Source: Prochlorococcus sp. AG-402-M15
GTDB taxonomy: Bacteria; Cyanobacteriota; Cyanobacteriia; PCC-6307; Cyanobiaceae
Reading direction: 5' to 3'
Assembly: GCA_003216615.1 (NCBI GenBank)
Contig: QCIP01000003.1
Span: 112,949 to 176,948, forward strand
DNA length: 64,000 nt
In this document: piece by piece, positions 1 through 64,000 of the stretch
Position numbering within the stretch: position 1 is the stretch's first letter
How the letters are laid out: each line of letters opens with the position of its first letter
The notes under the pieces: model-generated
Seen by the model: the letters and a program-made list of their open reading frames with translations, nothing else
Databases searched by the model: none
What the model was told of the DNA's origin: nothing
Program-made: the position numbers and the translations under genes

Positions 1-213
1 GATACCTCTTCTCCTTTATATGGCATGCCAGTTCTTGATGTGCAGGAAGCAAGAACGGTATTTGTAATTAAACGAGGTATGAGTGCTGGTTATTCTGGAA
101 TAAAAAATGATTTATTTGATATGCCAAATACCTCTATGGTCTTTGGTGATGCAAAAAAGGTATTGAATGATTTGATTGGAGAATTAAAGGATCTTGGAGT
201 TGGGGAGAAATAA
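1..213 (+). CDS. pntB: NAD(P) transhydrogenase subunit beta, C-terminal fragment
   Basis: The frame is open from the first base, so this is the 3' end of a gene that starts upstream of the window. The peptide carries the closing part of domain III of PntB: SPLYGMPVLDV, then TVFVIKRGM, then MVFGDAKKVLNDL. That domain binds NADP(H) in the proton-translocating transhydrogenase of the cytoplasmic membrane, which couples hydride transfer between NADH and NADP+ to proton flow. The stop is at 211-213. The next gene probably starts inside this reading frame, which suggests co-transcription. The family match is by recognised motif. Confidence 0.9.
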   Translation, partial: DTSSPLYGMPVLDVQEARTVFVIKRGMSAGYSGIKNDLFDMPNTSMVFGDAKKVLNDLIGELKDLGVGEK

Positions 214-1282
214 TAGTATATCTTCTTGTTTTTCAGATTACTTAAAAAATAAGCCATTTCGAGAAGTCTTACCTTGGATAGGTGGCGACTTACAAACTTT
301 GAGAGATACTTTTGTTATTGATTTTGGTAAATCAAAAAAAAATAAAAAAATATTCTTTCCGATTAATAAAATTCTTTCTGAAAAATTTGAACATGATTAT
401 CTTCTGGGATTTTTAGAATTACCTGAAAAATTGAGCTCCCTTAATGGTTTTGTTATCGTTACACATGGGTTAGGGGGCTCAACTAAAAGGTTTGGTTTAA
501 GAAGAATCTCCAGGAAATTAGCAAACAATGGTTTAGGAGTTCTTAAATTAAATCTAAGAGGATCTGGGTCTGCAAGATATTTGGCTAAAGGAAATTATTG
601 TGCTAGATGCTCCAGTGATGTTATTTCAGCAATTAAATATTTTAAAAAATTAATTAATTTAGAGTTCAAAGATCTTTTGAAAAGGAATAATAATCTTCCA
701 ATTTACGGAGTTGGATTATCTTTAGGTGGAACAATCCTTTTAAATGCTTGCTTAGATTACGATGAAAAAAATGGAGAAAAACTTTTAGATGGCCTAGCCT
801 GCGTGAGTAGCCCTTTAGATTTATCATCATGCAGTTTCTGTATCGAAAAACCCAGAAATTATATTTACCAAAAATGGTTACTTCACCGTCTAAAAAATCA
901 GTTATGGGAGGGATTTAATGATGAAGGTGAAATTCTTAATAACAAGAAATTAAGAAAAAAAATTAGAAATCTAAAAAGTATAAGGGAATTTGATCAAAAA
1001 TTTACAGCTCCTAGTTGGGGATTTAATTCTTTAGAAGACTATTATGTTAAAGCCTCTCCAATATTTAGAATCCAGAAATCAATAAAAAAATTACCACCAA
1101 TGCTTTTTATTCATGCCAAGGATGATCCTTGGGTTCCATATAAGACTACTTTGAATTTAAGAAAAGAATCTATTGATAAATTTACTTTTTTAATAACTAA
1201 AAAAGGAGGGCATAATGGTTTTCACTCTATTAATGGCTGCTGGTCAGACGAAGTTGTAAAGAATTGGTTTATCAGTATCTAG
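194..1282 (+). CDS. YheT-type alpha/beta-fold hydrolase
   Basis: A 362-residue alpha/beta hydrolase of the YheT (UPF0017) group. Visible motifs are HGLGGS (residues 91-96, oxyanion region), NLRGSG (about 120-125), the nucleophile elbow GLSLGG (about 174-179, Ser nucleophile), the acid-loop motif HAKDDPWVP (about 308-316) and the catalytic-histidine motif GGHNGFH near the C-terminus. The substrate is unknown; relatives act as esterases or lipid hydrolases. The start is uncertain: TTG at 194 or 200 gives an overlap with the pntB end, and no ATG lies near. It converges on the ferredoxin-like gene on the other strand, with a short overlap at the 3' ends. Confidence 0.8.
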   Translation: MELGRNNSISSCFSDYLKNKPFREVLPWIGGDLQTLRDTFVIDFGKSKKNKKIFFPINKILSEKFEHDYLLGFLELPEKLSSLNGFVIVTHGLGGSTKRFGLRRISRKLANNGLGVLKLNLRGSGSARYLAKGNYCARCSSDVISAIKYFKKLINLEFKDLLKRNNNLPIYGVGLSLGGTILLNACLDYDEKNGEKLLDGLACVSSPLDLSSCSFCIEKPRNYIYQKWLLHRLKNQLWEGFNDEGEILNNKKLRKKIRNLKSIREFDQKFTAPSWGFNSLEDYYVKASPIFRIQKSIKKLPPMLFIHAKDDPWVPYKTTLNLRKESIDKFTFLITKKGGHNGFHSINGCWSDEVVKNWFISI

Positions 1283-1613
1283 GACTATTAAAAAATGGTG
1301 TTTTTTTAAAAATCCATTTTTCTATCGGCTTACCATTAATAATATGTGAGGTAAAAATTTCTGAAATTTTTTCTGGAGAAACTTTTTCGTACCAAATACC
1401 ATCAGGCCAAACAAGAAGAATTGGGCCGTTCTTACATACCCTTAAACAGTCAGCTTTTGATCTTAAAATATATACGTTTTTTGTGGAGGGATTATTCTCA
1501 AATCTTTTTAAAGTCTTTTTCAAACATTCCCATGTTTTTTGCCCTTCATTGCCTTTAAAGCATTTCTGTTTAGTGGGTGTTGCGCATAGTAGAAGGTGCT
1601 TTTTAATATTCAC
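1272..1613 (-). CDS. Thioredoxin-like [2Fe-2S] ferredoxin domain protein
   Basis: 113 residues with the cysteine spacing of thioredoxin-like 2Fe-2S ferredoxins: C-x8-C near the N-terminus (LLLCATPTKQKCF) and C-x3-C in the middle (ADCLRVCKNGP), followed by LLVWPDGIWYEKV, typical of the fold. It is probably a soluble electron carrier. It starts 2 bp after the dxr stop, so the two are very likely one transcript; the IspG and IspH enzymes of the same isoprenoid pathway need ferredoxin, but a direct link is inference. Its 3' end overlaps the convergent hydrolase gene by about 10 bp. Confidence 0.82.
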   Translation of the reverse strand: MNIKKHLLLCATPTKQKCFKGNEGQKTWECLKKTLKRFENNPSTKNVYILRSKADCLRVCKNGPILLVWPDGIWYEKVSPEKISEIFTSHIINGKPIEKWIFKKTPFFNSPRY

Positions 1614-1615
1614 TT

Positions 1616-2845
1616 TTATCTAATACTTACGTATTTTTTCCCTTTTTTAATTTCTTGCTTAACAAAAAGTCTGGCCCAATTATCCACTTCAAGAATATCC
1701 TCCAATGCAGGACTCAAATTCAAATTTTCCATATGTGATTCACAAGCTTTACTTATAAATATTGGAATTTCTTGAAAAGAAATTTTTTCTTTAAGGAATT
1801 GTTCAACAGCCATTTCATTGGCTGCGTTTAAGACTGCAGGCATAGTTCCAGAAGATTTTCCTGCGGCATATGCTAATCCCATGCATGGATATTTAAACTT
1901 GTCTGGCTCTTTAAAGGTTAATTGTCCAATTTCACTTAGGTTTAATCTTTTCCAATTTGTTTTAAATCTTTCAGGCCAACTCATCGCATACAAAATAGGT
2001 AGCTTCATATCTGGCCAACCTAATTGAGCTAATACTGAAGAATCTTCCATCTCAATCATTGAATGAATAATACTTTGAGGATGGATAACTATTTCAATAT
2101 TTTCGTAGGACGTCCCAAATAAATAATGAGCTTCTATAACTTCTAATCCTTTATTCATAAGAGTTGCAGAATCTACAGTTATTTTTTTCCCCATATCCCA
2201 ATTAGGATGTGAAGTAGCATCTTCTACTGTGACATGCTTTAAATCCTCAACGGCCCAATCTCTGAAAGCACCACCAGAAGCTGTTAAATGTATGGCTTTT
2301 AAACCCTTAGGCATCTCTCCTGTTGAAAAATCTGCATTTTCATAATTAGGTAATCCTTGTAAACATTGAAAGATAGCAGAGTGTTCTGAATCAGCAGGTA
2401 AAAGCCTACTATTATTTTTCTTTAATGCAGGAATAACAATTGGCCCTGCCGCAATTAAGGTTTCTTTATTAGCAAGTGCAATATTTTTCCCCGCATTAAT
2501 TGCTGACATCGTTGGAATTAAGCCTGCACAGCCAACTATCCCTGTTACCACAGTATCAGCCTTATCCCAAGCTGCAACTGCGTTAATCCCTTCCTTCCCA
2601 CCCAAAATCAAGGGAGCACTATCCAAATTTAAGTTATTAATATTATCTTTTAAATCTTCTATGAGATTTTCATCCTCAATTGCAACAACTTCTGGTTTAT
2701 GTGTTTTAACTTGTTCAGTTAATAAATTAATATTTCTTCCAGCAGAGAGAGCTACGGCTTTAAATTGTTCTGGAAGCTCACTAGCTATTTCGAGAGTTTG
2801 AGTCCCTATTGAACCAGTAGAACCGAGCAAAGTAATGTATTTCAA
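1616..2845 (-). CDS. dxr: 1-deoxy-D-xylulose 5-phosphate reductoisomerase
   Basis: DXR/IspC, the NADPH-dependent isomeroreductase that makes 2-C-methyl-D-erythritol 4-phosphate in the MEP isoprenoid pathway, which supplies carotenoids and the chlorophyll phytyl tail. The 409-residue length is normal. Visible motifs are the N-terminal NADPH-binding [20 protein letters not shown], the metal and substrate loop [17 protein letters not shown], and [15 protein letters not shown]. The protein starts at ATG 2845 with [11 protein letters not shown]. The thioredoxin-like ferredoxin gene follows 2 bp downstream. Confidence 0.97.
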
Positions 2846-2927
2846 TTTTCTCTGATATTTCTAATATCTTCCCATTTAAAGGTGTATTTAAAAAACAAAA
2901 ATTTCAAATTGGTTTTTTTCTTAAAAT

Positions 2928-4397
2928 TTAGACTCTAATCCATGTTGTTATTTCCTTTGATTGATCAATAAGTTCAATACCTTTTTCTTTTAACAAATTC
3001 CTAATTTCATCTGCTTTTGCATAATTCTTTCCTTTTTTTGCTTTCAATCTTTCATTAATAAGTAATGATATTTCTTCTTCTCTTATTTTGTTATCTTTTA
3101 CTGAATCCTCTTTTTTAAGACCAAGTACCTCAGTCAACTTTTCAAGAGTTTTAAAATTCTCAAGTAGAAAAAATTTTTTATTTAGATCTATTTCAAAACC
3201 TTCAACCCTTTGAAACTGGTTTAAAAAGTTTTTTAATGGTTTCGCTAAATCATAAATAATTGCTATAGCACCTGCCGTATTAAGGTCATTACCCAGAGCA
3301 TCAGAAAATTTAAGCTTTTTTTGAGATAATTCAAAACTTATTTTCTCTTTATATTCTTCTTCGATAGATTCATTTTTATCAATAGATCTAAAAGTACCTT
3401 TTGTGAGGTCCATGAAAGAGAGGGCTATATTAATGTTTTTCCATGCTTCTGAAGCACTCCTTAAAGCTTCTTCAGTAAAATCAAGTGGTTTTCTATAATT
3501 CACAGTCATAACAAAATATCGCAAAGTCATAGGGCTTATGCCTGACTTTATTAGCTCTCTGATAGTTTTGAAATTTTTCAGGGATTTACTCATCTTCTGT
3601 CCATTTACATTTACCATCCCATTGTGTAACCAATAATTTGCTAGCTTTTTGCCATTGGCTGCTTCTGATTGGGCGATTTCATTTTCATGATGTGGAAAAA
3701 TTAAATCAGAACCACCTAAATGGATATCAATAGTATCTCCTAATTCATCTTTAACCATCGCCGAACATTCAATATGCCATCCTGGCCTACCTTTACCCCA
3801 TGGCGAATCAAAATATGGTTCATCATCTTTGGCTTTTTTCCATAGTGCAAAATCTTGAGGATTAAGTTTTTTATTATTTTCCTCATTATCCATTCTTCCT
3901 TGCTGATTTATATTTTGATCTTCAATATTTTGATTACTTAGCTTTCCATAATTTTCATTTTTAGAAACAGAATAATATACATCTCCATCATTAGAGTATG
4001 CATAACCTTTATCCTCAAGGATTGTTATGAACGAGCAGATATTGCATATATGATTCGTTGCTCTTGGCATACTATCCGGACGCATTATCCCTAAAGAATC
4101 CATATCTTTATGAAATTCAATAATATTCTTTTCAGATACTTCATTCATTGAACTTCTTTCTTCTTTCGCCCTTTTTAAGATCTTGTCATCAATATCTGTA
4201 AAATTTTGAACATACTTTACTTTGAAATCACTGTAAATTAAAAATCTTCTCAAGATATCCCAAGCTATATAACTTCTGGCATGACCAAGATGACATAAAT
4301 CATAAACAGTTACTCCACAACAATAAATTTTTACTACATCATCTATAGGCTTAAAAACCTCAACTCTTTTGCTTAAAGTATTAAAAAGTTTGATCAT
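2928..4397 (-). CDS. cysS: Cysteinyl-tRNA synthetase
   Basis: A class I aminoacyl-tRNA synthetase of 489 residues that charges tRNA-Cys. It shows the zinc-binding start CCGVTVYDLCHLGHAR with the HIGH-type HLGH, the middle zinc ligands (GWHIECSAM and HHENEIAQS), and the KMSKS loop (GQKMSKSLKNF). The C-terminal region has the usual helical anticodon domain. It starts 24 bp after the polA stop on the same strand, so it probably shares the polA transcript. Confidence 0.97.
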   Translation of the reverse strand: MIKLFNTLSKRVEVFKPIDDVVKIYCCGVTVYDLCHLGHARSYIAWDILRRFLIYSDFKVKYVQNFTDIDDKILKRAKEERSSMNEVSEKNIIEFHKDMDSLGIMRPDSMPRATNHICNICSFITILEDKGYAYSNDGDVYYSVSKNENYGKLSNQNIEDQNINQQGRMDNEENNKKLNPQDFALWKKAKDDEPYFDSPWGKGRPGWHIECSAMVKDELGDTIDIHLGGSDLIFPHHENEIAQSEAANGKKLANYWLHNGMVNVNGQKMSKSLKNFKTIRELIKSGISPMTLRYFVMTVNYRKPLDFTEEALRSASEAWKNINIALSFMDLTKGTFRSIDKNESIEEEYKEKISFELSQKKLKFSDALGNDLNTAGAIAIIYDLAKPLKNFLNQFQRVEGFEIDLNKKFFLLENFKTLEKLTEVLGLKKEDSVKDNKIREEEISLLINERLKAKKGKNYAKADEIRNLLKEKGIELIDQSKEITTWIRV

Positions 4398-4421
4398 CTT
4401 ACAAAAAGTATTTCATAAGGT

Positions 4422-7400
4422 TTATTTTGTCTCCATCCAATTGTCTCCAATTCCAATATCAACTAAAAGAGGCACACTCAATTTTACACAACCTTCCATT
4501 GTTTCTTTTATTAATTTGGTTGTTTCTTCTAAAGAATTTGGTTCAGCTTCAAATAATAATTCATCATGTACTTGTAATAGCATTTTTGCTGGGACGTTCA
4601 TTTCTACAAATTTTCTATTAAGTTGAACCATGGCTACTTTAATAATGTCTGCACTTGAACCTTGAATAGGTGCATTTGCGGCAGCTAATAATGATAAGGC
4701 TTCCATTCCAGCTTTCCTAGCACTTTGTAAATCAATTTCATATGGATCCTTCCCTAATAATCTACCTAATCCATTTTTATCAAATTTGAATTCTCTTTTC
4801 CTACCAAAAATAGTTTCTACATAACCTTTGGAAAGAGAAAGACGCTGTTGAAGTTCTAAAAATGTAAAAACTTTTGAGTATCTTTTTTTATATTTTATTA
4901 GGAAATCTTTTGCTTCTTCCGTACTTACTCCTGTTGAACGAGCAAGTTTTCTAGGCCCCATTCCATAAATAATTCCGAAATTTATTGTTTTACCAACTCT
5001 CCTCTCGTCAGGGGATATTTCTTCTTTCTCAAAAATTAATCTTGCAGTTAAAGAATGAATATCATCATTTTGTTGAAATGCATTAATTAATATATCTTCA
5101 TTTGCTAAGTGAGCAAGTATTCTTAATTCTATTTGAGAATAATCAGCTGATAATAGTTTCCAGCCTTTTTCAGGCAAGAAGGCTTTCCTTATCCTCCTAC
5201 TAAACTCAGTTCTGACTGGGATATTTTGAAGATTAGGATTGCTACTGCTTAGTCTTCCAGTAGCAGTAGCTGCCTGATTAAAGTTTGTATGAACTCTTCC
5301 CGTCTTTTCATTAATAAGATTTGGAAGTGCATCAATATAGGTACTAAGTAATTTGCTAAGAGTTCTATGTTTTATTAAATGTTGGATTATTTCGTGTTCG
5401 TCGACTAATTTTTCAAGAACGACCGCATCTGTACTCCATCCCGTCTTTGTTTTTCTTGATTTCCTTTTGTCTAGACATAACTTCTCAAATAAAATTTCAC
5501 CAAGTTGTTTTGGTGACGACAAATTAAAATTTTCTTCTGCCAGTGCATAAACTTTAGCTTCAATATTTTCTAATGTGCTTTTCAACTCTTTTGAAAGTTC
5601 CTCTAAATAAGAGACATCAATTATGATCCCATTCATCTCCATTCGGGACAATACCGGCTCTAAAGGTAGCTCGATTTCTTCGAACAATTTGATTAATTTA
5701 TCTTTTTCCGTTGAAAATCTTTCTTTGAGAATTTTGACAATCTTAAAAGTTAGGAATACATCATAACCGCAGTAAATACTTGCTTCATCAATATCAACAA
5801 ATGAAAAGTCTTTATTTTTTCCAACTGTTTCCTTAAATGAAGGGGGCTTAAATCCAAATAATCTAAAACTAATTTCACTTAACCCATGCTTCTCCTGATT
5901 ATTTAGAAGGTAGTCTGCTAGAAGGGTATCAAAGGTTACGCCTTTAAGATCAAGTCCATGATTTAAAAATATTTGCCTGTCAAATTTAGAATTCTGGAGT
6001 GCCTTTTCTTTTTTTGGATCTTCTATCCAAGTTCTTAGTTTTGAGAATACATCTTCAATTGATAACTGATTAGGAGTCTCTTTTTTTGTTTGATGACCAA
6101 GAGGTATATAAAATAAATCATCAGTTTCTTCTCCAAGACATAATCCTATCCCAACAAGTTCCGCATCGATTGGATTTAAACTATTGGTCTCTGTATCTAA
6201 AGAAACTATCCCATACGTCTTGTCTAGTCTTTGAACTAATTTATCAAGTAATTTATGATCATTAATAATATTTACTTTGATTTTAGGGATTTTATTTTCA
6301 ATATTTTCTAATTCTATTTGTTTTGAGATTTTTGATTCTTTTTCCTTTTCTTTACTTTGATCATTTTTTTGAAAACCACCTTCACTAAAGGTTGAATTGA
6401 ATATATCAATTTGTTTTACAAGAGAATTAAGTTCTAATTCCTTAAGTTTTGCTAACAAATTATTGGAATCTACTTTAGATAAAAAATAATTATCATTTTC
6501 TATTTGCAAGTTAGTTTTGATAGTCGCTAGTAACTGAGATTTATAGGCAGAATCTCTACCATTCTCCAATTTCTTTAAGACTGAACCTTTTATGTAACCA
6601 TTATAATTAGTTTTTATACCTGAATTTATTTCATCTAGAGTTTCAAATATACACTCCAAATCATTATTTTCACTTAATAAATTAATGGCTGTTTTTGGAC
6701 CAATTCCCTTAACTCCTGGAATATTATCTGAACTATCTCCCATTAATGCTTTTAGATCAACTACTTTCTCAGGTACAACTCCTAATTTATCTAAAACACC
6801 GTCTTCATTCATAAGAATTGGCTCAGAACTTTTTGCAAATGGACCACCACTTCCCATGTATAAGACATAAATATCTTTTTTTGAATTAACCAATTGAAAT
6901 AGATCTTTATCTCCTGAAAGAATTTTGATGTACCAGTCATCTTTTGATGCTTTTTGAGATATTGTTCCAAGAATATCATCAGCTTCAAAACCTGGAAGTT
7001 TAAATATAGGCAGGTTTAATTGACTTTTAAGAATATTTTCTAATCTCTTTATATCCTCTAAAAAAATACTTGGAGGTGCTCCCCTATTTGCTTTATATGA
7101 TGGGTCAAGCTCCTGTCTGAATGTAAGTTCTTTAGTATCAAATGCTATACAAACACCTTGAGGAGAATGTTTTTTGCAATTCTCTAAAAGGCTTTTCAGG
7201 AACCCGTATGTAATATTTGTAGGGATCCCAGAATCGGTGGTTAATCTATTGGCAGGAACAAGTTCAGCATAAAATTCAAAATTATTATTTGGTAAATCTA
7301 ACCTTATAGTTATTGCTTTTCTTAATTCCTTTTCATCATCTTTTGATAAGGAGGGTGAAAACTTAAGGGTAAATTGAAAGAATTTATCTTGCTCACTTGA

Positions 7401-7667
7401 ATTTTCTGGATAGAAATAACTTATATCTTCATAATTTAAAACTCTTGAGTATATTTTATTTATTTGAACATTGAATTTCTTTTCATCCGGATTCTCAATT
7501 ATTAATTCTCCCACAAGAGCTTCCTGGATTTCACTTTTTAATTTTAAATTCGCTGTCACAAGAATTTCAAAACTTCTACTATATGCGTAATAACTTCTAA
7601 AAGCTAGAGAGTGACCATCGACTAAAAGTAAAATTGGTTTCTTAGAGTTTTCTGATTGTAAACTCAT
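4422..7667 (-). CDS. polA: DNA polymerase I with an extra segment in the 5'-nuclease domain
   Basis: Three domains are visible: an N-terminal 5' nuclease (LLLVDGHSLAFRSYYA, later GFEADDILGT and GDKDLFQL, and the helix-hairpin-helix GVKGIGPKTA); a 3'-5' proofreading exonuclease with SLDTETNSL (Exo I), NSKFDRQIF (Exo II) and YCGYDVFL (Exo III), so apparently active; and a family A polymerase with DYSQIELR (motif A), GKTINFGIIYGM (motif B) and QVHDELLFE (motif C). At 1081 residues it is longer than usual. Residues about 33-141 (positions about 7245-7571) are an unfamiliar insert between the first nuclease motif and GIPTNITYGFL. The upstream efflux-adaptor stop overlaps the polA start by 4 bp. 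Confidence 0.96.
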   Translation of the reverse strand: MSLQSENSKKPILLLVDGHSLAFRSYYAYSRSFEILVTANLKLKSEIQEALVGELIIENPDEKKFNVQINKIYSRVLNYEDISYFYPENSSEQDKFFQFTLKFSPSLSKDDEKELRKAITIRLDLPNNNFEFYAELVPANRLTTDSGIPTNITYGFLKSLLENCKKHSPQGVCIAFDTKELTFRQELDPSYKANRGAPPSIFLEDIKRLENILKSQLNLPIFKLPGFEADDILGTISQKASKDDWYIKILSGDKDLFQLVNSKKDIYVLYMGSGGPFAKSSEPILMNEDGVLDKLGVVPEKVVDLKALMGDSSDNIPGVKGIGPKTAINLLSENNDLECIFETLDEINSGIKTNYNGYIKGSVLKKLENGRDSAYKSQLLATIKTNLQIENDNYFLSKVDSNNLLAKLKELELNSLVKQIDIFNSTFSEGGFQKNDQSKEKEKESKISKQIELENIENKIPKIKVNIINDHKLLDKLVQRLDKTYGIVSLDTETNSLNPIDAELVGIGLCLGEETDDLFYIPLGHQTKKETPNQLSIEDVFSKLRTWIEDPKKEKALQNSKFDRQIFLNHGLDLKGVTFDTLLADYLLNNQEKHGLSEISFRLFGFKPPSFKETVGKNKDFSFVDIDEASIYCGYDVFLTFKIVKILKERFSTEKDKLIKLFEEIELPLEPVLSRMEMNGIIIDVSYLEELSKELKSTLENIEAKVYALAEENFNLSSPKQLGEILFEKLCLDKRKSRKTKTGWSTDAVVLEKLVDEHEIIQHLIKHRTLSKLLSTYIDALPNLINEKTGRVHTNFNQAATATGRLSSSNPNLQNIPVRTEFSRRIRKAFLPEKGWKLLSADYSQIELRILAHLANEDILINAFQQNDDIHSLTARLIFEKEEISPDERRVGKTINFGIIYGMGPRKLARSTGVSTEEAKDFLIKYKKRYSKVFTFLELQQRLSLSKGYVETIFGRKREFKFDKNGLGRLLGKDPYEIDLQSARKAGMEALSLLAAANAPIQGSSADIIKVAMVQLNRKFVEMNVPAKMLLQVHDELLFEAEPNSLEETTKLIKETMEGCVKLSVPLLVDIGIGDNWMETK

Positions 7668-8725
7668 TTTCTCTTCTTAGCCCAAGGAGGAATATCAATA
7701 AAGATTTGCTCTCCAGGTTCTAATCCATCAATTACAGAAGTTTTATTTCCACTACTAATACCAATTTCGATTTTTTCAAATTTGGGAGAATTGTTTTTAT
7801 CAACTTTCAAGATTCCCTTTTCACCCTTTTCAGTGACAATAGAAACTGTTGGTACTAAGATTTTTTCTTCATTACCTTCAACTCTAAATTCAAGATCAGC
7901 AGTCATTCCAATTTTAATTTCTTCAGAAATTTCTTTAAAATTTAAAGTTACTTCAAATGAAGTTACATTATTATCTTTTACAGCTCTTGTAGCTATTTTT
8001 TTAACTATGGCACTATATTTTTTTGATGGATAAGCCTCAATTCTTATAGAAGCTTCTTGACCTATTTTTATTCTACCAATGTCACTCTCAGGAACTTTGG
8101 CAACAATTTCGAGACCCTCTGACAGTTCAAAAATAAAGTTTTTGGTTTTAGGGTCTGAACTTAAATTTGTACTTGGGGTGACATAAGATCCTATCTCCGC
8201 ATATTTCGCAGTTATCTTTCCTCCATAAGGAGCTTTAATTAAATAGAAACTTTTTTCAGCTTTTGCATCATTAAGTTTGGCGCTACTAATGTTGTAGTTA
8301 TTTTTATAACTTTCATAATCTTCTTTGCTTACTGCACCTTCTTGATATAAATATTCCCTTCTTAAAAATTCAGATTTTTGTTTTTCTAAATTTAATTCAA
8401 GTTCTTCAATTTTATAGATTAAGTCTTCATCATCAAGAGAAGCTAAAACCTGATCTTTTTTCACAAGATCACCCTCCTCTACTTTGATTTCTTTTATTAC
8501 ACCTTGCTTTCTAGGTCCAATATTGCTTGTTCTGATGGCTTTTACTTCACCACTTGTATTAATTGAATCAGATAGAATTCCTCTTTCAACTTGAACTACA
8601 AAATCAGAAATATCTTTTGACTTATTTTTCTTGAAGGAATTGGTTATAAAAACGAAAAATATAGCTAGAGAAAGCAATATAATTCCACTCCTTAGATTTA
8701 TATTTTTTTTTATTAAATCAAGCAT
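7664..8725 (-). CDS. Periplasmic adaptor subunit of an efflux system (HlyD/MacA-like)
   Basis: 353 residues: an N-terminal membrane anchor (about residues 12-27), a lipoyl half-motif (GVIKEIKVEEGDLVKKDQVLASLDD), a coiled coil at about 110-165 (ELNLEKQKSEFLRREYLYQEG), the second lipoyl half (APYGGKITAKYAEIGSYV), then beta-barrel and membrane-proximal domains. This is the order of membrane-fusion proteins that link inner-membrane ABC (DevB/MacA-type) or RND pumps to an outer-membrane channel. No pump gene is adjacent. The TGA stop overlaps the polA ATG, indicating translational coupling. Confidence 0.88.
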   Translation of the reverse strand: MLDLIKKNINLRSGIILLSLAIFFVFITNSFKKNKSKDISDFVVQVERGILSDSINTSGEVKAIRTSNIGPRKQGVIKEIKVEEGDLVKKDQVLASLDDEDLIYKIEELELNLEKQKSEFLRREYLYQEGAVSKEDYESYKNNYNISSAKLNDAKAEKSFYLIKAPYGGKITAKYAEIGSYVTPSTNLSSDPKTKNFIFELSEGLEIVAKVPESDIGRIKIGQEASIRIEAYPSKKYSAIVKKIATRAVKDNNVTSFEVTLNFKEISEEIKIGMTADLEFRVEGNEEKILVPTVSIVTEKGEKGILKVDKNNSPKFEKIEIGISSGNKTSVIDGLEPGEQIFIDIPPWAKKRK

Positions 8726-8864
8726 TTCTTTTGAAAAACAGCAGTAGATAATATTTAGGAACTAAATAATCAAAACGATTATAATTAACTTATCCAAGAT
8801 TGGTTAAGTAAATACTATATTACTAGAAGATGTTTTCTTGATAATTTCCCATAAATTTTTTCAA

Positions 8865-9956
8865 ATGTTAAAAGCAGGTATTATTGGATTACCAAATGTT
8901 GGAAAATCAACTTTATTTAATGCACTTGTAGAAAATGCTAAAGCACAAGCGGCTAATTTTCCCTTTTGTACTATAGAACCTAATAAAGGTATAGTTTCAG
9001 TCCCAGATCAAAGGTTGCAAGAGTTAGGTGATTTAAGTTCTAGCCAAAATATTATCCCAACAAAAATTGAATTTGTAGATATCGCAGGACTAGTAAAAGG
9101 AGCAAGTAAAGGCGAAGGTTTGGGAAATAAATTTTTATCAAATATTAGGGAGGTTGATGCAATAGTTCATGTTGTAAGGTGCTTTGAAGATAGTGATGTA
9201 ATTCATGTTTCCGGAAAGGTAGATCCCTTGGATGACATTGAGATAATTAATCTGGAATTGAATTTAGCTGATTTATCCCAACTCCAAAAAAGAAGAGAAA
9301 GAATTAAGAAACAGGTTAGAACTAGTAAAGAGGCAGCAAAAGAAAATACCTTACTAGAAAAAATTGAAGAAGAGCTACAGAAAGGATTTTCAGTTAGATC
9401 AATATCTTTGAGTGAAGAAGAAAATTTAATGATTAAGCAATTAGGCTTCCTTACCGCAAAACCAATTATTTACGCAACAAATTTGAATGAAAATGATTTA
9501 GCTGCAGGTAACGATTTCTCATCGAAAGTGCAGAGTTTTGCAAGCAGTGAAAATACAGAATGTATAAAAATATCAGCACAAGTTGAATCTGAATTAATAG
9601 AGTTAGAACCAGAAGATAAAAAAGACTACCTTATGGGTTTAGGAGTAGAGGAAGGGGGATTAAGTTCTTTAATTAGATCAACATATAAATTATTGGGATT
9701 AAAAACTTATTTCACTACCGGAGAAAAGGAGACAAAAGCATGGACTATAAAAGATGGTATGACTGCGCCACAAGCAGCAGGCGTCATTCATACTGATTTT
9801 GAAAAAGGATTTATTAGAGCTCAAACCATTTCATATCAAAACTTAATAGATTCAGGTTCAATTGCAAATGCAAAAACTAAAGGTTTACTAAGAAGTGAAG
9901 GTAAGGAATATGTAGTAAAAGAAGGAGATGTAATGGAGTTTTTGTTTAATGTTTAG
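8865..9956 (+). CDS. ychF: Redox-regulated ATPase YchF (Obg-related)
   Basis: 363 residues from ATG 8865. An upstream in-frame ATG at 8838 would add nine residues, but MLKAGIIGLPNVGKST fits the family start. Motifs: P-loop GLPNVGKST (G1), NFPFCTIEPN (G2), DIAGLVKGASKGEGLGN (G3) and a G4-like motif in which NLNE replaces the canonical NKxD, the change that gives YchF its ATP preference. The C-terminal TGS-type domain contains KAWTIKDGMTAPQAAGVIHTDFEKGFIRA. It acts at the ribosome and in stress responses in other bacteria. Divergent from the upstream efflux-adaptor gene, with a shared intergenic region 8726-8864. Confidence 0.96.
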   Translation: MLKAGIIGLPNVGKSTLFNALVENAKAQAANFPFCTIEPNKGIVSVPDQRLQELGDLSSSQNIIPTKIEFVDIAGLVKGASKGEGLGNKFLSNIREVDAIVHVVRCFEDSDVIHVSGKVDPLDDIEIINLELNLADLSQLQKRRERIKKQVRTSKEAAKENTLLEKIEEELQKGFSVRSISLSEEENLMIKQLGFLTAKPIIYATNLNENDLAAGNDFSSKVQSFASSENTECIKISAQVESELIELEPEDKKDYLMGLGVEEGGLSSLIRSTYKLLGLKTYFTTGEKETKAWTIKDGMTAPQAAGVIHTDFEKGFIRAQTISYQNLIDSGSIANAKTKGLLRSEGKEYVVKEGDVMEFLFNV

Positions 9957-9964
9957 ATTGCCTA

Positions 9965-10123
9965 TTAAGGCTTACTATTTTGTTTTTTGAATTTAAATTC
10001 AAAAAATGAAATTAATAAAATTAAGATACATCCTAAGCAACTTCCTATTAACCCAAAAACAATGGTTGTGTAGCCATTATCGTAGCCATATTGTAATTGT
10101 GGTAAGTGAGGGGGAATATGCAT
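9965..10123 (-). CDS. Small membrane protein (52 aa)
   Basis: An ATG-initiated frame giving 52 residues beginning MHIPPHLPQLQYGYDNGY, with one transmembrane segment (TIVFGLIGSCLGCILILLIS) and a basic C-terminus (KFKKQNSKP). Its 3' end faces the ychF stop. It lies 2 bp from the stop of another short gene read in the same direction, so the two form a small operon. No function is recognised. The hydrophobic profile and codon use look protein-coding. Confidence 0.6.
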   Translation of the reverse strand: MHIPPHLPQLQYGYDNGYTTIVFGLIGSCLGCILILLISFFEFKFKKQNSKP

Positions 10124-10125
10124 TA

Positions 10126-10269
10126 TTATTTTTCAACAGAATTTTCAATATCTTCCAGTAAATGTTTAGTTGATCTACTAAAACCGTTAGTTTTTAAATA
10201 GTTTTGAGCTTCTCTAAATTTTTCAGCTACTCTTTTTGCATAAGGAGTATTCATGGAATTTTGAGTCAT
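10126..10269 (-). CDS. Small soluble protein (47 aa)
   Basis: A short helical, charged protein, MTQNSMNTPYAKRVAEKF at its start and HLLEDIENSVEK at its end. Two in-frame ATG codons are possible (10269 and 10254); neither has a clear Shine-Dalgarno sequence. It is upstream of the 52-residue membrane protein on the same strand, with 2 bp between the two frames. It is not a recognised family. Confidence 0.5.
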   Translation of the reverse strand: MTQNSMNTPYAKRVAEKFREAQNYLKTNGFSRSTKHLLEDIENSVEK

Positions 10270-10431
10270 GTTGAAAATGCGACTGAATTTATAATCTGAT
10301 TTAAGTAGACCCTTGATAAGTATTCAAAAATACAAGAATATAAAAATAGGATTTTTTACTTACTAAAAAATTTATTGTGAAAAGTTCTTGATTATCCAAA
10401 ATAAAGTTTTTTCAAATTAGAAAAAGTGACA

Positions 10432-10731
10432 ATGACAAATACGTTATTAATTCTTTTATTGCTGATTGTTATTTTTGCACTTTTATTTCTATTATTTTTT
10501 TATTCAAAACGAAATAAAAGGTTAGCCAAAAAAACAACAATTAGTCCAACTTATGTATCTTTTCTAAAAGAACAAGAATTTAATCCTGATATAAGTACAG
10601 ATAATTGGGATTTACACAAACTTAGATTAGATATATTTAGAAGATCACAATATAAGGGATTAACGTTCTTTGTAAGTTCAGAAAATAGAATTTACTATCT
10701 TTCTGAAGAAGGGGATAAAGTTTATTGCTAA
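10432..10731 (+). CDS. Single-pass membrane protein, unknown
   Basis: 99 residues from ATG 10432; a GTG at 10426 would add two residues. The N-terminus is one strongly hydrophobic helix (LLILLLLIVIFALLFLLFF) followed by a basic stop-transfer segment (YSKRNKRLAKK) and a cytoplasmic domain with DNWDLHKLRLDIFRRSQYKG and IYYLSEEGDKVYC. It is not recognised. It leads a run of three plus-strand membrane-protein genes that ends at the hairpin at 11403. Confidence 0.65.
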   Translation: MTNTLLILLLLIVIFALLFLLFFYSKRNKRLAKKTTISPTYVSFLKEQEFNPDISTDNWDLHKLRLDIFRRSQYKGLTFFVSSENRIYYLSEEGDKVYC

Positions 10732-10784
10732 AAGGAGAAATTAATTTTATAAATAGGAAAAACCGATAGAAATTAAGAATATTA

Positions 10785-11036
10785 ATGAAGTATTTTTTTT
10801 TATTATCAGAAAAGTTCTACAGGTTTATAGAATGGGAGTGGAATACCTTAAAAAATCTAAGAAGAACAAAAAGAAAGAATTTATTTCTAAGAGGATCATT
10901 TGCTTTATTTAGTTTATTCTCTATTCTTTTTTTAATATTTTCGCCTCCTATTGCTTTTGGAATGTTATTTGGAGAGGGATTAAAATTTAGTATTTTTTTT
11001 ATTTGGATATGGATTTTAAATTTAAAGTTTTTTTGA
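10785..11036 (+). CDS. Small membrane protein (83 aa)
   Basis: MKYFFLLSEKFYRFIEWEWN start, a basic patch (NLRRTKRKNLFLR), then two hydrophobic helices (about residues 38-60 and 66-82). An almost equally long frame exists on the other strand (10817-11083), but the plus frame has the better membrane topology and fits its neighbours' direction. No function is recognised. Confidence 0.45.
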   Translation: MKYFFLLSEKFYRFIEWEWNTLKNLRRTKRKNLFLRGSFALFSLFSILFLIFSPPIAFGMLFGEGLKFSIFFIWIWILNLKFF

Positions 11037-11094
11037 AAATGTATAATTAATTTCCCAAGATTATTTAAAATTAAGAATATCAAAAAATTACCTT

Positions 11095-11310
11095 ATGCCA
11101 AAAATATTCAAACAAAATAAGTTCGCTTTGTTGGGAGCAAATATTTTAATAATTTTACTCTGGTTAACTATATCTTCTTTTTTGATGAATGTATCTCAAA
11201 CTGAAAATGCTCCATTTTTTATATATATAATTTCTTTTTTAATCAGATTTCTCCCTCCTATGTGGGTTACATGGTTCTTATGGATAAAAAGAAGTGGTTT
11301 AAAAAGATAA
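11095..11310 (+). CDS. Small two-helix membrane protein (71 aa)
   Basis: 71 residues with two transmembrane helices (about residues 11-30 and 42-65) and basic residues at both ends (MPKIFKQNK and KRSGLKR). It is the last of three plus-strand membrane-protein genes and is followed by the candidate small RNA and terminator at 11348-11440. Unknown function. Confidence 0.5.
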   Translation: MPKIFKQNKFALLGANILIILLWLTISSFLMNVSQTENAPFFIYIISFLIRFLPPMWVTWFLWIKRSGLKR

Positions 11311-11347
11311 ATAAAAAAGTATTTTTGCGTATTTACTATAAAAATAA

Positions 11348-11440
11348 ATCAGTTAAAATCTGTGAGCTTACTTGAAATTTTCATGTAAGAATTAGGTAGT
11401 TAAGAGATTGTTTTTAGCTAAGAAACAATCTCTTTTTTTT
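11348..11440 (+). ncRNA. Candidate small RNA with two hairpins and terminator
   Basis: A TACTAT / TATAAA-type -10 box lies at 11335-11344. Downstream are a hairpin CTTACTTGAAA / TTTCATGTAAG (about 11368-11390, one T-T mismatch) and a second hairpin AGAGATTGTTT / AAACAATCTCT (11403-11413 with 11423-11433) followed by seven T. There is no open frame of note. This is the form of an intergenic small RNA, but the second hairpin could simply end the upstream membrane-protein operon. Confidence 0.4.
11403..11440 (+). terminator. Rho-independent terminator
   Basis: Perfect 11-bp stem AGAGATTGTTT / AAACAATCTCT with a 9-base loop, then a run of T at 11434-11440. It ends plus-strand transcription from 10432-11310 or from the candidate RNA. 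Confidence 0.8.
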
Positions 11441-11517
11441 ACAAATATTTTTTCTAATAAAAAAGCGTTTGTTAGTATCCCTATTGACCAACACTCATGA
11501 CGATCAATTTTTTCAAG

Positions 11518-11697
11518 TTAAACAGGTAATCTATTATCAATTTCAACCACGCCAGAATCCATAAGACGGCCGATTTTAATAACTAAAGCCATATCTAGTC
11601 TTGAAAATTCAGATTGATGGTTAGTTATCCAATCAAGTTCAGAAAGAGTTATAACTCCTAAAGTATTTACCTTAAGAAAAAGTAAGCCTAAATTCAT
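11518..11697 (-). CDS. Small protein at the end of the hli operon (59 aa)
   Basis: 59 residues, MNLGLLFLKVNTLGVITLSE at the start, then a soluble part with LDWITNHQSEFSRLDMALVIKIGRLMDSG. The ATG lies 1 bp after the stop of the 42-residue HLIP gene, so it is the last gene of the hli operon here. It is absent from the second copy of the hli cluster, where a different gene (40423-40650) takes its place. Function not recognised. Confidence 0.6.
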   Translation of the reverse strand: MNLGLLFLKVNTLGVITLSELDWITNHQSEFSRLDMALVIKIGRLMDSGVVEIDNRLPV

Positions 11698-11698
11698 T

Positions 11699-11827
11699 TT
11701 AAAAAATTCCAGGGATTATCCAGCCAAATAAGCCATAATTTACAACTAATGCGAATAAGCCCATCATTGCCATTCTTCCATTAGTTCTCTCGGCGTTTTG
11801 CCAATAAGTTGGTTTTGAGTTTTCCAT
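11699..11827 (-). CDS. hli: High-light-inducible protein (42 aa)
   Basis: A one-helix HLIP of the chlorophyll a/b-binding superfamily: AERTNGRMAMMGLFALVVNY carries the conserved E..NGR.AM.G motif whose Glu and Asn/Arg side chains ligate chlorophyll, followed by FGWIIPGIF. HLIPs bind chlorophyll and carotenoid and dissipate energy at photosystem II under high light. An exact copy lies at 40651-40779. It is third of three hli genes in this cluster. Confidence 0.92.
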   Translation of the reverse strand: MENSKPTYWQNAERTNGRMAMMGLFALVVNYGLFGWIIPGIF

Positions 11828-11860
11828 TTTGTTGGGTTGAAATTAATTAGTTAGTATGTT

Positions 11861-12121
11861 TTAAACGAAACCAGGAATTATTTGACCTGTAGTTAGATAT
11901 GCTCCAACAGCTGCAATTAATCCAAGCATTGCAAATCTGCCGTTAAGAGTTTCTGCAACGACTTTTTCTTTTTCGATTGTTTTAACTTTTGCTTTTGTGT
12001 TTTTCATTTGATTTGAAGATAAATAGTTTGAGTTTTCGTTCTGAAATTGCTTGGTTAGATAAGCAACGAGGACGACTGTAAGTAATACAATTAAGGCTAA
12101 AAAACCTGAAAGAGGACTCAT
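11861..12121 (-). CDS. hli: High-light-inducible protein with extra N-terminal membrane helix
   Basis: Read from ATG 12121: an N-terminal hydrophobic helix (SGFLALIVLLTVVLVAYL), a polar linker, then the HLIP motif AETLNGRFAMLGLIAAVGAY and TTGQIIPGFV. The start overlaps the stop of the preceding HLIP in a TAATG junction, so translation is coupled. A two-helix layout is less common than the one-helix HLIP. The same gene is present at 40813-41073. Confidence 0.9.
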   Translation of the reverse strand: MSPLSGFLALIVLLTVVLVAYLTKQFQNENSNYLSSNQMKNTKAKVKTIEKEKVVAETLNGRFAMLGLIAAVGAYLTTGQIIPGFV

Positions 12122-12327
12122 TAAAAAATGCCAGGAATAATTTGTCCAGTTGAAACGTAAGCACCGACTAAAGCAACAAGCCCGATCATTGCCCAACGAC
12201 CATTAACTTTTTCTGCATTTTGTGGATAGCTTTCGTATGAAACAGACTCATCTATGTAAGGACGTGTCTCAGTGGGAAACATATTCTGTCTACCACCTGA
12301 TTCAGTAGTAACGTTTGAATTAGCCAT
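12121..12327 (-). CDS. hli: High-light-inducible protein (68 aa)
   Basis: First gene of the cluster: a polar N-terminus with TETRPYIDESVSYESYPQ, then AEKVNGRWAMIGLVALVGAY and STGQIIPGIF, the HLIP chlorophyll-binding helix. Role as for the other HLIPs in photoprotection and pigment handling. Its paralogue at 41073-41279 differs at residue 4 (Ser here, Leu there), the only clear difference I see in the coding block. Confidence 0.92.
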   Translation of the reverse strand: MANSNVTTESGGRQNMFPTETRPYIDESVSYESYPQNAEKVNGRWAMIGLVALVGAYVSTGQIIPGIF

Positions 12328-12488
12328 TTAAATTATGTAATTGTTAATTAATGTAACACTAATATTAACAAATGTAAAGTAATAGGCCAAAATTAACTTA
12401 AATTCAAGATATCTATTACATATATGTAGCATTACTGTTTCATTGAAGCTAAATAGCTAAAGTTACGAGCATTTTTTGTTAAGAATCC

Positions 12489-12779
12489 TTATCCGTAAGC
12501 GTGAGAGACTTCTGTCCAACCTTTTTGGTTTAGTTGGTTCCACTTTTCCCAAGCAGAATCAATATTTAATTTTTCAGTGGATTTATACCCTGCAGGTTCT
12601 CCAAGGTGATTCGTATAGAAGAGATGAGTATGAATTTTAAAATTATTTTTAGTAGAATTTTTGCATTCTTCGAAAAAGATCAGTCTGCTGCCTTCAGGGT
12701 TAAGAAGGCAGCCAATTGGCATGTATGTACTGCATCCAAAAGAATAGTTACCTTTCATTCTATGACTTTCTAAGCTCAT
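12489..12779 (-). CDS. DUF1651-like small protein
   Basis: 96 residues with the pattern I associate with the marine cyanobacterial DUF1651 family: a central strand-rich part (GSRLIFFEECKN, IHTHLFYTNHLGEPAG) and a C-terminal helix with AWEKWNQLNQKGWTEVSHAYG. No catalytic residues are evident. It is divergent from the tiny genes that follow. The family call is tentative. Confidence 0.6.
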   Translation of the reverse strand: MSLESHRMKGNYSFGCSTYMPIGCLLNPEGSRLIFFEECKNSTKNNFKIHTHLFYTNHLGEPAGYKSTEKLNIDSAWEKWNQLNQKGWTEVSHAYG

Positions 12780-12954
12780 TTATTAAGAGTACAATTGTAC
12801 TAAAAATATATTCTTATCTTTTTGCTGTCAATCCTTTTAATATAAATACTTATTTACTAATAATTATTTTGTTTTTAATAAAAATAATAATTTCGTTAAG
12901 CTTATGAATTAAAAGGAATATTTAGATATCTAACTACAAAAAGTAACACTTGCA

Positions 12955-13059
12955 ATGAAGGAGCTCCTAGAGGATATCTATAAAACTGATCATGAGAAGC
13001 AAAGAGTAATTTGCAAACTTATTGAATTTAAAGAAGCAATTATTTCACAAGGTGTTTAA
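12955..13059 (+). CDS. Possible tiny protein (34 aa)
   Basis: ATG-started frame of 34 residues, MKELLEDIYKTDHEKQRV at the start; all helical and charged. Short enough to be chance, but picocyanobacterial accessory regions carry many such genes. Low confidence. Confidence 0.25.
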   Translation: MKELLEDIYKTDHEKQRVICKLIEFKEAIISQGV

Positions 13060-13161
13060 CTTAGTATTGAATTAGAGGCAGCCTAGAAATATTTGAACAT
13101 CTAATGAAAATTTAAAAACTTTTAGAATAAAATTACAAATAAAAATGAATTTATTTATCTA

Positions 13162-13323
13162 ATGCAGCCAGGTATTTTTGATTTATTAATTCTTGTATTT
13201 ATTTTTTTGGGTCTTCAGGCTTGGTGGATTATCCCAATAATTAATAAGAATAATAAATTAAATAAAAGAGGCAATGATTTAAAAGAGGAAATTAAGCAAT
13301 TAGAAAAGTTATATAAAAAATAA
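13162..13323 (+). CDS. Single-helix membrane protein (53 aa)
   Basis: 53 residues: MQPGIFDLLILVFIFLGLQ opens one transmembrane helix, followed by WWIIPIINKNNKLNKRG and a charged coiled tail (DLKEEIKQLEKLYKK). A hydrophobic helix followed by a coiled coil is common in small picocyanobacterial membrane proteins. Unknown function. Confidence 0.5.
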   Translation: MQPGIFDLLILVFIFLGLQAWWIIPIINKNNKLNKRGNDLKEEIKQLEKLYKK

Positions 13324-13377
13324 ATTAATTAATTATTTTTTGGAAACTAACTATCATTAGTTCATTTCGAATTTCTA

Positions 13378-13800
13378 ATGAATTTAAAAAGATTTATTCC
13401 ATTTTGCTTCCTTTTTATTGGGACTTCAGTAATGCCACAATTTTCCTTCGCAGAAGAAAAGATTGAGGTGACTCCTATTATTCAAACTTCAAAAGGATTA
13501 AATGGCAAAAACTTTAATTATCTCGAAGGTAAGCCTGAATTAAGACTCTTAAAAGTGAAGATTCCTATAGGATTGAAAACCCCAATTCATACTCATCCCT
13601 CCCCGATGTTGATTTATGTCACAAGAGGGAAATTAAAGCATGTTAGGGGTGAAGAAATTAATTTCTTTAAGGCAGGTGATGCATTCGTAGAGAGTAACAA
13701 AGGCGGTGCTCACTATGTGCAAAACATTGGGAAGAAGCCAGTTATCTTACATGTAGGTGTTATAACGGTAATTGGGATGCCAACGGCCATAAATAAATAA
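13378..13800 (+). CDS. Secreted cupin-domain protein
   Basis: 140 residues with a cleavable signal peptide (FIPFCFLFIGTSVMPQFSFA, cut before EEK) and a single cupin barrel. Cupin motif 1 is seen as PIHTHPSPMLIYVTRGKL, in which the HxH histidines would bind a metal; motif 2 is weak (GDAFVESNKGGAHYVQNIG). It probably acts in the periplasm. The substrate cannot be told from sequence. Confidence 0.8.
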   Translation: MNLKRFIPFCFLFIGTSVMPQFSFAEEKIEVTPIIQTSKGLNGKNFNYLEGKPELRLLKVKIPIGLKTPIHTHPSPMLIYVTRGKLKHVRGEEINFFKAGDAFVESNKGGAHYVQNIGKKPVILHVGVITVIGMPTAINK

Positions 13801-13845
13801 TATTGTTATTAAAGTTCTTCAATTCTTTTTTTGAGTGTTAAAGTT

Positions 13846-15552
13846 TTATGATGAACAGCTGTAGTGAGATACTCCTCCATAGTTAAAATACTGGCTTGGC
13901 TTTAATCGATTATATTTTTGATCTATTTCTCTGGGCTGTTCTTTGTATGGATTGCTAAAAACAAACTGTAACTCCTTTATTTTGTCATAATTACCTTTTT
14001 CAGCCTCTTCATATGCAGGGACGACCATCCACTCGCGCCATGTATAGATTGGGTTAATAGATTTCATTGATGACGATTTTGCTTTAATATTTGCTTCTTT
14101 ATTTAAGAATGATTGCCAGTTTTCAAGCCAAACTTCCCACCTATTGTTGAGCTCATTATTAATTGGTAAATAGAAACTGTCTCTTATAAAAGCCATGTTA
14201 TTAGGTATGTCAGAAAGTTTACGAAATAAAATTGTATAGTCTGCTTTTGAAATGACCATGAGATTAAAAAATTCATTTATAAGAGTTTCGTTGTACTGTT
14301 CTAAACCAAGTTTGTTTGCCCACATTTTCATCAACTCTTTATTCATTAATTCTGAAAAATCATTTTCGATTTGTTCTAGTTTTTCAAGATCTTGTTTATT
14401 TTCTGAGAGTAAGGGACTAAGAGTAGAACAAAATGTTTTAAAGTTGATTTCCGCAGCAGAAGGTTGGTTAAAAAATGAAAAATGCTCACCTCCACCTGTC
14501 CATGGTTGAAATCTTGGATCAAATAATTCGCAAAATCCAAAAGGTCCATAGTCCAGGGTGAAGCCACCAGCAGCACAATTATCACTATTGAAGTTGCCCT
14601 GGCAATAACCAACTCGCATCCAGTTGACTACAAGAGATATAAGTCTCGATCTATATAAAGAAGCCAATTTTAAGACCTTACTTTCAAGTGAAGTCTCATA
14701 TTCAATTTCATCTTTATAGTTTCTATCTATAAGATGTTGAACTATCATCTTTAGTTCATTAAGAGCCTCATCATGAGCATTATTGCGAACTCGTCTTGCA
14801 AAAAGTTCAAGCTGGCCAACACGTAAAAAAGATGGAGCGACTCTAGTAGTAATTGCAGCTTGATTATCAATCATGATGTCAGGTTCAAAATACTTGGACC
14901 CTTTGGAATACCATGGCCTTCTAACTATTTCTGATCGTGAGACATAAAGTGTTAAAGATCTTGAGGTAGGGATTCCCAAGGCATCCATTAATTCCTGTGC
15001 AAGAAATTCTCGCACGCTAGACCGTAAGATAGCCCTACCGTCCGCTCCACGACAGTAAGGAGTTGGACCTCCTCCTTTAAGTTGCATCTCCATTCTTTTA
15101 CCATTGAATAAACCTTCAAAAACAGAAATTGCTCTGCCATCACCATACCCATTGCCAGTGCCAAAGGGACACTGTTGCGTATATTCAGTCCCGTAAATTG
15201 ATAATGCATAACCTGTTGCCCAACCAAAAGGACTCATTGGATAATCGGCAACAGAAATATCACCTGAGAAAAAACGACAAAAATTCTGGTCTTGTGTAAG
15301 ATCTGAACTTAGTCCAAGTTCTTTAAAAAGTTTGTTGCTATGGGAAATATATTCTGGTTGTGGAATCGGTGTTGGAACAACTGGAACGTAATGGCCTGAA
15401 TGTACTGAACGTGACTTATGATCATTTCCATCAATTGTTGATTGAGGATCTGCTTTAAGAGAATTCATAAAAGAATAGTCAGATAGTTGAGAAAATTCAG
15501 AAAAATTTTCTGTAAGCTTTATTTTTAATGAATCAGAGTTGCTAGCCATCAA
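13846..15552 (-). CDS. selO: Protein adenylyltransferase SelO (YdiU/UPF0061)
   Basis: 568 residues of the SelO pseudokinase family, which transfers AMP from ATP to protein side chains in redox stress. Visible blocks: GNGYGDGRAISVFEG, MQLKGGGPTPYCRGADGRA (glycine-rich, with the nucleotide-binding Lys), RSSVREFLAQELM, the metal-binding segment NSDNCAAGGFTLDYGPFGF, and FQPWTGGGEHFSFFNQPSA. The C-terminus ends YSCSS; family members often carry a Cys or Sec near the end, so the Cys here fits. The start is one of two adjacent ATGs. Confidence 0.93.
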   Translation of the reverse strand: MMASNSDSLKIKLTENFSEFSQLSDYSFMNSLKADPQSTIDGNDHKSRSVHSGHYVPVVPTPIPQPEYISHSNKLFKELGLSSDLTQDQNFCRFFSGDISVADYPMSPFGWATGYALSIYGTEYTQQCPFGTGNGYGDGRAISVFEGLFNGKRMEMQLKGGGPTPYCRGADGRAILRSSVREFLAQELMDALGIPTSRSLTLYVSRSEIVRRPWYSKGSKYFEPDIMIDNQAAITTRVAPSFLRVGQLELFARRVRNNAHDEALNELKMIVQHLIDRNYKDEIEYETSLESKVLKLASLYRSRLISLVVNWMRVGYCQGNFNSDNCAAGGFTLDYGPFGFCELFDPRFQPWTGGGEHFSFFNQPSAAEINFKTFCSTLSPLLSENKQDLEKLEQIENDFSELMNKELMKMWANKLGLEQYNETLINEFFNLMVISKADYTILFRKLSDIPNNMAFIRDSFYLPINNELNNRWEVWLENWQSFLNKEANIKAKSSSMKSINPIYTWREWMVVPAYEEAEKGNYDKIKELQFVFSNPYKEQPREIDQKYNRLKPSQYFNYGGVSHYSCSS

Positions 15553-15932
15553 TTTTGTTATTTATTCTTGATTGCGTTTTAATTTCTTTAAATTAAACAC
15601 CTAAATGTATCTTATATAGATTCTATTAAGGATTTTTTTTGCTGATACTTTTGAGATTAAATAGTATTAAAAATTTAATATTTAATTAACTAAGATTCCT
15701 TAAAACATTTATTTGGAAAAAATTTTTAGATTTTTAGAAATCAAAGAAAAGTTCTTCAAGATGTCAATTTTCTAAATAAAAATCATTTTAAATACCTAAT
15801 TATTGACTAGTATTCAGTTAAGTTTGCTTAAAAATAATGTGAAAAAATCAACAATTTTATTTCTTTATTGACTTATCCTTCCCTTTATTTCCAGAATATA
15901 TCTATGTAAAAATATCAATCCTTTTTATTTTT
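15553..15932. other. Intergenic region, nothing evident
   Basis: 380 bp of AT-rich sequence between selO and the transporter gene, both on the minus strand. I see no convincing frame, RNA or terminator. It presumably holds the selO promoter. Confidence 0.5.
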
Positions 15933-17273
15933 TTAACTAACCCAGCCTTTTAATAAGTCAAATATACTAATAAGTAAACCAAAGGCAATGAGAGGCGGGC
16001 ATATCCATTTAGTCATAAATTTCAAATATCGAGTTGTTTTAACTCCAACTTTTGAAACGTCAATTTCTGAGTCTAATTTCCTTGGGACAACCCAGCCCAT
16101 AAAAAATGTAACTAAGAATCCACCAAAAATCAGTAAGACATTACATACAGAATCAAATGTTCCAAGAGTGTTCTTATCTAAGGCTGATGGAATTCCTAAT
16201 ATAAAAACAATAATAGCTACTAGCCAAACTGATTTGTTTCTATCAAATCTAAATTTGTCCATCAAAGATGAAACCGGGACTTCTAATAAGGAAACGGAGG
16301 AGGTAATCGCTGCGATATAAACTAATCCAAAAAATGCAATAGCTACAATTCTGCCTAATATTCCTGCGGTACCTAGCCCAGTAGGGATTGATATAAATAA
16401 GGCTCCAATTGATGATTCTGATATTGAATCACTTAAACCAAAAGTTAGAAATATTGGGAAAGTAATAAGTCCCGACATTAATCCTACTAGAGTATCTAAA
16501 GAAGCAACTCCAAAACTTAGTTTAGGTAAATTACTGTTTTTACTTAAGTAAGAACCATAAGCCACCATTATTCCGATACCTAAACTTAATGAGAAGAAGG
16601 CTTGGCTAAATGCATTTCTTATTGTTTGAGGATTTTTTAATTGATCAAAATCAAATTTAAATAAAAATGTTTGATAACCTTCCCATGCGCCTGAAAGAGA
16701 AGCTGCCCAAATAGCAAGTACAAAAAGAATTATGAAAAGTAGAGGCATAAAGTTTTTAGTTATTTTTTCTATTCCTCTTTTTATTCCTGATGAAACTATT
16801 AAAGCTGTTAGAACAAGACTTAACGAATGTCCTAATAGAACACTGCTACCAGAACTTACTGATCCAAAAAATTTTTCTGCTTCACTGACATTCTTTGGTA
16901 ATCCAAATAATAAAGAATGAAAAAAAGTATCAGCAGCCCAACCCATTATCACTGAGTAATAAGAGAGAATTCCTATAGGAGCTATAAAGAATAGTATTCC
17001 TAGAGGGGACCAACTAGTTCCTCCTAACTTGACAGGTGCAAGTAATGAACTTACCATTGCATTCTTTCCTAAAGCTAATTCAGCAACAAATACCGGAAGG
17101 CATATAATTAAAACGATCAGAACATATAAAAGAACAAAAGCAGCCCCTCCGCCTTGAGAGGCTCTATAGGCGAAACCCCAAAGGTTACCTAGACCCACTG
17201 CGCTGCCGGCAGCTGCAAAAATGAATCCTAACTTACTAGTCCATTGTTCTCTTTGAGAAATTTTTGAGTCCAA
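15933..17273 (-). CDS. Sodium-dependent transporter (NSS/SNF family)
   Basis: 446 residues, about 11-12 transmembrane helices, of the neurotransmitter:sodium symporter family with a LeuT fold. The signature is REQWTSKLGFIFAAAGSAVGLGNLWGFAY in TM1, where the unwound GSAVGLGN region binds sodium and substrate; TM3 and TM6 segments (YYSVIMGWA and QAFFSLSLGIGIMVAYGSY) also fit. It imports an amino acid or similar small molecule. Substrate unknown. A single gene with a divergent neighbour. Confidence 0.93.
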   Translation of the reverse strand: MDSKISQREQWTSKLGFIFAAAGSAVGLGNLWGFAYRASQGGGAAFVLLYVLIVLIICLPVFVAELALGKNAMVSSLLAPVKLGGTSWSPLGILFFIAPIGILSYYSVIMGWAADTFFHSLLFGLPKNVSEAEKFFGSVSSGSSVLLGHSLSLVLTALIVSSGIKRGIEKITKNFMPLLFIILFVLAIWAASLSGAWEGYQTFLFKFDFDQLKNPQTIRNAFSQAFFSLSLGIGIMVAYGSYLSKNSNLPKLSFGVASLDTLVGLMSGLITFPIFLTFGLSDSISESSIGALFISIPTGLGTAGILGRIVAIAFFGLVYIAAITSSVSLLEVPVSSLMDKFRFDRNKSVWLVAIIVFILGIPSALDKNTLGTFDSVCNVLLIFGGFLVTFFMGWVVPRKLDSEIDVSKVGVKTTRYLKFMTKWICPPLIAFGLLISIFDLLKGWVS

Positions 17274-17410
17274 AATTAAAACCTATTTTTTATAGTTGAT
17301 TTATAACTCATAAATAAAAATTAGTTAATAGGTCACTTAATAAAAACTAATCATTGTTCAACTATATTTTAAAAAAAAAGATTTAGAATCTAAAAAACTC
17401 ATTAATTCTT

Positions 17411-17692
17411 ATGGCTATTGAAACAACTATTCTAGATTTTCAACTAAGTAATACTTTTGAACAATATGAATCATATATGAATGCAAAAGAACAGCAGAGG
17501 ATGTTTGAAGAAATGGGGGTTAAAACATTTTATATTGGTAAATCATTAGATGATCCTTGTAGGGCAACTGTAATTTTTCAAGGACCAGAAAATGTTTTAT
17601 ATGACATTTTTATGAATCCTGAAACAAAACCTATTGTCGAAGCTTCAGGACACATTTATTCAGGTACAAAAATTACGCGCTGGATTTCTTGA
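17411..17692 (+). CDS. DUF3764 family protein
   Basis: 93 residues with the layout of the marine picocyanobacterial DUF3764 family: TFEQYESYMNAKEQQRMFEEMGV, TFYIGKSLDDPCRATVIFQGPEN, and a closing GHIYSGTKITRWIS. It is probably a small dimeric alpha/beta-barrel protein without obvious catalytic residues. A second, more distant member is at 22087. Function unknown. Confidence 0.75.
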   Translation: MAIETTILDFQLSNTFEQYESYMNAKEQQRMFEEMGVKTFYIGKSLDDPCRATVIFQGPENVLYDIFMNPETKPIVEASGHIYSGTKITRWIS

Positions 17693-17707
17693 GAAATTGA
17701 ATTTTTT

Positions 17708-18007
17708 ATGAATTATCAACTTTTAATTGAATCATATGCTTTTGGGACAGACCTTTCTGAGCAGGAAATAGCACTCTTAAGTCTAGAACTTGAGACTCAA
17801 ATTATGAACATAAATATATCTACTGAATTTGGTTGTTTTAAATCTGCTCCTCCTCATATTTGTGAAGGCCTAAATTTAAAAAAAAACACTTATTGGATAA
17901 TGTGTCTTGCTGAAATATTAGATTTGCATAAGCCAACAAAAATAGGAAAAACAAAAAGTGTTGAGGTTTTTGATTTACTTCTTGAAAAAGGGCTTGTTAT
18001 TGGTTAA
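17708..18007 (+). CDS. Hypothetical protein (99 aa)
   Basis: A soluble protein starting MNYQLLIESYAFGTDLSEQE, with helices and three Cys (GCFKSAPPHICEGL and MCLAEIL). It lies 15 bp after the DUF3764 gene on the same strand, so probably the same operon. Not recognised. Confidence 0.6.
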   Translation: MNYQLLIESYAFGTDLSEQEIALLSLELETQIMNINISTEFGCFKSAPPHICEGLNLKKNTYWIMCLAEILDLHKPTKIGKTKSVEVFDLLLEKGLVIG

Positions 18008-18086
18008 TTATTTAGTTAAATGAGTTTTAAAAACTGAGTCGTTTTTTCTTTATGCTGATAGGATTATTTTAAAATTTGATAAAAAA

Positions 18087-18443
18087 ATGGAAGATTATGG
18101 TGGTTTCATATTGGAAAATCTAATTAAGTTAATCAGATCAAGTGAAAAGAAATTTAAGCAAGGAAATTTTAAAGGAGCTTTAGACGATAAAATGAAGGCT
18201 AATGCAATATTGAAATCTAAATCTTGTGATGAAAAAATTATTGAAAAATATAGAGAAGAATTATCTAGTTTGTATTCCTCAAAATTCGATCTTATATTTG
18301 ATCATAAGCTGAAAATTGATGAAATTAAGATAAATGAAATAGTAAAAATGTTGGAACGTAAAAGTGAGGAAAAATTAAAAAATCTTGATTATAGAGGAGC
18401 AATAAAAGCCTTAAGAAGGGCAGAAAAATATATATCAAATTAA
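18087..18443 (+). CDS. Helical protein resembling a TPR-type repeat
   Basis: 118 charged residues in two similar helical units: KKFKQGNFKGALDDKMKANAIL near the N-terminus and LKNLDYRGAIKALRRAEKYI at the C-terminus. Both have the A..A.....A..L spacing of tetratricopeptide repeats, separated by a coiled linker. It may be a scaffold or adaptor. No enzyme motif. Confidence 0.6.
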   Translation: MEDYGGFILENLIKLIRSSEKKFKQGNFKGALDDKMKANAILKSKSCDEKIIEKYREELSSLYSSKFDLIFDHKLKIDEIKINEIVKMLERKSEEKLKNLDYRGAIKALRRAEKYISN

Positions 18444-18533
18444 AAAAATCTAAACTACCGTGAATTTTAAGAAGATTTGCTTATTGTGTTTTTTTTAGCT
18501 CAGTTTAAAATTGAAATACTTAAGTAATAATTT

Positions 18534-18650
18534 ATGCAAAAACAAAACAATAAAAAACTCAAAAAGGTTGATAAAAAAAAATTAGATATTTTAGATAGGT
18601 TTTTGAAGATATTATGGAGAAAGGAGGTTGAATACAAAATAAATATCTGA
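18534..18650 (+). CDS. Possible tiny basic protein (38 aa)
   Basis: ATG-started frame of 38 residues, very lysine-rich (KQNNKKLKKVDKKKLDIL then FLKILWRKE). An AAAGGAGG run lies inside the frame rather than before it. Weak evidence; it may be chance in AT-rich sequence. A further open frame without ATG at about 18740-18831 would encode a 30-residue hydrophobic helix. Confidence 0.25.
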   Translation: MQKQNNKKLKKVDKKKLDILDRFLKILWRKEVEYKINI

Positions 18651-18973
18651 TAAGAGAATATTTGAAGAAGATATTATATGTAATTTAAAATAGGATTTTT
18701 TAAAATAGCAAATTATTGCCAATTAAAAATATATAGGGATTGTTTCTGAAAACAATATTTTGGATAGGATTAATTTTCTTAACTTTATTTGACTCATTGT
18801 TTATTGCAAATTTATTTTTTGGAATTGGTTAATAGTCAATAATAAATAAATTTTCATCTAAGAGATTATTTAAGATTAATTAAATTTATAAGTTTGAGAA
18901 CAAAAAATAATTAAAGGGTTGATTTTTTTTCAGAATTCGTTTCTCTAAAGATATATTACTTTTGGTACTAATC

Positions 18974-19087
18974 ATGGTCATGCCCCAATCTACCTTGGAA
19001 AGCTTATTATTTTTTTTGATACTATCTCTTTTTGCAACTTACATTGTTAATTTAAAGTATTCTTCAAAATTAAAAATACAGAAATAG
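18974..19087 (+). CDS. Possible single-helix membrane protein (37 aa)
   Basis: MVMPQSTLESLLFFLILSL opens one transmembrane helix, then a short basic tail (KYSSKLKIQK). It resembles the many one-helix mini-proteins of this region. No function is assignable. Confidence 0.35.
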   Translation: MVMPQSTLESLLFFLILSLFATYIVNLKYSSKLKIQK

Positions 19088-19434
19088 ATTTTTAATGTTT
19101 GTCTGAACTTGATTTATTTACTTGCATCACTCCAAGTCTATTTGCATAACCAACTCAAAAAAGTAAGAGTAAGTATATTCTCAAATAAATAAAGTATTCC
19201 TAATAATGGGTTTTAAATATTCGCGATAATTGTAGACATAATAAATATTATTAACCCTGAAACAACCAAATCCTTAATAGGTAAATGGTTTATATTAATT
19301 GAACTTATCATTTGATAATTGTATATTAAATATAAAAAAATTATAAAACCAAATTGTGTGATATTTACTTATTGGTTTTTGCTATCTATGCAAAATTTTA
19401 AAATAAGATGTTGATATGCATTAAATTATTTAAT
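19088..19434. other. Gene-free stretch with a possible decayed 3' end
   Basis: No intact gene is seen. On the minus strand 19092-19150 reads ...GYANRLGVMQVNKSSSDKH then stop, preceded by an in-frame TGA. It looks like the surviving C-terminus of an older protein gene. The rest is AT-rich and featureless. Confidence 0.3.
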
Positions 19435-19572
19435 ATGTACCAACTAAAAATTTCTGATTATTTTGGAATTAAAAACATTTTATACATGAGAATGGTTAAT
19501 TTATATCATTTAGAGATTCGAAAAAAGGATATAGTTTCTAAAGTTTCTTTTGAAGTAATTGGAAAACTTTAG
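19435..19572 (+). CDS. Doubtful short frame (45 aa)
   Basis: ATG-started frame of 45 residues with no recognisable features. Listed only because the surrounding 700 bp otherwise hold no gene. It may be chance. Confidence 0.15.
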   Translation: MYQLKISDYFGIKNILYMRMVNLYHLEIRKKDIVSKVSFEVIGKL

Positions 19573-19772
19573 TTATTATGAATATCTGAATTCAATTTCA
19601 TTTCATCCACCAGTGATGATAATAACTACATTAATTTTCTTTTATATTAGAAGAAAAATGTTATTGAAGGGTGAAAAGCATTAGTAATTTATTTGATACA
19701 TGTATTTTTTTAAAAGTCGAAAATTAAATAAAGGAAGCAACTTAAGAAAATAATTACATATATAGATTCCAT

Positions 19773-20138
19773 TTAACTAATCGTTGTAATAGAACTACTT
19801 AATCCATAAGTGAGAAATATAAAACTTGCAAATGTTACCCCAATCATTACTGTTGTATAGAGTTTATTTAATGTGAAATTATTACTTGATGAAAAATCGG
19901 CCAGAACTAAATTTTTAATTGAATATTTATCCCTACTTTTGAAATTTTTACTGTTAACCAAGCTGCCTAAAATAGGTTCTGTTGAGATATTTATTTCTTG
20001 ATTGATAAATGAATTTAAACCTTTATCTTCATTGAAGAATTTTGGGAACATATAAGTATGCCACAATGCTATTACTGCCACCCAAAAAACAACGCTTACT
20101 CCTGCAATTCCAAAAATTAAAAATTTGAAAGTTTCCAT
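19773..20138 (-). CDS. Two-helix membrane protein (121 aa)
   Basis: N-terminal transmembrane helix (FLIFGIAGVSVVFWVAVIAL), a soluble loop of about 60 residues, and a C-terminal helix (TVMIGVTFASFIFLTYGL). The loop is polar and has no catalytic motif. It stands alone on the minus strand. Not recognised. Confidence 0.6.
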   Translation of the reverse strand: METFKFLIFGIAGVSVVFWVAVIALWHTYMFPKFFNEDKGLNSFINQEINISTEPILGSLVNSKNFKSRDKYSIKNLVLADFSSSNNFTLNKLYTTVMIGVTFASFIFLTYGLSSSITTIS

Positions 20139-20363
20139 ATTTTTTTTAATTTTAATTATAATTAAATCTACATCAAACTAAATATTAAAATATTTTCATT
20201 TAAAAAATATACTTTAAAAAAATCAATTAATCATAATTAATTGTGATTAATGATTAAAGATAATGTTATTTACTGTTTTTGTATAAATATAAGTTAATGC
20301 TTTAATAAAATATCAATTTAAAAGGTGCACAATAATTAGCAAATTTATTATTACTTTTTAGAA

Positions 20364-20660
20364 ATGGATTTTAGAGTCTTACTTGTTATTACACCAATAA
20401 TATTTTCATGGATATTTACAGTTTTTTGGTTAGGCAGATGGGATGTATTTAGATTAACACCTCTAGGACTACCCAAGAAGGGAGTTGCTCCTTTCAAAAA
20501 CTATCAAGTATGGGAAGATTCTGCACTAATTCCTGATACTGGTAGACCATCAGAAGGTTACCCAGTATTTACTGTAAGAACGGCAGCTGTAAACGCTTTA
20601 GGAATTCCGACTGTTTTCTTCCTAGGAGCTATTTTGGCAATGCAGTTCAAGTCTTATTAA
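20364..20660 (+). CDS. Conserved-looking membrane protein, possibly photosystem-associated
   Basis: 98 residues: an N-terminal helix ([20 protein letters not shown]), a loop [19 protein letters not shown] ... [19 protein letters not shown], and a C-terminal helix ([18 protein letters not shown]). The compact two-helix form suggests a thylakoid protein near a photosystem, but I cannot name the family. A shorter paralogue of its N-terminal half follows at 20673. Confidence 0.65.
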
Positions 20661-20672
20661 TTAGTTAATTTG

Positions 20673-20858
20673 ATGGATATAAGATTCTTTATTGTAGGAG
20701 CCCCCTTCTTCATTGCCTTTTTCTATACCTTATTTTGGCTCAGAAAATGGGGTGCTTTTAACTTATCTAATGATAATTTGCCAAAAAAAATGACTTTGAA
20801 AAATGAATCAATAAATCAGAGTTATATTTTAGAAAATATCTTTATAACAAAAAATTAA
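20673..20858 (+). CDS. Short paralogue of the preceding membrane protein
   Basis: 61 residues: MDIRFFIVGAPFFIAFFYTL then FWLRKWGAFNL matches the N-terminal half of the 20364 protein (compare [11 protein letters not shown]). The second half is replaced by a polar tail (LPKKMTLKNESINQ). The ATG lies 12 bp after the upstream stop. It is either a truncated duplicate or a specialised short form. Confidence 0.55.
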   Translation: MDIRFFIVGAPFFIAFFYTLFWLRKWGAFNLSNDNLPKKMTLKNESINQSYILENIFITKN

Positions 20859-20891
20859 TTTAAATTTATCTATTTTATTTACTTAATTGCC

Positions 20892-20987
20892 ATGATTCCA
20901 ATAGAACAGTATTTATTTTTTGCAGTTTCTCTTTATGCTTTTTTCCATCTCTCAATAAGCTTAGTAAGTGCAATAATTAGCTTTTAA
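20892..20987 (+). CDS. Single-helix mini-protein (31 aa)
   Basis: MIPIEQYLFFAVSLYAFFHL then SISLVSAIISF: one transmembrane helix of the size and composition of low-molecular-mass photosystem subunits. It follows two putative photosystem-associated genes on the same strand. Unassigned. Confidence 0.4.
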   Translation: MIPIEQYLFFAVSLYAFFHLSISLVSAIISF

Positions 20988-21141
20988 TAAATAATAATTA
21001 AATAAAATATTAAACACTTATTTGTATAAAATTAATCTTTCTAAATCAAGAAAATCATTATATAAATATAGAAGTAGATATTAGGGCAATCTACTAGCCG
21101 CTAGCTTTGATAAGTACGGTTTGTAATGAGAACCTCCCTTT

Positions 21142-21180
21142 AACCTCATTTTCTTTTTCGCAATCTTAGAAAATGAGGTT
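21142..21180 (+). other. Long hairpin in intergenic DNA
   Basis: AACCTCATTTTCT (21142-21154) pairs perfectly with AGAAAATGAGGTT (21168-21180), a 13-bp stem with a 13-base loop. It is not followed by a T-run, so it is not a standard terminator. It may be an RNA-processing or small RNA element. Confidence 0.45.
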
Positions 21181-21318
21181 TAAACATTTTAGAAAAAAAA
21201 TATAAAGTTAAAATTCGGTATTAAAAATTAACTCTTTTAATTAAAAAATTATCCATGCTTTTGTATATTATTTACTTTTAAAAAAATAGTTTTTTATTTA
21301 TAAAGAATATGTAGATGT

Positions 21319-21420
21319 TTGGCGAATCTGCAACGGTTTACAATCCGTCTTTATGAACCTAGCCAACGAAAATATTCTTAACTACCTTTTAGTTATTTTA
21401 GTAGTTAGGAATATTTTTAT
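21319..21420 (+). ncRNA. Candidate structured small RNA
   Basis: A closing stem TTGGC / GCCAA (21319-21323 with 21362-21366) encloses an inner hairpin ACGG / CCGT (21333-21336 with 21345-21348). It is followed directly by a strong terminator, AATATTCTTAACTAC / GTAGTTAGGAATATT (21371-21385 with 21401-21415), and a T-rich run. An AT-rich promoter-like stretch precedes it. No open frame covers it. Confidence 0.5.
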
Positions 21421-21425
21421 TTTTA
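21371..21425 (+). terminator. Rho-independent terminator (15-bp stem)
   Basis: Perfect 15-bp inverted repeat with a 15-base loop, followed by TTTATTTTTATTT. It ends the candidate RNA at 21319 before the 137-residue membrane protein gene. Confidence 0.75.
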
Positions 21426-21468
21426 TTTAAATTTAAATTTTTATAGTTTTACTTTTTGGTTAAAAAGA

Positions 21469-21882
21469 ATGATTAATAAACAAGAAAAAAAATATTCTTT
21501 AGAAAATATTTATAAAGATTTAGAATCTGGAATGCCTGAGAATAAATCTATAAAAGAGTATGCCCTGCCTAATGCAAGGCAATGGTTAGGAGGGAGATTT
21601 GTTGCTTTATGGGTCTTACCTATTTACTTTTTAAGAAAAATTGCAAGTTTTTATAACTCATCCTCCTTTGTTAAACCATATGTGACTTCTGAAAATGGAC
21701 CATCTTATAAGAAACCAGAAACTTTATTTACCTCTTTGCAGGACGTGTTTAATGGTAAGGATCATTTAAGATTTTTTGATCATAGATTTATTGGTATTTG
21801 GGTTTTGCCAATTGCCTTAACTGGGATAGTTTTTGAAATCCTACTAATAGCTCCTACTAACAACACTTCACCTTTTAATTAA
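21469..21882 (+). CDS. Membrane protein with two hydrophobic segments (137 aa)
   Basis: An amphipathic start (KKYSLENIYKDLESGMPENK), a hydrophobic segment with RFVALWVLPIYFLRKIA, a polar middle, and a second segment RFIGIWVLPIALTGIVFEIL. The two segments share the word R-F-[VI]-[AG]-[LI]-W-V-L-P-I, so the protein appears to have arisen by internal duplication of about 70 residues. Not recognised. Confidence 0.6.
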   Translation: MINKQEKKYSLENIYKDLESGMPENKSIKEYALPNARQWLGGRFVALWVLPIYFLRKIASFYNSSSFVKPYVTSENGPSYKKPETLFTSLQDVFNGKDHLRFFDHRFIGIWVLPIALTGIVFEILLIAPTNNTSPFN

Positions 21883-22086
21883 TTAAGTGTTTCTAAAATC
21901 TATTCTTTGATTTTTTTGGAGACCTAAAATTATATTGCTATTTCTTTAAAAGTTCCATTGAAACTTACTTAAAAGATCGAGATTAAATTTAGTATCATAA
22001 AGTTATTGTGGTTTCAAAATTAGATGATTTTAATAATTGAGAATGTTTGACATGCCTTTTAGAATAAAAAATATTACTAATTTTTT

Positions 22087-22362
22087 ATGTCTAGCAAAAT
22101 AAAAAAAGTAATTTCTTTAAAGATTGAAAGTACATTTGAAGAATGGGGAAAAATTTTTTATAGTAAAGAAGCAGATATAAGACATTCTGAATTTAATATT
22201 AAGCCACTTTTTAGAGGATTCAGTAAAGATTATCCTAAAAAAGTTATTTTCATACATCAGGCTCCAGAGGCAAATATTCAAAAGTTTGTTCAAGCAAATA
22301 GTGAATGGATTAAAAGTCACAAAGTTGATTTCTCAACCATGCAAGAATCATCTTGGATATGA
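22087..22362 (+). CDS. DUF3764-like protein
   Basis: 91 residues: TFEEWGKIFYSKEADIRHSEF, NIKPLFRGFSKDYPKKVIFI, then a C-terminal SHKVDFSTMQESSWI. The overall plan (a TFE.. start, a central GFS strand, a helical tail) matches the DUF3764 family represented at 17411. The next gene starts inside its last codons. Confidence 0.65.
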   Translation: MSSKIKKVISLKIESTFEEWGKIFYSKEADIRHSEFNIKPLFRGFSKDYPKKVIFIHQAPEANIQKFVQANSEWIKSHKVDFSTMQESSWI

Positions 22363-22589
22363 ATTATTTTAGGATTGCTAAAACTATTATAATTTTTTCA
22401 TCATTATCGTACTTATGCGTAACTTTTTTGCGAAATTATAATTCTCCAGAAAATATAGAAAAAAGATGTATGCTTAAATTTGAGAAAGATTTTAAAATCC
22501 CTTTAGAAACTCCTCGTGAAGAATGGGTTCTAATTTTAGATTTAGCTGATAATAATTATTTAAAATGCATGGGTATACCTCAGTATTAA
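22359..22589 (+). CDS. Small membrane-anchored protein (76 aa)
   Basis: Starts at ATG 22359, overlapping the previous stop in an ATGA junction. One transmembrane helix (AKTIIIFSSLSYLCVTFL), then a polar domain with three Cys. The end lies 2 bp before the DUF2839 gene. Probably one operon of three genes. Unknown. Confidence 0.55.
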   Translation: MNYFRIAKTIIIFSSLSYLCVTFLRNYNSPENIEKRCMLKFEKDFKIPLETPREEWVLILDLADNNYLKCMGIPQY

Positions 22590-22591
22590 TT

Positions 22592-22807
22592 ATGGGAGAA
22601 GCAAAGAGAAGAAAAAATTTAGGAATACCTCCTAGAGAAAAAACAGAAGATATAAATTTACCTCAACTCGATAAAAAAGCAATACAACAAAAAGTTAGGT
22701 CTATACTATATAAATATCCAGTAATACCTTTTCTTTTTTATGGAGCTGCCATAGTGATCCTTATAGGAGGGTTATTTTTTGTTTTTAAATCCTTTAAGAT
22801 TGCATAA
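22592..22807 (+). CDS. DUF2839 family membrane protein
   Basis: 71 residues from ATG 22592: MGEAKRRKNLGIPPREK is the signature start of the cyanobacterial DUF2839 family, followed by a single C-terminal transmembrane helix (FLFYGAAIVILIGGLFFVF). A second member is at 24697. Function unknown. Confidence 0.8.
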   Translation: MGEAKRRKNLGIPPREKTEDINLPQLDKKAIQQKVRSILYKYPVIPFLFYGAAIVILIGGLFFVFKSFKIA

Positions 22808-23014
22808 TTATAAGGATTGCTTATTTTAATAATAATTTTTTTATTGATTTAAATTATTTATGGTTCTTTGGAATCATTTATTAATAAATTTTAAAGGATA
22901 ATAAAATGCACAAAAACAAGTATTCAATGAATGATTAACAAAAAATATATAAGAATTATTTACGATTGACATCATCTTATATTGTTGTAATTTTAGATCA
23001 ACTTAAAATTTTTT

Positions 23015-23149
23015 ATGAAAAAAATAAATAAAAAATATTCTGAAGTAATGCGTCAAGCTGATAATGCAGTTGGAAGAAAAGAAGTAGTCAGTTTATTAAA
23101 AAAAGCTGCAATGATCATGTCAAAATCAGATGAAAACTTAGCTGCTTAA
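23015..23149 (+). CDS. Small helical protein (44 aa)
   Basis: 44 residues with MRQADNAVGRKEVVSLLKKA and MIMSKSDENLAA; a coherent amphipathic helical protein. It reads as protein-coding, but the family is not recognised. Confidence 0.45.
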   Translation: MKKINKKYSEVMRQADNAVGRKEVVSLLKKAAMIMSKSDENLAA

Positions 23150-23213
23150 ATTAGAAAACTATTTTATTAGAATATATAAAACACCATAAAGAATAATAGA
23201 GGAACACGTAGCC

Positions 23214-23366
23214 ATGAAAATAAATTTCAATATCATTCCTGAGCTTAACCATCTTAAAAATCTTATTTTTTTATTAACTACTCTTGGCAAAGTTTTACAT
23301 ATCTCTTATTTAAAACTTATCAAGATAATAAAAGTTGTAAATGATCGATTCATCTTTCTAAAATAA
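23214..23366 (+). CDS. Possible small protein (50 aa)
   Basis: ATG preceded by GAGGAACACGTAGCC, a plausible ribosome site. A hydrophobic middle (LKNLIFLLTTLGKVLHISYL) and a basic end. Weak evidence. Confidence 0.3.
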   Translation: MKINFNIIPELNHLKNLIFLLTTLGKVLHISYLKLIKIIKVVNDRFIFLK

Positions 23367-23516
23367 GCATAAAGCAGTTTTAAAAAAATAAGTTTTATAA
23401 ATAGACGGTTTTTAATTTAATCCTAATTTCTTGTCTGAAATAAATTTTTAAGTAATTAATACCTTGTATTCTGCAAATTTTTCAAGCAAGATTTAGAAAC
23501 ATTAGATTTCTCAATA

Positions 23517-23792
23517 ATGATTGAAAATTTCAAAGATAACCGTGAAGAATTTATAGATTATGATTCCGAATTGTTACTTAAAATTCTAAATAAGACCTTT
23601 ATTGAAATCAAGAAAATTGATGATAAGGAACTATTTGTAGATGAAAATTGGAAAATTAGTTCAAAAAATATGAATAATAAAATTCCATCAGAGAATTCAA
23701 ACTTGAAAAAGATATTATCAGAAATTTTTCCAGATAAAAAAATATTGATTCAGGATAATAATGATGGTTCTCAAACAATTTTCTTATCATAA
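23517..23792 (+). CDS. Hypothetical acidic protein (91 aa)
   Basis: A soluble, acidic and lysine-rich protein: EEFIDYDSELLLKILNKTFIE, LKKILSEIFPDKKILIQDNN and a DGSQTIFLS end. No recognisable motif. It stands alone between two 100-200 bp spacers. Confidence 0.5.
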   Translation: MIENFKDNREEFIDYDSELLLKILNKTFIEIKKIDDKELFVDENWKISSKNMNNKIPSENSNLKKILSEIFPDKKILIQDNNDGSQTIFLS

Positions 23793-23997
23793 GATAATCA
23801 ATAATAAAAATTCTTTTTCAAATTTATTGAGTATTTATTGTTTGCAAAAGAATTATTAGAAATTACTTTCACGCAATTTTTAGGTAATTTATTTCCCTGA
23901 TCCTCGATTATTAAAAAACACAATTTTGATGCTTTTTACTATTGCATTAAAATATATAAATGGCAAATTTAATTAAGAAATTAAAAGGTAAATAACA

Positions 23998-24288
23998 TTG
24001 TTTAAAGAGAAATCTAAACAATTTAAAGTTTCACCTAATAAATCAAAGTTAGATAAAATCTTATGGTTTATAGAAAATTATTTGCCCCAAAAGAAAGATA
24101 GAGGTGTTCGAAAAAAAGTATTTATTAATAATATAGAGCTTGAAACTATTAAACAATTCTCAAAATTAGCTTCTCAACGTTCTAAAACATTATTCCCAGC
24201 CAAAAAAGATATGACATTATCTTTTACCTTTGGTAATTGGGCCTTACCTTACCTGAAATTGCTTAAGAAAATAGGAATAGCTAAATAA
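23998..24288 (+). CDS. Hypothetical basic protein (96 aa)
   Basis: TTG start at 23998. The protein is very basic (KSKQFKVSPNKSKLDK, KKDRGVRKKVFINN) and ends with TFGNWALPYLKLLKKIGIAK. It could bind nucleic acid, but no domain is recognised. Confidence 0.5.
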   Translation: MFKEKSKQFKVSPNKSKLDKILWFIENYLPQKKDRGVRKKVFINNIELETIKQFSKLASQRSKTLFPAKKDMTLSFTFGNWALPYLKLLKKIGIAK

Positions 24289-24444
24289 GAAAATTTTGAG
24301 AGACTAGCTTAAGAATTTTTACACCTAATAATAATTTGATGCAGATTAGTAAATTTTACTTATTTTTTTTCTGAATTTAAGTAGGACTACTTACTTTACA
24401 TAAAAAATACAATTGCTAAGTTTAAAATAAGAGATCTATTCATT

Positions 24445-24591
24445 ATGTTTCTAAATTATCTGCCTAGTGAGATGGTTGAAGTTGTTGGTTTAACAATGAT
24501 TTTTTCATTTCTAGTTGGAACTATATTAATTTTGTTATTTACATCAGATCAGGCAAATACAAAGAATCTATATTTAAAGAAGGCTAAATAA
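24445..24591 (+). CDS. Single-helix membrane protein (48 aa)
   Basis: MFLNYLPSEMVEVVGLTMIF opens a transmembrane helix through LVGTILILLFTSD, with a basic tail. Typical of the small membrane proteins of this region; unassigned. Confidence 0.45.
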   Translation: MFLNYLPSEMVEVVGLTMIFSFLVGTILILLFTSDQANTKNLYLKKAK

Positions 24592-24696
24592 ATTTTTAAA
24601 AATTTATCATTATTAAGAGATCTATTTTGTAAATAAAATTAACTCGCATGTTTAGAACTTAATTTTTAATATTGATATATAAATAAATTTAAGATT

Positions 24697-24897
24697 ATGG
24701 GTGAAGCTAAAAGAAGAGAGGAATTAGGATTGCCATCTAGACAAAAAATAGTTGAATCAAATAAATCTTATAGATATCTTTCATGGCTTCCAATTACCAA
24801 ATCAAGAATTAAGAAATATCCTTATATGGGTGTAGCAACAATGGCCCTGGGAGCGATAATTTTCTTAGTCAGTGGCGGAGTAAATAGTATTAATTGA
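24697..24897 (+). CDS. DUF2839 family membrane protein, second copy
   Basis: 66 residues: MGEAKRREELGLPSRQK start, a basic linker and one C-terminal helix (YMGVATMALGAIIFLVSGG). Paralogue of the 22592 gene. Function unknown. Confidence 0.8.
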   Translation: MGEAKRREELGLPSRQKIVESNKSYRYLSWLPITKSRIKKYPYMGVATMALGAIIFLVSGGVNSIN

Positions 24898-24926
24898 GTG
24901 GATTTTTGGCCTGGCTTATAATATAT

Positions 24927-25187
24927 TTAAGGGTTTTTTTGTAACAGTCTAATGCCAGATATTACAGAGATTATTGATGCTATACCAAGAAATATCGAGT
25001 ATAAAGGTTGCATATTAATAATTCCAAAATTACCTGTATGCAATTTGATTAACCAAAAAGCATCTACTCCTAATGGTTGAAGAATGCTATAAATAGTCCC
25101 AGATACAATAGTAATTAGTAAAGGGATTGCTGAAATTGCAGTTATTTTTCTGTGAATTTTTCTTTTGTTGGTTTTTAATTTTTCCAT
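24927..25187 (-). CDS. PepSY-associated-type membrane protein
   Basis: 86 residues, three hydrophobic segments. RKIHRKITAISAIPLLITIVSGTIY resembles the first helix of PepSY_TM-type proteins, and WLIKLHTGNFGIINMQPLY carries the conserved LHTG. Many such proteins belong to metal or heme-associated membrane modules. It starts right after the stop of the DUF3721 gene (25188), so the pair is translationally linked. Confidence 0.6.
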   Translation of the reverse strand: MEKLKTNKRKIHRKITAISAIPLLITIVSGTIYSILQPLGVDAFWLIKLHTGNFGIINMQPLYSIFLGIASIISVISGIRLLQKNP

Positions 25188-25451
25188 CTATTTCCTCAAA
25201 TAAATATGTAATTCTTTTTCGTTTTTGCATGGCATCCATTTATCTTTATTCTTATGTATTCCTACGCAACCAAGTTCTAAAGATCTATTTTTAGCATCTT
25301 CTTCAAAAAGAAATGTACCCCTCATATGTGCATGCGAATAAGTATTGAAATTTATAGATAAGAAAAATAAAAAAATTAAAAATTTAAAATTTCTAAGAAC
25401 AATACGCATTATTTTAAATTTAGTATTTGTATTAAGGGGAGATTTCATCAA
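25188..25451 (-). CDS. DUF3721 domain exported protein
   Basis: Signal-like helix (FKFLIFLFFLSINFNTYSHA), then a short domain with LELGCVGIHKNKDKWMPCKNEKEL; the pattern LGC.G.H......WMPC..E is the DUF3721 signature in marine cyanobacteria. The two Cys may form a disulfide or bind metal. A start at 25409 (MRIVLRNF) is as likely as 25451. Operon with the PepSY-type gene downstream. Confidence 0.65.
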   Translation of the reverse strand: MMKSPLNTNTKFKIMRIVLRNFKFLIFLFFLSINFNTYSHAHMRGTFLFEEDAKNRSLELGCVGIHKNKDKWMPCKNEKELHIYLRK

Positions 25452-25532
25452 ATATTTTATTAAATGCCATAGTAATTACGACCATTAATTTTGAATATTT
25501 AAACAAACAATAATTGAAAATTTATTAAATCG

Positions 25533-25985
25533 CTATTTAATCAAAATCAAGAAACTCATAATTGACATTAAATGATTTTCGATAAAACTAATAATACCCA
25601 AAGGAGTTTTTGCATATTCACCGATACATGCACAATTTAATTTTAATTTATCCAAATAAACAGCCTTAAATACTGAAATCATTCCAGAAATTCCTAAAAT
25701 TAGGGCAATAAAAATAATTAAAGTGTGGGGATAAGAATTAATAAAACTCATTCCAATTAATAATTCGCAAAAAGGATAAATATATATCCAGCTTTCAAAT
25801 TGTCAAGATATTAAATCATATTTCTTATAAATTGTTCCAAAAGCTTCAATATCCATAAGCTTTAGCATCGCTAAAAGACAAATTGATATCCCCATAAAAA
25901 TTTGGAAACTTTTAAGCAATGTAATAGTTATTAGAAATGAAGTACCAAATACTGCAATTAAGGGGATTAATGAATTGATCTTCAT
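25533..25985 (-). pseudogene. MauE/DoxX-like redox membrane protein, interrupted by one in-frame stop
   Basis: Two frames, 25803-25985 and 25533-25751, are one continuous frame with a single TGA at 25803-25805 followed by 17 sense codons (QFESWIYIYPFCELLIG). Joined, they give a four-helix protein of about 150 residues containing LKLMDIEAFGTIYKKYDL and LDKLKLNCACIGEYAKTPLG. The CxC in that loop is typical of MauE-like proteins that shuttle electrons to thiol-disulfide enzymes. One CGA-to-TGA change would explain it; it may be a real nonsense mutation or a sequence error. Confidence 0.65.
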
Positions 25986-26217
25986 TTTAAACTTCTAAGG
26001 ATAGAGTCACAAATACTAGATGGATTTGCTTGTTTAACTATTTTTAGTCTTTTGATAATTTTGTTTCGATCTATTTGATGTTTTAAATATTTAATACATA
26101 GATTCTTTTCCTGATATACCTTTGCTATTGGAGCAATCTTTAAAGCAATAGCAAAAGTACCAATAACTAAAAGAATGTTTGTAGCTAGTCGAATGTTTGT
26201 CGAAAATTTGATCTCAT
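25982..26217 (-). pseudogene. Small membrane protein with probable 1-base deletion
   Basis: An ATG at 26217 reads MRSNFRQTFD then TAG. A long open frame in another register continues to 25982 and encodes RLATNILLVIGTFAIALKIA and a basic tail. Adding one T in the T-run at 26203-26206 fuses them into a 78-residue single-helix protein (MRSNFSTNIRLATNILLVIG...). The end overlaps the start of the MauE-like gene by ATGA, so the gene order is intact but the frame is broken. Confidence 0.55.
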
Positions 26218-26330
26218 TCGTATTCTTTATTTATGTCTATAATTTCCCTTAAATATATATCTTTTAGCTCGTCATTATACCCATTTTCTTTTGCAAATTT
26301 CTCAAATTCTTTCAACTCTTTTTCTGTCAT
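26214..26330 (-). CDS. Small helical protein (38 aa)
   Basis: MTEKELKEFEKFAKENGYND then ELKDIYLREIIDINKEYE. The stop overlaps the next ATG (ATGA) and the start overlaps the upstream stop (TAATG), so it sits inside a tightly coupled operon. Its GYNDEL...YLREII pattern resembles the 49297 and 49439 proteins. Confidence 0.5.
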   Translation of the reverse strand: MTEKELKEFEKFAKENGYNDELKDIYLREIIDINKEYE

Positions 26331-26473
26331 TAATCAGATTTGGATATATTATTTTTCATATCTTCAATTTGGTTGATTAATTCATCTAACCATTCTGTAT
26401 TATTTTCGGATTTTTTCTGAAAATATGTGATATTTGGTTGATTGATTTCTAGTGTCTCATAATCTCCACTCAT
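26330..26473 (-). CDS. Small acidic protein (47 aa), first gene of a coupled operon
   Basis: MSGDYETLEINQPNITYFQK start and a helical end (WLDELINQIEDMKNNISKSD). It begins the minus-strand operon that continues through 26214, the frameshifted membrane protein and the MauE-like pseudogene, all joined by 1-4 bp overlaps. Unknown function. Confidence 0.5.
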   Translation of the reverse strand: MSGDYETLEINQPNITYFQKKSENNTEWLDELINQIEDMKNNISKSD

Positions 26474-26619
26474 AAATTTCCTCTAAATTTATACTCTGCA
26501 TAATTTATCTAGATAAATTATGCCCATCAATAGGCTCTAATACTTATTTATCATTTGCCATGGGTAACAAGTTACTTTTTTTAATAGTATAAATATCAAG
26601 GAATTTATCTCCCAAAAAT

Positions 26620-26724
26620 ATGGCAACTAATGAAGAACTAGAAAAAAGAATTGAGACTTTAGAAAAAGAAGTACAACACCTAAAAGCTATTCTGCAGTAT
26701 CAAATGAGAAATAAGAAAAAGTGA
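26620..26724 (+). CDS. Tiny coiled-coil protein (34 aa)
   Basis: MATNEELEKRIETLEKEVQHL then KAILQYQMRNKKK: regular heptads (L, I, L, V, L, I spacing) indicate a two-stranded coiled coil over almost the full length. Confidence 0.45.
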   Translation: MATNEELEKRIETLEKEVQHLKAILQYQMRNKKK

Positions 26725-26909
26725 TCAATTCTTATTGCATGGCAATTACTTTTGGTTAGATAAGCATTTCCCCTTGTTGGTTTTGGATTCCTAATGTCAA
26801 AGCTAAATATTAAAAATTAGTCCATAACTATGAACTTTTAAAAAAAAAATAATTTTAGTCATTGATATTTAGTAAAAATTTGTTTTTATATATTTAAAAG
26901 TATTTAAGT

Positions 26910-27026
26910 ATGATTAATTCAATAGTTATTACGATATTAGTATTAGGTTGTTTAGTTGCTTACAAAAGAAGCAAAAGAAAGAAAAGGAGGTTTCATGCAC
27001 CACCTACAAATCAGCTTCCTAGTTAA
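26910..27026 (+). CDS. Single-helix membrane protein (38 aa)
   Basis: MINSIVITILVLGCLVAYKR opens one helix, then a very basic stretch (SKRKKRRFHAPP). A common form in picocyanobacterial accessory DNA. Convergent with the gene at 27030. Confidence 0.4.
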   Translation: MINSIVITILVLGCLVAYKRSKRKKRRFHAPPTNQLPS

Positions 27027-27029
27027 ATA

Positions 27030-27143
27030 TTAAATTCCGTCTTCGTCTTCTCCAAAAGGATTGTATCTAATATCCCAAATGAGAACTACTGCTATAGATA
27101 AAAGCAATAGACCAAAAATAACTTTATAAGGTGGAAATATCAT
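27030..27143 (-). CDS. Single-helix membrane protein (37 aa)
   Basis: MIFPPYKVIFGLLLLSIAVV continues to LIWDIRYNPFGEDEDGI: one transmembrane helix and an acidic tail. The regular design suggests a real gene; unassigned. Confidence 0.45.
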   Translation of the reverse strand: MIFPPYKVIFGLLLLSIAVVLIWDIRYNPFGEDEDGI

Positions 27144-27194
27144 AAATGCAATCTAACAATTATCTATCAGATTTGCTTATAAAAATTTTATAGG

Positions 27195-27345
27195 TTAATC
27201 AATATTTTTTGGTTTTAAATGTCTTACATAACATGCTGTAGTGCAATCCACTCCTTCACTATTAATACTACAAGAAGTTATACATTCAAAAAAACTTTTC
27301 AAAGCATCTAAATCTTTAATGTTTGGACAAAAGTCTTTTTTTCAT
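27195..27345 (-). pseudogene. Cysteine-rich small protein with homopolymer frameshift
   Basis: ATG at 27345 is followed by seven A (27336-27342 on the minus strand). With six A the frame would read MKKDFCPNIKDLDALKSFFE, then CITSCSINSEGVDCTTACYV and RHLKPKNID. With seven A it stops after nine codons. Five Cys in C-x3-C and C-x4-C spacing suggest a disulfide or metal protein. Programmed slippage at the A-run is an alternative to mutation or sequencing error. Confidence 0.55.
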
Positions 27346-27480
27346 GATTGGTCCTCTACTCTGAAGCTTATCTAGCAATTATTTTTTAATAATGTCAAAT
27401 TTTAGGTAAAGTACCTAAGTCACTATTTAAAAAAAAATTGAATCTATAATGTTTTCCCCATCCTTCTTATAATTATTTTC

Positions 27481-27645
27481 TTATTCTTTTCTAGCTTCTT
27501 TGATAAATTCCACCCTAGCTCCTTTCGTAACTGTTTTACTTGATCGCTTATAAACACTACCATATGAAATCAAAATTTTATTAATCATGGAAGAGGGCTT
27601 AGAATTATCTTCAAAAATTTCAAATACTTTAATAATCGATCTGCC
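27481..27645 (-). pseudogene. Remnant of a small protein also seen at 31264
   Basis: An open frame without a start codon reads SIIKVFEIFEDNSKPSS, ILISYGSVYKRSSKTV, then RVEFIKEARKE and stop. It aligns over its length with the plus-strand frame at 31264-31455 (KVF..FED.SKPSS....I.ISYG.VYKRS.K.V.K..RVE.I..A.KE). Both lack an N-terminus, so both look decayed. Confidence 0.5.
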
Positions 27646-27672
27646 TTAATTGATTAAAGTAAATTTTTCTAT

Positions 27673-27697
27673 AAAAAAAAGGGCATTAGCTTTGCCC
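27673..27697 (-). terminator. Rho-independent terminator, minus strand
   Basis: Read on the minus strand, GGGCAAAGCTAATGCCC forms a 5-6 bp GC-rich stem followed by eight T. It would end a minus-strand transcript of the candidate RNA. Confidence 0.6.
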
Positions 27698-27864
27698 TAT
27701 TCAAAAAGCGGGATAATCCCCATCACCCGGCCTTTGTAAAATCCTAGCACTACATATGGTGTTTGTAAGTAACAAAAATTACCTATAGATGGGGTTGTTT
27801 GTTTCTGTTTAATTTGTCATGATAGAAATCCCCATCACCTAGGCTCGCAAGAGTCTTTTTTTTT
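27681..27864 (+). ncRNA. Candidate structured RNA with alternative helices and terminators on both strands
   Basis: AATCCCCATCACC occurs twice as a direct repeat (27715-27727 and 27827-27839). Between them GATGGGG (27788-27794) can pair with CCCCATC of either copy, giving two exclusive folds. Plus strand: a -10-like TCTATAAAA at 27668-27676, a hairpin GGGCA..TGCCC (27681-27697), and a 3' terminator GGCTCGCAAGAGTC then nine T (27842-27864). Minus strand: the 27681-27697 hairpin is followed by eight T, and AGTATAAATGG lies upstream. Either strand could be the RNA. No frame covers it. Confidence 0.55.
27842..27864 (+). terminator. Rho-independent terminator
   Basis: GGCTC / GAGTC stem with GCAA loop, then nine T. 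It ends the plus-strand candidate RNA before the DUF3303 gene. Confidence 0.65.
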
Positions 27865-27961
27865 GCCATTTATACTAATTAGTTTTTTAAAATTAGTATT
27901 TAAAGATTTTCTATTTAATTTTTTGATTCGATAATTAATAATAAAAAAAATTATTTTAGTT

Positions 27962-28273
27962 ATGCAAACTTATATTGTTCACTGGCAATTTCCAGATCAA
28001 GAAAGTCATATGCAAGGTGCAGAGGCTTTTTCGGGTTTTGTGGAAGGAGGATGCGAAGGTGATGAATTTGATGGGTTTAAAGTTGTTAATCGTGTAGTAA
28101 ATCCTGAGGGGGCTAATGGTTGGGCAATAGTTGAATCTTCAAACCATCAGAACATCTGGAAATGGAGTAATATTTGGGTAGATAATTTTGGAGTAGAAAT
28201 TGAAGTAACACCAGTCTTAACAGATCAAGAATTTCTCACCGTCCATAAAGAAATTGCAGAAGCCTCGAAATAG
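27962..28273 (+). CDS. DUF3303 family protein
   Basis: 103 residues matching the DUF3303 family: MQTYIVHWQFPDQESHMQGA start, FDGFKVVNRVVNPEGANGWA, then HQNIWKWSNIWVDNFGVEIE and TPVLTDQEFLTVHKEI. A ferredoxin-like alpha/beta fold is expected. Function unknown. Confidence 0.82.
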   Translation: MQTYIVHWQFPDQESHMQGAEAFSGFVEGGCEGDEFDGFKVVNRVVNPEGANGWAIVESSNHQNIWKWSNIWVDNFGVEIEVTPVLTDQEFLTVHKEIAEASK

Positions 28274-28291
28274 TTGTTAATCTTTTAAAGA

Positions 28292-28331
28292 TTGACAGAC
28301 AATCTAACATAGATGAATAAACCCCTCTTTT
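28292..28331 (+). promoter_or_regulatory. Recurrent promoter/hairpin element, copy E1
   Basis: TTGACAGACAATCTAACATA followed by GATGAATAAACCCCTCTTTT. It is a diverged copy of the element best seen at 59512. The -35-like TTGACA lies about 18 bases before an ATAAA -10-like word. The ATG of the 55-residue gene lies two bases after it. Confidence 0.5.
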
Positions 28332-28332
28332 C

Positions 28333-28500
28333 ATGGGAAAATTCTCTTCTCAAGAAATTGAAAATCAATACAAATTGATAAAAATGCTTTTAGATGAACC
28401 TGAAAAGTACAAAGACGCAATTGATGTAATTAAGAAAAATATTGCTTATGTGCCCATAGAACTTAAAAAAAAACTAGAGGAAGAAAATATTACCTTATGA
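28333..28500 (+). CDS. Small helical protein (55 aa)
   Basis: MGKFSSQEIENQYKLIKMLL then DEPEKYKDAIDVIKKNIAYV: amphipathic helices. It starts directly behind the recurrent TTGACA element, similar to the NTF2-like gene at 44155, whose protein also opens MGK. Unknown function. Confidence 0.5.
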   Translation: MGKFSSQEIENQYKLIKMLLDEPEKYKDAIDVIKKNIAYVPIELKKKLEEENITL

Positions 28501-28559
28501 ATGAAAAGCTAACTGCATAAGCAATTTTCGTTAGTTTATTATTATTTTGCTATAAATAA

Positions 28560-28680
28560 ATTGAGGCCAAACCTCATTGAGTATGCTCTACGTTTACTTC
28601 AGGACATAGATTGACTTTATATAGTAAGAGTCAATTTAATAACCCTTTCAGTAGTTGGAATTTCTGGAAGGGTTTCTTGT
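28560..28680 (+). ncRNA. Candidate small RNA with three hairpins
   Basis: TGAGG / CCTCA (28562-28566 with 28572-28576), ATTGACT / AGTCAAT (28610-28616 with 28629-28635) and an 11-bp terminal stem AACCCTTTCAG / CTGGAAGGGTT (28641-28651 with 28664-28674) followed by TCTTGTTT. No coding frame fits. A minus-strand frame across it (28631-28906) is very likely spurious. Confidence 0.4.
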
Positions 28681-28826
28681 TTAAGCTCATATATAAATAA
28701 GTAAGATATGCTGAAATACTATTTGAGAATAAAAAAAAGTATTTAATAAACTTCAACTGAATCAATAAATTAATCTTTATATAAATAATGATCAAAAATA
28801 TTATTTTGCAAATCATTAAATTTTCA

Positions 28827-28943
28827 CTAAATTGAAAATCTATCAAGCATCCATATATCTTGAGCTTGCAATGTATCTCTCTTATATTCATCCTCAGAAT
28901 CTTCATAAGATTGAATTTCAGATTTTATTCTTTTCTTATACAC
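28827..28943 (-). CDS. Possible small protein (38 aa), perhaps part of a broken longer gene
   Basis: GTG start at 28943, preceded by AAAGG; KSEIQSYEDSEDEYKRDTLQ then AQDIWMLDRFSI. Upstream, in another register across a nine-base T-run, NFKKSPFSIL resembles the start of the 29032 protein (MNFKRSPFAIQ), but its ATG is lost. One inserted base would fuse them, so this may be a decayed paralogue of the 29032 gene. Confidence 0.3.
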   Translation of the reverse strand: MYKKRIKSEIQSYEDSEDEYKRDTLQAQDIWMLDRFSI

Positions 28944-29031
28944 TCCTTTGATATAGTCAATCTTTTTTTTTCTTTATATAGGATTGAGAATGGTGATTTT
29001 TTAAAATTATAACTTTATCGTTATTAGTAAA

Positions 29032-29196
29032 CTAACCAAGAGAATCTAAATCTCTTCTATGGTGAACTGTATTCACATCATCATTTGAGCCCCTCTGTTC
29101 TCTCATTAAATCTGCAATAGTCGGATAATCTTTTGTATTATCAAGATCTTTTGTATTTTTATCTTGAATTGCGAATGGTGATCTTTTAAAATTCAT
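29032..29196 (-). CDS. Small polar protein (54 aa)
   Basis: MNFKRSPFAIQDKNTKDLDN, then TKDYPTIADLMREQRGSNDD and VNTVHHRRDLDSLG. Very polar and probably disordered. A decayed relative of its first 11 residues lies at about 28950-29010. Confidence 0.45.
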   Translation of the reverse strand: MNFKRSPFAIQDKNTKDLDNTKDYPTIADLMREQRGSNDDVNTVHHRRDLDSLG

Positions 29197-29207
29197 GATT
29201 AATTACC

Positions 29208-29393
29208 TCAAAATTTTTGTTGGATTCTGATTACAGAACCTGGATGGGAATGTACGTAAGAGTTAAATTCTCTTGCGAGCAACAGGCAATCATATGCATC
29301 TCGGGCATAGAAGCCTAACTGATGTGTATTATTTGATGAATCTTTATAACTCAACAAATATTTATTACAAGATTTGATCGGAGTTGAAGACAT
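29208..29393 (-). CDS. Small hypothetical protein (61 aa)
   Basis: 61 residues: SCNKYLLSYKDSSNNTHQLG, FYARDAYDCLLLAREFNSYV, HSHPGSVIRIQQKF. It has the look of a small alpha/beta domain. Same strand as the 29032 gene, 11 bp apart. Unassigned. Confidence 0.55.
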   Translation of the reverse strand: MSSTPIKSCNKYLLSYKDSSNNTHQLGFYARDAYDCLLLAREFNSYVHSHPGSVIRIQQKF

Positions 29394-29604
29394 TAAACTT
29401 ATAACTGCAATATCTATGTTCTAACTAGGCACGCCAAGTAACCGACTTACATAAAAGTACGGTTTAAAGTACAAACATATACGGATAGAGGACCAACAAT
29501 TAAATTTATAAATTTATATAATTTCGTGGTGAATTAAGATGAAGATGATATTTAGATCAACCCGGTACTTCTAAAGACTCTTTCCATGAATTAATTTTTA
29601 AAAA

Positions 29605-29650
29605 TTGGGTAGACAGCATTCTAACCTGCTACATAGTGCTCCCAAAGCAC
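29605..29650 (-). pseudogene. Decayed tRNA-Pro 3' fragment (relic R1)
   Basis: Aligned to the 46-base tRNA-Pro(UGG) 3' half it keeps the anticodon arm AGTGCTCCCAAAGCAC and CTAACCTGC, but has many changes in the T arm and acceptor. 107-147 bases to its 5' side, the minus strand of 29757-29797 reads GAGCCCCTCCTGACTAATAT, the same arm region that precedes copy R9 (50326-50358) but with one repeat missing. Confidence 0.7.
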
Positions 29651-29810
29651 AATAGTTTAATTTATAGAGATATATGAGAACTATTGCTATTACAACATAT
29701 TTATGAGATTTTTAATTGTTTTTGAGACATAAAAGGTAGTATTGATATTGCTTGAAATAGTATGATATTAGTCAGGAGGGGCTCTTTATCTATCTATTGC
29801 CTCAGAGAAA

Positions 29811-30134
29811 TTAGTCTTTTAAAATTTCAGCATCAAAGCGTTTATTTTTATTCTTAAGCGCTTCTCCCTTCATTTTTTTGGCCAAATCAAAAGAATAATA
29901 TCCAGCAACAAGTTGAAGTGGAATCTTAAACTCTGGTTTGAATTGTGTTTCTCCAGCCAAGGACAGAATTATGTATCCAGCTACAAATACGAACAAATAA
30001 GGAAATAGAGCAAGTTTCAATGATCTTTGCCTAATTCCCCAAATTAAAGATGATAGTGGAGAAACAACTCCAACAAATATACCTATTAGGGTTGGGTTGC
30101 ATTTTTCTCTTCTCTCCGTAGGTGTTTGTCTCAT
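29811..30134 (-). CDS. Membrane protein, unknown (107 aa)
   Basis: Three hydrophobic segments (LIGIFVGVVSPLSSLIWGI, LALFPYLFVFVAGYIILSLA, LQLVAGYYSFDLAKKM) and a basic C-terminus with KGEALKNKNKRFDAEILKD. The PLSSLIWGIRQRSLKLALFPYL segment suggests a small multi-pass protein. No function is recognised. Confidence 0.6.
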   Translation of the reverse strand: MRQTPTERREKCNPTLIGIFVGVVSPLSSLIWGIRQRSLKLALFPYLFVFVAGYIILSLAGETQFKPEFKIPLQLVAGYYSFDLAKKMKGEALKNKNKRFDAEILKD

Positions 30135-30148
30135 TTTTAAATTATGAT

Positions 30149-30343
30149 TTAGAATCCATTAATGCTTAAAGCTATTAATAGGATACCAAAAATAGAATAA
30201 AAAATTCTTGCTCCTTTTTTACCCTTACACATAGATAAAACTCCTCTAGCTTTAGGATGGTTCCAAAACTAATTTCAATCACTTCTAGCGGCTAACAAAG
30301 TAAAAAAGCCAGCAAAAATACAAAATAATTCTTCTAAATCCAT
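30149..30343 (-). pseudogene. Small membrane protein with two in-frame stops
   Basis: One frame from ATG 30343: MDLEELFCIFAGFFTLLAAR SD, then TGA, AAT, TAG, then FWNHPKARGVLSMCKGKKGA and RIFYSIFGILLIALSINGF. The two hydrophobic halves and uniform codon use suggest a 64-residue protein broken by two nearby stops. Separate mini-genes (an ATG lies at MCKGKK) are the alternative. Confidence 0.4.
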
Positions 30344-30685
30344 TTTCCATTATTAAATAACTATTTAAAATTTTAGACATTAACTTTCATTTAGAAAAAT
30401 AATACTTTTGGCTTTTGTTTTGTAGCATTTGCCTTTTGATTCAAATAAGCTAACAGTAGATAAACAACTTTTTTTTTTAAAAGCTCATCTGGATTTGATA
30501 TTAAAGCAGAAAAATTACTTCAAGAAGTTTGTATACTAAATTAGTAATTGGTCTCTTTAATCGCTCTCAATGTGGGTCATCTGAAAGCTCAATCATTCCT
30601 TCTCATCAGCATATTGCCCTCGACCCTGTAATTATTAATGATTGATAGTCGTTCTACAATAAGGGGCAATTAGAAGCTTTTTGTT
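30344..30685. other. Gene-free stretch
   Basis: About 340 bp with no credible frame on either strand. GGTCTCTTTAATCGCTCTCAATG and AGCTCAATCATTCC-type words are present but form no clear repeat. It may hold the promoter of the 30686 gene set. Confidence 0.3.
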
Positions 30686-30844
30686 ATGAAACTTAAGTTG
30701 ATTTCAGTTGCGGGTAAAGATTCAAATCAATCAAGAGTTGGAAAAAAGTTCCTAATAATATCTCTCACTGTCACAGTACTATTAAATCTTTCAATAACAA
30801 TTTGGTTTTTTATGAATGATATGGATAGATTTTTAATAAGATGA
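30686..30844 (+). CDS. Single-helix membrane protein (52 aa), first of a coupled set
   Basis: MKLKLISVAGKDSNQSRVGK then a transmembrane helix (FLIISLTVTVLLNLSITIWFF). Its TGA overlaps the ATG of the next gene (ATGA). It is the first of four membrane mini-proteins in tight coupling through 31263. Confidence 0.45.
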   Translation: MKLKLISVAGKDSNQSRVGKKFLIISLTVTVLLNLSITIWFFMNDMDRFLIR

Positions 30845-30924
30845 AAAGAATTCTAATGCCGGCAATAGTAACGATAGGGATTATTTATGGCTGTGGATTA
30901 TTTTGGTTACTTTGGCATTACTAA
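30841..30924 (+). CDS. Membrane mini-protein (27 aa)
   Basis: MKRILMPAIVTIGIIYGCGL then FWLLWHY: one transmembrane helix, nothing else. Start overlaps the previous stop by ATGA, which supports real translation. Confidence 0.4.
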   Translation: MKRILMPAIVTIGIIYGCGLFWLLWHY

Positions 30925-30937
30925 AAGAATAAATTGA

Positions 30938-31009
30938 ATGGTTATTAACTCTCAGGGTTGGAGCTTAATTTTTAGTATTGGAACTATTATTTGCTTATTG
31001 ATTATTTAA
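30938..31009 (+). CDS. Membrane mini-protein (23 aa)
   Basis: MVINSQGWSLIFSIGTIICL LII: one helix. Its stop overlaps the next start as TAATG. Too short to judge alone; the junction is the main evidence. Confidence 0.35.
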   Translation: MVINSQGWSLIFSIGTIICLLII

Positions 31010-31263
31010 TGGAAGAAGAAGAAAGAAAAAAGTTTGAAAAGTTGTATCAAGAACTAAATGAAGAAGATACTAATATAAAGAAATGGAATCAAGCACTTAT
31101 TCCAAAAGCAATATTATTATTCCCTCCAATAGCTTTTGCTTTAACTTTTCTGAAAATAAATACTAATAAATCAATATTAGATTTACTTGGATTTGTAGCT
31201 ATGGGTGGTTTATTAGTTTCTGGAGGTATCTTTTTAAATTATCTTTTATCCAAAGGTAAGTAA
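31009..31263 (+). CDS. Two-helix membrane protein with coiled-coil start (84 aa)
   Basis: From ATG 31009: a charged coiled segment (EEEERKKFEKLYQELNEED), then two transmembrane helices (AILLFPPIAFALTFLKI and LGFVAMGGLLVSGGIFLNYL). It is coupled to the preceding mini-gene by TAATG. A TTG at 30991 could extend it. Unknown function. Confidence 0.55.
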   Translation: MEEEERKKFEKLYQELNEEDTNIKKWNQALIPKAILLFPPIAFALTFLKINTNKSILDLLGFVAMGGLLVSGGIFLNYLLSKGK

Positions 31264-31455
31264 TGGAGAAATTTACTCTTACTAAATAAGAAAAGAAGTA
31301 GTATAAAAGTTTTTGCACCATTTGAAGATGTATCTAAGCCTAGTTCTAGTATTGATGCAATTATGATCTCCTATGGATGTGTTTATAAGAGAAGTATTAA
31401 ACCAGTTATGAAAGTCAGCAGGGTTGAGATTATAGAAAATGCAATGAAAGAATAA
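31264..31455 (+). pseudogene. Remnant of a small protein also seen at 27481
   Basis: A frame with no start codon reads RSSIKVFAPFEDVSKPSSSI, DAIMISYGCVYKRSIKPVMK, VSRVEIIENAMKE then stop. It pairs with the minus-strand remnant at 27481-27645. The conserved core is SKPSS and ISYGxVYKRS. The upstream part is lost or replaced by the 31009 gene. Confidence 0.5.
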
Positions 31456-31590
31456 AAAAACTTCTGGAAGAAGGTTGGAAGAAAACAAGTATGTTCAGGA
31501 GCTATTTCTAGGCACTAAATACATCAAAGTAAATTCTATGAGCTCCCCCTAAAGCTCCCCTTTCTCAATTTGAGACAGTAAACAATAAAA

Positions 31591-31616
31591 AAGCGAGTTG
31601 AAAGACTCGCTAGTAT
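31591..31616 (-). terminator. Class A terminator beside tRNA-Pro fragment R2
   Basis: On the minus strand AGCGAGTCTTTCAACTCGCT followed by a T-run. It is the normal downstream hairpin that follows most tRNA-Pro fragment copies in this window (class A flank), so it is probably the original tRNA terminator. Confidence 0.75.
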
Positions 31617-31632
31617 AAATTGGTTTTAAAAG

Positions 31633-31678
31633 TCGGGGTGACAGGATTCGAACCTACGACCTAGTGCTCCCAAAGCAC
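31633..31678 (-). pseudogene. tRNA-Pro 3' fragment R2
   Basis: 46 bases, two changes from the common sequence (T in GGGGTGAC, A in CCTACG). It includes the anticodon arm GTGCTTTGGGAGCAC and the full T arm and acceptor 3' strand, but no 5' half, so it cannot be a working tRNA. Arm repeats AGCTCCCC at 31541 and 31553 (12-bp period) lie to its 3' side beyond the class A terminator. Confidence 0.85.
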
Positions 31679-31804
31679 TTAAAAACTTTAATAGGAGACT
31701 ATTTCTAGAAGATATGACTGATTAGTAGCTTAATATTATTTACTTTGGCTCTACAAAAAGGATATATTCGGCGGCAAACATAATATTAATCCAACTTGAA
31801 TTAA

Positions 31805-32236
31805 TTAAATAATTTCATCTAAACGTTTCTTCGCATAATTTCTAGCCTTTGAAATGCCATATTTAACGGCTAGAGGAGTAGTGATAAAAGATAAAATGGT
31901 AACAATATTAGTTATAGTCTCATCATCTTCTAAATAAAACAAGAAACCAACGCAAAAGCCCATAGAAAAGTTTACTGCGATAGCTATTAATATAGGAGTG
32001 ATGGTTCTCCTTGAGAAGGCATAAAAAATTGAAACGAAAGGTATTAAGTGTGCAAAAGCATAGCCCCAACTTTTGTCTTTTTGCCTACGTTTGAAAGCGT
32101 CAATTAAATTTTTATTTTCATAAGTTGTTGAATATTCTTTACTTCTAGATAACTCATTAATTTTTAATTGATAACCACAATTAGTGCAGAATTTTTGATT
32201 TTTATTTATTTTTGTGCCACATTGAGAACAAAACAT
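31805..32236 (-). CDS. Zinc-ribbon membrane protein
   Basis: 143 residues: an N-terminal zinc ribbon (MFCSQCGTKINKNQKFCTNCG, four Cys in two C-x2-C pairs), a polar linker and two or three transmembrane helices (GYAFAHLIPFVSIFYAF, ILIAIAVNFSMGFCVGFLFYL, and a third near the end). The adjacent divergent gene opens with the same type of ribbon, so the two may act together. Unknown role. Confidence 0.7.
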   Translation of the reverse strand: MFCSQCGTKINKNQKFCTNCGYQLKINELSRSKEYSTTYENKNLIDAFKRRQKDKSWGYAFAHLIPFVSIFYAFSRRTITPILIAIAVNFSMGFCVGFLFYLEDDETITNIVTILSFITTPLAVKYGISKARNYAKKRLDEII

Positions 32237-32344
32237 CTTTTATAAATTTTATTTTTTCTAATTTAGCTCGATAAGGTATTAAAATTTAAATATATTATGA
32301 GATAAGTAATTATGAGAAAAAACGTAAATTTTTTATAATTTAAT

Positions 32345-33463
32345 ATGATTTTTTGTGGATACTGTGGAAATAGGTTAAATGAATCAGAAAAGTTTTGTGG
32401 TGAATGCGGAAAGGAAGTTAAATCAAAATTTAAAGATAATATAATTCATTTAAAGAATGAAAGTAAGAATAATAAAAATTCAGATAATCTGTTTCAAAGA
32501 ATAGGAAAAATTGGAGATGCAGAAGGGATAGGGGAATTTAAATTTCAAAGATTTTTTGGAGGTATTTTTAAAAAATATACAGTTGATGAGATTGAACAAA
32601 GTCTCATCGTAGGAACAAAAACAACAACTCCAGAAATTAATGAGATTATTCTTGACTATCCACAACCTTGGTTATTTTTTCGTTTAGTATCAGCCTCTAT
32701 ATTCTTATTCTATGCATTTTTATTCGCTTACAAATATTTCGAGAATACTAGATTAGTACCTGGATTAATTTTCTGTGGTTCATTTGCAGTTCCGATTTCG
32801 ACATTATTTCTTTTCTTTGAGTTAAATATAAGAAAAAATGTTCCTTTGTGGCAAGTAATAAGATTAGTGTTTTATGGAGGAATACTTTCAATGGTTATAA
32901 CACTAATACTTTTTCAGAATACAGAATCTCTTTCTAACGTTTTTGGAGCTTCATCAGCTGGATTAATTGAAGAACCCGCAAAATTAGGGGCGCTTATATT
33001 TCTAATGAGAGGCCAAAATATTAAAAAATATCCATATATATTAAATGGATTACTCTTAGGAGCTTCTGTTGGCTGTGGATTTGCTGCATTTGAATCGGCT
33101 GGGTATGCACTTGAATCTGGATTATTTTCTTCTCCAGACAAAATGATAGAAAGTATTCAGTTAAGAGGGATTTCATCGCCTTTTGGACATATTGTTTGGA
33201 CTGCCGTCTCAGGGGCAGCATTATGGAGAGTCAAAAAAGGAGGTTATTTCTCTCTGAAGTTACTCAAAGATAAAAGATTCTTTAAACCTTTTGGTTTGAT
33301 TGTTGCTTGTCACTTTATCTGGAACTCTGGTTTGCCTTCGCCTTTTATGTTGATACAGATAATTTGCGGAATAACTTCATGGGTGGTGGCACTATCTTTG
33401 GTTAATCTTGGAATACAACAAATTGCGAAAGAAAAGTCAGGGGAAAAAATTTTTAAGATTTAG
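32345..33463 (+). CDS. PrsW-like intramembrane metalloprotease with zinc ribbon
   Basis: 372 residues: an N-terminal zinc ribbon (MIFCGYCGNRLNESEKFCGECG), a linker, then eight or so transmembrane helices with PrsW-family motifs: SAGLIEEPAKLGALIF (the EExxK glutamates), GASVGCGFAAFESAGYAL (E in the second motif), FGHIVWTAVSG and ACHFIWNS (metal histidines). PrsW is the site-1 protease for anti-sigma factor cleavage in Bacillus; the target here is unknown. Divergent from the zinc-ribbon membrane protein gene. Confidence 0.85.
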   Translation: MIFCGYCGNRLNESEKFCGECGKEVKSKFKDNIIHLKNESKNNKNSDNLFQRIGKIGDAEGIGEFKFQRFFGGIFKKYTVDEIEQSLIVGTKTTTPEINEIILDYPQPWLFFRLVSASIFLFYAFLFAYKYFENTRLVPGLIFCGSFAVPISTLFLFFELNIRKNVPLWQVIRLVFYGGILSMVITLILFQNTESLSNVFGASSAGLIEEPAKLGALIFLMRGQNIKKYPYILNGLLLGASVGCGFAAFESAGYALESGLFSSPDKMIESIQLRGISSPFGHIVWTAVSGAALWRVKKGGYFSLKLLKDKRFFKPFGLIVACHFIWNSGLPSPFMLIQIICGITSWVVALSLVNLGIQQIAKEKSGEKIFKI

Positions 33464-33655
33464 AAACATTTGATCGTCAAATCTTTATTGTTAGATTTTT
33501 ACGAAAATTATTCTGTCAGAATTAGGCAATAAAAAAAGAGTCTTACTTACTTTCTAAAAAATTTATTTTTAACAGATTTCAATTTATTTTCTATTTAAAT
33601 CAAACATTCCCAAAAGAATAAATATCAGTTAAGTTTATTAAAACATTTCTTAAAA

Positions 33656-35095
33656 TTGAAAATAAGTAAAAATTTAACAATTGCCTTTGTATTAATATTA
33701 GCAGTTATTTCTGTACCCAGTGCTGTTCTAATAACAAGAAATATTGGTAATCCTAAAGAGGTTGCATATAAAAGAACAAAGAAATTATTGAAACCTGACC
33801 TTTACTTAATTTATAGAATTACTGAAAGAATTTTAGAAGCAAATAATATTAAAAGACCAATAAGAATAGCTGTTAGGAAAGGCGTTAATTGTTCAGGAAC
33901 TTCTGGATTAGCTAAAATGCAATGTAGCGCAAATGCACTACTTCCAGATATAGATAAATCTACAAATTTTGATATTTGGGCATCACAAGTAATTAATACT
34001 ATGGCGGGTCAAGCCAATGCTTTTGCTATGAGTGATAATGGAACATTAATAGTCAACAAAGGATTACTAAAAGAATTGATGGGGAGACCTGAACAATTAG
34101 CTTGCGTTATATCTCATGAATTAGCTCATATAACTCAAAATCATTCTGAGGAAGAAAGAAAGGCAAGTAGAAAATATGATGCTGTTGCAGCATCAAGAAT
34201 TTCAGAAAGAGTGAAGCAATTAAAGAATAATCAAGCGGGAGCCTATGTCATGTTAGGTATTATGGGAGCGATGTCTGATAGCTACTCTGGTACTAATACG
34301 TCATTAAATCAATTATCTACACAAATAGCTTTAAATAATCTTGCCTCTCAAATGTTGGCTCCGCAAGTAACTGAAATGGCTATGGAATACTCACCAGTAA
34401 TTGGTGATGCAATTAATGAAATGAAAGGATTAAGCCCTTCATATATGAAGCAAGCATTTAGTTCTGTTGATAATTATCTGAGAGATGCAGCACTTTCTCT
34501 CGCCGCTTTTAACAGAGGCCAAGAATACGAAGCTGACTTATTAGGTACACAATATGCAGCAACTGCAGGATTTAGTGAAAAAGCTTGCTTAAAATTATGG
34601 ACTGAAACTATGCCTCATGATACAGATAAAATAGTTGCAAGATTGTTACCGCAAGGAGTACCTGATCCAGGTAATAAAAAACCTGAAGTATTTATAAATA
34701 AGAAAAAATCTGAAATACTTGAGGATGATAATTGTAAAAATAAAATTAGAGTAAAAAAGGATAGAAAACTTCAGAAAAAATGTAAATTGATTGCTAGAAA
34801 TAGAAAAGCAAAAGAGAGAGAGCAAATAAGTGAACAAACTCTAGAATTACTTAGAACTCATCCAAGTGATGAAATGAGAGCTAAAAATATTTCAGAGCAT
34901 ATAGAAAACAAGAATTTATTTGAAGAGTTTAGAGCTAACGGTAAGAAAAATAGATTAAAAGATAATATGAGAGATTGGAGTTACGATAAAGATTCAGATA
35001 GTCTTGTAATATCTGATATTGAGAAGGATCCGAAATTTATAGGTTTAGAACAAACTGGCTCAACTGGTATAAATATTGATGAATTTCTAGAATAG
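33656..35095 (+). CDS. M48-family metalloprotease
   Basis: 479 residues, TTG start at 33656. A hydrophobic N-terminal segment (LTIAFVLILAVISVPSAVLI) acts as signal or anchor. The zinc site is CVISHELAHITQNH (residues about 151-164, HExxH) with the third ligand in AFNRGQEYEADLLGTQYAA (about 285-300). This is the layout of periplasmic M48 (BepA/Oma1-like) proteases. A central Cys pair and a long charged tail (KKKSEILEDDNCKNK) are unusual. It is followed 12 bp later by a secreted protein gene. Confidence 0.9.
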   Translation: MKISKNLTIAFVLILAVISVPSAVLITRNIGNPKEVAYKRTKKLLKPDLYLIYRITERILEANNIKRPIRIAVRKGVNCSGTSGLAKMQCSANALLPDIDKSTNFDIWASQVINTMAGQANAFAMSDNGTLIVNKGLLKELMGRPEQLACVISHELAHITQNHSEEERKASRKYDAVAASRISERVKQLKNNQAGAYVMLGIMGAMSDSYSGTNTSLNQLSTQIALNNLASQMLAPQVTEMAMEYSPVIGDAINEMKGLSPSYMKQAFSSVDNYLRDAALSLAAFNRGQEYEADLLGTQYAATAGFSEKACLKLWTETMPHDTDKIVARLLPQGVPDPGNKKPEVFINKKKSEILEDDNCKNKIRVKKDRKLQKKCKLIARNRKAKEREQISEQTLELLRTHPSDEMRAKNISEHIENKNLFEEFRANGKKNRLKDNMRDWSYDKDSDSLVISDIEKDPKFIGLEQTGSTGINIDEFLE

Positions 35096-35107
35096 GATTT
35101 ATTGTTT

Positions 35108-35506
35108 ATGAAAAAAAGTTTAATAATTACTTTACTTCTCGCATCGAATATATTTATTTTTGATCCTTTGATGTCTAAGGAAAATGCAGAGGATAAAAAT
35201 TTAATAGAAAAAGTTTCCTTTAATATTTGGTGGGAAGATAAATATAATGATTCTGTTATTACCTTAAGAACTTATCCTGAAGACATCAAAACTATTCAGG
35301 TTGGCAATGGTAGATTTATAAATAAAAATCAAGTTTTAGAAATTTATAGAGAAATTAATAAAGGATCTATTTTTTCATCAACTACATATGTTTTTAATAT
35401 CGTTTATAAAGATGAAAATTCAAAAGTTTCTTCGGGAAAAATTATTTTTTCTAACAAAAAAGCTGGTAGGGAATTTGAAAAGGCATTAATTGATTTTGGT
35501 TTTTAA
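35108..35506 (+). CDS. Secreted protein, unknown (132 aa)
   Basis: From ATG 35108: signal peptide (KKSLIITLLLASNIFIFDPLMS), then a domain with WWEDKYNDSVITLRTYPEDI and SGKIIFSNKKAGREFEKAL. It is 12 bp behind the M48 protease gene and probably co-transcribed, so it could be a partner or substrate; that is inference. An in-frame TTG at 35102 is a less likely start. Confidence 0.6.
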   Translation: MKKSLIITLLLASNIFIFDPLMSKENAEDKNLIEKVSFNIWWEDKYNDSVITLRTYPEDIKTIQVGNGRFINKNQVLEIYREINKGSIFSSTTYVFNIVYKDENSKVSSGKIIFSNKKAGREFEKALIDFGF

Positions 35507-35648
35507 AGAATTTTGATCTTTTTCTCTTTAATTTAAAAAAGTAATCTTTAAAAATTTTAAATGATTTACCTCTAAGTACCCTTTCGCAATATAAGAAACA
35601 AGAAAAAAATTAGAGAAAGTGAAATTCAAAATTAATTGGTTTTTAAGA

Positions 35649-35680
35649 GGTGGTGCGAAAGATTCGAGCCTGTGATTTAT
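35649..35680 (-). pseudogene. Decayed tRNA-Pro 3' fragment (relic R3)
   Basis: GGTGGTGCGAAAGATTCGAG then CCTGTGATT aligns with the acceptor and T arm of the tRNA-Pro fragment (minus orientation); the anticodon arm is gone. The preceding AAATTAATTGGTTTTTAAG matches the class A flank. It marks an older insertion boundary. Confidence 0.55.
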
Positions 35681-35707
35681 TTCTTTTTGAGGTATTAAAA
35701 TAATTAA

Positions 35708-35728
35708 TTGACAGTAGATCTAAAATAA
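35708..35728 (+). promoter_or_regulatory. Recurrent promoter element, copy E2 (no hairpin)
   Basis: TTGACAGTAGATCTAAAATA: the TTGACAG and GATCTAA words of the recurrent element are kept, but the terminator hairpin is missing. It lies 47 bases before the rluF start and beside tRNA relic R3. Confidence 0.45.
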
Positions 35729-35774
35729 GTTGAAATCAGTTAATTATTGCGGATATATAAAAGACATATACAAA

Positions 35775-36497
35775 ATGCCTATCAGAATAAATAAATATTT
35801 AAGCGAAGTCGGTTATTGTTCTAGAAGAGCAGCGGATAAATTAATTGAAGAAGGGAAGGTAACCATTAATGGTAAAATTCCGGAAGTTGGTACTAAGGTA
35901 CAAGAAGGTGATCAAGTAGAAGTTAAAGGTCAAAGAATAGAAAAACCAACGAAACAAAAAAACATATATCTAGCCTTTAATAAACCTGTTGGAATTGTTT
36001 GTACAACTAATAGAAGAGTAGAACCAGATAATGTCATAGATTTTATTAAATATCCTAAAAGAATTTTTCCTGTTGGAAGACTCGATAAGCATAGTGAGGG
36101 ATTAATTTTTTTAACTAATGATGGAGATATAGTAAATAAAATACTCAGAGCAAGAAATAATCATGAAAAAGAATATATCGTAAGTGTTAATCGGCCGATT
36201 AATAGAGACTTCATTGAAAGGATGAGTAATGGAGTTGAAATTTTAGGCACCATAACAACGAATTGTTTCGTAGAACAGTTGGGTCCAAAAGAATTTAGAA
36301 TCATACTCACTCAAGGACTTAACCGTCAGATTAGGAGAATGTGTAATTCTTTAGGCTACAGAGTAAGATCATTAAAGCGCGTGAGAATTATGAATATTAA
36401 TTTAGACTTACCAATAGGAAAATATCGCGAATTAACCAAAGAAGAACTTTCAGAATTAAATGGATTACTCAAAAACTCTTCTAAAACAAATAAGTAA
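35775..36497 (+). CDS. rluF: RluF/RsuA-type rRNA pseudouridine synthase
   Basis: 240 residues from ATG 35775 (MPIRINKYLSEVGYCSRRAAD). An N-terminal S4 RNA-binding domain (DKLIEEGKVTINGKIPEVGT) is followed by the RsuA-family catalytic core with FPVGRLDKHSEGLIFLTNDG (catalytic Asp in GRLD), the RLYIV-like KEYIVSV and GLNRQIRRMC. RluF modifies U2604 of 23S rRNA in E. coli; RluF and RsuA are close, so the exact target is not certain. Its position between tRNA-Pro relics suggests acquisition as island cargo. Confidence 0.85.
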   Translation: MPIRINKYLSEVGYCSRRAADKLIEEGKVTINGKIPEVGTKVQEGDQVEVKGQRIEKPTKQKNIYLAFNKPVGIVCTTNRRVEPDNVIDFIKYPKRIFPVGRLDKHSEGLIFLTNDGDIVNKILRARNNHEKEYIVSVNRPINRDFIERMSNGVEILGTITTNCFVEQLGPKEFRIILTQGLNRQIRRMCNSLGYRVRSLKRVRIMNINLDLPIGKYRELTKEELSELNGLLKNSSKTNK

Positions 36498-36700
36498 TCA
36501 AAAATCACTTTTTTTAACTAAAGCCGGCAATAAACTTTCCAGACTTATTCAAAGATGCACATATGAGATGGAGATTTTATGAAGAATTATTTTCAATGAA
36601 TAAAATTATATTTAATGCAATAAAATTAAATATTTTATTTGCATTATAAATATTGATTAAATTCAAATCTAGAATAAAAAATAACTATCTTTGCATTAAT

Positions 36701-36991
36701 ATGAGTAAATTATTATTTCTCCCTTTACTCATTTCCTTCTCAAATACTGCCATTGCCTTAGAAGGCAATGATATGTACCACTATGGAAATACTTGGGGAG
36801 GGATGTCTGCAAGTTGTCTTGGTTTCAATGTACTAAAATTTCCTAAAGAGAAATCAAAAAAGTTGTTTAATTCGTATTATGAAAGTTCTAAAGAATTAAA
36901 AAATAAAGAAATATTCAAAATAATTACAAAAAAAATGTATGAAAAAGATAAGCCAATGTATAAAACATGTAAAGATTTATATCCAGAATAA
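36701..36991 (+). CDS. Secreted small protein (96 aa)
   Basis: From ATG 36701: signal peptide (MSKLLFLPLLISFSNTAIA, then LEGNDMY) and a mature domain with YHYGNTWGGMSASCLGFNVL and a basic helical part ending YKTCKDLYPE, two Cys. An in-frame start at 36653 is possible. Unassigned. Confidence 0.6.
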   Translation: MSKLLFLPLLISFSNTAIALEGNDMYHYGNTWGGMSASCLGFNVLKFPKEKSKKLFNSYYESSKELKNKEIFKIITKKMYEKDKPMYKTCKDLYPE

Positions 36992-37204
36992 AAGTTAGGA
37001 TAACTCTGAATTTGTAGGTGATTTTGTCGTCTCTTGCTTACTACATAATTTACCCAAGGAAAAACAGGCTAGGAAAACTTTTATAGACTATATATAGCTT
37101 GACTTAAGAAAAGACTAAAAATTGTTTGGTGTTTATTAAGCAGAATACATTTTTATTGAATAAATTTATTTATAAGACAATAATAAATAAGATTTTCATT
37201 AGAT

Positions 37205-37573
37205 ATGAACTCTGTTTCTTTATTAATTGGTTTTTTAGTAGCAAGTTTAGGGTGGCAGTTAATGGCAAATCTTCTTGGGCCAAAAGTAGCGCAATTTATA
37301 TATCGTACAAGAGTAAATAAGTTAAAAGATTCTGGGTTTACTTTTATAGATCAGGATCAAATGGATTCTTGGACGAAAAAGACAGTTGAAAGTTCGTATA
37401 ACTATGGGTTACTTATTCTTGCAATGCTTTGTGGAATGATCGCAGGTGGATTTGGATTTCCTTTAATTGGTTTCAGCAGAAGTACTAATTTATGGAGCTG
37501 GATAAGGATTGGTACTTTATGTGGAAGTAGTTGGATTGTTATCGGTATTTTTTATCAAGGAGCATTTAATTAA
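37205..37573 (+). CDS. Multi-pass membrane protein (122 aa)
   Basis: Three hydrophobic segments (LLIGFLVASLGWQLMANLLG; LLILAMLCGMIAGGFGFPLI; GTLCGSSWIVIGIFYQ) with a soluble loop after the first (RTRVNKLKDSGFTFIDQDQ). An overlapping frame starting at 37126 is not credible. The next gene follows after 3 bp. Unknown function. Confidence 0.6.
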   Translation: MNSVSLLIGFLVASLGWQLMANLLGPKVAQFIYRTRVNKLKDSGFTFIDQDQMDSWTKKTVESSYNYGLLILAMLCGMIAGGFGFPLIGFSRSTNLWSWIRIGTLCGSSWIVIGIFYQGAFN

Positions 37574-37576
37574 AAG

Positions 37577-37759
37577 ATGGAATTATTTATAGCTTTAGGA
37601 TTGCCAATAGTTTTATTAGTTGTATTGACCTTTGTTTTTATGTTAGATGGAATTCCAGTTTGGATTCAAAATTTAGATAAAAATAGTTCAACCATATGGA
37701 ATTTTGGCATTGTTGCTATGAGCACAATGACAGTAATAATTTATTTAGCTAAAAGATAA
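37577..37759 (+). CDS. Two-helix membrane protein (60 aa)
   Basis: MELFIALGLPIVLLVVLTFV opens the first helix; STIWNFGIVAMSTMTVIIYL forms the second. It begins 3 bp after the previous stop and is probably in an operon with it. Confidence 0.5.
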   Translation: MELFIALGLPIVLLVVLTFVFMLDGIPVWIQNLDKNSSTIWNFGIVAMSTMTVIIYLAKR

Positions 37760-37904
37760 GTTCACTTTTTTGAGGGAAATATAAAGGAAAGATTTCCTGG
37801 GGGATTTATTAAAAGACTTTATTTATGTATGCTTTTTTTAGGGTTGTAGATCTTCGTATAGGATTTAAATCCTTTTGTCTATGAAAAATTATTTAAAAAT
37901 AACT

Positions 37905-38192
37905 TCATAATCTACAAGAGGGATAAGTATCCAATGCCCCTTGAACACCATTCTCAAAGCTTTTACTATCAAATTGTGACATTTTTGCAAAGTTGTTTCG
38001 ATAGGTTCTCAAGATGGTCCTCGCAGAACTATTTGTCATATAACCATCTAATGAAGAAACACAAAGTGTTTCTGTTACTCCTATACCTACACCAAGCCAA
38101 TATGCTCCTAAATCGAAAGCTTTTGCCCTTTGCATATCAATAAAAGGAGTTAGGAATGCTATTGATGAAAACAAAAAAAACTTTTTTATCAT
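37905..38192 (-). CDS. Secreted protein, unknown (95 aa)
   Basis: Signal peptide (KKFFLFSSIAFLTPFIDMQRAKA, cut before FDLG), then YWLGVGIGVTETLCVSSLDG, TILRTYRNNFAKMSQFDSKS and FENGVQGALDTYPSCRL. Two Cys could form a disulfide. It looks like a conserved small exported protein; family not recognised. Confidence 0.6.
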   Translation of the reverse strand: MIKKFFLFSSIAFLTPFIDMQRAKAFDLGAYWLGVGIGVTETLCVSSLDGYMTNSSARTILRTYRNNFAKMSQFDSKSFENGVQGALDTYPSCRL

Positions 38193-38317
38193 TTTTTTTT
38201 AAGATCTATCACTATAGTAGACCAAATTTGTAAAATAAATTAAGTCTATAAAATAATAAAACAACAGTAGATAATCGCTATTTAATAGTTAAGTTTTATA
38301 TTTCTTATAGTTATTAA

Positions 38318-38372
38318 TAAAAAAAAAGAGAGTCTGGGAAACTCTCTAATGTGAACTTGTCTTTATTGTTAT
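38318..38372 (-). terminator. Class A terminator relic without its tRNA fragment
   Basis: AGAGAGTCTGGGAAACTCTC (with T-run on the minus strand) matches the hairpin beside tRNA-Pro fragment R13 (60655). The expected tRNA fragment beyond it is not recognisable. It probably marks one more erased insertion site. Confidence 0.5.
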
Positions 38373-38509
38373 TTTTTTTCAATAAACCTTTTAACCCTTG
38401 ATCTATTTGAGTTGTCCAACCAATAAGACCTATACATTTATTTTTAAGGATAAAAGTCTATTTTTCAACGCATCACGCAATAACCTAGTGGTTTATATCC
38501 ATTGCAATT

Positions 38510-38671
38510 CTAGAATTTAAATATTTTTACAGCGAAATGGTGGGAATTAGCATCATTGAAAAATGCCCAGCCAAAATAAATAGCTAATGATGTTTCATCA
38601 AACGCAACATATATAAGCCAATGCGTTCCAGACTTATCTACATCATTTTTATCAAAATTAGAATTATATAT
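38510..38671 (-). pseudogene. Start-less coding remnant fused in frame behind an HLIP gene
   Basis: The 54 codons after the HLIP stop remain open in the same frame: NSNFDKNDVDKSGTHWLIYV, AFDETSLAIYFGWAFFNDAN, SHHFAVKIFKF then TAG. There is no start codon. It looks like the 3' part of another protein gene joined to the hli gene by deletion, or a readthrough extension. Confidence 0.4.
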
Positions 38672-38926
38672 TTAAAGAATTGGATAAGCTATCCATCCAA
38701 ATAAGGTGTAGTTAATTATGACAGCCATGAAACCTATCATGGCAAGCCTTCCATTTGTTCTTTCTGCAATGAACCAATATGTATTTGGCCATTCAAAATC
38801 ACCCCCCATATTGGATATTTGAACTTCGGATATTGTATTCTTTTTAGGAGAATTGTCCTGATCAAGATAATAATTACTATCTGGGTAAAAGCTTTCGCTC
38901 GAAAAATTATCTTTAAATTTACGCAT
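38672..38926 (-). CDS. hli: High-light-inducible protein (84 aa)
   Basis: A long polar N-terminus, then AERTNGRLAMIGFMAVIINY and TLFGWIAYPIL: the HLIP chlorophyll-binding helix with E..NGR..M.G. It is a single gene, different in sequence from the clustered HLIPs. Photoprotective role as in the family. Confidence 0.88.
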   Translation of the reverse strand: MRKFKDNFSSESFYPDSNYYLDQDNSPKKNTISEVQISNMGGDFEWPNTYWFIAERTNGRLAMIGFMAVIINYTLFGWIAYPIL

Positions 38927-38989
38927 GTAATTAAATTTTAATTTTATACATTTTAAAAAATAAAAAAGATAAATATGTTAAAAAGCTAT

Positions 38990-39045
38990 TTATTCTTTTG
39001 GCCATTGATGAGGAACTAAACTAAACCACTGAGTGCAGCTTCATG
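38990..39045 (-). pseudogene. 3' end remnant similar to one at 56697
   Basis: Reads toward NGQ/HQWPKE-like codons and stop; the DNA GGCCATTGATGAGGAACTA matches GGCCATTGATGGGGAACTAG at 56707. Both are the last codons of a gene ending AALGGLVPHQWPK. Here a short duplication breaks the frame. Confidence 0.35.
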
Positions 39046-39070
39046 CCTATTTTTTGGTTATGATTTTTTT

Positions 39071-39184
39071 ATGGAATTTTTTAAGGAGTTTTGGATTTAT
39101 CAACCAAATATTGTTATTGGTATAGGTCTAGAAATATTAGTATTGATGGGAATTTATATGAAATTACTCTATACATATAAATAG
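39071..39184 (+). CDS. Single-helix membrane protein (37 aa)
   Basis: MEFFKEFWIYQPNIVIGIGL then EILVLMGIYMKLLYTYK: one transmembrane helix with aromatic flanks. Plausible small gene, unassigned. Its end abuts a minus-strand word GTAAGCGTTTCAT, a relic of the ATGAAACGCTTAC gene start seen in several cassettes. Confidence 0.4.
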   Translation: MEFFKEFWIYQPNIVIGIGLEILVLMGIYMKLLYTYK

Positions 39185-39245
39185 TAAGCGTTTCATTTTT
39201 TAAAGATATTCTTGGAAACTCTTTATTATGAATTGGTTTTAAGAC

Positions 39246-39288
39246 TCGGAGCTATAGGATTCTAACCTAATATCAAGTGCTCCCAAGT
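39246..39288 (-). pseudogene. Decayed tRNA-Pro 3' fragment (relic R4)
   Basis: TCGGAGCTATAGGATTCTAA then CCTAATATCAAGTGCTCCCA: about 70% of the positions match the tRNA-Pro 3' half, with a class A-like flank (GAATTGGTTTTAAGAC) on its 3' side. Another old insertion boundary. Confidence 0.65.
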
Positions 39289-39381
39289 AACCAGATAAAA
39301 CAAAGCTTAAATTGAGAATTATAGATATTAAGCAATTTATGTTTCTTGATTAAATTTCGTTCTTTAAATTTGTCAATATAA

Positions 39382-39651
39382 CTAGAATAAACCGCCATAA
39401 ATAATAGCACTTAGAGCAGCAACTCCTAACAATACATAGTTGGCTTTTTTAGTTAAATTTTTTTGTTTAAGATAATCGTAACTGTAGTAACCTATAGCGC
39501 CCCATATAAGAAGATCTAATAGTGAATTAGCACTTCCAACAAGGAAAAAGGAAGATAAGGAGATTCCAGCAAAACCAGTAACGGTCAATAAAGTATTGTC
39601 TGTACTTGATCTTGACTGCTTGCTGTAATTTGATTTTGGATAATTTGTCAT
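39382..39651 (-). CDS. Membrane protein, unknown (89 aa)
   Basis: A polar serine-rich start (KSNYSKQSRSSTDN), then three hydrophobic segments (TVTGFAGISLSSFFLVGSA; LLDLLIWGAIGYYSYDYL; YVLLGVAALSAIIYGGLF). No recognised family. It follows the 39672 gene on the same strand by 20 bp. Confidence 0.55.
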   Translation of the reverse strand: MTNYPKSNYSKQSRSSTDNTLLTVTGFAGISLSSFFLVGSANSLLDLLIWGAIGYYSYDYLKQKNLTKKANYVLLGVAALSAIIYGGLF

Positions 39652-39671
39652 TGTGAAAAGTGTAAAGACTT

Positions 39672-40181
39672 CTATTTTTTGTTGATTATTTTAAAAAGTT
39701 TTTTTGTAAATTCGAGAACAGGAGTATCTTCTTCTATTCCGTTTCCCATTCTAATTATGCCCATAGATTCTTTATTTATATAAAGCTGGTGACCATCGTA
39801 TGATGAGCCAAATGTCCCCACCATTGATTCATCAAATTCTACAGAGGTTAAATCATCATAATTTATAAAACCATTACCACCTCTTGGAAACATTAACATT
39901 CCTGCCAAGAAGTGATCTTTGCCACAATTAAAATGTATTCCAAAATTTGTAATTACTAATCCATAATTAGATAAATTACTAAACTTAAAAAGAGGATTTT
40001 TTGTAAACATTCCAATGTGGCAATAAATTTCTTCACCTTCATGGATAGAAAGATATTTCTTTCTGAAAGCAGACTCTTCAGAATCTTTCAAAGATTCGCC
40101 TTGATAAATACAATGTTTGTTATCTTGCAAAACTTTATTTTTGTTAAAAAAATCATCTAATATTTTTTTGTCAAATGTCAT
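39672..40181 (-). CDS. Soluble protein with possible PH-like domain (169 aa)
   Basis: No signal or membrane segment. The middle and C-terminal part (YGLVITNFGIHFNCGKDHFL, GFINYDDLTSVEFDESMVGT, QLYINKESMGIIRMGNG) has the alternation of strands and a final helix seen in bacterial PH-like (bPH/YokE-type) domains. The N-terminal 60 residues are helical. Function unknown. Confidence 0.5.
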   Translation of the reverse strand: MTFDKKILDDFFNKNKVLQDNKHCIYQGESLKDSEESAFRKKYLSIHEGEEIYCHIGMFTKNPLFKFSNLSNYGLVITNFGIHFNCGKDHFLAGMLMFPRGGNGFINYDDLTSVEFDESMVGTFGSSYDGHQLYINKESMGIIRMGNGIEEDTPVLEFTKKLFKIINKK

Positions 40182-40422
40182 ATAATAAAAAAAATAATAA
40201 GACTTAATAATACATAATTGACTTCAACCACGTAGTATTAGTTTATTTAATATTAAGTTAATGTTACTTTTTTACATATATTTTATATTTAATAGTCATT
40301 ATTTTTGGATGTCTTAACCGTTTTTAGTTAGTTGCTTTTTTTTCTTTTAGCTACCATTACTAATGGTACTAAGAGATAAGTAAAGAAAGAGAATAAGAAA
40401 ATGTCTATATTGATTGATTCAA

Positions 40423-40650
40423 CTATAAATTTTTTAAATCCTGCTCTATTTTCTCAAGTTTTTTAATAAGTTCTTTTTTCTCATTCAATAGAACTTTTTT
40501 CTTTGATTGAAGTTCTTTGTTAAATGGGGAATTAAAGTACTTTTGGTATGCGAGAAAAAATACAGCCAGAGCTACAACAATACCTATCGCACCAATTATT
40601 AGTATGGGCGAAGATGGAAAATCGTAAAATGGTACAGAGAGTAAAAGCAT
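40423..40650 (-). CDS. Membrane protein with coiled-coil tail (75 aa)
   Basis: One transmembrane helix (ILIIGAIGIVVALAVFFLAY) and a basic coiled coil (ELQSKKKVLLNEKKELIKKL). Its ATG abuts the stop of the last HLIP gene of copy 2, so it is the downstream gene of the hli operon here, in place of the 59-residue gene at 11518. Confidence 0.55.
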   Translation of the reverse strand: MLLLSVPFYDFPSSPILIIGAIGIVVALAVFFLAYQKYFNSPFNKELQSKKKVLLNEKKELIKKLEKIEQDLKNL

Positions 40651-40779
40651 TTAAAAAATTCCAGGGATTATCCAGCCAAATAAGCCATAATTTACAACTA
40701 ATGCGAATAAGCCCATCATTGCCATTCTTCCATTAGTTCTCTCGGCGTTTTGCCAATAAGTTGGTTTTGAGTTTTCCAT
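40651..40779 (-). CDS. hli: High-light-inducible protein (42 aa), second copy
   Basis: Identical in sequence to the HLIP at 11699-11827 (AERTNGRMAMMGLFALVVNY). Third gene of hli cluster copy 2. The stop is adjacent to the ATG of the 40423 gene. Confidence 0.92.
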   Translation of the reverse strand: MENSKPTYWQNAERTNGRMAMMGLFALVVNYGLFGWIIPGIF

Positions 40780-40812
40780 TTTGTTGGGTTGAAATTAATT
40801 AGTTAGTATGTT

Positions 40813-41073
40813 TTAAACGAAACCAGGAATTATTTGACCTGTAGTTAGATATGCTCCAACAGCTGCAATTAATCCAAGCATTGCAAATCTGCCGTTAAGA
40901 GTTTCTGCAACGACTTTTTCTTTTTCGATTGTTTTAACTTTTGCTTTTGTGTTTTTCATTTGATTTGAAGATAAATAGTTTGAGTTTTCGTTCTGAAATT
41001 GCTTGGTTAGATAAGCAACGAGGACGACTGTAAGTAATACAATTAAGGCTAAAAAACCTGAAAGAGGACTCAT
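40813..41073 (-). CDS. hli: High-light-inducible protein with extra helix, second copy
   Basis: Same protein as 11861-12121: an N-terminal helix then AETLNGRFAMLGLIAAVGAY. ATG at 41073 overlaps the upstream stop (TAATG). The duplication has kept both coupling and sequence. Confidence 0.9.
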   Translation of the reverse strand: MSPLSGFLALIVLLTVVLVAYLTKQFQNENSNYLSSNQMKNTKAKVKTIEKEKVVAETLNGRFAMLGLIAAVGAYLTTGQIIPGFV

Positions 41074-41279
41074 TAAAAAATGCCAGGAATAATTTGTCCA
41101 GTTGAAACGTAAGCACCGACTAAAGCAACAAGCCCGATCATTGCCCAACGACCATTAACTTTTTCTGCATTTTGTGGATAGCTTTCGTATGAAACAGACT
41201 CATCTATGTAAGGACGTGTCTCAGTGGGAAACATATTCTGTCTACCACCTGATTCAGTAGTAACGTTTAAATTAGCCAT
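41073..41279 (-). CDS. hli: High-light-inducible protein (68 aa), second copy
   Basis: Copy of 12121-12327 with Leu in place of Ser at residue 4; otherwise identical by eye. First gene of cluster copy 2. Confidence 0.92.
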   Translation of the reverse strand: MANLNVTTESGGRQNMFPTETRPYIDESVSYESYPQNAEKVNGRWAMIGLVALVGAYVSTGQIIPGIF

Positions 41280-41489
41280 TTAAATTATGTAATTGTTAAC
41301 AAACGTAACATTTTTATTAACAAATGTAAAGAAAAAGTCATAAATATTCGAATTTCAGTACTATATTTACAGCTTTGATACATAAACGTATCAAAGAGAT
41401 TAATTTTAAGGTTTGACCTAATAATTAAAAGATCATGGAGATATGGAAAAGCTTCCTCAGATTTATTTTTGATTGACCAAAATTAAATA

Positions 41490-41621
41490 ATGACAGATCC
41501 CATTCTCTACTTATCAATGATCCTGGGACTTGGAGGGGTTTATGTATTAATTACCTCTTTCGGTGATGATGACGATGATAATGATGATGATGGCGAAAAG
41601 TATTTGTTTAATTTCGAATAA
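41490..41621 (+). CDS. Small membrane protein with acidic run (43 aa)
   Basis: One hydrophobic helix (ILYLSMILGLGGVYVLITSF), then GDDDDDNDDDGEKYLFNFE. The acidic run is coded by GATGATGAC-type repeats, so its length is probably variable between strains. Unassigned. Confidence 0.45.
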   Translation: MTDPILYLSMILGLGGVYVLITSFGDDDDDNDDDGEKYLFNFE

Positions 41622-41749
41622 GTAAAGGCGGGAAGATAGCTTTAATAAGCTCAGCTTGTAGAGTGTATTAGACTAAGTAATTATACTCAAACTTATATTT
41701 TCTATCATTAGAGTTGTTTCAAGATTGCATTAAGAACCCTCTTAGCTAA

Positions 41750-41905
41750 ACAACAAATCAAATAAATGAGCGAAACAAAAATGGAGTTGTAGTTGCAAAA
41801 ACACTAAAAGGTTCAGGTAGTGGAATTGTTATTAAGTACCATATGAATTTAACTTTCATTATTACAAGTAGTCATGTGGTTGATAAATTTAAAATAAAAA
41901 CCTAG
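41750..41905 (+). pseudogene. Fragment of a trypsin-like/DegP-type serine protease
   Basis: A start-less frame reads NGVVVAKTLKGSGSGIVIKY then HMNLTFIITSSHVVDKFKIK T and TAG. GSGSG.VI and the T.SHVV block with the catalytic His are the N-terminal landmarks of S1C/S1B serine proteases. The rest of the catalytic domain is missing. A deletion relic. Confidence 0.5.
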
Positions 41906-41935
41906 ATTACATTAGTAAATTTTAAGCAGAATTAA

Positions 41936-42313
41936 ATGTCTATCATTACTGACAATAAAGTACTAGTTAATATTTGCAGCGGTTTAAAATCCAAAAATAA
42001 AGTAACTTTAGGTTTATTGGCTGCTCTTACTGCAGAAAACGAAGGACATCAAGTAACTCTTTTTTTAGAGGGAAATGGAGTAAACATTTTAAATTGCAAA
42101 AAAGCTGGTGAAATAGTTGGTAAGGGTACTGGAGATTTATACGAACACCTTGAAAATTTAAAAAATTCAAACATTATAATATATGTATCAGAAATGTCGG
42201 CTAAATCGAGGGGTTACAATAACACGATTCTTAATGGATATAAGGCAGAGTTTGCAATGCCCAATGTACTAATTGAAGAGTCGATTAAAGCGGATAGTGT
42301 ACTTTGCTATTAA
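41936..42313 (+). CDS. DsrE/DsrF-like family protein
   Basis: 125 residues with the DsrE fold signature: VLVNICSGLKSKNKVTLGLL, ALTAENEGHQVTLFLEGNGV, then a loop and NIIIYVSEMSAKSRGYNNTI and EFAMPNVLIEESIKADSVLCY. DsrE-type proteins take part in sulfur relay or are small soluble dimers of unknown use. The next gene's likely start lies inside its 3' end. Confidence 0.75.
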   Translation: MSIITDNKVLVNICSGLKSKNKVTLGLLAALTAENEGHQVTLFLEGNGVNILNCKKAGEIVGKGTGDLYEHLENLKNSNIIIYVSEMSAKSRGYNNTILNGYKAEFAMPNVLIEESIKADSVLCY

Positions 42314-42707
42314 ATCGACTTTGCGCTTACTACTTGCACTTCTATTATTTTCTAGTCCTGTCTTTGCAGAAAAATATACGATTTATACAACCGAAAGACC
42401 TCCTAGTTCATGGTCAGGAATAATCGATTCTGAAGGATATTTTTATTGGTTCACTAATGCTTATCCTCCTGCCCTAAAACATAAGTGCGATATTCTTTCT
42501 CAAGGGTGTTGGATCAAGACTAATGAAAAAGCAGAAATTATAAATAAAGACATTATCAAAGTTAATAGATATGGGACTGAAAGATATTTCTGTTCAGAAG
42601 AGCATATTCAAGCTGTAAATAAAGCCAACCCTAAACCTACATATATTCGATACTCAACTTGGGATCATGGATATGGCAAATGTACTAAAGATGGTTGGGT
42701 AAGGTAA
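42297..42707 (+). CDS. Secreted protein, unknown (about 136 aa)
   Basis: GTG at 42297 gives MYFAIKSTLRLLLALLLFSS then PVFAEKYTIYT, a good signal peptide; TTG at 42273 or 42321 are alternatives. The mature part has YTTERPPSSWSGIIDSEGYF, HKCDILSQGCWIKTN and YIRYSTWDHGYGKCTKDGWV, with four or five Cys. The start of the secretion signal (CGCTTACTACTTGCACTT) resembles the shared MKRLLLA start of cassette genes. Confidence 0.6.
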   Translation: MYFAIKSTLRLLLALLLFSSPVFAEKYTIYTTERPPSSWSGIIDSEGYFYWFTNAYPPALKHKCDILSQGCWIKTNEKAEIINKDIIKVNRYGTERYFCSEEHIQAVNKANPKPTYIRYSTWDHGYGKCTKDGWVR

Positions 42708-42752
42708 AAAAAAAGAGGCGACAGAAAACCTCTTGAAAGGTAAACCATGAGG

Positions 42753-42770
42753 CACGCAAATGACACGCAT
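42753..42770 (+). repeat. Arm-type repeat pair CACGCA, 5' of tRNA-Pro fragment R5
   Basis: CACGCAAATGA CACGCATAT: two CACGCA units, 11-bp period, 93 bp before R5. The same core (TGCGTG on the other strand) lies beside R11 at 56746-56778. They may be the two ends of one element separated by an inversion. Confidence 0.65.
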
Positions 42771-42862
42771 ATCACACCAAATTAGACCGATCTAGTCCAT
42801 ACTTTTTTTTTAATAAAGTCCTGTTAGCACCATAAGTCTCAGTTATATCTTAAACGCTCCGA

Positions 42863-42908
42863 GTGCTTTGGGAGCACTAGGTCGCAGGTTCGAATCCTGT
42901 CGCCCCGA
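42863..42908 (+). pseudogene. tRNA-Pro(UGG) 3' fragment R5
   Basis: Anticodon arm GTGCTTTGGGAGCAC, variable region, T arm (GCAGGTTCGAATCCTGT) and acceptor 3' strand CGCCCCGA of tRNA-Pro. The 5' half is absent, so it is not a functional tRNA. Class A flank with an AAGT.../ACTCGCTTTTTT terminator follows. Confidence 0.9.
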
Positions 42909-43056
42909 CTCTTAAAAACCAAGTCATACTAGCAAGTTACCCAGACTCGCTTTTTTATTGGATAATCTGACGGCAACAATTGCCGTCAAAATGCCGTCAA
43001 ATATAAAATTAGAACTTAGGATATTATTGTGTCTTTATTAATTTTAGAAATCTTAT

Positions 43057-43383
43057 ATGGAAAATTCTGATGACAAAAATGAGATTTTAGAAATCATAGA
43101 TAATTTAAAACCTATTTTTAAATTGATACAAAATAACAATAAATTTCTTTTTTATATACTTTCTATTCTCTTTTTTTCTTGGTACCTAAACCCTATTATT
43201 AAAGAATCTAGGATCAAAAACATTTGTGCTTTCAATATTGCACGCATTAGTCAAACAGAGTCTCCTTCAGCGAGGGGTATAGAATATGAGAAATTAGCTA
43301 ATAAATTAGGATTGGTAAATGGAGGATATAGGGATGTTGACCGTTTTTGTCAATTTTATAAATCGAGTGAAGAAAGTTATTAA
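43057..43383 (+). CDS. Membrane-anchored protein, unknown (108 aa); cargo of C1
   Basis: A charged N-terminus (NSDDKNEILEIIDNLKPIFK), one transmembrane helix (FLFYILSILFFSWYLNPII) and a C-terminal domain with three Cys-or-acidic patches (ICAFNIARISQTES, LGLVNGGYRDVDRFCQFYKS). No recognised family. The only gene of its cassette. Confidence 0.6.
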   Translation: MENSDDKNEILEIIDNLKPIFKLIQNNNKFLFYILSILFFSWYLNPIIKESRIKNICAFNIARISQTESPSARGIEYEKLANKLGLVNGGYRDVDRFCQFYKSSEESY

Positions 43384-43516
43384 TATACAATGATTTTCTA
43401 ATTAATATTTAGCCGTCAAATTGCCGTCAACAATATATTCAAAAATTCTTTTTTTTATTAGTTCCAACTAAAACTATTGCTACCACTTTAGACCAAGTGC
43501 TTCTTTTATTTCAAAA

Positions 43517-43562
43517 GTGCTTTGGGAGCACTAGGTCGCAGGTTCGAATCCTGTCGCCCCGA
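43517..43562 (+). pseudogene. tRNA-Pro(UGG) 3' fragment R6
   Basis: Exact 46-base copy of the tRNA-Pro 3' half. Preceded by TTTCAAAA rather than tRNA 5' sequence, followed by class B flank. Confidence 0.9.
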
Positions 43563-43680
43563 TCAGTTATAGCAGTAAGTCTCAGCTAATAATATATTTA
43601 ACCTAAAAAGTAGAGTGCCCAAAAAGTGCCCAAAATTAATTTTTTTTACTTGAAATCTTCATTAGAAGTAAGCGTTTCAT

Positions 43681-44133
43681 TTAATAATTTATTTTTACTC
43701 CCTTTGGTAGATCTATTTTCTCGCAACGAGTAGTAGTTATATCTTTAAGATTTTCTTCAGTGTTGTATGAAGATTTGTTCTTCTCTAAATCTATGGAGTA
43801 CATACCAATAACTTCTTCACTAAATGGACTTGTTTCGGTTTCTCTTATTTTTAAAATGTTATCTATCATTCTAGATCTATAGGAAAATGAATATTCTCCA
43901 ACTTTGTCATATTCCAAAGGATTTATTTCATTTAAAAATTCATCATAATCATAGAGCTTACCTGTTTTAACATCGTAAATCCAAGGGTAATCTTTCCACT
44001 TATCCTCAAATGATTTATTCAATAGATTTTTCGTTTCAGAGCAATATAAGCCTTGTAACTTTGGCTTTCCCAAAAATCCCATATTTAATAATGAGATAGA
44101 TATTAAAAGCGGTGCAAGTAGTAAGCGTTTCAT
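43681..44133 (-). CDS. Secreted protein, unknown (150 aa); cargo of C2
   Basis: Signal peptide MKRLLLAPLLISISLLNMGF, then FLGKPKLQGLYCSETKNLLN, FEDKWKDYPWIYDVKTGKLY and a C-terminal TTTRCEKIDLPKGVKINY. Directly after its stop a second, gene-less copy of the start word (ATGAAACGCTTAC on the minus strand, 43668-43680) runs into the cassette end, a relic of a deleted gene with the same start. Unknown role. Confidence 0.6.
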   Translation of the reverse strand: MKRLLLAPLLISISLLNMGFLGKPKLQGLYCSETKNLLNKSFEDKWKDYPWIYDVKTGKLYDYDEFLNEINPLEYDKVGEYSFSYRSRMIDNILKIRETETSPFSEEVIGMYSIDLEKNKSSYNTEENLKDITTTRCEKIDLPKGVKINY

Positions 44134-44154
44134 TTATTTTTCTTATTTTATAAA

Positions 44155-44559
44155 TTAAAGACCTGGATAAATTCCACTCCTTATAGCCGAATCAGGAGTT
44201 GGAACAATACACAAGGAAAGGCCAGATATTTTTCCCTCCTTTACGGAAGCATATGCAACTCCAAGTAGATTAGACTTATTGCCTTGAGCCATTATAAGGC
44301 AATCAGTATGACCATAGGCTGGGCAGACGCCTAATTCGGCATAAACAGAACTCTTAGTTTTTTTTATTACTTCAAGTTTTGGTCTGATATATTCGATGAA
44401 CTCATCTTTTGAGTTCATATCGGTTAGGACTTTTTGTGAGGAGTATGAGAAGTCGTCTGACAAAAACGATTCAAACTGAGAAGAATCAAGAGTGTGCATC
44501 ATCCTCGCATAGATACTCAAAGCTTCCTTTTCTGTTAGTTGAGAAGTTTCTTTTCCCAT
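44155..44559 (-). CDS. NTF2/SnoaL-like small protein (134 aa); cargo of C2
   Basis: EALSIYARMMHTLDSSQFES, FLSDDFSYSSQKVLTDMNSK, DEFIEYIRPKLEVIKKTKSS, then strands with LGVAYASVKEGKISGLSLCI: the cone-shaped alpha+beta pattern of NTF2-like proteins. No catalytic residues can be claimed. Preceded by promoter element E3 and followed 21 bp later by the secreted protein. Confidence 0.55.
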   Translation of the reverse strand: MGKETSQLTEKEALSIYARMMHTLDSSQFESFLSDDFSYSSQKVLTDMNSKDEFIEYIRPKLEVIKKTKSSVYAELGVCPAYGHTDCLIMAQGNKSNLLGVAYASVKEGKISGLSLCIVPTPDSAIRSGIYPGL

Positions 44560-44578
44560 TAGTCAAAAAATAAACTAT

Positions 44579-44621
44579 AAAAAAGAGGGTTTTATTCCTT
44601 CAAGTTTAGATCGACTGTCAA
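44579..44621 (-). promoter_or_regulatory. Recurrent promoter/hairpin element, copy E3
   Basis: Minus strand: TTGACAGTCGATCTAAACTT then GAAGGAATAAAACCCTC and a T-run. It points at the NTF2-like gene start 20 bases on. The hairpin is imperfect here (GAAGG/CCCTC). Confidence 0.6.
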
Positions 44622-44753
44622 TTAATAACTACATAGATTATGTGCCCATAAAGTGCCCATAATCCAACAATATTAATCCTAATTAGTCCATACTTTATTC
44701 TCTAAAATTCCTGATATAGCTATAAGTCTCAGTTATGGCTTTAATCTTGCGGG

Positions 44754-44799
44754 TGCTTTGGGAGCACTAGGTCGCAGGTTCGAATCCTGTCGCCCCGAC
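44754..44799 (+). pseudogene. tRNA-Pro(UGG) 3' fragment R7
   Basis: Exact copy, with three more tRNA-like bases before it (GCGGGTGC). Class A flank with terminator AGCGAGTCTCCCAACTCGCT and T-run at 44822-44848 follows. Confidence 0.9.
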
Positions 44800-45082
44800 C
44801 ATTTAAAAACCAAGTCATACTAGCGAGTCTCCCAACTCGCTTTTTTATTTCTCATTTGTCTTAAAAATTGAAATAGCGATTAAATAGCGATTATTTGTAT
44901 AGCCTTGTATAACTTTGTCCAGTTAATCGCTAACCATCACTAGGTTCATTAAACCTCTAAATAAATAAAATAATCAATAAAGTACCAATACTGAAAATTA
45001 AACTCCAACCCTGAGAATTAATTTTCAATTTAAAAATTATTTATATGTAATGAGTAAAAAACCTAAATAGGTTAAAAACCAT

Positions 45083-45406
45083 TTATTCACACGACCTTTT
45101 ACTTGATGATGACTGAATTAAATTACCCATCCAATTTTTAATATCTGATAATACTTCCAAATCTAATTTGTAATAAACCCATCTACCTTCTTGTCTATCA
45201 GAGATAAGACCTGAATCCTTAAGGATTTTTATATGATAGGAAATTTTAGATTGAGATAATCCAGTCACTTTAACTATGTCGCAAACACATATCTCTCCAC
45301 CCATCATTAATTCAAGAATATTTATTCTAATCGGATCTGAGAGGGACTCCATTATCCCAATAAATTGATCACTATCAATCTTTTTAAGTTGTTCTAACAA
45401 AATCAA
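45083..45406 (-). CDS. arsR: ArsR/SmtB-family arsenic-responsive repressor
   Basis: 107 residues: winged-helix fold with the metalloid-binding motif EICVCDIVKVTGLSQSKISY (C-x-C-D in alpha-3) followed by the recognition helix HIKILKDSGLISDRQEGRWV and WVYYKL. ArsR dimers repress until arsenite binds the cysteines. A CE pair at the very end (KRSCE) could add a ligand. It is divergent from gap across two inverted-repeat operators. Confidence 0.92.
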   Translation of the reverse strand: MILLEQLKKIDSDQFIGIMESLSDPIRINILELMMGGEICVCDIVKVTGLSQSKISYHIKILKDSGLISDRQEGRWVYYKLDLEVLSDIKNWMGNLIQSSSSKRSCE

Positions 45407-45454
45407 AAGATCATTAACTTTTTAAATACTAACCTAAAAAATTTAATTACACAT

Positions 45455-45488
45455 ATCAAGAATTATTGATATATCAATTATTTTTGAT
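45455..45488. promoter_or_regulatory. ArsR-type operators between arsR and gap
   Basis: Two inverted repeats in the divergent promoter, ATCAAGAATTATTGAT (45455-45470) and ATCAATTATTTTTGAT (45473-45488), both of form ATCAA-N6-TTGAT or close to it. ArsR/SmtB dimers bind such sites. Related palindromes lie upstream of pstS. Confidence 0.75.
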
Positions 45489-45516
45489 ATATATTATATT
45501 AGGTTTTGATATTTCT

Positions 45517-46545
45517 ATGAAAATTGGAATTAACGGATTTGGAAGAATTGGTAGGTTAGTTTTAAGAATTTTATGGGAAAGAAAAGATATTGAAATAACT
45601 CATATAAATGAAATTAATGGGGATTCTTTAACTGCATCTCATTTACTAGAGTTTGATTCTGTTCATGGTAAATGGAATAAAAAAATAGCTTCGAATGACA
45701 ACGAAATATTAATTGAAGATAAAAAAATTTCCTTTACATCAATAAAGAACTATCTTGATGTTCCATGGAATAAATCTTCGGTTGATCTTGTTTTGGAATG
45801 TACAGGTAAAAACAAAGCTCCTAAAGAATTAAATCCATACTTTGATTCTCTTGGAATAAAAAAAGTAATAGTTGCTTGTCCTGTGAAAGGAATTGTGGGA
45901 GGGGACCAAGCACTTAATATTGTTTATGGAATTAATCAAGCCCTTTATAAACCTGAAAAACATAAATTAATTACAGCAGCATCCTGTACTACAAATTGCT
46001 TGGCTCCCATCGTAAAAGTTGTTAATGAAAATTTCTCAATTAAACATGGGGTTATAACAACTATTCATGACGTAACAAATACACAATCTCCAGTAGATTT
46101 TTACAAAAGTGACTTAAGAAGAGCAAGAGGATGCATGCAAAGCTTAATACCTACTACCACTGGATCAGCTAATGCGATTGCTGAAATTTTCCCTGAATTA
46201 GAAGGAAAACTAAATGGTCATGCAGTAAGGGTTCCACTTCTAAACGCCTCATTAACCGACGTAGTTTTTGAATTAAATAAGGAAGTAACTGAAGAGCAAG
46301 TAAATAATGAATTTAAAAAAGCATCTGAAACATACTTAAAAGGTATTCTTGGATACGAGGAGAGACCCTTAGTATCCGCTGATTACTTAAATGACTGTAG
46401 AAGTTCAATAATTGATGGACTTTCAACGATGGTTGTAAATTCTAATTTATTAAAGATTTATGCCTGGTATGACAATGAGTGGGGTTATAGTTGCAGGCTT
46501 GCAGATCTTACTTCTTATGTAATTGAGAAAGAAAATAAATTTTAG
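45517..46545 (+). CDS. gap: Glyceraldehyde-3-phosphate dehydrogenase of the arsenate module
   Basis: 342 residues from ATG 45517 ([19 protein letters not shown]). NAD-binding GxGxxG and the catalytic [16 protein letters not shown] (Cys nucleophile) are intact, as is the end [14 protein letters not shown]. Next to arsJ, this type of GAPDH makes 1-arseno-3-phosphoglycerate from glyceraldehyde 3-phosphate and arsenate, which ArsJ exports. The frame is open further upstream to 45466, but that region holds the operators. The arsJ start is 5 bp downstream. Confidence 0.9.
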
Positions 46546-46550
46546 TTTTT

Positions 46551-47807
46551 ATGAAGTTATCTAGCCTTCAACAATATAGTGTCGTTACCGCAAACTATTG
46601 GGCATTTACTCTTACTGACGGTGCATTGAGAATACTAGTTGTTGGTCATTTTCATGAACTTGGTTATTCAACTCTGCAAATTGCTTTACTTTTTCTTTTC
46701 TATGAATTTTTTGGAATAATTACAAATCTTTTTGGAGGATGGATAGGAGCAAGATATGGGTTGAGACTTACTTTATGGATAGGAACGATTCTGCAAATTC
46801 TTGCTCTCTTCATGCTGATTCCAGTCAAAGAGAATTGGTCAATAATCTTTAGCGTCTCATACGTTATGTTAGCCCAAGCACTTAGTGGGGTAGCAAAAGA
46901 TTTAAATAAAATGAGTGCAAAAAGTGCAGTTAAATCAATAGTTCCAGATTCAGAAGAGAATAATCAAAATATTCAAAAACAATTATTTAAGTGGGTTTCA
47001 ATTTTAACAGGATCTAAAAATGCACTTAAGGGTGTTGGTTTCTTCCTAGGGGGTCTCTTATACAAGCTATTGGGCTTTAATAATGCAGTTGGAATAATGG
47101 GTTTAGGTCTATGCTTCTCATTCTTTTTAACTTTATGTCTTCCTAAAGATTCAGGGAAAATGAAAAGAAAGCCAATTTTTAAAGACCTTTATTCAAAGTC
47201 TAAAGGTATTAATATTCTTTCAAGTGCAAGGTTTTTCTTATTTGGAGCAAGAGATGTCTGGTTTGTAGTAGCTCTTCCAGTATTTTTAGACATTTCTTTT
47301 GGATGGGATTATTTAAAAATAGGGCTGTTCTTGGGTGGATGGATAATAATCTATGGTTTCTTTCAAGTATTAGCTCCATTACTTAGAAAAGTATGGGGAA
47401 AAAATAATAGCCCAACAAAAACTACCGTTCAATTTTGGGGACTTATCTTGACGGTTATTCCTTTATTTATTGCAGGAGCATTAAACGGTGACAAATCATT
47501 AGGTCCTGTAATTGTTATTGGATTAATAATATTCGGCTTTGTTTTTGCTATGAATTCATCTACTCATTCCTACTTGATTTTGGCTTATTCAGATAATGAG
47601 AAAGTAAGTTTAAATGTTGGTTATTACTATATGGCTAATGCAGCGGGAAGATTATTTGGAACCCTGCTATCGGGCTTATTATTTATGCTCGGTAAAAATG
47701 CCACTATTGGTATGCAGTATTGTTTATATACTTCATCTATTTTGATTTTTATCGCTTGGCTTACTAGTTCTAAATTACCTTCCTATTCTTCCAACAGCTT
47801 CAATTGA
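46551..47807 (+). CDS. arsJ: Organoarsenical efflux transporter ArsJ (MFS)
   Basis: 418 residues, about 12 transmembrane helices, of the major facilitator superfamily. The start SSLQQYSVVTANYWAFTLTD and DGALRILVVGHFHELGY, and later GVAKDLNKMSAKSAVK and the motif A-like GGWIGARYGLRLTLW, are typical of ArsJ. It exports the unstable 1-arseno-3-phosphoglycerate, so pairs with gap give arsenate resistance. Its 3' end overlaps the convergent pstS by 33 bp. Confidence 0.88.
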   Translation: MKLSSLQQYSVVTANYWAFTLTDGALRILVVGHFHELGYSTLQIALLFLFYEFFGIITNLFGGWIGARYGLRLTLWIGTILQILALFMLIPVKENWSIIFSVSYVMLAQALSGVAKDLNKMSAKSAVKSIVPDSEENNQNIQKQLFKWVSILTGSKNALKGVGFFLGGLLYKLLGFNNAVGIMGLGLCFSFFLTLCLPKDSGKMKRKPIFKDLYSKSKGINILSSARFFLFGARDVWFVVALPVFLDISFGWDYLKIGLFLGGWIIIYGFFQVLAPLLRKVWGKNNSPTKTTVQFWGLILTVIPLFIAGALNGDKSLGPVIVIGLIIFGFVFAMNSSTHSYLILAYSDNEKVSLNVGYYYMANAAGRLFGTLLSGLLFMLGKNATIGMQYCLYTSSILIFIAWLTSSKLPSYSSNSFN

Positions 47808-48746
47808 TTTTTTTAAAATTTCACCTTTCAAGGGAACGAAACCCAAGGCAGGAGCTTTATCTTGGTATTCATCGCTGAGCAATTTATAGAATGTATCTTG
47901 AATTGCCTTAGTATTCCTTCCATTACCTGTTTCATAAGCAAGTATCCAAGTTAAGGTTGCTATTGGATAAGCTCCTTTAGCAGTAGGGTTTGGATTTTTA
48001 CCAGCCAAGTTCTTATCAAGAGTTATTCCATTTAAAGCTATCGCCCCTGATTCAGTATTAGGGGTAACGAATTCACCAGATAGGTTTTGAAGTGCAGCAG
48101 CCTTAACATTACCTTTAATGTATGACTGGTTTACATAACCAATTGCGCCAGGAGTGTTTTGAATAACACCTGCAACACCAGAATTGCCTTTTGCTCCAAC
48201 TCCCGAAGGCCATTTAACAGATTTACCAGTACCTAGATTCCAGGTTTTAGAGAAAGCCTCCATAGAATTTGTAAAAGCTTTAGTCGTGCCTGAACCATCA
48301 GAACGATGTGCCCAAGTTAATTTACCTGACTTACAGCCTAATTCTTTCCAGTTTTTAACCATACCCATAGCGACTCGTACTGCTTGCTCTTGAGTAAGTT
48401 TTAAATCGCAATCGTAGTTATATCCAAAGGCAATTGTGCCACCTACCATAGGTATTTGAACAAGTCCTCTTTTAACTTTTTCTATATCAGAATCTTTCAT
48501 AGGATCATCTGATGCACCAAAATTCACAGTTTCATCTATGAAAGCTTTTCTTCCAGATCCAGAACCTACTGCTTGATAATTAACTCTAGGGCCTCCAGAT
48601 TTAGCTAAGTCAAAAAACCACCTGGTATAAATTTTCGAAGGAAATGATGCACCAGCTCCACTCAATCTCTTTGATGCCATCGCAGATGGAGAAAGTATCA
48701 ATGAAATTGCAGAAGATAAAATGAGAGTTTTTTTGAAAATACTCAT
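47775..48746 (-). CDS. pstS: Phosphate ABC-type substrate-binding protein
   Basis: 323 residues with a signal peptide (LILSSAISLILSPSAMA) and the periplasmic phosphate-binding family motifs: GAGASFPSKIYTRWF, GSGSGRKAFIDETVNFGASD, HRSDGSGTTKAFT (phosphate contacts) and PGAIGYVNQSYI. It delivers phosphate to a Pst transporter encoded elsewhere. In this cassette it lies under ArsR-like operators, which would make a selective phosphate binder part of the arsenate response. Confidence 0.92.
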   Translation of the reverse strand: MSIFKKTLILSSAISLILSPSAMASKRLSGAGASFPSKIYTRWFFDLAKSGGPRVNYQAVGSGSGRKAFIDETVNFGASDDPMKDSDIEKVKRGLVQIPMVGGTIAFGYNYDCDLKLTQEQAVRVAMGMVKNWKELGCKSGKLTWAHRSDGSGTTKAFTNSMEAFSKTWNLGTGKSVKWPSGVGAKGNSGVAGVIQNTPGAIGYVNQSYIKGNVKAAALQNLSGEFVTPNTESGAIALNGITLDKNLAGKNPNPTAKGAYPIATLTWILAYETGNGRNTKAIQDTFYKLLSDEYQDKAPALGFVPLKGEILKKSIEAVGRIGR

Positions 48747-48817
48747 CAGCCACTTAGATTGAAGACAATTTATTTATAGCATCAAACAAAAAGCGAAATA
48801 CAAAGATTAAGAAATAC

Positions 48818-48852
48818 ATCAAAATATTTTGATATAATCAATAATTATTGAT
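48818..48852. promoter_or_regulatory. ArsR-like palindromes upstream of pstS
   Basis: Two perfect palindromes, ATCAAAATATTTTGAT (48818-48833) and ATCAATAATTATTGAT (48837-48852), lie 70-105 bases before the pstS start. The second matches the arsR-gap operators closely (ATCAA..ATTATTGAT). Confidence 0.7.
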
Positions 48853-48895
48853 ATATACGACCTGTTCGCTCTTTTTAAACGCTTATTACTTGCAT

Positions 48896-48937
48896 AAAAA
48901 AGAGGGGTTTATCCCTCTATGTTGGATCGACTGTCAA
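48896..48937 (-). promoter_or_regulatory. Recurrent promoter/hairpin element, copy E4
   Basis: Minus strand: TTGACAGTCGATCCAACATA then GAGGGATAAACCCCTC and a T-run. It points toward pstS, with the ArsR-like palindromes between. On the plus strand next to it (48878-48895), AAACGCTTATTACTTGCA is a relic of the MKRLLLA gene start. Confidence 0.6.
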
Positions 48938-49127
48938 TCAATGATATTTTACAGCCCCTAAAGCACTAGGTCTTTGGTTAGCGATTATTTAGCGATTAAT
49001 TGTATATCTAAGGATAATTTTGTATAACTTTGGCCTATTTTTAAGACTCGTAATTTTGTAGATATAGCAACTAACAAGCTATAGCCTGACTTGTTTATTT
49101 AACCCACTGTCTCAAATTGGAGGGCGG

Positions 49128-49173
49128 GTGCTTTGGGAGCACTAGGTCGCAGGTTCGAATCCTGTCGCCCCGA
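49128..49173 (+). pseudogene. tRNA-Pro(UGG) 3' fragment R8
   Basis: Exact copy, preceded by GGGCG; class B flank (TCAGTTATAGCAGTAGGTTT) follows. Confidence 0.9.
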
Positions 49174-49296
49174 TCAGTTATAGCAGTAGGTTTGAGATAT
49201 TGACTAATCGTCTTAATATAAGATTTGCCCCTCTAGTAGCCCCTCCTGAGCTATAGCTTGCTATTACTTGCACCTATTGGTGCTCCTTTTGCCCCT

Positions 49297-49425
49297 CTAG
49301 TCATATACTTTATCCTGGTCTAATATCTCCCTCTTATAACCCTCAGCAAGCTCATCATTATATCTGCACTCTTCAATTATTTTTACTATCTCGGAGATAG
49401 CTATAGTTTTTCGATCTTGCATCAT
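49297..49425 (-). CDS. Small helical protein (42 aa); cargo of C4
   Basis: MMQDRKTIAISEIVKIIEEC then RYNDELAEGYKREILDQDKV YD. The stop codon lies inside the third left-arm repeat (CCCCTCTAG), so the gene runs right to the cassette end. YNDELAEGYKREIL resembles the 26214 protein and the 49439 family. Confidence 0.5.
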   Translation of the reverse strand: MMQDRKTIAISEIVKIIEECRYNDELAEGYKREILDQDKVYD

Positions 49426-49438
49426 TTAATAGTTATTT

Positions 49439-49708
49439 TTAAGCAGCATCATATTCTTCATCTTCAAGCTCTCTTATAAATCTTTTATCTAATAAGTAAT
49501 TGTCTATAAGCTCTGCTGCCATCACTATCTCAGCTGCAGGTTCTTGTAGATCTTTGTTTAATAAGTAATTATCCATAAGCTCTAGATTGTACTCGTTTTC
49601 TTTAATTGGTTTATCGCTGTTTAATAGTTCTCTTATGAAGTTATATACAAGCTCTTGATCATATCCACTTTCTCTAATTTCCTTCAACATTTCGTCTGGA
49701 ATTTCCAT
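49439..49708 (-). CDS. Helical repeat protein, family of two (89 aa); cargo of C4
   Basis: From ATG 49708: MEIPDEMLKEIRESGYDQEL, VYNFIRELLNSD, then two copies of an ELxDNYLLxK unit (LELMDNYLLNKDLQEPAAEI and AAELIDNYLLDKRFIRELED). A close paralogue is 56350-56625 in another element. Acidic, helical, with no enzyme motif; likely a small binding protein. An ATG at 49717 adds three residues. Confidence 0.6.
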   Translation of the reverse strand: MEIPDEMLKEIRESGYDQELVYNFIRELLNSDKPIKENEYNLELMDNYLLNKDLQEPAAEIVMAAELIDNYLLDKRFIRELEDEEYDAA

Positions 49709-49949
49709 AATCGTCAACCCCTTTGAAAACCTCTATACATATAGAAACGAATTTTGAATAAAAAATCAAATATCTATCAGATCTGAAGATCTACCTTGTT
49801 CAAGACTTTCAATTATTTCTCTTAATTTTCTTAGTTCAACCTTATTCTCTCTATCAATAATTCCACTTCCTTACATATATTGAATAATAAATAATTAACT
49901 TTTCATTGAAAAATTTATGGTGTAATATCTCAATAAAATTAACATTGAA

Positions 49950-50297
49950 ATGGCAAAACTCTACAAAGTAAACGAAGGCAAGATGCTCTTTGGTGTTTGT
50001 ACTGGCCTTGGAGCCACTGGTGGTGCATCAGTTACTACATGGAGAATAGTTTTCGCAGTAAGTTCTCTTTTCCTTTTCTTCCCAATAGTTATTTATTTCG
50101 TAATGGGTGTTGCTCTTCCTGTAGCAAAGAAAAAGAATGACATCTCTAAAATTGAAGAGGTAGAGGTCAAGAAAGAATTAGGAGGTAATGTTGATAAAAT
50201 CGAAGTAGAACTGGAGAAAATAAAAGAAATGAGAGATAAAAATTTAATATCGGAAGAAGAATTTCAAAGCCTAAGAAATAAAACGTTGGGATTATGA
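49950..50297 (+). CDS. PspC-domain protein with SHOCT-type tail; cargo of C4
   Basis: 115 residues: PspC domain at the N-terminus (MAKLYKVNEGKMLFGVCTGL, ATGGASVTTWRIVFAVSSLF and a second helix ending VMGVALPVAKKK), then a linker and a C-terminal short helical SHOCT-like unit (KIKEMRDKNLISEEEFQSLR). PspC proteins sense membrane stress; SHOCT tails are oligomerisation modules. Confidence 0.82.
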   Translation: MAKLYKVNEGKMLFGVCTGLGATGGASVTTWRIVFAVSSLFLFFPIVIYFVMGVALPVAKKKNDISKIEEVEVKKELGGNVDKIEVELEKIKEMRDKNLISEEEFQSLRNKTLGL

Positions 50298-50461
50298 TGC
50301 TTTCATGTGACACTAGGTTGATAAAGAGCCCCTCCAAGAGCCCCTCCTGACTAATATCATGCAATAGCAGTTTGCAATACTCTCTCTCTAGTTGGTTATT
50401 ATAACTACAATTTAATTAAGCTATAACTAAAGTCTCAAGAATATTAGAAAAATAGTCACGA

Positions 50462-50507
50462 GTGCTTTGGGAGCACTAGGTCGCAGGTTCGAATCCTGTC
50501 GCCCCGA
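50462..50507 (+). pseudogene. tRNA-Pro(UGG) 3' fragment R9
   Basis: Exact 46-base copy. Class A flank with AGCGAGTTTCCCAGACTCGCT terminator and T-run follows. Confidence 0.9.
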
Positions 50508-50685
50508 CTCTTAAAAACCAAGTTATAGTAGCGAGTTTCCCAGACTCGCTTTTTTATTGGAAAATCTGACGGCAGAGAAAGCCGTCAAAATGCCGTCAAA
50601 TATGATTTCTAGTATTTAAAAATAGATTTATGTTTTAAAGACTTTTTATAGGGATAAAGTACAATTTCTAAATAAAGATTTAATA

Positions 50686-53600
50686 ATGGAAGATACTTAT
50701 AAAAAGTTAGAAGAGTCAAAACAATACATCAGGGAATCAAATGAGTTTCTCTATATTTCTATGGCATGGTGGTGGGATGACTATGTAGGCAGAGAATTAT
50801 TTAAAGAAGTAGAAAAAGCTCATAAAAGGAATATTGATATAAGAGTCGAAATGCGTCCTGATCCTAAGAATCAACAAATAGAAAGAAAGTTATCACAACT
50901 AAATATAAAAGTCACTGAAATAGTCGAATTTCACGCAAAAGCAATTTGCAATGAAAAAAGTCTCTTAATAATGAATGGAAATTATTTTGAAAAAGATATG
51001 CTGAGAAATATAAATTTTTCAGCAGTAGAGAAGGACCAAGAAAAAATTAATGATCACAAAAAAGAATTTCTTGAAAGATCATTTAATAAAACAATCCAAT
51101 TCGATGGGCCTGAACTATATACACAAAAATCAAAATTAATTAAGGAGAAAAATATATGCGATTTATTAAAGTGGGAAAAACTTAATCCATTACAAAGCAA
51201 GGTTTGCAGACATGTTTTATATGGAGATGAAAATTTATTAGTTATTGCTCCTACTGCTTCAGGGAAAACCTTAATTGGTGAGTTAGCGCTTTATAGATCA
51301 ATTTTATTAGAGGGGAAAAGAGCCGTTTGGATCGTTCCATCAAGAGCTCTAGCTGACGAAATAACGCAGTCACTTTATAGAGTTAGATCTCCAGAAATTA
51401 GGCCTTTAAAATGCTTAGGCAATGATGAAGTTAGTAATAGCTCTTTAAGAGACAATAATATATGGATTTGCACTATTGAAAAATTTGAATCCCTCCTTAG
51501 AAAGAAATCCATTGATGGAATAACTTATGAAATAGAGTCAGTAATAGTTGACGAGATTCATCTTCTTGGAGATCAAGGAAGAGGGCAGATTTTAGAGTCA
51601 ATTATTGCACGATATAAAGATCGCATTAATACAAAAAGAATTGTCGGATTATCCGCGACATTGGAAAACGCTGAGGAATTTTCAGGATGGTTAAATGCTC
51701 GACTATTAAAAAGTAAATGGGTTCCAAATACAGTTCATAAGGAAGTTATTACCTTCGAAGCGACTGAAAATGAGTCTCCAAAATATATCACTAAAAAGAA
51801 AAATGAGATTCTTACAAAAATCATTCGGAGTATTAAAAATGATAAGAATAAGTCTGGCCCAATAATTATCTTTTGCGGTTCAAAAAATAAATGTAGAAAT
51901 CGCGCATTCCATATTATCTCCGGTAAAGATAATGCAGAATCATCATATGATTTTAAATCTACATTTAATGAAGAAGATTTTGTATATCTAAAGGACCATA
52001 GAGTTGGGATTCACTATAGTAATTTTCAATTTGCCAATGAATTTAAAAATTTGTATTTAAAAAAAGAAATTGATGTTCTTTTCGCAACTACAGGTTTAGC
52101 TCAAGGAGTAAATCTCCCCGCAAAACATGTAATTATTTTAGATACTATTCTCGGTAAAGATTCAAACTTGGATCTAAATCAAGCAGAACAAATGCTTGGG
52201 AGAGCAGGTAGAACACATGACAGTGAAGGATGGGGATATTTAGTTTGTCCTTCATATGAATACAATAAATGGAAAGATGATATAGGAGTTAAAACATCTA
52301 ATGTAAATAGTGTTATTGATAAACATTTACCAGATGTTTTATTAGCAGAATTTTTTCTAGAGAATATAAATTGTGAAAGAGATGCCTTTGACTTTTATAA
52401 GAGATCATTTAGAACCTACCAATCGAAAAAAGATGAAACAACCATTTTAAAAGAGGTTTCTAATTCAATTGATTTTCTTTTAAGTAATGACTTCTTAGAA
52501 AGGGGGAAAGATGATGATCGACTCATACCTACTGAAGTAGGTAAAGCCTCTATTCAATTTATGGTTGATACTAATATTGCTGTCTCTTTGATAAATTCAT
52601 GTTCAAAGATTGTTTTTCCAAATAGTTATAAAGAAGCAGAGAAACAACTTATTAAAATTCTTGCTGATGCATTACCTAAGGCAACTATTTATGACATTGA
52701 TTATGATCTTGAAAAATACATAACAGAAGTACTAAACAATATCGGAATTTCTATTAAGGAAGATCAAGCAATTGATTATATTTCTCTATTTGCAATTCAT
52801 TTAGCTTTAAATGACCCAGAAGAAATTAGTAAGATTTCAGCTAAAAACAAAGAATTAAGAAGTTTTTTCCAACTTCTATTGGAGGATCAATGTCCAAGAT
52901 ATTTTGGCTGGTTATCAAGAATAGGGAAATATACAAGATCTCCATGGGTAGTTTTTTGCACATTTGATTTATCCAAAAGATTGAAATGGCATAAGCTCTC
53001 TCCAAATAATTACAAGGGTTCAAGCAAACTAATAAGTTTTTTAGAGCAATTAATAAATCCAGAGGAAGTTAACAATGAACTACCTAAAACCTGGCAGGCT
53101 GCAATAAATAAAAGATTCACCTCTCCAACAAAATTAGATAGAGAGACGAAAGAGCTTAGTTGTTCAAAAAATGCTGATGCAATTCAAAGAAGACTTTCAT
53201 CCTTAATTAGAAAATCTGATGTCAAATTAAAATATGATGACAAAATTAAACAAATTAGAATAAGTGGTCTACCTACAGATACTAGAACAGTCTTTGCAGA
53301 AGTTTTTAAACCAAACTCAGTTAAAGGTCTTATTACATACATCACCGATGGGAGAGAATTTCTTATTTCAGTACCTTTTGGATCAAATCCAACGAATACA
53401 TATAAGATCCTTATAAGTATCGAAACGCGAACAGATAGAGACCTGCTTGCTTTTGAAAAATCAATAACTTCTACTGATAATAAAAACCAAGCTGAAGCCT
53501 TTTACCAAAACATAATTACAAAAATAACTGATCTTCCAGATATTCAAAAGATATCTAAAAAAAAGGGACTACTTGGAAAAATAAAGAAGAAGTTAAATAT

Positions 53601-54102
53601 TGGTGATTTCGATGAAAGTGAATTAAAAGAATGGGTCCTAGCAAAAAAGCAATATTTTGTTGAATTGGTTGACTTAATTAATCAGGATTACGTTTCACCA
53701 GTAGACAAATGTATGAACATTAATACAGAAATAAATAAAATTATCAGACTAAAGCCAAGTTTAGATAATGATGATGAATTTAGTTTTAGAAGTATGACCT
53801 CAGTTTTAAAATCAGGAGTTGCCACTAAATTTGAAAGAGAACTTTGTAAATTGTGTTTAGCTTCTAATGCGGGTCTAAATTTTGGCGTAATTATGGGGTC
53901 AGGAAGAGGCGCATTTTATTCAGTTTGTGAAATAAATAATAAGTGGTTTGCCTTTGAAAATATCTCGCACATAATCCCAATTCCTCTATATCCAAATCCT
54001 CTCGGATCATCAAGAATTGAGCTTATAAGAAAAAATTCAAAAAACTTTGCATATGAGAATGCCGATATTAATTGGGTTGAAGAATTTCAGGAATTTAATT
54101 AA
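50686..54102 (+). CDS. PLD-like domain plus Ski2-type helicase, probable defence protein; cargo of C5
   Basis: 1138 residues. The N-terminal 140 residues resemble a phospholipase D half-domain (SMAWWWDDYVGRELFKEVEK, EFHAKAICNEKSLLIMNGNY, with H-x-K at 83-85). Helicase motifs follow: Walker A APTASGKT (188-195), DEIH (289-292), SAT (323-325), GLAQGVNLPAKHVIILD (motif V), QMLGRAGRTHDSEGWGYLV (motif VI, about 505-525). The C-terminal 600 residues are not recognised. Such PLD and SF2 helicase combinations occur in anti-phage systems; the defence role is inferred from architecture and from being the sole cargo of a mobile cassette. Confidence 0.85.
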   Translation: MEDTYKKLEESKQYIRESNEFLYISMAWWWDDYVGRELFKEVEKAHKRNIDIRVEMRPDPKNQQIERKLSQLNIKVTEIVEFHAKAICNEKSLLIMNGNYFEKDMLRNINFSAVEKDQEKINDHKKEFLERSFNKTIQFDGPELYTQKSKLIKEKNICDLLKWEKLNPLQSKVCRHVLYGDENLLVIAPTASGKTLIGELALYRSILLEGKRAVWIVPSRALADEITQSLYRVRSPEIRPLKCLGNDEVSNSSLRDNNIWICTIEKFESLLRKKSIDGITYEIESVIVDEIHLLGDQGRGQILESIIARYKDRINTKRIVGLSATLENAEEFSGWLNARLLKSKWVPNTVHKEVITFEATENESPKYITKKKNEILTKIIRSIKNDKNKSGPIIIFCGSKNKCRNRAFHIISGKDNAESSYDFKSTFNEEDFVYLKDHRVGIHYSNFQFANEFKNLYLKKEIDVLFATTGLAQGVNLPAKHVIILDTILGKDSNLDLNQAEQMLGRAGRTHDSEGWGYLVCPSYEYNKWKDDIGVKTSNVNSVIDKHLPDVLLAEFFLENINCERDAFDFYKRSFRTYQSKKDETTILKEVSNSIDFLLSNDFLERGKDDDRLIPTEVGKASIQFMVDTNIAVSLINSCSKIVFPNSYKEAEKQLIKILADALPKATIYDIDYDLEKYITEVLNNIGISIKEDQAIDYISLFAIHLALNDPEEISKISAKNKELRSFFQLLLEDQCPRYFGWLSRIGKYTRSPWVVFCTFDLSKRLKWHKLSPNNYKGSSKLISFLEQLINPEEVNNELPKTWQAAINKRFTSPTKLDRETKELSCSKNADAIQRRLSSLIRKSDVKLKYDDKIKQIRISGLPTDTRTVFAEVFKPNSVKGLITYITDGREFLISVPFGSNPTNTYKILISIETRTDRDLLAFEKSITSTDNKNQAEAFYQNIITKITDLPDIQKISKKKGLLGKIKKKLNIGDFDESELKEWVLAKKQYFVELVDLINQDYVSPVDKCMNINTEINKIIRLKPSLDNDDEFSFRSMTSVLKSGVATKFERELCKLCLASNAGLNFGVIMGSGRGAFYSVCEINNKWFAFENISHIIPIPLYPNPLGSSRIELIRKNSKNFAYENADINWVEEFQEFN

Positions 54103-54236
54103 TTTTTTAGATCTATGCCGTCAAATGGCCGTCAAATGGCCGTCAAATGATTCATTCTTTGTCATGTCAAATTAAGCAATACCCCGCAACTATTTAGTCA
54201 TGGCTTGTAGACATAGTGCCCTACTAGGGTTGTTAA

Positions 54237-54282
54237 GTGCTTTGGGAGCACTAGGTCGCAGGTTCGAATCCTGTCGCCCCGA
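54237..54282 (+). pseudogene. tRNA-Pro(UGG) 3' fragment R10
   Basis: Exact copy; last in plus orientation. About 25 bases before it ATAGTGCCCTACTAGGGTTG resembles a variant core site. Class B flank follows. Confidence 0.9.
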
Positions 54283-54377
54283 TCAGTTATAGCAGTAAGT
54301 CTCAGCTAATAATATATTTAACCCTAAAAGTAGAGTGCCCAAAATGTGCCCATAATTAATCTAAATTTAGAAATTAA

Positions 54378-54596
54378 CTAGCAAGCACCTGTTTTTTCGC
54401 AACTCGGAATATAATATTCGCTATAAGGATCTTGATATTTACTATACGGGTCTTGATATTTACTGTAAGGATCTTGATATTTACCATAAGGATCTTGATA
54501 TTTACCATAAGGATCACATCTTTCCGTATAACATTCAGCAATAACAGTAGTATTGATTCCAAATAAGAACAGTATTGGTATAAAAAATTTTTTCAT
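54378..54596 (-). CDS. Secreted heptad-repeat protein (72 aa); cargo of C6
   Basis: Signal peptide (FFIPILFLFGINTTVIA, then ECYTERC), five tandem units DPY[GS][KE]Y(Q) and a C-terminal IPSCEKTGAC. The DNA repeats with a 21-bp period (54415-54520). Four Cys frame the repeat. An extracellular tyrosine-rich repeat suggests adhesion or a structural role, which is inference. Confidence 0.7.
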   Translation of the reverse strand: MKKFFIPILFLFGINTTVIAECYTERCDPYGKYQDPYGKYQDPYSKYQDPYSKYQDPYSEYYIPSCEKTGAC

Positions 54597-54737
54597 AAAT
54601 TAGTCTTTTTCAAGAATTTTATATTCAGTGCCCAAAATTTGCCCATAATCCTTAATATTAGAAACATTGATTTCTATAAGTTCTATATTTATCCTTAATT
54701 AAATTACTTTTAACTTATTCTCTAGAGAGTTATCTAT

Positions 54738-55322
54738 ATGGTTAACGCTTCATTAAATTGGGCCAGTATAGTCGGTATCGCCTTGATATTGGCAGGTTTT
54801 GTTCCTTTCTTTAAGCAATCAATATCTACTAAATATGACCCATTTCTTGTTCCAATTTTTTGGCTATGCGGTTCAATTCTTTTTTTTCAAGGCTGGAGAT
54901 TAGATCCAATCCTTCAAATTGGGCAATTTTTACTTGCAGGCGTAATATTTTTTGTTGGTTATGAGAATATAAAATTAAGAGAGTCAATAAAAAAACTAAA
55001 AATCACTATACAAGAAAATTATGTTGTAGATGAAAGTAAATTTAAAAAAAAGGAGGTTAAAGAGAAAAAGGATGAACAAGATAAAATTAGAAATAGGCCT
55101 CAAAGAAGTCTCGAAGACTTAGATTATATTTCCTTCTTTGACCTTTCACAAGATTTTGATGAATCTGAGCTTAAGAAGGCTTATCGCAAAGAAGCTAGAA
55201 AATGGCATCCTGATCTAAATAAAAATGATAAAAATGCAGAAGAGGAATTTAAGCTAGTTAATGAAGCATATGAATACCTAATGAGAATGTTAGAAACGGA
55301 AAGAAATAAAATTAATTTATAA
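54738..55322 (+). CDS. Ycf66-like membrane protein fused to a J-domain
   Basis: 194 residues: the N-terminus is the Ycf66 type (NASLNWASIVGIALILAGF; LCGSILFFQGWRLDPILQIG; QFLLAGVIFFVGYENIKLR) with three membrane segments. After a basic coiled linker a J-domain follows (SFFDLSQDFDESELKKAYRK, EARKWHPDLNKNDKNAEEEF, KLVNEAYEYL) with the HPD motif at about residue 160. J-domains recruit Hsp70/DnaK. The fusion would place a DnaK partner at the thylakoid or plasma membrane. The ordinary Ycf66 lacks it. Confidence 0.8.
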   Translation: MVNASLNWASIVGIALILAGFVPFFKQSISTKYDPFLVPIFWLCGSILFFQGWRLDPILQIGQFLLAGVIFFVGYENIKLRESIKKLKITIQENYVVDESKFKKKEVKEKKDEQDKIRNRPQRSLEDLDYISFFDLSQDFDESELKKAYRKEARKWHPDLNKNDKNAEEEFKLVNEAYEYLMRMLETERNKINL

Positions 55323-55354
55323 GTGAAAAATAAATTATCTTAATTTATAAATTT

Positions 55355-55786
55355 ATGGCAAAAGATTTTCGTAATATTGAATACCATACAAATCAAGATG
55401 GAGATGGACTTAGATATTATGCGTGCTCAAAATTAAATACCAAAAGGAAAGAGTTGAGCTTTCATAAAAATAAAGGAGCTATTGTTCAAATCAAATGGGA
55501 GGTCCATATAGGTAAGGATATTAAAAATCTTAGTGAGAATTTTAAATTTACTCCTCAATTTGGAGAGTTTGTTGAATATCAAAATTTATTTGATTACATA
55601 AATCAAGTATGTCGCAAAGAAAGATATATGAATATGAAAATTATTGATCTCCAAGTTTCCTGGCAGAGAGAATTTTTATTCAAAATAAATCCTATAACCC
55701 TAGAGCTTGGATACTTATGGATTAGTGACTTAGAACAAATTAAAAAGAACTATAAATTTGATAACAATGAATGGATAGAAGTTTGA
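55355..55786 (+). CDS. Soluble protein, unknown (143 aa)
   Basis: No signal or membrane segment. Blocks: HTNQDGDGLRYYACSKLNTK, SFHKNKGAIVQIKWEVHIGK, FKFTPQFGEFVEYQNLFDYI, SWQREFLFKINPITLELGYL. Strand-rich, basic. It follows the Ycf66-J gene after 32 bp on the same strand. Not recognised. Confidence 0.55.
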   Translation: MAKDFRNIEYHTNQDGDGLRYYACSKLNTKRKELSFHKNKGAIVQIKWEVHIGKDIKNLSENFKFTPQFGEFVEYQNLFDYINQVCRKERYMNMKIIDLQVSWQREFLFKINPITLELGYLWISDLEQIKKNYKFDNNEWIEV

Positions 55787-55841
55787 ATATTTTGAATTAA
55801 AATTAATTAAAAAATCTAATAATGATTTAATAATATTTTTT

Positions 55842-55907
55842 ATGCGGAAGATTTTAATTATCATTGCTCTTATCTTTTCTAATTCAACTAGCTTTGCGTC
55901 TCCTTAA
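55842..55907 (+). pseudogene. Signal-peptide stub (21 aa)
   Basis: MRKILIIIALIFSNSTSFAS P then TAA: a complete secretion signal with nothing behind it. Probably the remains of a truncated exported protein. Confidence 0.4.
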
Positions 55908-56079
55908 TTTATTTAAGAGTTCTTTTTTTTATTAGTTTAGAGCGTTTGTCAGTAATTAATTCTTATTAATTATTTTTCCTTATATCAACTTAATATAAGT
56001 GATTATCAAATTAAATTTATGCTTAAATATTTCAGTTCTCATTAACTTACAAATGTATTATTCAGAAACTAAAGTCATA

Positions 56080-56271
56080 ATGGGTGGTCTAGCCCATGTT
56101 CCAATATTAATTTTCATAGTAAATTTTATTAAAGGAAAGTTTGAATCCATTGCATCAAAAGTAGTTGAAGTTAAAACGGAAAAGCCAAAGTTAAAAGTAG
56201 TTGAAGTAAAAGAAGAGGAATTAAAATCGGAAGAGTTAAACGTAAGTGAATTTAAAGAAGAAGCAGAATAA
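56080..56271 (+). CDS. Small membrane protein with charged repeat tail
   Basis: From ATG 56080: one hydrophobic helix (LAHVPILIFIVNFIKGKF), then a lysine/glutamate tail in which VVEVK occurs twice (ASKVVEVKTEKPKLK and VVEVKEEELKSEELN). Upstream in-frame starts (ATG 56053, GTG 55999) would lengthen it. Unassigned. Confidence 0.45.
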   Translation: MGGLAHVPILIFIVNFIKGKFESIASKVVEVKTEKPKLKVVEVKEEELKSEELNVSEFKEEAE

Positions 56272-56286
56272 TGGGAAGAAAAAGTT

Positions 56287-56330
56287 AAAAAAAGAGGGTT
56301 TTATCCCTCCAATTTTAGATCGACTGTCAA
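56287..56330 (-). promoter_or_regulatory. Recurrent promoter/hairpin element, copy E5
   Basis: Minus strand: TTGACAGTCGATCTAAAATT then GGAGGGATAAAACCCTC and seven T. It sits 20 bases after the stop of the 56350 gene, where it would serve as terminator; no minus-strand gene follows, so here its promoter role is not obvious. Confidence 0.65.
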
Positions 56331-56349
56331 TCTTATTTAATAGTTATTT

Positions 56350-56625
56350 TTAAGCAGCATCATATTCATCCCTATCTTCAAGCTCTCTCATAAATCTTTT
56401 ATCTAATAAGTAATTGTCTATAAGCTCTGCTGCCATCTGTATCTCAGCAGCAGGTTCTTGTAGATCTTTGTCTAATAAGTAATTGTCTATAAGCTCTAGA
56501 TTGTTATTTTCTTTAGGAAATTTTCTTTTCTGGCTATCTAATAGCTCTCTTATGTAATTATATACAAGCTCTTTATCGTATCCACTTTCTCTAATTTCTT
56601 TCAACATTTCGTCTGGAATTTCCAT
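56350..56625 (-). CDS. Helical repeat protein, paralogue of 49439 (91 aa)
   Basis: MEIPDEMLKEIRESGYDKEL then VYNYIRELLDSQKR, and two ELIDNYLLDK units separated by DLQEPAAEIQMAA. About 80% identical by eye to the C4 protein; the two genes also share their 3' flank (AATAGTTATTTTTAAGCAGC). Present in two different elements, so it travels with the cassettes. Confidence 0.6.
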   Translation of the reverse strand: MEIPDEMLKEIRESGYDKELVYNYIRELLDSQKRKFPKENNNLELIDNYLLDKDLQEPAAEIQMAAELIDNYLLDKRFMRELEDRDEYDAA

Positions 56626-56696
56626 AATGCAAATTAGAGCCTATATGCATACTTACGAATAAATAAGGAAAAAGCCAGTATTTTTAGAAGTTATTT

Positions 56697-56768
56697 TTAA
56701 TCTTTAGGCCATTGATGGGGAACTAGCCCACCTAATGCAGCTATTTGCGTGCCATTTGCGTGCTCACT
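56697..56768 (-). pseudogene. 3' end remnant ending AALGGLVPHQWPKD, truncated at an arm repeat
   Basis: An open frame on the minus strand ends GTQIAALGGLVPHQWPKD stop. Upstream it runs into the CACGC arm repeats and has no start. A similar DNA stretch is at 38990-39045. An arm site of a cassette appears to have cut the gene. Confidence 0.4.
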
Positions 56769-56815
56769 TTTTTGCGTGTTTTATATTATTAGCTGAGACT
56801 TACTGCTATAACTGA

Positions 56816-56861
56816 TCGGGGCGACAGGATTCGAACCTGCGACCTAGTGCTCCCAAAGCAC
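56816..56861 (-). pseudogene. tRNA-Pro(UGG) 3' fragment R11
   Basis: Exact copy on the minus strand; first of the minus-oriented group. Class B flank (AGCTGAGACTTACTGCTATA on plus) and CACGC arms follow it. Confidence 0.9.
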
Positions 56862-57086
56862 TGGAATTATTTTTTGAGAAATACTTGAGACTTCAGTTAT
56901 ATATTGAATAAATATAATGATATTTTTGATTTTCAAATAAAATCAGTCTCATAATTCCTGCTTGTAATTACGTGTATTTACTCTTTAGCTACCCCCCTAG
57001 CTACCCCATATGAAGTCTTTAGACTTCTAAAAGTTAATAAACCAAAGCTATTAAAAAAATAATGTCAGAATTAAATAAAAATCAAA

Positions 57087-57599
57087 ATGTCATTTGTTAA
57101 TTTTTTCGAGAAGAAGCTTCTATTCTCATTAGGAAGACATCTATGGAACATAGCAGGCGTATCTGGATTTATTGCTTTTTTAACGGGAGTAATTCTTTTT
57201 GCTGAAGGTAACATTATGGAACAGGCAAAGACCAAAGAGATATTTATTGGTAAAAAACAGTTAATTACTGACAAGAAGTTAGAAGAGTCTACAAGCGATC
57301 TTTTGACATATGAACAGTGGAAGAATCAACAAAATATTGCTGTCGATAATTATTCTGAATATTTAAAATATAAAGAGCCTTTTGAGAAAAAACTAAATGA
57401 TCTAATCTTTGAGAGAGAAAATCAAAATAATAAGTACGAGGATTATTTAACTCTAGTGGCTTCTAGAAATGATCTTAAAAGAAGTCGAGCAATTGCATCA
57501 CCATTTGTAATTCTATCTGGACTAGGCGTAATTGCTTCTTCTTCAATTTCTAGTGTTATTTTTTCAATCGAGAGAAATCAGAGGAAAGAAGAAAATTAA
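57087..57599 (+). CDS. Two-helix membrane protein with coiled-coil middle (170 aa); cargo of C7
   Basis: An N-terminal helix (NIAGVSGFIAFLTGVILFAEG), a long charged middle with helical repeats (QAKTKEIFIGKKQLITDKKL, KYKEPFEKKLNDLIFERENQ), and a C-terminal helix (SPFVILSGLGVIASSSISSV). The middle is long enough to lie outside the membrane as a coiled coil. Unknown. Confidence 0.6.
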   Translation: MSFVNFFEKKLLFSLGRHLWNIAGVSGFIAFLTGVILFAEGNIMEQAKTKEIFIGKKQLITDKKLEESTSDLLTYEQWKNQQNIAVDNYSEYLKYKEPFEKKLNDLIFERENQNNKYEDYLTLVASRNDLKRSRAIASPFVILSGLGVIASSSISSVIFSIERNQRKEEN

Positions 57600-57657
57600 T
57601 CTAGGCTAATTAAAATAATCTTTATAAAATTAAGATTGAATAAATTTGCGGAATTAC

Positions 57658-58212
57658 ATGAAAGGATTAATTTTCTTGTCATTATTAATACTTCCTTTTA
57701 ATCCAACAAAAGCATCTGTAAGAAAAGATATTCACAATCTTTGTATTAGTGCAGTTGATTATCTTGGTTGCGTTGAAGCAATGTCAGGTACTACAAATAA
57801 TAATTTTGAAAGCTTATCTGAAACTTACGAAAGATTGAGGAAATTAAGTTCAAGAACTGGGGTAGGTTTAAATAAGGAGCAATTTTCAAATTTATGGGGA
57901 AAAAATGCTTTTTACCTTGAAGAGGAAATAAAAAAGAGATCAGGCAAGACAAAGCTAATTCTGCAAGATACTTATCATAAATATAAAGATATTCAAGAGT
58001 TCTGGAACTGCATTTTTAAAACTCAATATGCATCTCTTATGACACGTTATTGCTTGAGCTATGAATTTCAAGTAAGGAATCCAGAAATAATTTCTTTTTT
58101 GGCTGATTATGTAGGCAGATCATCTGAGGTTACTTATATTGTTAATCAGTTAATGACAAAGGCTTCAGTTCAGGTTGAAACCCTTGGCCATCATTTAAAA
58201 AACATTGAATAA
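57658..58212 (+). CDS. Secreted CxxAxDYxGC protein (184 aa); cargo of C7
   Basis: From ATG 57658: signal peptide (KGLIFLSLLILPFNPTKA), then the shared motif HNLCISAVDYLGCVEAMSGT, followed by a helical domain with four more Cys (FWNCIFKTQYASLMTRYCLS). A TTG at 57646 is an alternative start. It belongs to the family also seen at 58217 and 61193. Function unknown; periplasmic. Confidence 0.6.
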   Translation: MKGLIFLSLLILPFNPTKASVRKDIHNLCISAVDYLGCVEAMSGTTNNNFESLSETYERLRKLSSRTGVGLNKEQFSNLWGKNAFYLEEEIKKRSGKTKLILQDTYHKYKDIQEFWNCIFKTQYASLMTRYCLSYEFQVRNPEIISFLADYVGRSSEVTYIVNQLMTKASVQVETLGHHLKNIE

Positions 58213-58216
58213 TTAG

Positions 58217-59128
58217 ATGAGAAAAATTAAATTATTGATTATCCTTTCTTTATTAACAGATCTTTTCTTTTTTAATAAGCAAATCCAGGCAAATACAGTA
58301 TCTCCTGAAGTTCATAAATCATGTCTGCAAGCAAAAGATTATAAAGGATGTATTAAAGCCAACGCATCAAAAAGTGATACTCAAATTACAAATAGAAATC
58401 CTTATGAAAAGTGCAAAATGAATACTGGTAGAGTTGGAATCCTTACAGCATATACGCCAGATGGAATATATGTTTTTGGGGAATCAATTGACGGTAGTTT
58501 AAAAGAAGGTGATATCGTTACTATTCCAATCAATGGATGTCCTGGAGAGACAAAATTTTACCCAATAATAAGAAACGGTAAAAGAACTAATGTTCGAGTA
58601 AGTTTTTATTCCAAAAACGATCCTTTTACTGAAGAACATACAAAAAACATTCTTGAAAATAGAAAATCAAGTATTTTATCTTTTCATGAGGAACGAATAA
58701 AAAAAGGAGCTGACAAGGTTTTCATCGATAATTCTTATTTTGCAATAAATGGCATCAATAAACATACCTTTTCTCAATGTTCAGTCCTAAGAGAAAGTCC
58801 TGAATTAATATCTCTATTGCAAAAATGGGAAGATACTAATTCTTTAGCTGAGATGGGAATGACCAGACTTGATTGGTGTAAAAGATTTACCCAAAAGTTC
58901 CAAATTAAAAATGATGGGAAAAGATATTTGAATGTTCTTTGGCCTTTTTATAGAGAGCAATCAGGGATTAGAACTAACTATCTTCAGAAAGTCAAAATTG
59001 ACTGCATAGATCGGACGTTTGATGGCGAAAAAGATGGTAGACCTTGGAGAAGCTTTGATTCTGAGGAAGGGAAAAATATGGCTCTTTTAGATGACTTATG
59101 TAAATCAGAGAAATTGAGTAAAAGTTAA
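58217..59128 (+). CDS. Secreted CxxAxDYxGC protein (303 aa); cargo of C7
   Basis: Signal peptide (LLIILSLLTDLFFFNKQIQA), motif VHKSCLQAKDYKGCIKANAS, then a long exported domain with Cys-rich segments (YEKCKMNTGRVG, INGCPGETKFYPI, TFSQCSVLRESPEL, LDWCKRFTQKFQ, IDCIDRTFDGE). It is 4 bp after the 57658 gene, so the two are one operon. Perhaps a disulfide-rich periplasmic factor; no enzyme motif. Confidence 0.65.
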   Translation: MRKIKLLIILSLLTDLFFFNKQIQANTVSPEVHKSCLQAKDYKGCIKANASKSDTQITNRNPYEKCKMNTGRVGILTAYTPDGIYVFGESIDGSLKEGDIVTIPINGCPGETKFYPIIRNGKRTNVRVSFYSKNDPFTEEHTKNILENRKSSILSFHEERIKKGADKVFIDNSYFAINGINKHTFSQCSVLRESPELISLLQKWEDTNSLAEMGMTRLDWCKRFTQKFQIKNDGKRYLNVLWPFYREQSGIRTNYLQKVKIDCIDRTFDGEKDGRPWRSFDSEEGKNMALLDDLCKSEKLSKS

Positions 59129-59260
59129 ATCTCATTAATCTCTTAAAAATACTTGTAGTTACTCCCTAGCTACCCTTCTGGCTACCTTTTCTTATGTGAG
59201 ACTGTAAACATTAAAAAAGAGACTATAAGAAAGTCTCTAGTATCACTTTGTTTTTAAGAG

Positions 59261-59306
59261 TCGGGGCGACAGGATTCGAACATGCGACCTAGTGCTCCCA
59301 AAGCAC
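59261..59306 (-). pseudogene. tRNA-Pro(UGG) 3' fragment R12
   Basis: One change (ACATGCG for ACCTGCG). Its 5' side shares TGTCGCAAATTGCGTA and CAAGTGAGGCTATAGC (as complements or direct) with R14, so the flanks of these two copies have a common origin. Confidence 0.88.
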
Positions 59307-59463
59307 CCAGTACGCAATTTGCGACAGTACCCACAAGAAACAAGTGAGGCTATAGCTTATGAGTTGGTATGACTAGAATTAATATGAGTCTCAATATTGA
59401 CCCATATACAGCAAGGTATGGCACAGATATGCAAATAATCGCTAAATAATCGCTAAGCTACAA

Positions 59464-59486
59464 CCTAGTGCTCCGTAGGCACCTGG
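59464..59486. repeat. Variant core site beside C8 arms
   Basis: CCTAGTGC TCCGTAG GCACCTGG: the two stem arms of the tRNA-Pro anticodon region are kept but the 7-base centre is changed (TCCGTAG instead of TCCCAAA). It lies 7 bases from the arm pair. Confidence 0.5.
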
Positions 59487-59511
59487 TCTAATCAATTTAT
59501 AGTGGTTCTGA

Positions 59512-59553
59512 TTGACAGTCGATCTAACATAGAGGGATAAAACCCTCTTTTTT
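59512..59553 (+). promoter_or_regulatory. Recurrent promoter/hairpin element, copy E6 (best copy)
   Basis: TTGACAGTCGATCTAACATA then GAGGGATAAAACCCTCTTTT and TT. TTGACA is the -35 consensus; GATAAA, 18 bases on, is a -10 match. AGAGGG / CCCTCT with an ATAAAA loop and T-run is also a full terminator. The combination would stop upstream transcripts and start a new one. Confidence 0.7.
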
Positions 59554-59554
59554 A

Positions 59555-59614
59555 ATGGATAAAAGATTTATCGCTGCAAAGATATTGACCCTAATTATTT
59601 CTTTGTTTGGGTAA
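59555..59614 (+). CDS. Leader peptide (19 aa)
   Basis: MDKRFIAAKILTLIISLFG then TAA, overlapping nothing but ending exactly at the ATG of the next gene (TAAATG). It starts directly after element E6. It resembles a short upstream ORF that could couple or attenuate translation; a truncated signal peptide is another reading. Confidence 0.4.
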   Translation: MDKRFIAAKILTLIISLFG

Positions 59615-60193
59615 ATGAAACGCTTACTTCTAATACCAATTCTGTTATTAACTAGTTGCTCTTTTGCAGAAAAGGATCTATCTCAAAGAGTTGAGCTTTG
59701 GAATGGTATTAAAGCTGGAATAAACATTGAAGAATTAAAAAAAGTTTTGGGTGGAGACACCTCTTGCAATCAAGTAACAGATTGGTTTGATAAACCTATT
59801 GATGGTGAGTTTATTTGCTGGAGAAAATATCCTGAGGTCTCAGTTGGTAATGAAAAAGGCGAGGTAGGGGTATCTATAAAAAATAATATTGTTAATGAAA
59901 TTTGGATAACATTTAATTTACAAAGTAAATGTCTAGAAAACAATGAAACCATAAGATATGGTGATCAAAATAATCCTTGTTTTATAGCATTAGAAAGAAG
60001 AATTTCTAAAAGTATTGAAAATGCAAAGAAAATACTCTCTGCTAAATATGGAGAAATTGTCCAAGTTCCGTCTCTATTCAATGATGACAAAATATATTAT
60101 GGATGGATATCTGAAGGCAAAATAATAAGAATTAGACGACCTGATCTTGGTGTCTGGTCAATATTTTATTCAGTAAACGAATCACCTCTTTAG
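59615..60193 (+). CDS. Probable lipoprotein, unknown (192 aa); cargo of C8
   Basis: MKRLLLIPILLLTSCSFAEK: a signal sequence with a lipobox (LTSC), so probably lipid-anchored. The mature part has ELWNGIKAGINIEELKKVLG, GEFICWRKYPEVSVGNEKGE, VNEIWITFNLQSKCLENNET and a C-terminal helix-strand region. The beginning ATGAAACGCTTACTTCT is shared with several cassette genes. Confidence 0.65.
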   Translation: MKRLLLIPILLLTSCSFAEKDLSQRVELWNGIKAGINIEELKKVLGGDTSCNQVTDWFDKPIDGEFICWRKYPEVSVGNEKGEVGVSIKNNIVNEIWITFNLQSKCLENNETIRYGDQNNPCFIALERRISKSIENAKKILSAKYGEIVQVPSLFNDDKIYYGWISEGKIIRIRRPDLGVWSIFYSVNESPL

Positions 60194-60201
60194 TTAAAGA
60201 A

Positions 60202-60540
60202 ATGAACAATTCAATAATAAAGGCACTTTTATTTGTTATTGCAATAGGCACTTCAATAATGGCTGTTGAACTAGTGCCTATTTCTAGACAAGCCTATTTG
60301 TTTAACTTATGTAGAGACTACAATGCTTGGTGGAACGAATCTAGGTTGTTAGCAGACTGGTATCAAAGTGGCAATACAGAAAAAGAAGAAGAATTTAGTA
60401 AAGCAGTAGCAAAATCAAACTATTATTTGCAAAAGATATACAAAGAGCTAAATATAAATGCAACTCTGCATGGGCAAGAAGCATCATATAAGTTTTGTGA
60501 GAGGATTGGCTTTGATTGGTTTGTTGATGTGGTTGATTAA
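60202..60540 (+). CDS. Secreted or anchored helical protein (112 aa); cargo of C8
   Basis: N-terminal hydrophobic segment (IIKALLFVIAIGTSIMAVEL), then helices with FNLCRDYNAWWNESRLLADW and SYKFCERIGFDWFVDVVD; two Cys. It follows the lipoprotein gene after 8 bp, probably co-transcribed. Right after its stop ATGAACGCTTAATACTTACC is a decayed MKRLLL gene start. Confidence 0.6.
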   Translation: MNNSIIKALLFVIAIGTSIMAVELVPISRQAYLFNLCRDYNAWWNESRLLADWYQSGNTEKEEEFSKAVAKSNYYLQKIYKELNINATLHGQEASYKFCERIGFDWFVDVVD

Positions 60541-60702
60541 ATGAACGCTTAATACTTACCACGTTATGAGCGATTAATGCAGCAAGGTTATGCAAGGTAT
60601 AGCGAATAATCGCTATATAATCGCTAAGTCTTATTTTTCTTATAGTTGGCAATAAAAAAGAGAGTCTGGGAAACTCTCTTGTATGAATTGGTTTTTAAAT
60701 GG

Positions 60703-60748
60703 TCGGGGCGACAGGATTCGAACCTGCGACCTAGTGCTCCCAAAGGAC
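60703..60748 (-). pseudogene. tRNA-Pro(UGG) 3' fragment R13
   Basis: One change in the anticodon stem (CAAAGGAC instead of CAAAGCAC). Class A flank with the AGAGAGTTTCCCAGACTCTCT terminator on its 3' side. Confidence 0.88.
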
Positions 60749-60952
60749 TCGATCTATCAAATGAGATTTACTTGTAAGCCTAGTTATAGTCTTAATTGTC
60801 TAAAGATAGTGGAACTAGTTTGAGACTAAATATAAGTATATCTTCGAAGATTTTATAAGGTATTTATAGATCCTAGATCCCCCTACAGATCCCCCCTCTC
60901 TACGACAAAGTACTCTCCGTTAAATATATCGGAAATTTGATAGTTTTTTTAG

Positions 60953-60991
60953 GAAGTCGATCTAACACAAGGGATAACTAGCTTCTTTTTT
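60953..60991 (+). promoter_or_regulatory. Recurrent element, decayed copy E7
   Basis: AGGAAGTCGATCTAACACAA then GGGATAACTAGCTTC and six T. GTCGATCTAACA and GGGATAA are kept; the TTGACA and hairpin are damaged. It precedes the decayed gene at 61000. Confidence 0.45.
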
Positions 60992-60999
60992 GCGTAAAG

Positions 61000-61155
61000 A
61001 TTTTTAATACCTTTTTTTGCTGCTATCTCATTACCCACTTCTGTTAATGCAAATGTAGATCCAGAAGTTCATAAAAATTTTCTCTCGTAAAGGATTACAT
61101 AGGATGCGTTAAGTTTAAATCTGTTCAAAATTCAATAAAAATAGATAAAGTTTGA
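61000..61155 (+). pseudogene. Decayed CxxAxDYxGC secreted protein
   Basis: No start. IPFFAAISLPTSVNA resembles a signal peptide, then NVDPEVHKNFLS and a stop; one base out of frame it continues KDYIGCVKFKSVQNS. This is the same motif as in the 58217 and 61193 proteins, broken by a 1-base deletion and substitution of the first Cys. Confidence 0.5.
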
Positions 61156-61192
61156 ATTTATATTGAAATAATATTTTCCCACCTTATGTAGA

Positions 61193-62257
61193 ATGTTTAA
61201 AAACAGTTTTAAATTAGTGAAAAAAATAATCTTTCCTTTTTTGGCTTGTATTGCATTACCAACAACTATTCATGCAAATGTTGATTCCAAAGTTGCTGAG
61301 TTTTGTTTGAAGGCCGCGGACTTTAATGGTTGCGTTGAAAGTATGTCTGGAACGAAAAAAAATAATCCATCTCCTAAATCTGAATACGATAATGCCTTAG
61401 TTCATCTTGCATCCCTTGATACTTCTTCTGCAATGAAGTCTATTAATTTATTTATTAAGGACAACCCAATGTCTAAAGAAGCTTACCTCGTAAGAAGTAT
61501 AATTTACAGTTATGACTTAACTTTTGATGGTAAAACAACCTTCATAAAAAAAGCAATACGTGATTTAGATAAAGCAATAGAAATAGATGACAATTACTCT
61601 TATGCTTATGCAATAAGGGCAGACAATCATTTCTATATAGGAAATACAAATCAAGCTAAAAGAGATATCGAAAAAGCAATTGATTTAGCTCCAAATCACC
61701 CTCATACAAATCATCTCAGAGGTCATATTTATAAGAGTATTGGTCTTGAATTTTTAGAAAAAAAGAAGTATGAACTAGCTATATATAATGGTAGAGAAGC
61801 ACAAGATAGTTTTGAAACAGCCCTTAAAAACCATAAACCAGATAACCAAAATTTGATAATGAAAAGGTTTTTCCCTTTTGGTTTAACTTATTACATACAT
61901 ACTGCTCTAGGTGATACACAGTTGGATCTACTTTTTAGCTCTTACAGGGGAATAGAAAAGAAAGGAGAAGGTGGGGGTGATGAAGCAAAGAAAAGTCTTA
62001 TTGATGCAATAAATCATTATTCAAATGCAATCATAAGTTCTCCAACTAAGAAAGAAACCGATAAATATGCCTTAGACACAAAAGATAAAGGAGGAATTGT
62101 GCACACTAACATAAGTGATATTTATTTATGGAGAGGGAACGCATATCAATTATCTAATTCTTCTAGTGACCAAAATAAAGCATGCGAAGATTGGGAAAAA
62201 TCGAAAAAATTAGGCAATAAAGAAGCAATTAGTTCTTTCAGAAATGCTAAATGTTGA
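61193..62257 (+). CDS. Secreted TPR protein with CxxAxDYxGC motif (354 aa); cargo of C9
   Basis: Signal peptide (KKIIFPFLACIALPTTIHA), then VAEFCLKAADFNGCVESMSG, then tetratricopeptide-like repeats (YLVRSIIYSYDLTFDGK, AIRDLDKAIEIDDNYSYAYA, QAKRDIEKAIDLAPNHPHTN) and a closing CEDWEKSKKLGNKEAISSFR. TPRs give a protein-binding surface, so this may be a periplasmic scaffold. Same family motif as the C7 proteins. Confidence 0.75.
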   Translation: MFKNSFKLVKKIIFPFLACIALPTTIHANVDSKVAEFCLKAADFNGCVESMSGTKKNNPSPKSEYDNALVHLASLDTSSAMKSINLFIKDNPMSKEAYLVRSIIYSYDLTFDGKTTFIKKAIRDLDKAIEIDDNYSYAYAIRADNHFYIGNTNQAKRDIEKAIDLAPNHPHTNHLRGHIYKSIGLEFLEKKKYELAIYNGREAQDSFETALKNHKPDNQNLIMKRFFPFGLTYYIHTALGDTQLDLLFSSYRGIEKKGEGGGDEAKKSLIDAINHYSNAIISSPTKKETDKYALDTKDKGGIVHTNISDIYLWRGNAYQLSNSSSDQNKACEDWEKSKKLGNKEAISSFRNAKC

Positions 62258-62448
62258 TATTCAAAGATACAAAGAAAGAAAATATTTCCTAATTGGGTTA
62301 AAACGGTCAAATACCGCTATGAATTAATCATTATTTGGGGATCTTCGAAGATCCTAGATCCCCCTACAGATCCCTTTTGGCTTATGAGACTGATAGATAA
62401 TAAAAAAGCGAGTTGAGAGACTCGCTAGTATAACTTGGTTTTTAAGAG

Positions 62449-62494
62449 TCGGGGCGACAGGATTCGAACCTGCGACCTAGTGCTCCCAAAGCAC
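62449..62494 (-). pseudogene. tRNA-Pro(UGG) 3' fragment R14
   Basis: Exact copy, minus strand, with class A flank and AGCGAGTCTCTCAACTCGCT terminator on the 3' side. It is the last copy in the window. Confidence 0.9.
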
Positions 62495-62651
62495 CCGCTA
62501 CGCAAAATGCGACAGCCCCCATGAGAAACAAGTGAGGCTATAGCTAGTTAATTGGTATTAAAAGAAAATTTATGAGTCTTAAAAAGTAGAAAGATATAGC
62601 AAGGTGGTGCATAAATAAGCAAAATCTCGCTCAAATCTCGCTCACTTACGA

Positions 62652-62684
62652 CCTAGTGCCCTATGAGCACTAGATCGCAGATTT
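62652..62684 (+). repeat. Variant core with partial tRNA-like sequence beside C10 arms
   Basis: CCTAGTGC CCTATGA GCACTAG then ATCGCAGATT. Apart from the 7-base centre and two changes it matches the tRNA-Pro fragment GTGC(TTTGGGA)GCACTAGGTCGCAGGTT, in plus orientation. It lies next to the arm pair. Confidence 0.55.
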
Positions 62685-62698
62685 CTTATGAATAAGAA

Positions 62699-62722
62699 TT
62701 GACATTAGATTTAAAATGAGGA
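62699..62722 (+). promoter_or_regulatory. Recurrent promoter element, copy E8 (no hairpin)
   Basis: TTGACATTAGATTTAAAATG: TTGACA and TAGAT..AAA remain, the terminator hairpin does not. The downstream start codon is 3 bases on; GAGGAGAA between them could serve as ribosome site for the 62738 start. Confidence 0.45.
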
Positions 62723-62725
62723 GAA

Positions 62726-63754
62726 ATGTCATTTTTGATGAGTGAAAAAAATAAAAGAGCTGAATATTTTTTTCCAACAGAATTATTTGCGGTGGGTAAC
62801 AAATACAGTAGAAATGATATTAATCAGAGATTAGAAAAAGTTACTATAGATGGATGGGAAGGTATAACTGAATTTTTAAATTGTTTTGCTTTAGTTGTAA
62901 CTCTTGAAAAAACAGATAAACCAAAAAATCAAAAGTACAAAGATTTTTTCAAAAACAGAAAAGAATTTTTCTGGGAAAGTCAGCAACCAAAAAGTATAGG
63001 AGGTAGAAAAAATAAATTTGGATCACCAAATTCATCACACATGATTTGCTTATTAAGTAATCAAAAACCTTCAATATTGTTTGCAAGAATAGTTGGTAAG
63101 TCTAAAGGGAAAACTAACAAATTTATTTATTGCGGAGAATTAGATGTAGAGAGTTTTGATAATGGTGCAAATGACTTAAGACCATTTGGAGTGAAATTCA
63201 TAACTAAGGAAATACCAAAAGAAATTCCTTTAGATTTATCAGATTTAATAAATTGGAAACCTGAAAATAATTCCTCTCTGGTTGAAGCTGAGAACCTTGC
63301 AAGTACACATGTAGTAGATAGTGAGGCAGATGAAAATGAATCTGAAGGTCAGGGAATAATAAATAACCAACAACTTAAAAAAGCTATAGAAAATTATGCG
63401 ATGGAAAAAGCTTTTGAGCATTATAAATCTCAGGGTTATAAGACATCTGACGTTTCTTATAAAAAAAATAAAGGGTATGACATTGAGTGTGAGAAGCCAG
63501 GCTCAACAAAGTTTGTGGAGGTCAAAGGGAGTCATAAAAATGGTTGGTGTGTATTAGTAACTGCAAATGAAGTTGATACTGCAAAGAAAAAACCTGTAGA
63601 TCTATTTATCGTGAATCAAATAAGGTATCAATGGATTGATGATGAATTTAAATGTTACGAAGGAGAAATTAGAATTATTTCACCTTGGAAACCAAAATCA
63701 AATAAGTCTTCTTTAAAGGAAATTAGTTATAAGTTCTGCCCAGAAAAAAAATGA
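62726..63754 (+). CDS. DUF3427-like plus DUF3883 protein, probable defence nuclease; cargo of C10
   Basis: 342 residues. The N-terminal half (YFFPTELFAVGNKYSRNDIN, GITEFLNCFALVVTLEK, WESQQPKSIGGRKNKFG, IVGKSKGKTNKFIYCGEL) resembles the DUF3427 domain linked to restriction helicases. The C-terminal part (AIENYAMEKAFEHYKSQGYK, NKGYDIECEKPGSTKFVEVK, GVCV-like then VTANEVDTAKKKPVDLFIV) is DUF3883, a PD-(D/E)xK nuclease-like fold: D in GYDIE, then EVK. ATG 62738 behind GAGGAG is an alternative start. ATGA overlap with the next gene. Confidence 0.75.
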   Translation: MSFLMSEKNKRAEYFFPTELFAVGNKYSRNDINQRLEKVTIDGWEGITEFLNCFALVVTLEKTDKPKNQKYKDFFKNRKEFFWESQQPKSIGGRKNKFGSPNSSHMICLLSNQKPSILFARIVGKSKGKTNKFIYCGELDVESFDNGANDLRPFGVKFITKEIPKEIPLDLSDLINWKPENNSSLVEAENLASTHVVDSEADENESEGQGIINNQQLKKAIENYAMEKAFEHYKSQGYKTSDVSYKKNKGYDIECEKPGSTKFVEVKGSHKNGWCVLVTANEVDTAKKKPVDLFIVNQIRYQWIDDEFKCYEGEIRIISPWKPKSNKSSLKEISYKFCPEKK

Positions 63755-64000
63755 AACGTATAAGACTTTCAGAGCTAAAGAAATATAAAAATACAATTTT
63801 GTATTTTATTGTTGTTTTCTTTGTATTAGCTGTTGTGCAAGTCCCTGCAATTTTAGTAATTACTCCTTTTTTAGTTGGAGCCTATTTTACTTGGGCATTA
63901 ATAGATCATTTATTTTTTAAACCAAATAGAGAAAGAAAAGAAAAACTTAGAGAACAAAAATTACTAGAGGAAACTACAAAGAATTTTGAAAAATTTGAGA
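63751..64000 (+). CDS. Membrane protein, 3' end outside the window
   Basis: ATG overlaps the stop of the DUF3883 gene (ATGA), so the two are translationally coupled. The visible 83 residues have a basic start (MKRIRLSELKKYK), two transmembrane helices (FIVVFFVLAVVQVPAILVI and TPFLVGAYFTWALIDHLFF), then a charged coiled coil (REKLREQKLLEETTKNFE). It may anchor the nuclease or be the second part of the same defence system; inference. Confidence 0.7.
   Translation, partial: MKRIRLSELKKYKNTILYFIVVFFVLAVVQVPAILVITPFLVGAYFTWALIDHLFFKPNRERKEKLREQKLLEETTKNFEKFE

Follow-up and report, generated by a model that had tools for sequence, protein, structure and literature searches.

Small integrase-free cassettes stacked between tRNA-Pro 3' halves in Prochlorococcus carry end codes that may address them to integrases elsewhere in the population

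Our analysis of a 64,000-nt stretch of Prochlorococcus sp. AG-402-M15 (contig QCIP01000003.1; here called the window) shows that it holds a tandem array of small integrase-free cassettes set between tRNA-Pro(TGG) 3' halves, eight of which bear one arm code at both ends. With a probability of roughly 0.7, we predict that these cassettes are non-autonomous and are mobilised in trans by any integrase that can read their code. A tyrosine integrase encoded elsewhere in the population would read the code through its N-terminal domain and would excise and insert the cassette in trans. The repeats that form the code would be arm-type binding sites and the identical core a common crossover site, such that the arms alone choose the departing cassette. 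Entry would take place at the tRNA gene, and cells without an integrase would depend on incoming phages or autonomous elements of the same code.

The array reported in the initial annotation was confirmed by a core scan, which places ten copies of a 46-mer, the tRNA-Pro 3' half, at 42863..62494 with 0 or 1 mismatch (six on the + and four on the - strand); shuffled sequence yields none. An eleventh core with 2 mismatches lies at 31633(-). These 46-nt repeats recur every 0.7-4.4 kb, one half of the array is inverted relative to the other, and a terminator-like sequence is common to the region behind many cores. ARAGORN finds no tRNA in the window. The genome has 13 core matches overall, and that at contig C6:105314 belongs to an intact tRNA-Pro(TGG) gene; neither the other core copy on that contig nor the window has one. 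In this draft assembly the intact gene sits on a different contig from the window array, and the arrays of relatives begin at the intact tRNA.

Cassettes C1 to C5 have their cores and arms on the + strand. C1, between the cores at 42863..42908 (0 mismatches) and 43517..43562, carries GCCGTCA twice with period 11 in its left arm (42982..43001) and twice in its right arm (43412..43431), around a 108-aa ORF without Pfam match (43057..43383, +). C2 extends to the core at 44753..44798 and has GTGCCCA twice at either end (43615..43633 and 44642..44660), enclosing two ORFs of 150 and 134 aa, again without Pfam match (43681..44559, -). In C3, bounded by the core at 49128..49173, two copies of TAGCGATTA at each end (44874..44893 and 48979..48998) frame an ArsR-type regulator (-), GAPDH (+), an MFS transporter (+) and a binding protein (-) at 45083..48746; the last matches PBP_like_2 and is presumably PstS-like, and this cargo is also present in five other genomes. 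C4, ending at the core at 50462..50507, has GCCCCTC twice with period 12 on the left (49227..49246) and twice on the right (50328..50347), with a 92-aa ORF (-) and a PspC-domain protein (+) between them (49439..50297). C5 has GCCGTCA twice on the left (50581..50600) and three times on the right (54117..54147), flanking a 1138-aa DEAD-box helicase that Pfam and PADLOC identify as HamB-like, of the Hachiman defence family (50686..54102, +), and closes at the final + strand core (54237..54282).

The stretch that follows, C6, sits between inverted cores (54237+ to 56861-) and is not a single unit, since it holds a GTGCCCA pair (C6a), with a left arm of two copies at 54335..54352 (+) and a right partner at 54628-54645 that is backed by no core, and at its opposite end a CACGCAA left arm (56745..56763, -) belonging to a minus-strand unit behind the core at 56816(-). 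From there on cores and arms lie on the - strand and cargo on the + strand. C7 has at its right end the core at 56816..56861 and a right arm of two GGTAGCTA copies with period 12 (56986..57005), followed by three ORFs without Pfam match (57087..59128) and a GGTAGC(T/C)A left arm (59167..59186). Behind the C8/C7 core (59261..59306, 1 mismatch), C8 carries TAGCGATTA twice at each end (right 59436..59455, left 60607..60626) and two ORFs without Pfam match (59615..60540). Behind the C9/C8 core (60703..60748, 1 mismatch), C9 carries GGGATCT twice with period 12 on the right (60875..60894) and twice on the left (62356..62375), around a 354-aa TPR-like protein (61193..62257), which four TPR models match without reaching the Pfam cut-off. 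The final window core is at 62449..62494; the block beyond it, with TGAGCGAG twice in its right arm (62626..62645, -), is one-sided, its left end falling outside the window.

Block ends match beyond chance. All eight two-sided codes listed in the initial annotation are present, seven of the eight same-strand blocks carrying an identical tandem 7-mer at both ends and C7 matching with one base altered; seven exact matches were reached by 4 of the 40,320 possible left/right pairings within the window. Across the genus, we sampled cassettes from 37 of 226 genomes with a match (listed coordinates plus chosen high-quality genomes; 61 stretches, of which 53 yielded cassettes). A two-sided code was found in 120 of these 216 cassettes, against a mean of 5.9 and a maximum of 14 in 1000 rounds of shuffled partners. 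The period of the arm repeat is 11 or 12 bp, and in 119 of the 120 the two ends agree in period; the distance between core and left arm is 29-32, 51-55 or 72-77 bp in 115 of them. Such fixed distances and periods are as expected for integrase arm sites, which these putatively are. The 96 cassettes with no two-sided code are mainly ones with decayed cores: the code is two-sided in 72/85 cassettes with perfect cores, 29/40 with one mismatch and 19/91 with two or more. The codes are not, as had been supposed, private to each block. GCCGTCA is common to C1 and C5, and TAGCGATTA, which this genome uses most often (in C3, C8 and the cassette nearest the tRNA), to C3 and C8, and each is found in other genomes; about thirty codes were seen overall. 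Identical cargo bears different end codes in different genomes, which suggests that cargo can be re-addressed.

The same codes stand beside lambda-like integrases in other loci, which start next to them. For 83 of the 120 two-sided cassettes, the code equals the exact integrase-proximal tandem 7-mer of another locus (permuted control mean 4.9, maximum 14; reverse complement 1), leaving 37 with no matching integrase among the loci read. Whole-arm similarity, by which 28/103 cassettes match an integrase arm where 0.4 are expected (reverse complement 0), proved too strict because spacer letters differ, hence the use of exact 7-mers. Within the window, the codes of C2, C4, C5, C7, C9 and the block beyond 62494 also adjoin the integrases of loci L242, L340, L327, L165, L332 and L166, respectively. 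For TAGCGATTA, no integrase was found in viral contigs by pattern search or among the integrase loci read, where this code occurs solely across the core from the integrase. As most codes adjoin recombinase genes in other genomes, they are likely addresses that choose the enzyme for each package. Of 21 viral contigs that contain the core, 14 have one code on both of its sides, which by sequence is the attP arrangement. The code-matched integrases share invariant R298, K321, R393, H394, H417 and Y426 across 13 sequences, the lambda-type set of catalytic R, K, H/R, H and Y, with individual roles that we take from the family at large. A search of INPHARED (50,697 phage records, E<=1e-3) yields no relative of the integrase of locus L085, and five of these integrases match no NCBIfam model at E<=0.01.

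Among close relatives, sequence comparison indicates that the arm code follows the N-terminal domain of the integrase, not its catalytic part. Part of the integrase matches were read, 30 retrieved by search and another 60 by place. The 185 integrase rows were reduced by seven whose match began past profile position 20 (including distant chromosomal ones) and 19 without a detected arm to 159 (157 distinct), and by seven with probably mis-called arms, removed by hand, to 150; nearest-neighbour analysis dropped four more without a tandem 7-mer, and the remaining 146 were dereplicated to 114. Ten clusters defined by >=90% identity of the catalytic part contain differing codes; in all ten, the N-domain is less alike than the catalytic part, and the mean difference between the two is -0.32 there versus -0.02 in 23 same-code clusters, a comparison that takes clusters as independent, which holds only approximately. 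Among the 114 integrases, the nearest neighbour predicts the code correctly by N-domain alone in 19, by catalytic part alone in two, by both in 67 and by neither in 26. N-domain identity of at least 0.9 goes with the same code in 56/56 pairs and catalytic identity of at least 0.9 in 46/65; the integrases of L195 and L331 have their code and N-domain (94%) in common with catalytic parts only 43% alike. It is only between close relatives that the N-domain signal is prominent: over all pairs, once the catalytic part is controlled for, arm and N-domain have a partial correlation of 0.15 (reached in 0 of 300 permutations), below the 0.27 between arm and catalytic part given the N-domain. Since the right arm adjoins the DNA encoding the N-domain, linkage could account for part of the co-variation.

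The array could instead consist of dead, CIME-like relics of autonomous elements that lost their integrases, the arms being scars with no movement in trans today. This agrees with the absence of a code-family integrase from 210 of 216 cassettes (it occurs in six overall and in three of the 120 two-sided ones), with cores and arms that are more decayed farther from the tRNA or where the core itself has decayed, and with work on ICEs and IMEs, where decay in tandem is the usual account of such elements (PMC5704250). We nevertheless regard it as unlikely. One integrase-free cassette is found again with little change (98% over 4.4 kb) in three further genomes, where its cores are perfect or nearly so and its neighbours unrelated. 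Moreover, the first slot behind a single conserved backbone carries many codes: twelve loci match L210 over 1.6 kb to the final core base (93.3-99.6% identity), and behind this backbone lie left arms of eight codes (L210 included; judged by eye), with short similarity behind the core (46-130 bp, 76-85%) kept in eight of the 12 comparisons. When cassettes are met again in other genomes, none of the 61 neighbour sides that could be compared is conserved. Neither fixed order nor chance-level end matching, which had been set against the initial reading, was therefore found, and the claim that blocks behave as inserted units stands, on matching ends and on single recurrence elsewhere with new neighbours.

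Homologous recombination between tRNA-Pro copies and their flanks might also spread cassettes, with integrases that founded the array long ago now dispensable; the closely spaced 46-nt repeats, the inverted half and the shared terminator-like sequence permit it, and yet it leaves unexplained both the same code, period and spacing at the two ends of a unit and the uncarried neighbours, and we hold it to be quite improbable. Integrase autoregulation at the gene start is known for other integrases, and the right-hand repeat does sit where the integrase gene starts, so that the repeats might be integrase-promoter operators or excisionase sites, not integrase arm sites; this we consider very improbable, as integrase-free cassettes retain both end repeats and, in an integrated unit, the left one is distant from any integrase promoter. 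PMC2951348 reportedly concerns a case of such autoregulation. A companion excisionase may read the same word.

Tycheposons of Prochlorococcus have reportedly been described by Hackl et al. in 2023 (Cell). They too target tRNA genes and combine tyrosine recombinases with cargo, and the tRNA-Pro integrases of about 433 aa that we encountered are probably of this kind; the three loci of these large elements seen whole (L157, L158 and L159, which include two copies of one element) have unlike end repeats and no same code at both ends. The excerpted text of PMC10872708 gives tycheposons a size of 4-200 kb. Window units, in contrast, span about 0.65-4.4 kb, with seven of the eight same-strand blocks below 4 kb, contain no tyrosine recombinase of their own and bear one code at both ends.

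Repeated tRNA-Pro 3' pieces in a genomic island of MED4 were reportedly noted by Coleman et al. in 2006; we know of no arm codes or matching integrases reported for them. In an island of Prochlorococcus MIT9313, five copies of a 36-bp tRNA-Met piece lie near the P-SS2 site, and the phage carries the matching tRNA-Met stretch beside its integrase; the tRNA differs from that of the window, and the part consulted of PMC2784084 describes no end codes. The available sections on additive flexible genomic islands of Alteromonas at tRNA genes (PMC4119200, PMC5217437) and on Methylophilaceae cassettes bounded by tRNA-Lys 3'-end repeats (PMC10872708) present strain-variable cassettes stacked behind a tRNA insertion target. 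The window is alike in that cassettes lie between tRNA 3'-end repeats and vary by strain (0/61 sides; 13 loci with one backbone and differing first cassettes); these sections describe no end code tying cassettes to distinct integrases. CIMEs and tandem accretion, as treated in the parts seen of the Dehalococcoides ssrA island study (PMC3146451) and of a review (PMC5704250), likewise involve integrase-less units with attachment sites in tandem beside integrase-bearing elements, and window units retain putative attL and attR sites with integration genes absent. They differ from CIMEs in that about thirty arm codes are seen and that codes match integrases of other genomes, and the Dehalococcoides islands use a serine recombinase, unlike the tyrosine integrases here. 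Lambda integrase, in the excerpt of PMC4880445, has a small N-terminal domain for arm-type sites flanking the core and a separate catalytic part, as is predicted for our family, and it gives the best full-length structural alignment. The family differs in combining one fixed core with many arm codes, and no solved structure, lambda and other arm-binding domains included, was a confident match to the predicted N-domain by itself.

Integrons share with the window non-autonomous cassettes in an array, with an entry at one end that is predicted here too. Counted outward from the intact tRNA, cores have more mismatches at higher rank (rho 0.47, n=118; 0/2000 within-array permutations), with the trend reversed in 2/18 arrays and mismatches lower again at ranks 8-9 (4 copies), and new units thus appear to enter beside the tRNA. 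The proposal of integron-like storage is supported in this respect and not in two others, as codes are shared between cassettes and no integrase of the code-matched family (query A1) was detected in this genome at E<=1e-20, so that no resident integron-type array integrase, nor an integrase gene beside the entry site, was found; the boundaries, furthermore, are tRNA halves with arm repeats. Of the genome's two PF00589 matches, one is on contig C13 and the other on C5, away from the array contigs C3 and C6. The C13 match falls outside the code-matched family, and the genome's 473-aa integrase does not belong to this family.

A broader scheme, to which we would give somewhat less than even odds, is population-wide addressing: some thirty arm codes, present twice at each cassette end around one shared crossover core, would be read by swappable, fast-evolving N-domains on phage- or element-borne integrases, each incoming integrase calling out only its own cassettes from an ordered, dated stack of re-addressable cargo kept by a streamlined cell. 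The array may be a host storage system or a queue of mobilisable parasites. If movement by code holds true, a short cassette-end address, together with the small domain by which mobile integrases read it, would constitute a concrete rule for choosing which flexible genes move in very abundant ocean phototrophs. Near-identical integrases that differ mainly in this domain, with known target words, would be a natural data set for its DNA-recognition code and could yield orthogonal recombination tools, and core order would serve as a relative clock of gene gain.

Separately, an integrase of about 468 aa, for which a second boundary was not found, lies directly upstream of intact tRNA-Pro in at least 13 genomes, and it might be a resident, integron-like enzyme.

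The last 46 nt of the tRNA-Pro(TGG) gene recur as ten core copies, each with at most one mismatch, at 42863-62494 of the window, with six copies in + orientation followed by four in - orientation. Each block bounded by two cores of one orientation, eight in all, carries a word of 7-9 bp, doubled at a spacing of 11 or 12 bp, shortly behind its first core and again ahead of the next. This arm code agrees exactly between the two ends in seven of the eight blocks and with one changed base in the eighth, and when left and right ends were permuted only 4 of 40,320 pairings equalled this match. The window spans 112949-176948 of contig C3, its 3' end coinciding with the end of that contig, and the intact tRNA-Pro gene lies on contig C6, where it is followed by one cassette and one more core before that contig also ends; the whole array therefore probably runs from contig C6 through an assembly gap into contig C3 in reverse, a join that we infer from these ends. 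The direction of the array flips at 54237-56861, where a GTGCCCA arm at 54335 has its right partner at 54628 but no core follows this right arm, so that either a boundary has been lost or the array has been inverted through this block. Beyond the array, decayed tRNA-Pro pieces on the - strand at 29605, 31633 and 39246 (7, 2 and 12 mismatches, respectively) are probably an older part of it, though the piece at 39246 may be a chance match.

Across the genus, 226 of 266 genomes have a core copy. Cassettes were delimited in 61 stretches drawn from 37 genomes, whose 288 core copies (up to 8 mismatches) yielded 216 distinct cassettes. Of these, 120 have a tandem 7-mer common to both ends; 1000 shuffles of partners gave 5.9 on average and at most 14, and 50 shuffles of letters gave 0. 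The two-sided share was 72/85 with both cores perfect, 29/40 with one change and 19/91 with two or more. Repeat period is the same at both ends in 119 of the 120 two-sided cassettes, the left arm starts approximately 30, 53 or 74 bp from the core in 115, in steps of about two helical turns, and the right arm lies approximately 109, 120 or 142-150 bp from the core in 112. The 43 distinct leftmost 7-mers merge by eye into about thirty codes. In units whose right arm lies near 145-150 bp, a further decayed fragment of core (like CACTAGGTC) is visible by eye immediately beyond that arm (48955-48998, 59436-59490 and 62626-62680 in the window, and the right ends of loci L115 and L125), an arrangement that resembles insertion of the end module into a pre-existing core.

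Few of these cassettes encode an integrase of the family described here. At E<=1e-20 no such integrase was found in the genome of the window, relatives occurred in 99 of the 266 genomes of the genus, and such a gene lay in only 6 of the 216 cassettes. Three of these are among the 120 two-sided cassettes and represent the autonomous form. In the 9.1-kb element at L165, for example, the arms are GGTAGCTA, and the integrase gene begins next to the right arm and points away from the core. Searches with these integrases against the genus, viral contigs and named genomes, supplemented by retrieval by position, yielded 185 distinct integrase rows; in 159, a tandem repeat with a period of 10-12 was present close to the start of the gene. 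A tRNA-Pro core motif lies within 420 bp upstream in 129 of the 157 distinct integrases with a repeat, and some of the remainder are found at loci of tRNA-Gly, -Ala or -Tyr/Thr. The code of a two-sided cassette equals an integrase-proximal word, as an exact 7-mer, in 83 of 120 cases; permuted letters gave 4.9 on average and at most 14, and the reverse complement gave 1. Exact 7-mer matches for codes of the window were GCCGTCA at L327, GTGCCCA at L242, L206 and L212, GCCCCTC at L340 and GGGATCT at L332, while comparison with locus arms paired GGTAGCTA with L165 and TGAGCGAG with L166; TAGCGATTA had no integrase match in any other locus examined. The integrases of L317 (code GCGGACA) and L330 (code TTCCGTCA) are 98% alike in their catalytic parts. 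Separately, an integrase of approximately 468 aa with code TGTACGCA lies directly upstream of, and divergent from, an intact tRNA-Pro at 13 loci in 13 genomes (L050, L205, L207, L210, L214, L216-L219, L221, L222, L264 and L267), possibly as a resident reader or as an element using the 5' side of the tRNA. One 16.4-kb element with a 433-aa integrase occupies two sites in another genome, G043 (L157 and L158), and its end repeats are unlike, TCCGTAGA on the left vs GTGCAGTCT on the right.

Hackl 2023 is said to describe Prochlorococcus tycheposons as tRNA-targeted and equipped with a tyrosine recombinase. Excerpts of published work describe cassettes added behind tRNA genes as additive islands (PMC4119200, PMC5217437, PMC10872708), tandem units without an integrase as CIMEs (PMC5704250, PMC3146451), and Prochlorococcus elements that target tRNA genes and carry a tyrosine recombinase as tycheposons (PMC10872708); they also report multiple tRNA-Met pieces close to where a phage integrates in MIT9313 (PMC2784084), tRNA-inserted islands with tyrosine integrases that are mobilised by helper phage (PMC12595487), and the heterobivalent nature of lambda integrase (PMC4880445). 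Within the excerpts searched, which did not extend to Hackl 2023 and Coleman 2006, we met no arm codes tying integrase-free cassettes to integrases.

We propose that these integrase-free cassettes are moved in trans by an integrase that reads their code. The identical core would supply the crossover, and arms on both sides would allow a lambda-like integrase to assemble its complex only on units bearing its word. A junction core within the stack would normally be flanked by two unlike codes and hence be an attP for no integrase, an arrangement that would stop a single integrase from excising several units, and integrase-free units would wait for a phage or an autonomous element with the same code. 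Among 21 core-bearing viral contigs, 14 have one code on both sides of the core, the form expected of an attP; in the others the sides differ (3), the contig is cut (1) or a tRNA 5' half precedes the core (3). Among ten proteins from two of these contigs, L079 and L085, are a sigma factor, an Erf-like annealing protein, a helicase and a minor tail protein, and from this content the two look like temperate phages; the L085 integrase had no relative in 50,697 phage records.

Cassettes recur between genomes in changing company. Forty-two fall into 14 between-genome clusters (80% coverage both ways), and none of 61 comparable neighbour sides was conserved. The cargo of window block C3 (ArsR, GAPDH, MFS and a periplasmic binding protein) was found in five other genomes. 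Its arms are TAGCGATTA in three of them (98% identical) and GGGCGATC in the other two (94-95%), where both ends have thus been exchanged with the cargo retained. The cargo of cluster 1, from six genomes, likewise occurs with GCGGTCA-like arms and with GCGGACA arms. At the tRNA itself, twelve loci in twelve genomes match L210 at 93.3-99.6% identity over the 1.6 kb that terminates with the final base of intact tRNA-Pro, and the first left arms behind this backbone carry eight codes by eye. The next 300 bp lack similarity in 4 of the 12 and contain short similar pieces in 8 (46-130 bp, 76-85%), which represent a shared terminator-like stretch. Core mismatches climb with rank from the tRNA, from a mean of 0.4 at rank 1 to 3.6 at rank 6 (rho 0.47; 118 copies from the 24 arrays that include the intact tRNA), a trend reached in 0 of 2000 within-array permutations (18 arrays) and opposite in 2 of the 18. 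Entry of new units at the tRNA would be expected to produce such a rise.

The cargo of the window includes a 1138-aa helicase at 50686-54102, related to HamB of Hachiman defence and the sole cargo of its cassette. By eye, similar ORFs of approximately 91 aa, both without a Pfam match, occur in two blocks (49439-49717 and 56350-56625), and ORFs at 57646, 58217 and 61193 (C7 and C9) have a common N-terminal pattern, V.K..H..C..A.D..GC.E.MSG, following a signal-peptide-like start. Near the contig end, 62726-63754 encodes a 342-aa protein with NO VEIN C-terminal and DUF3427 matches and a weak match to HmaA.
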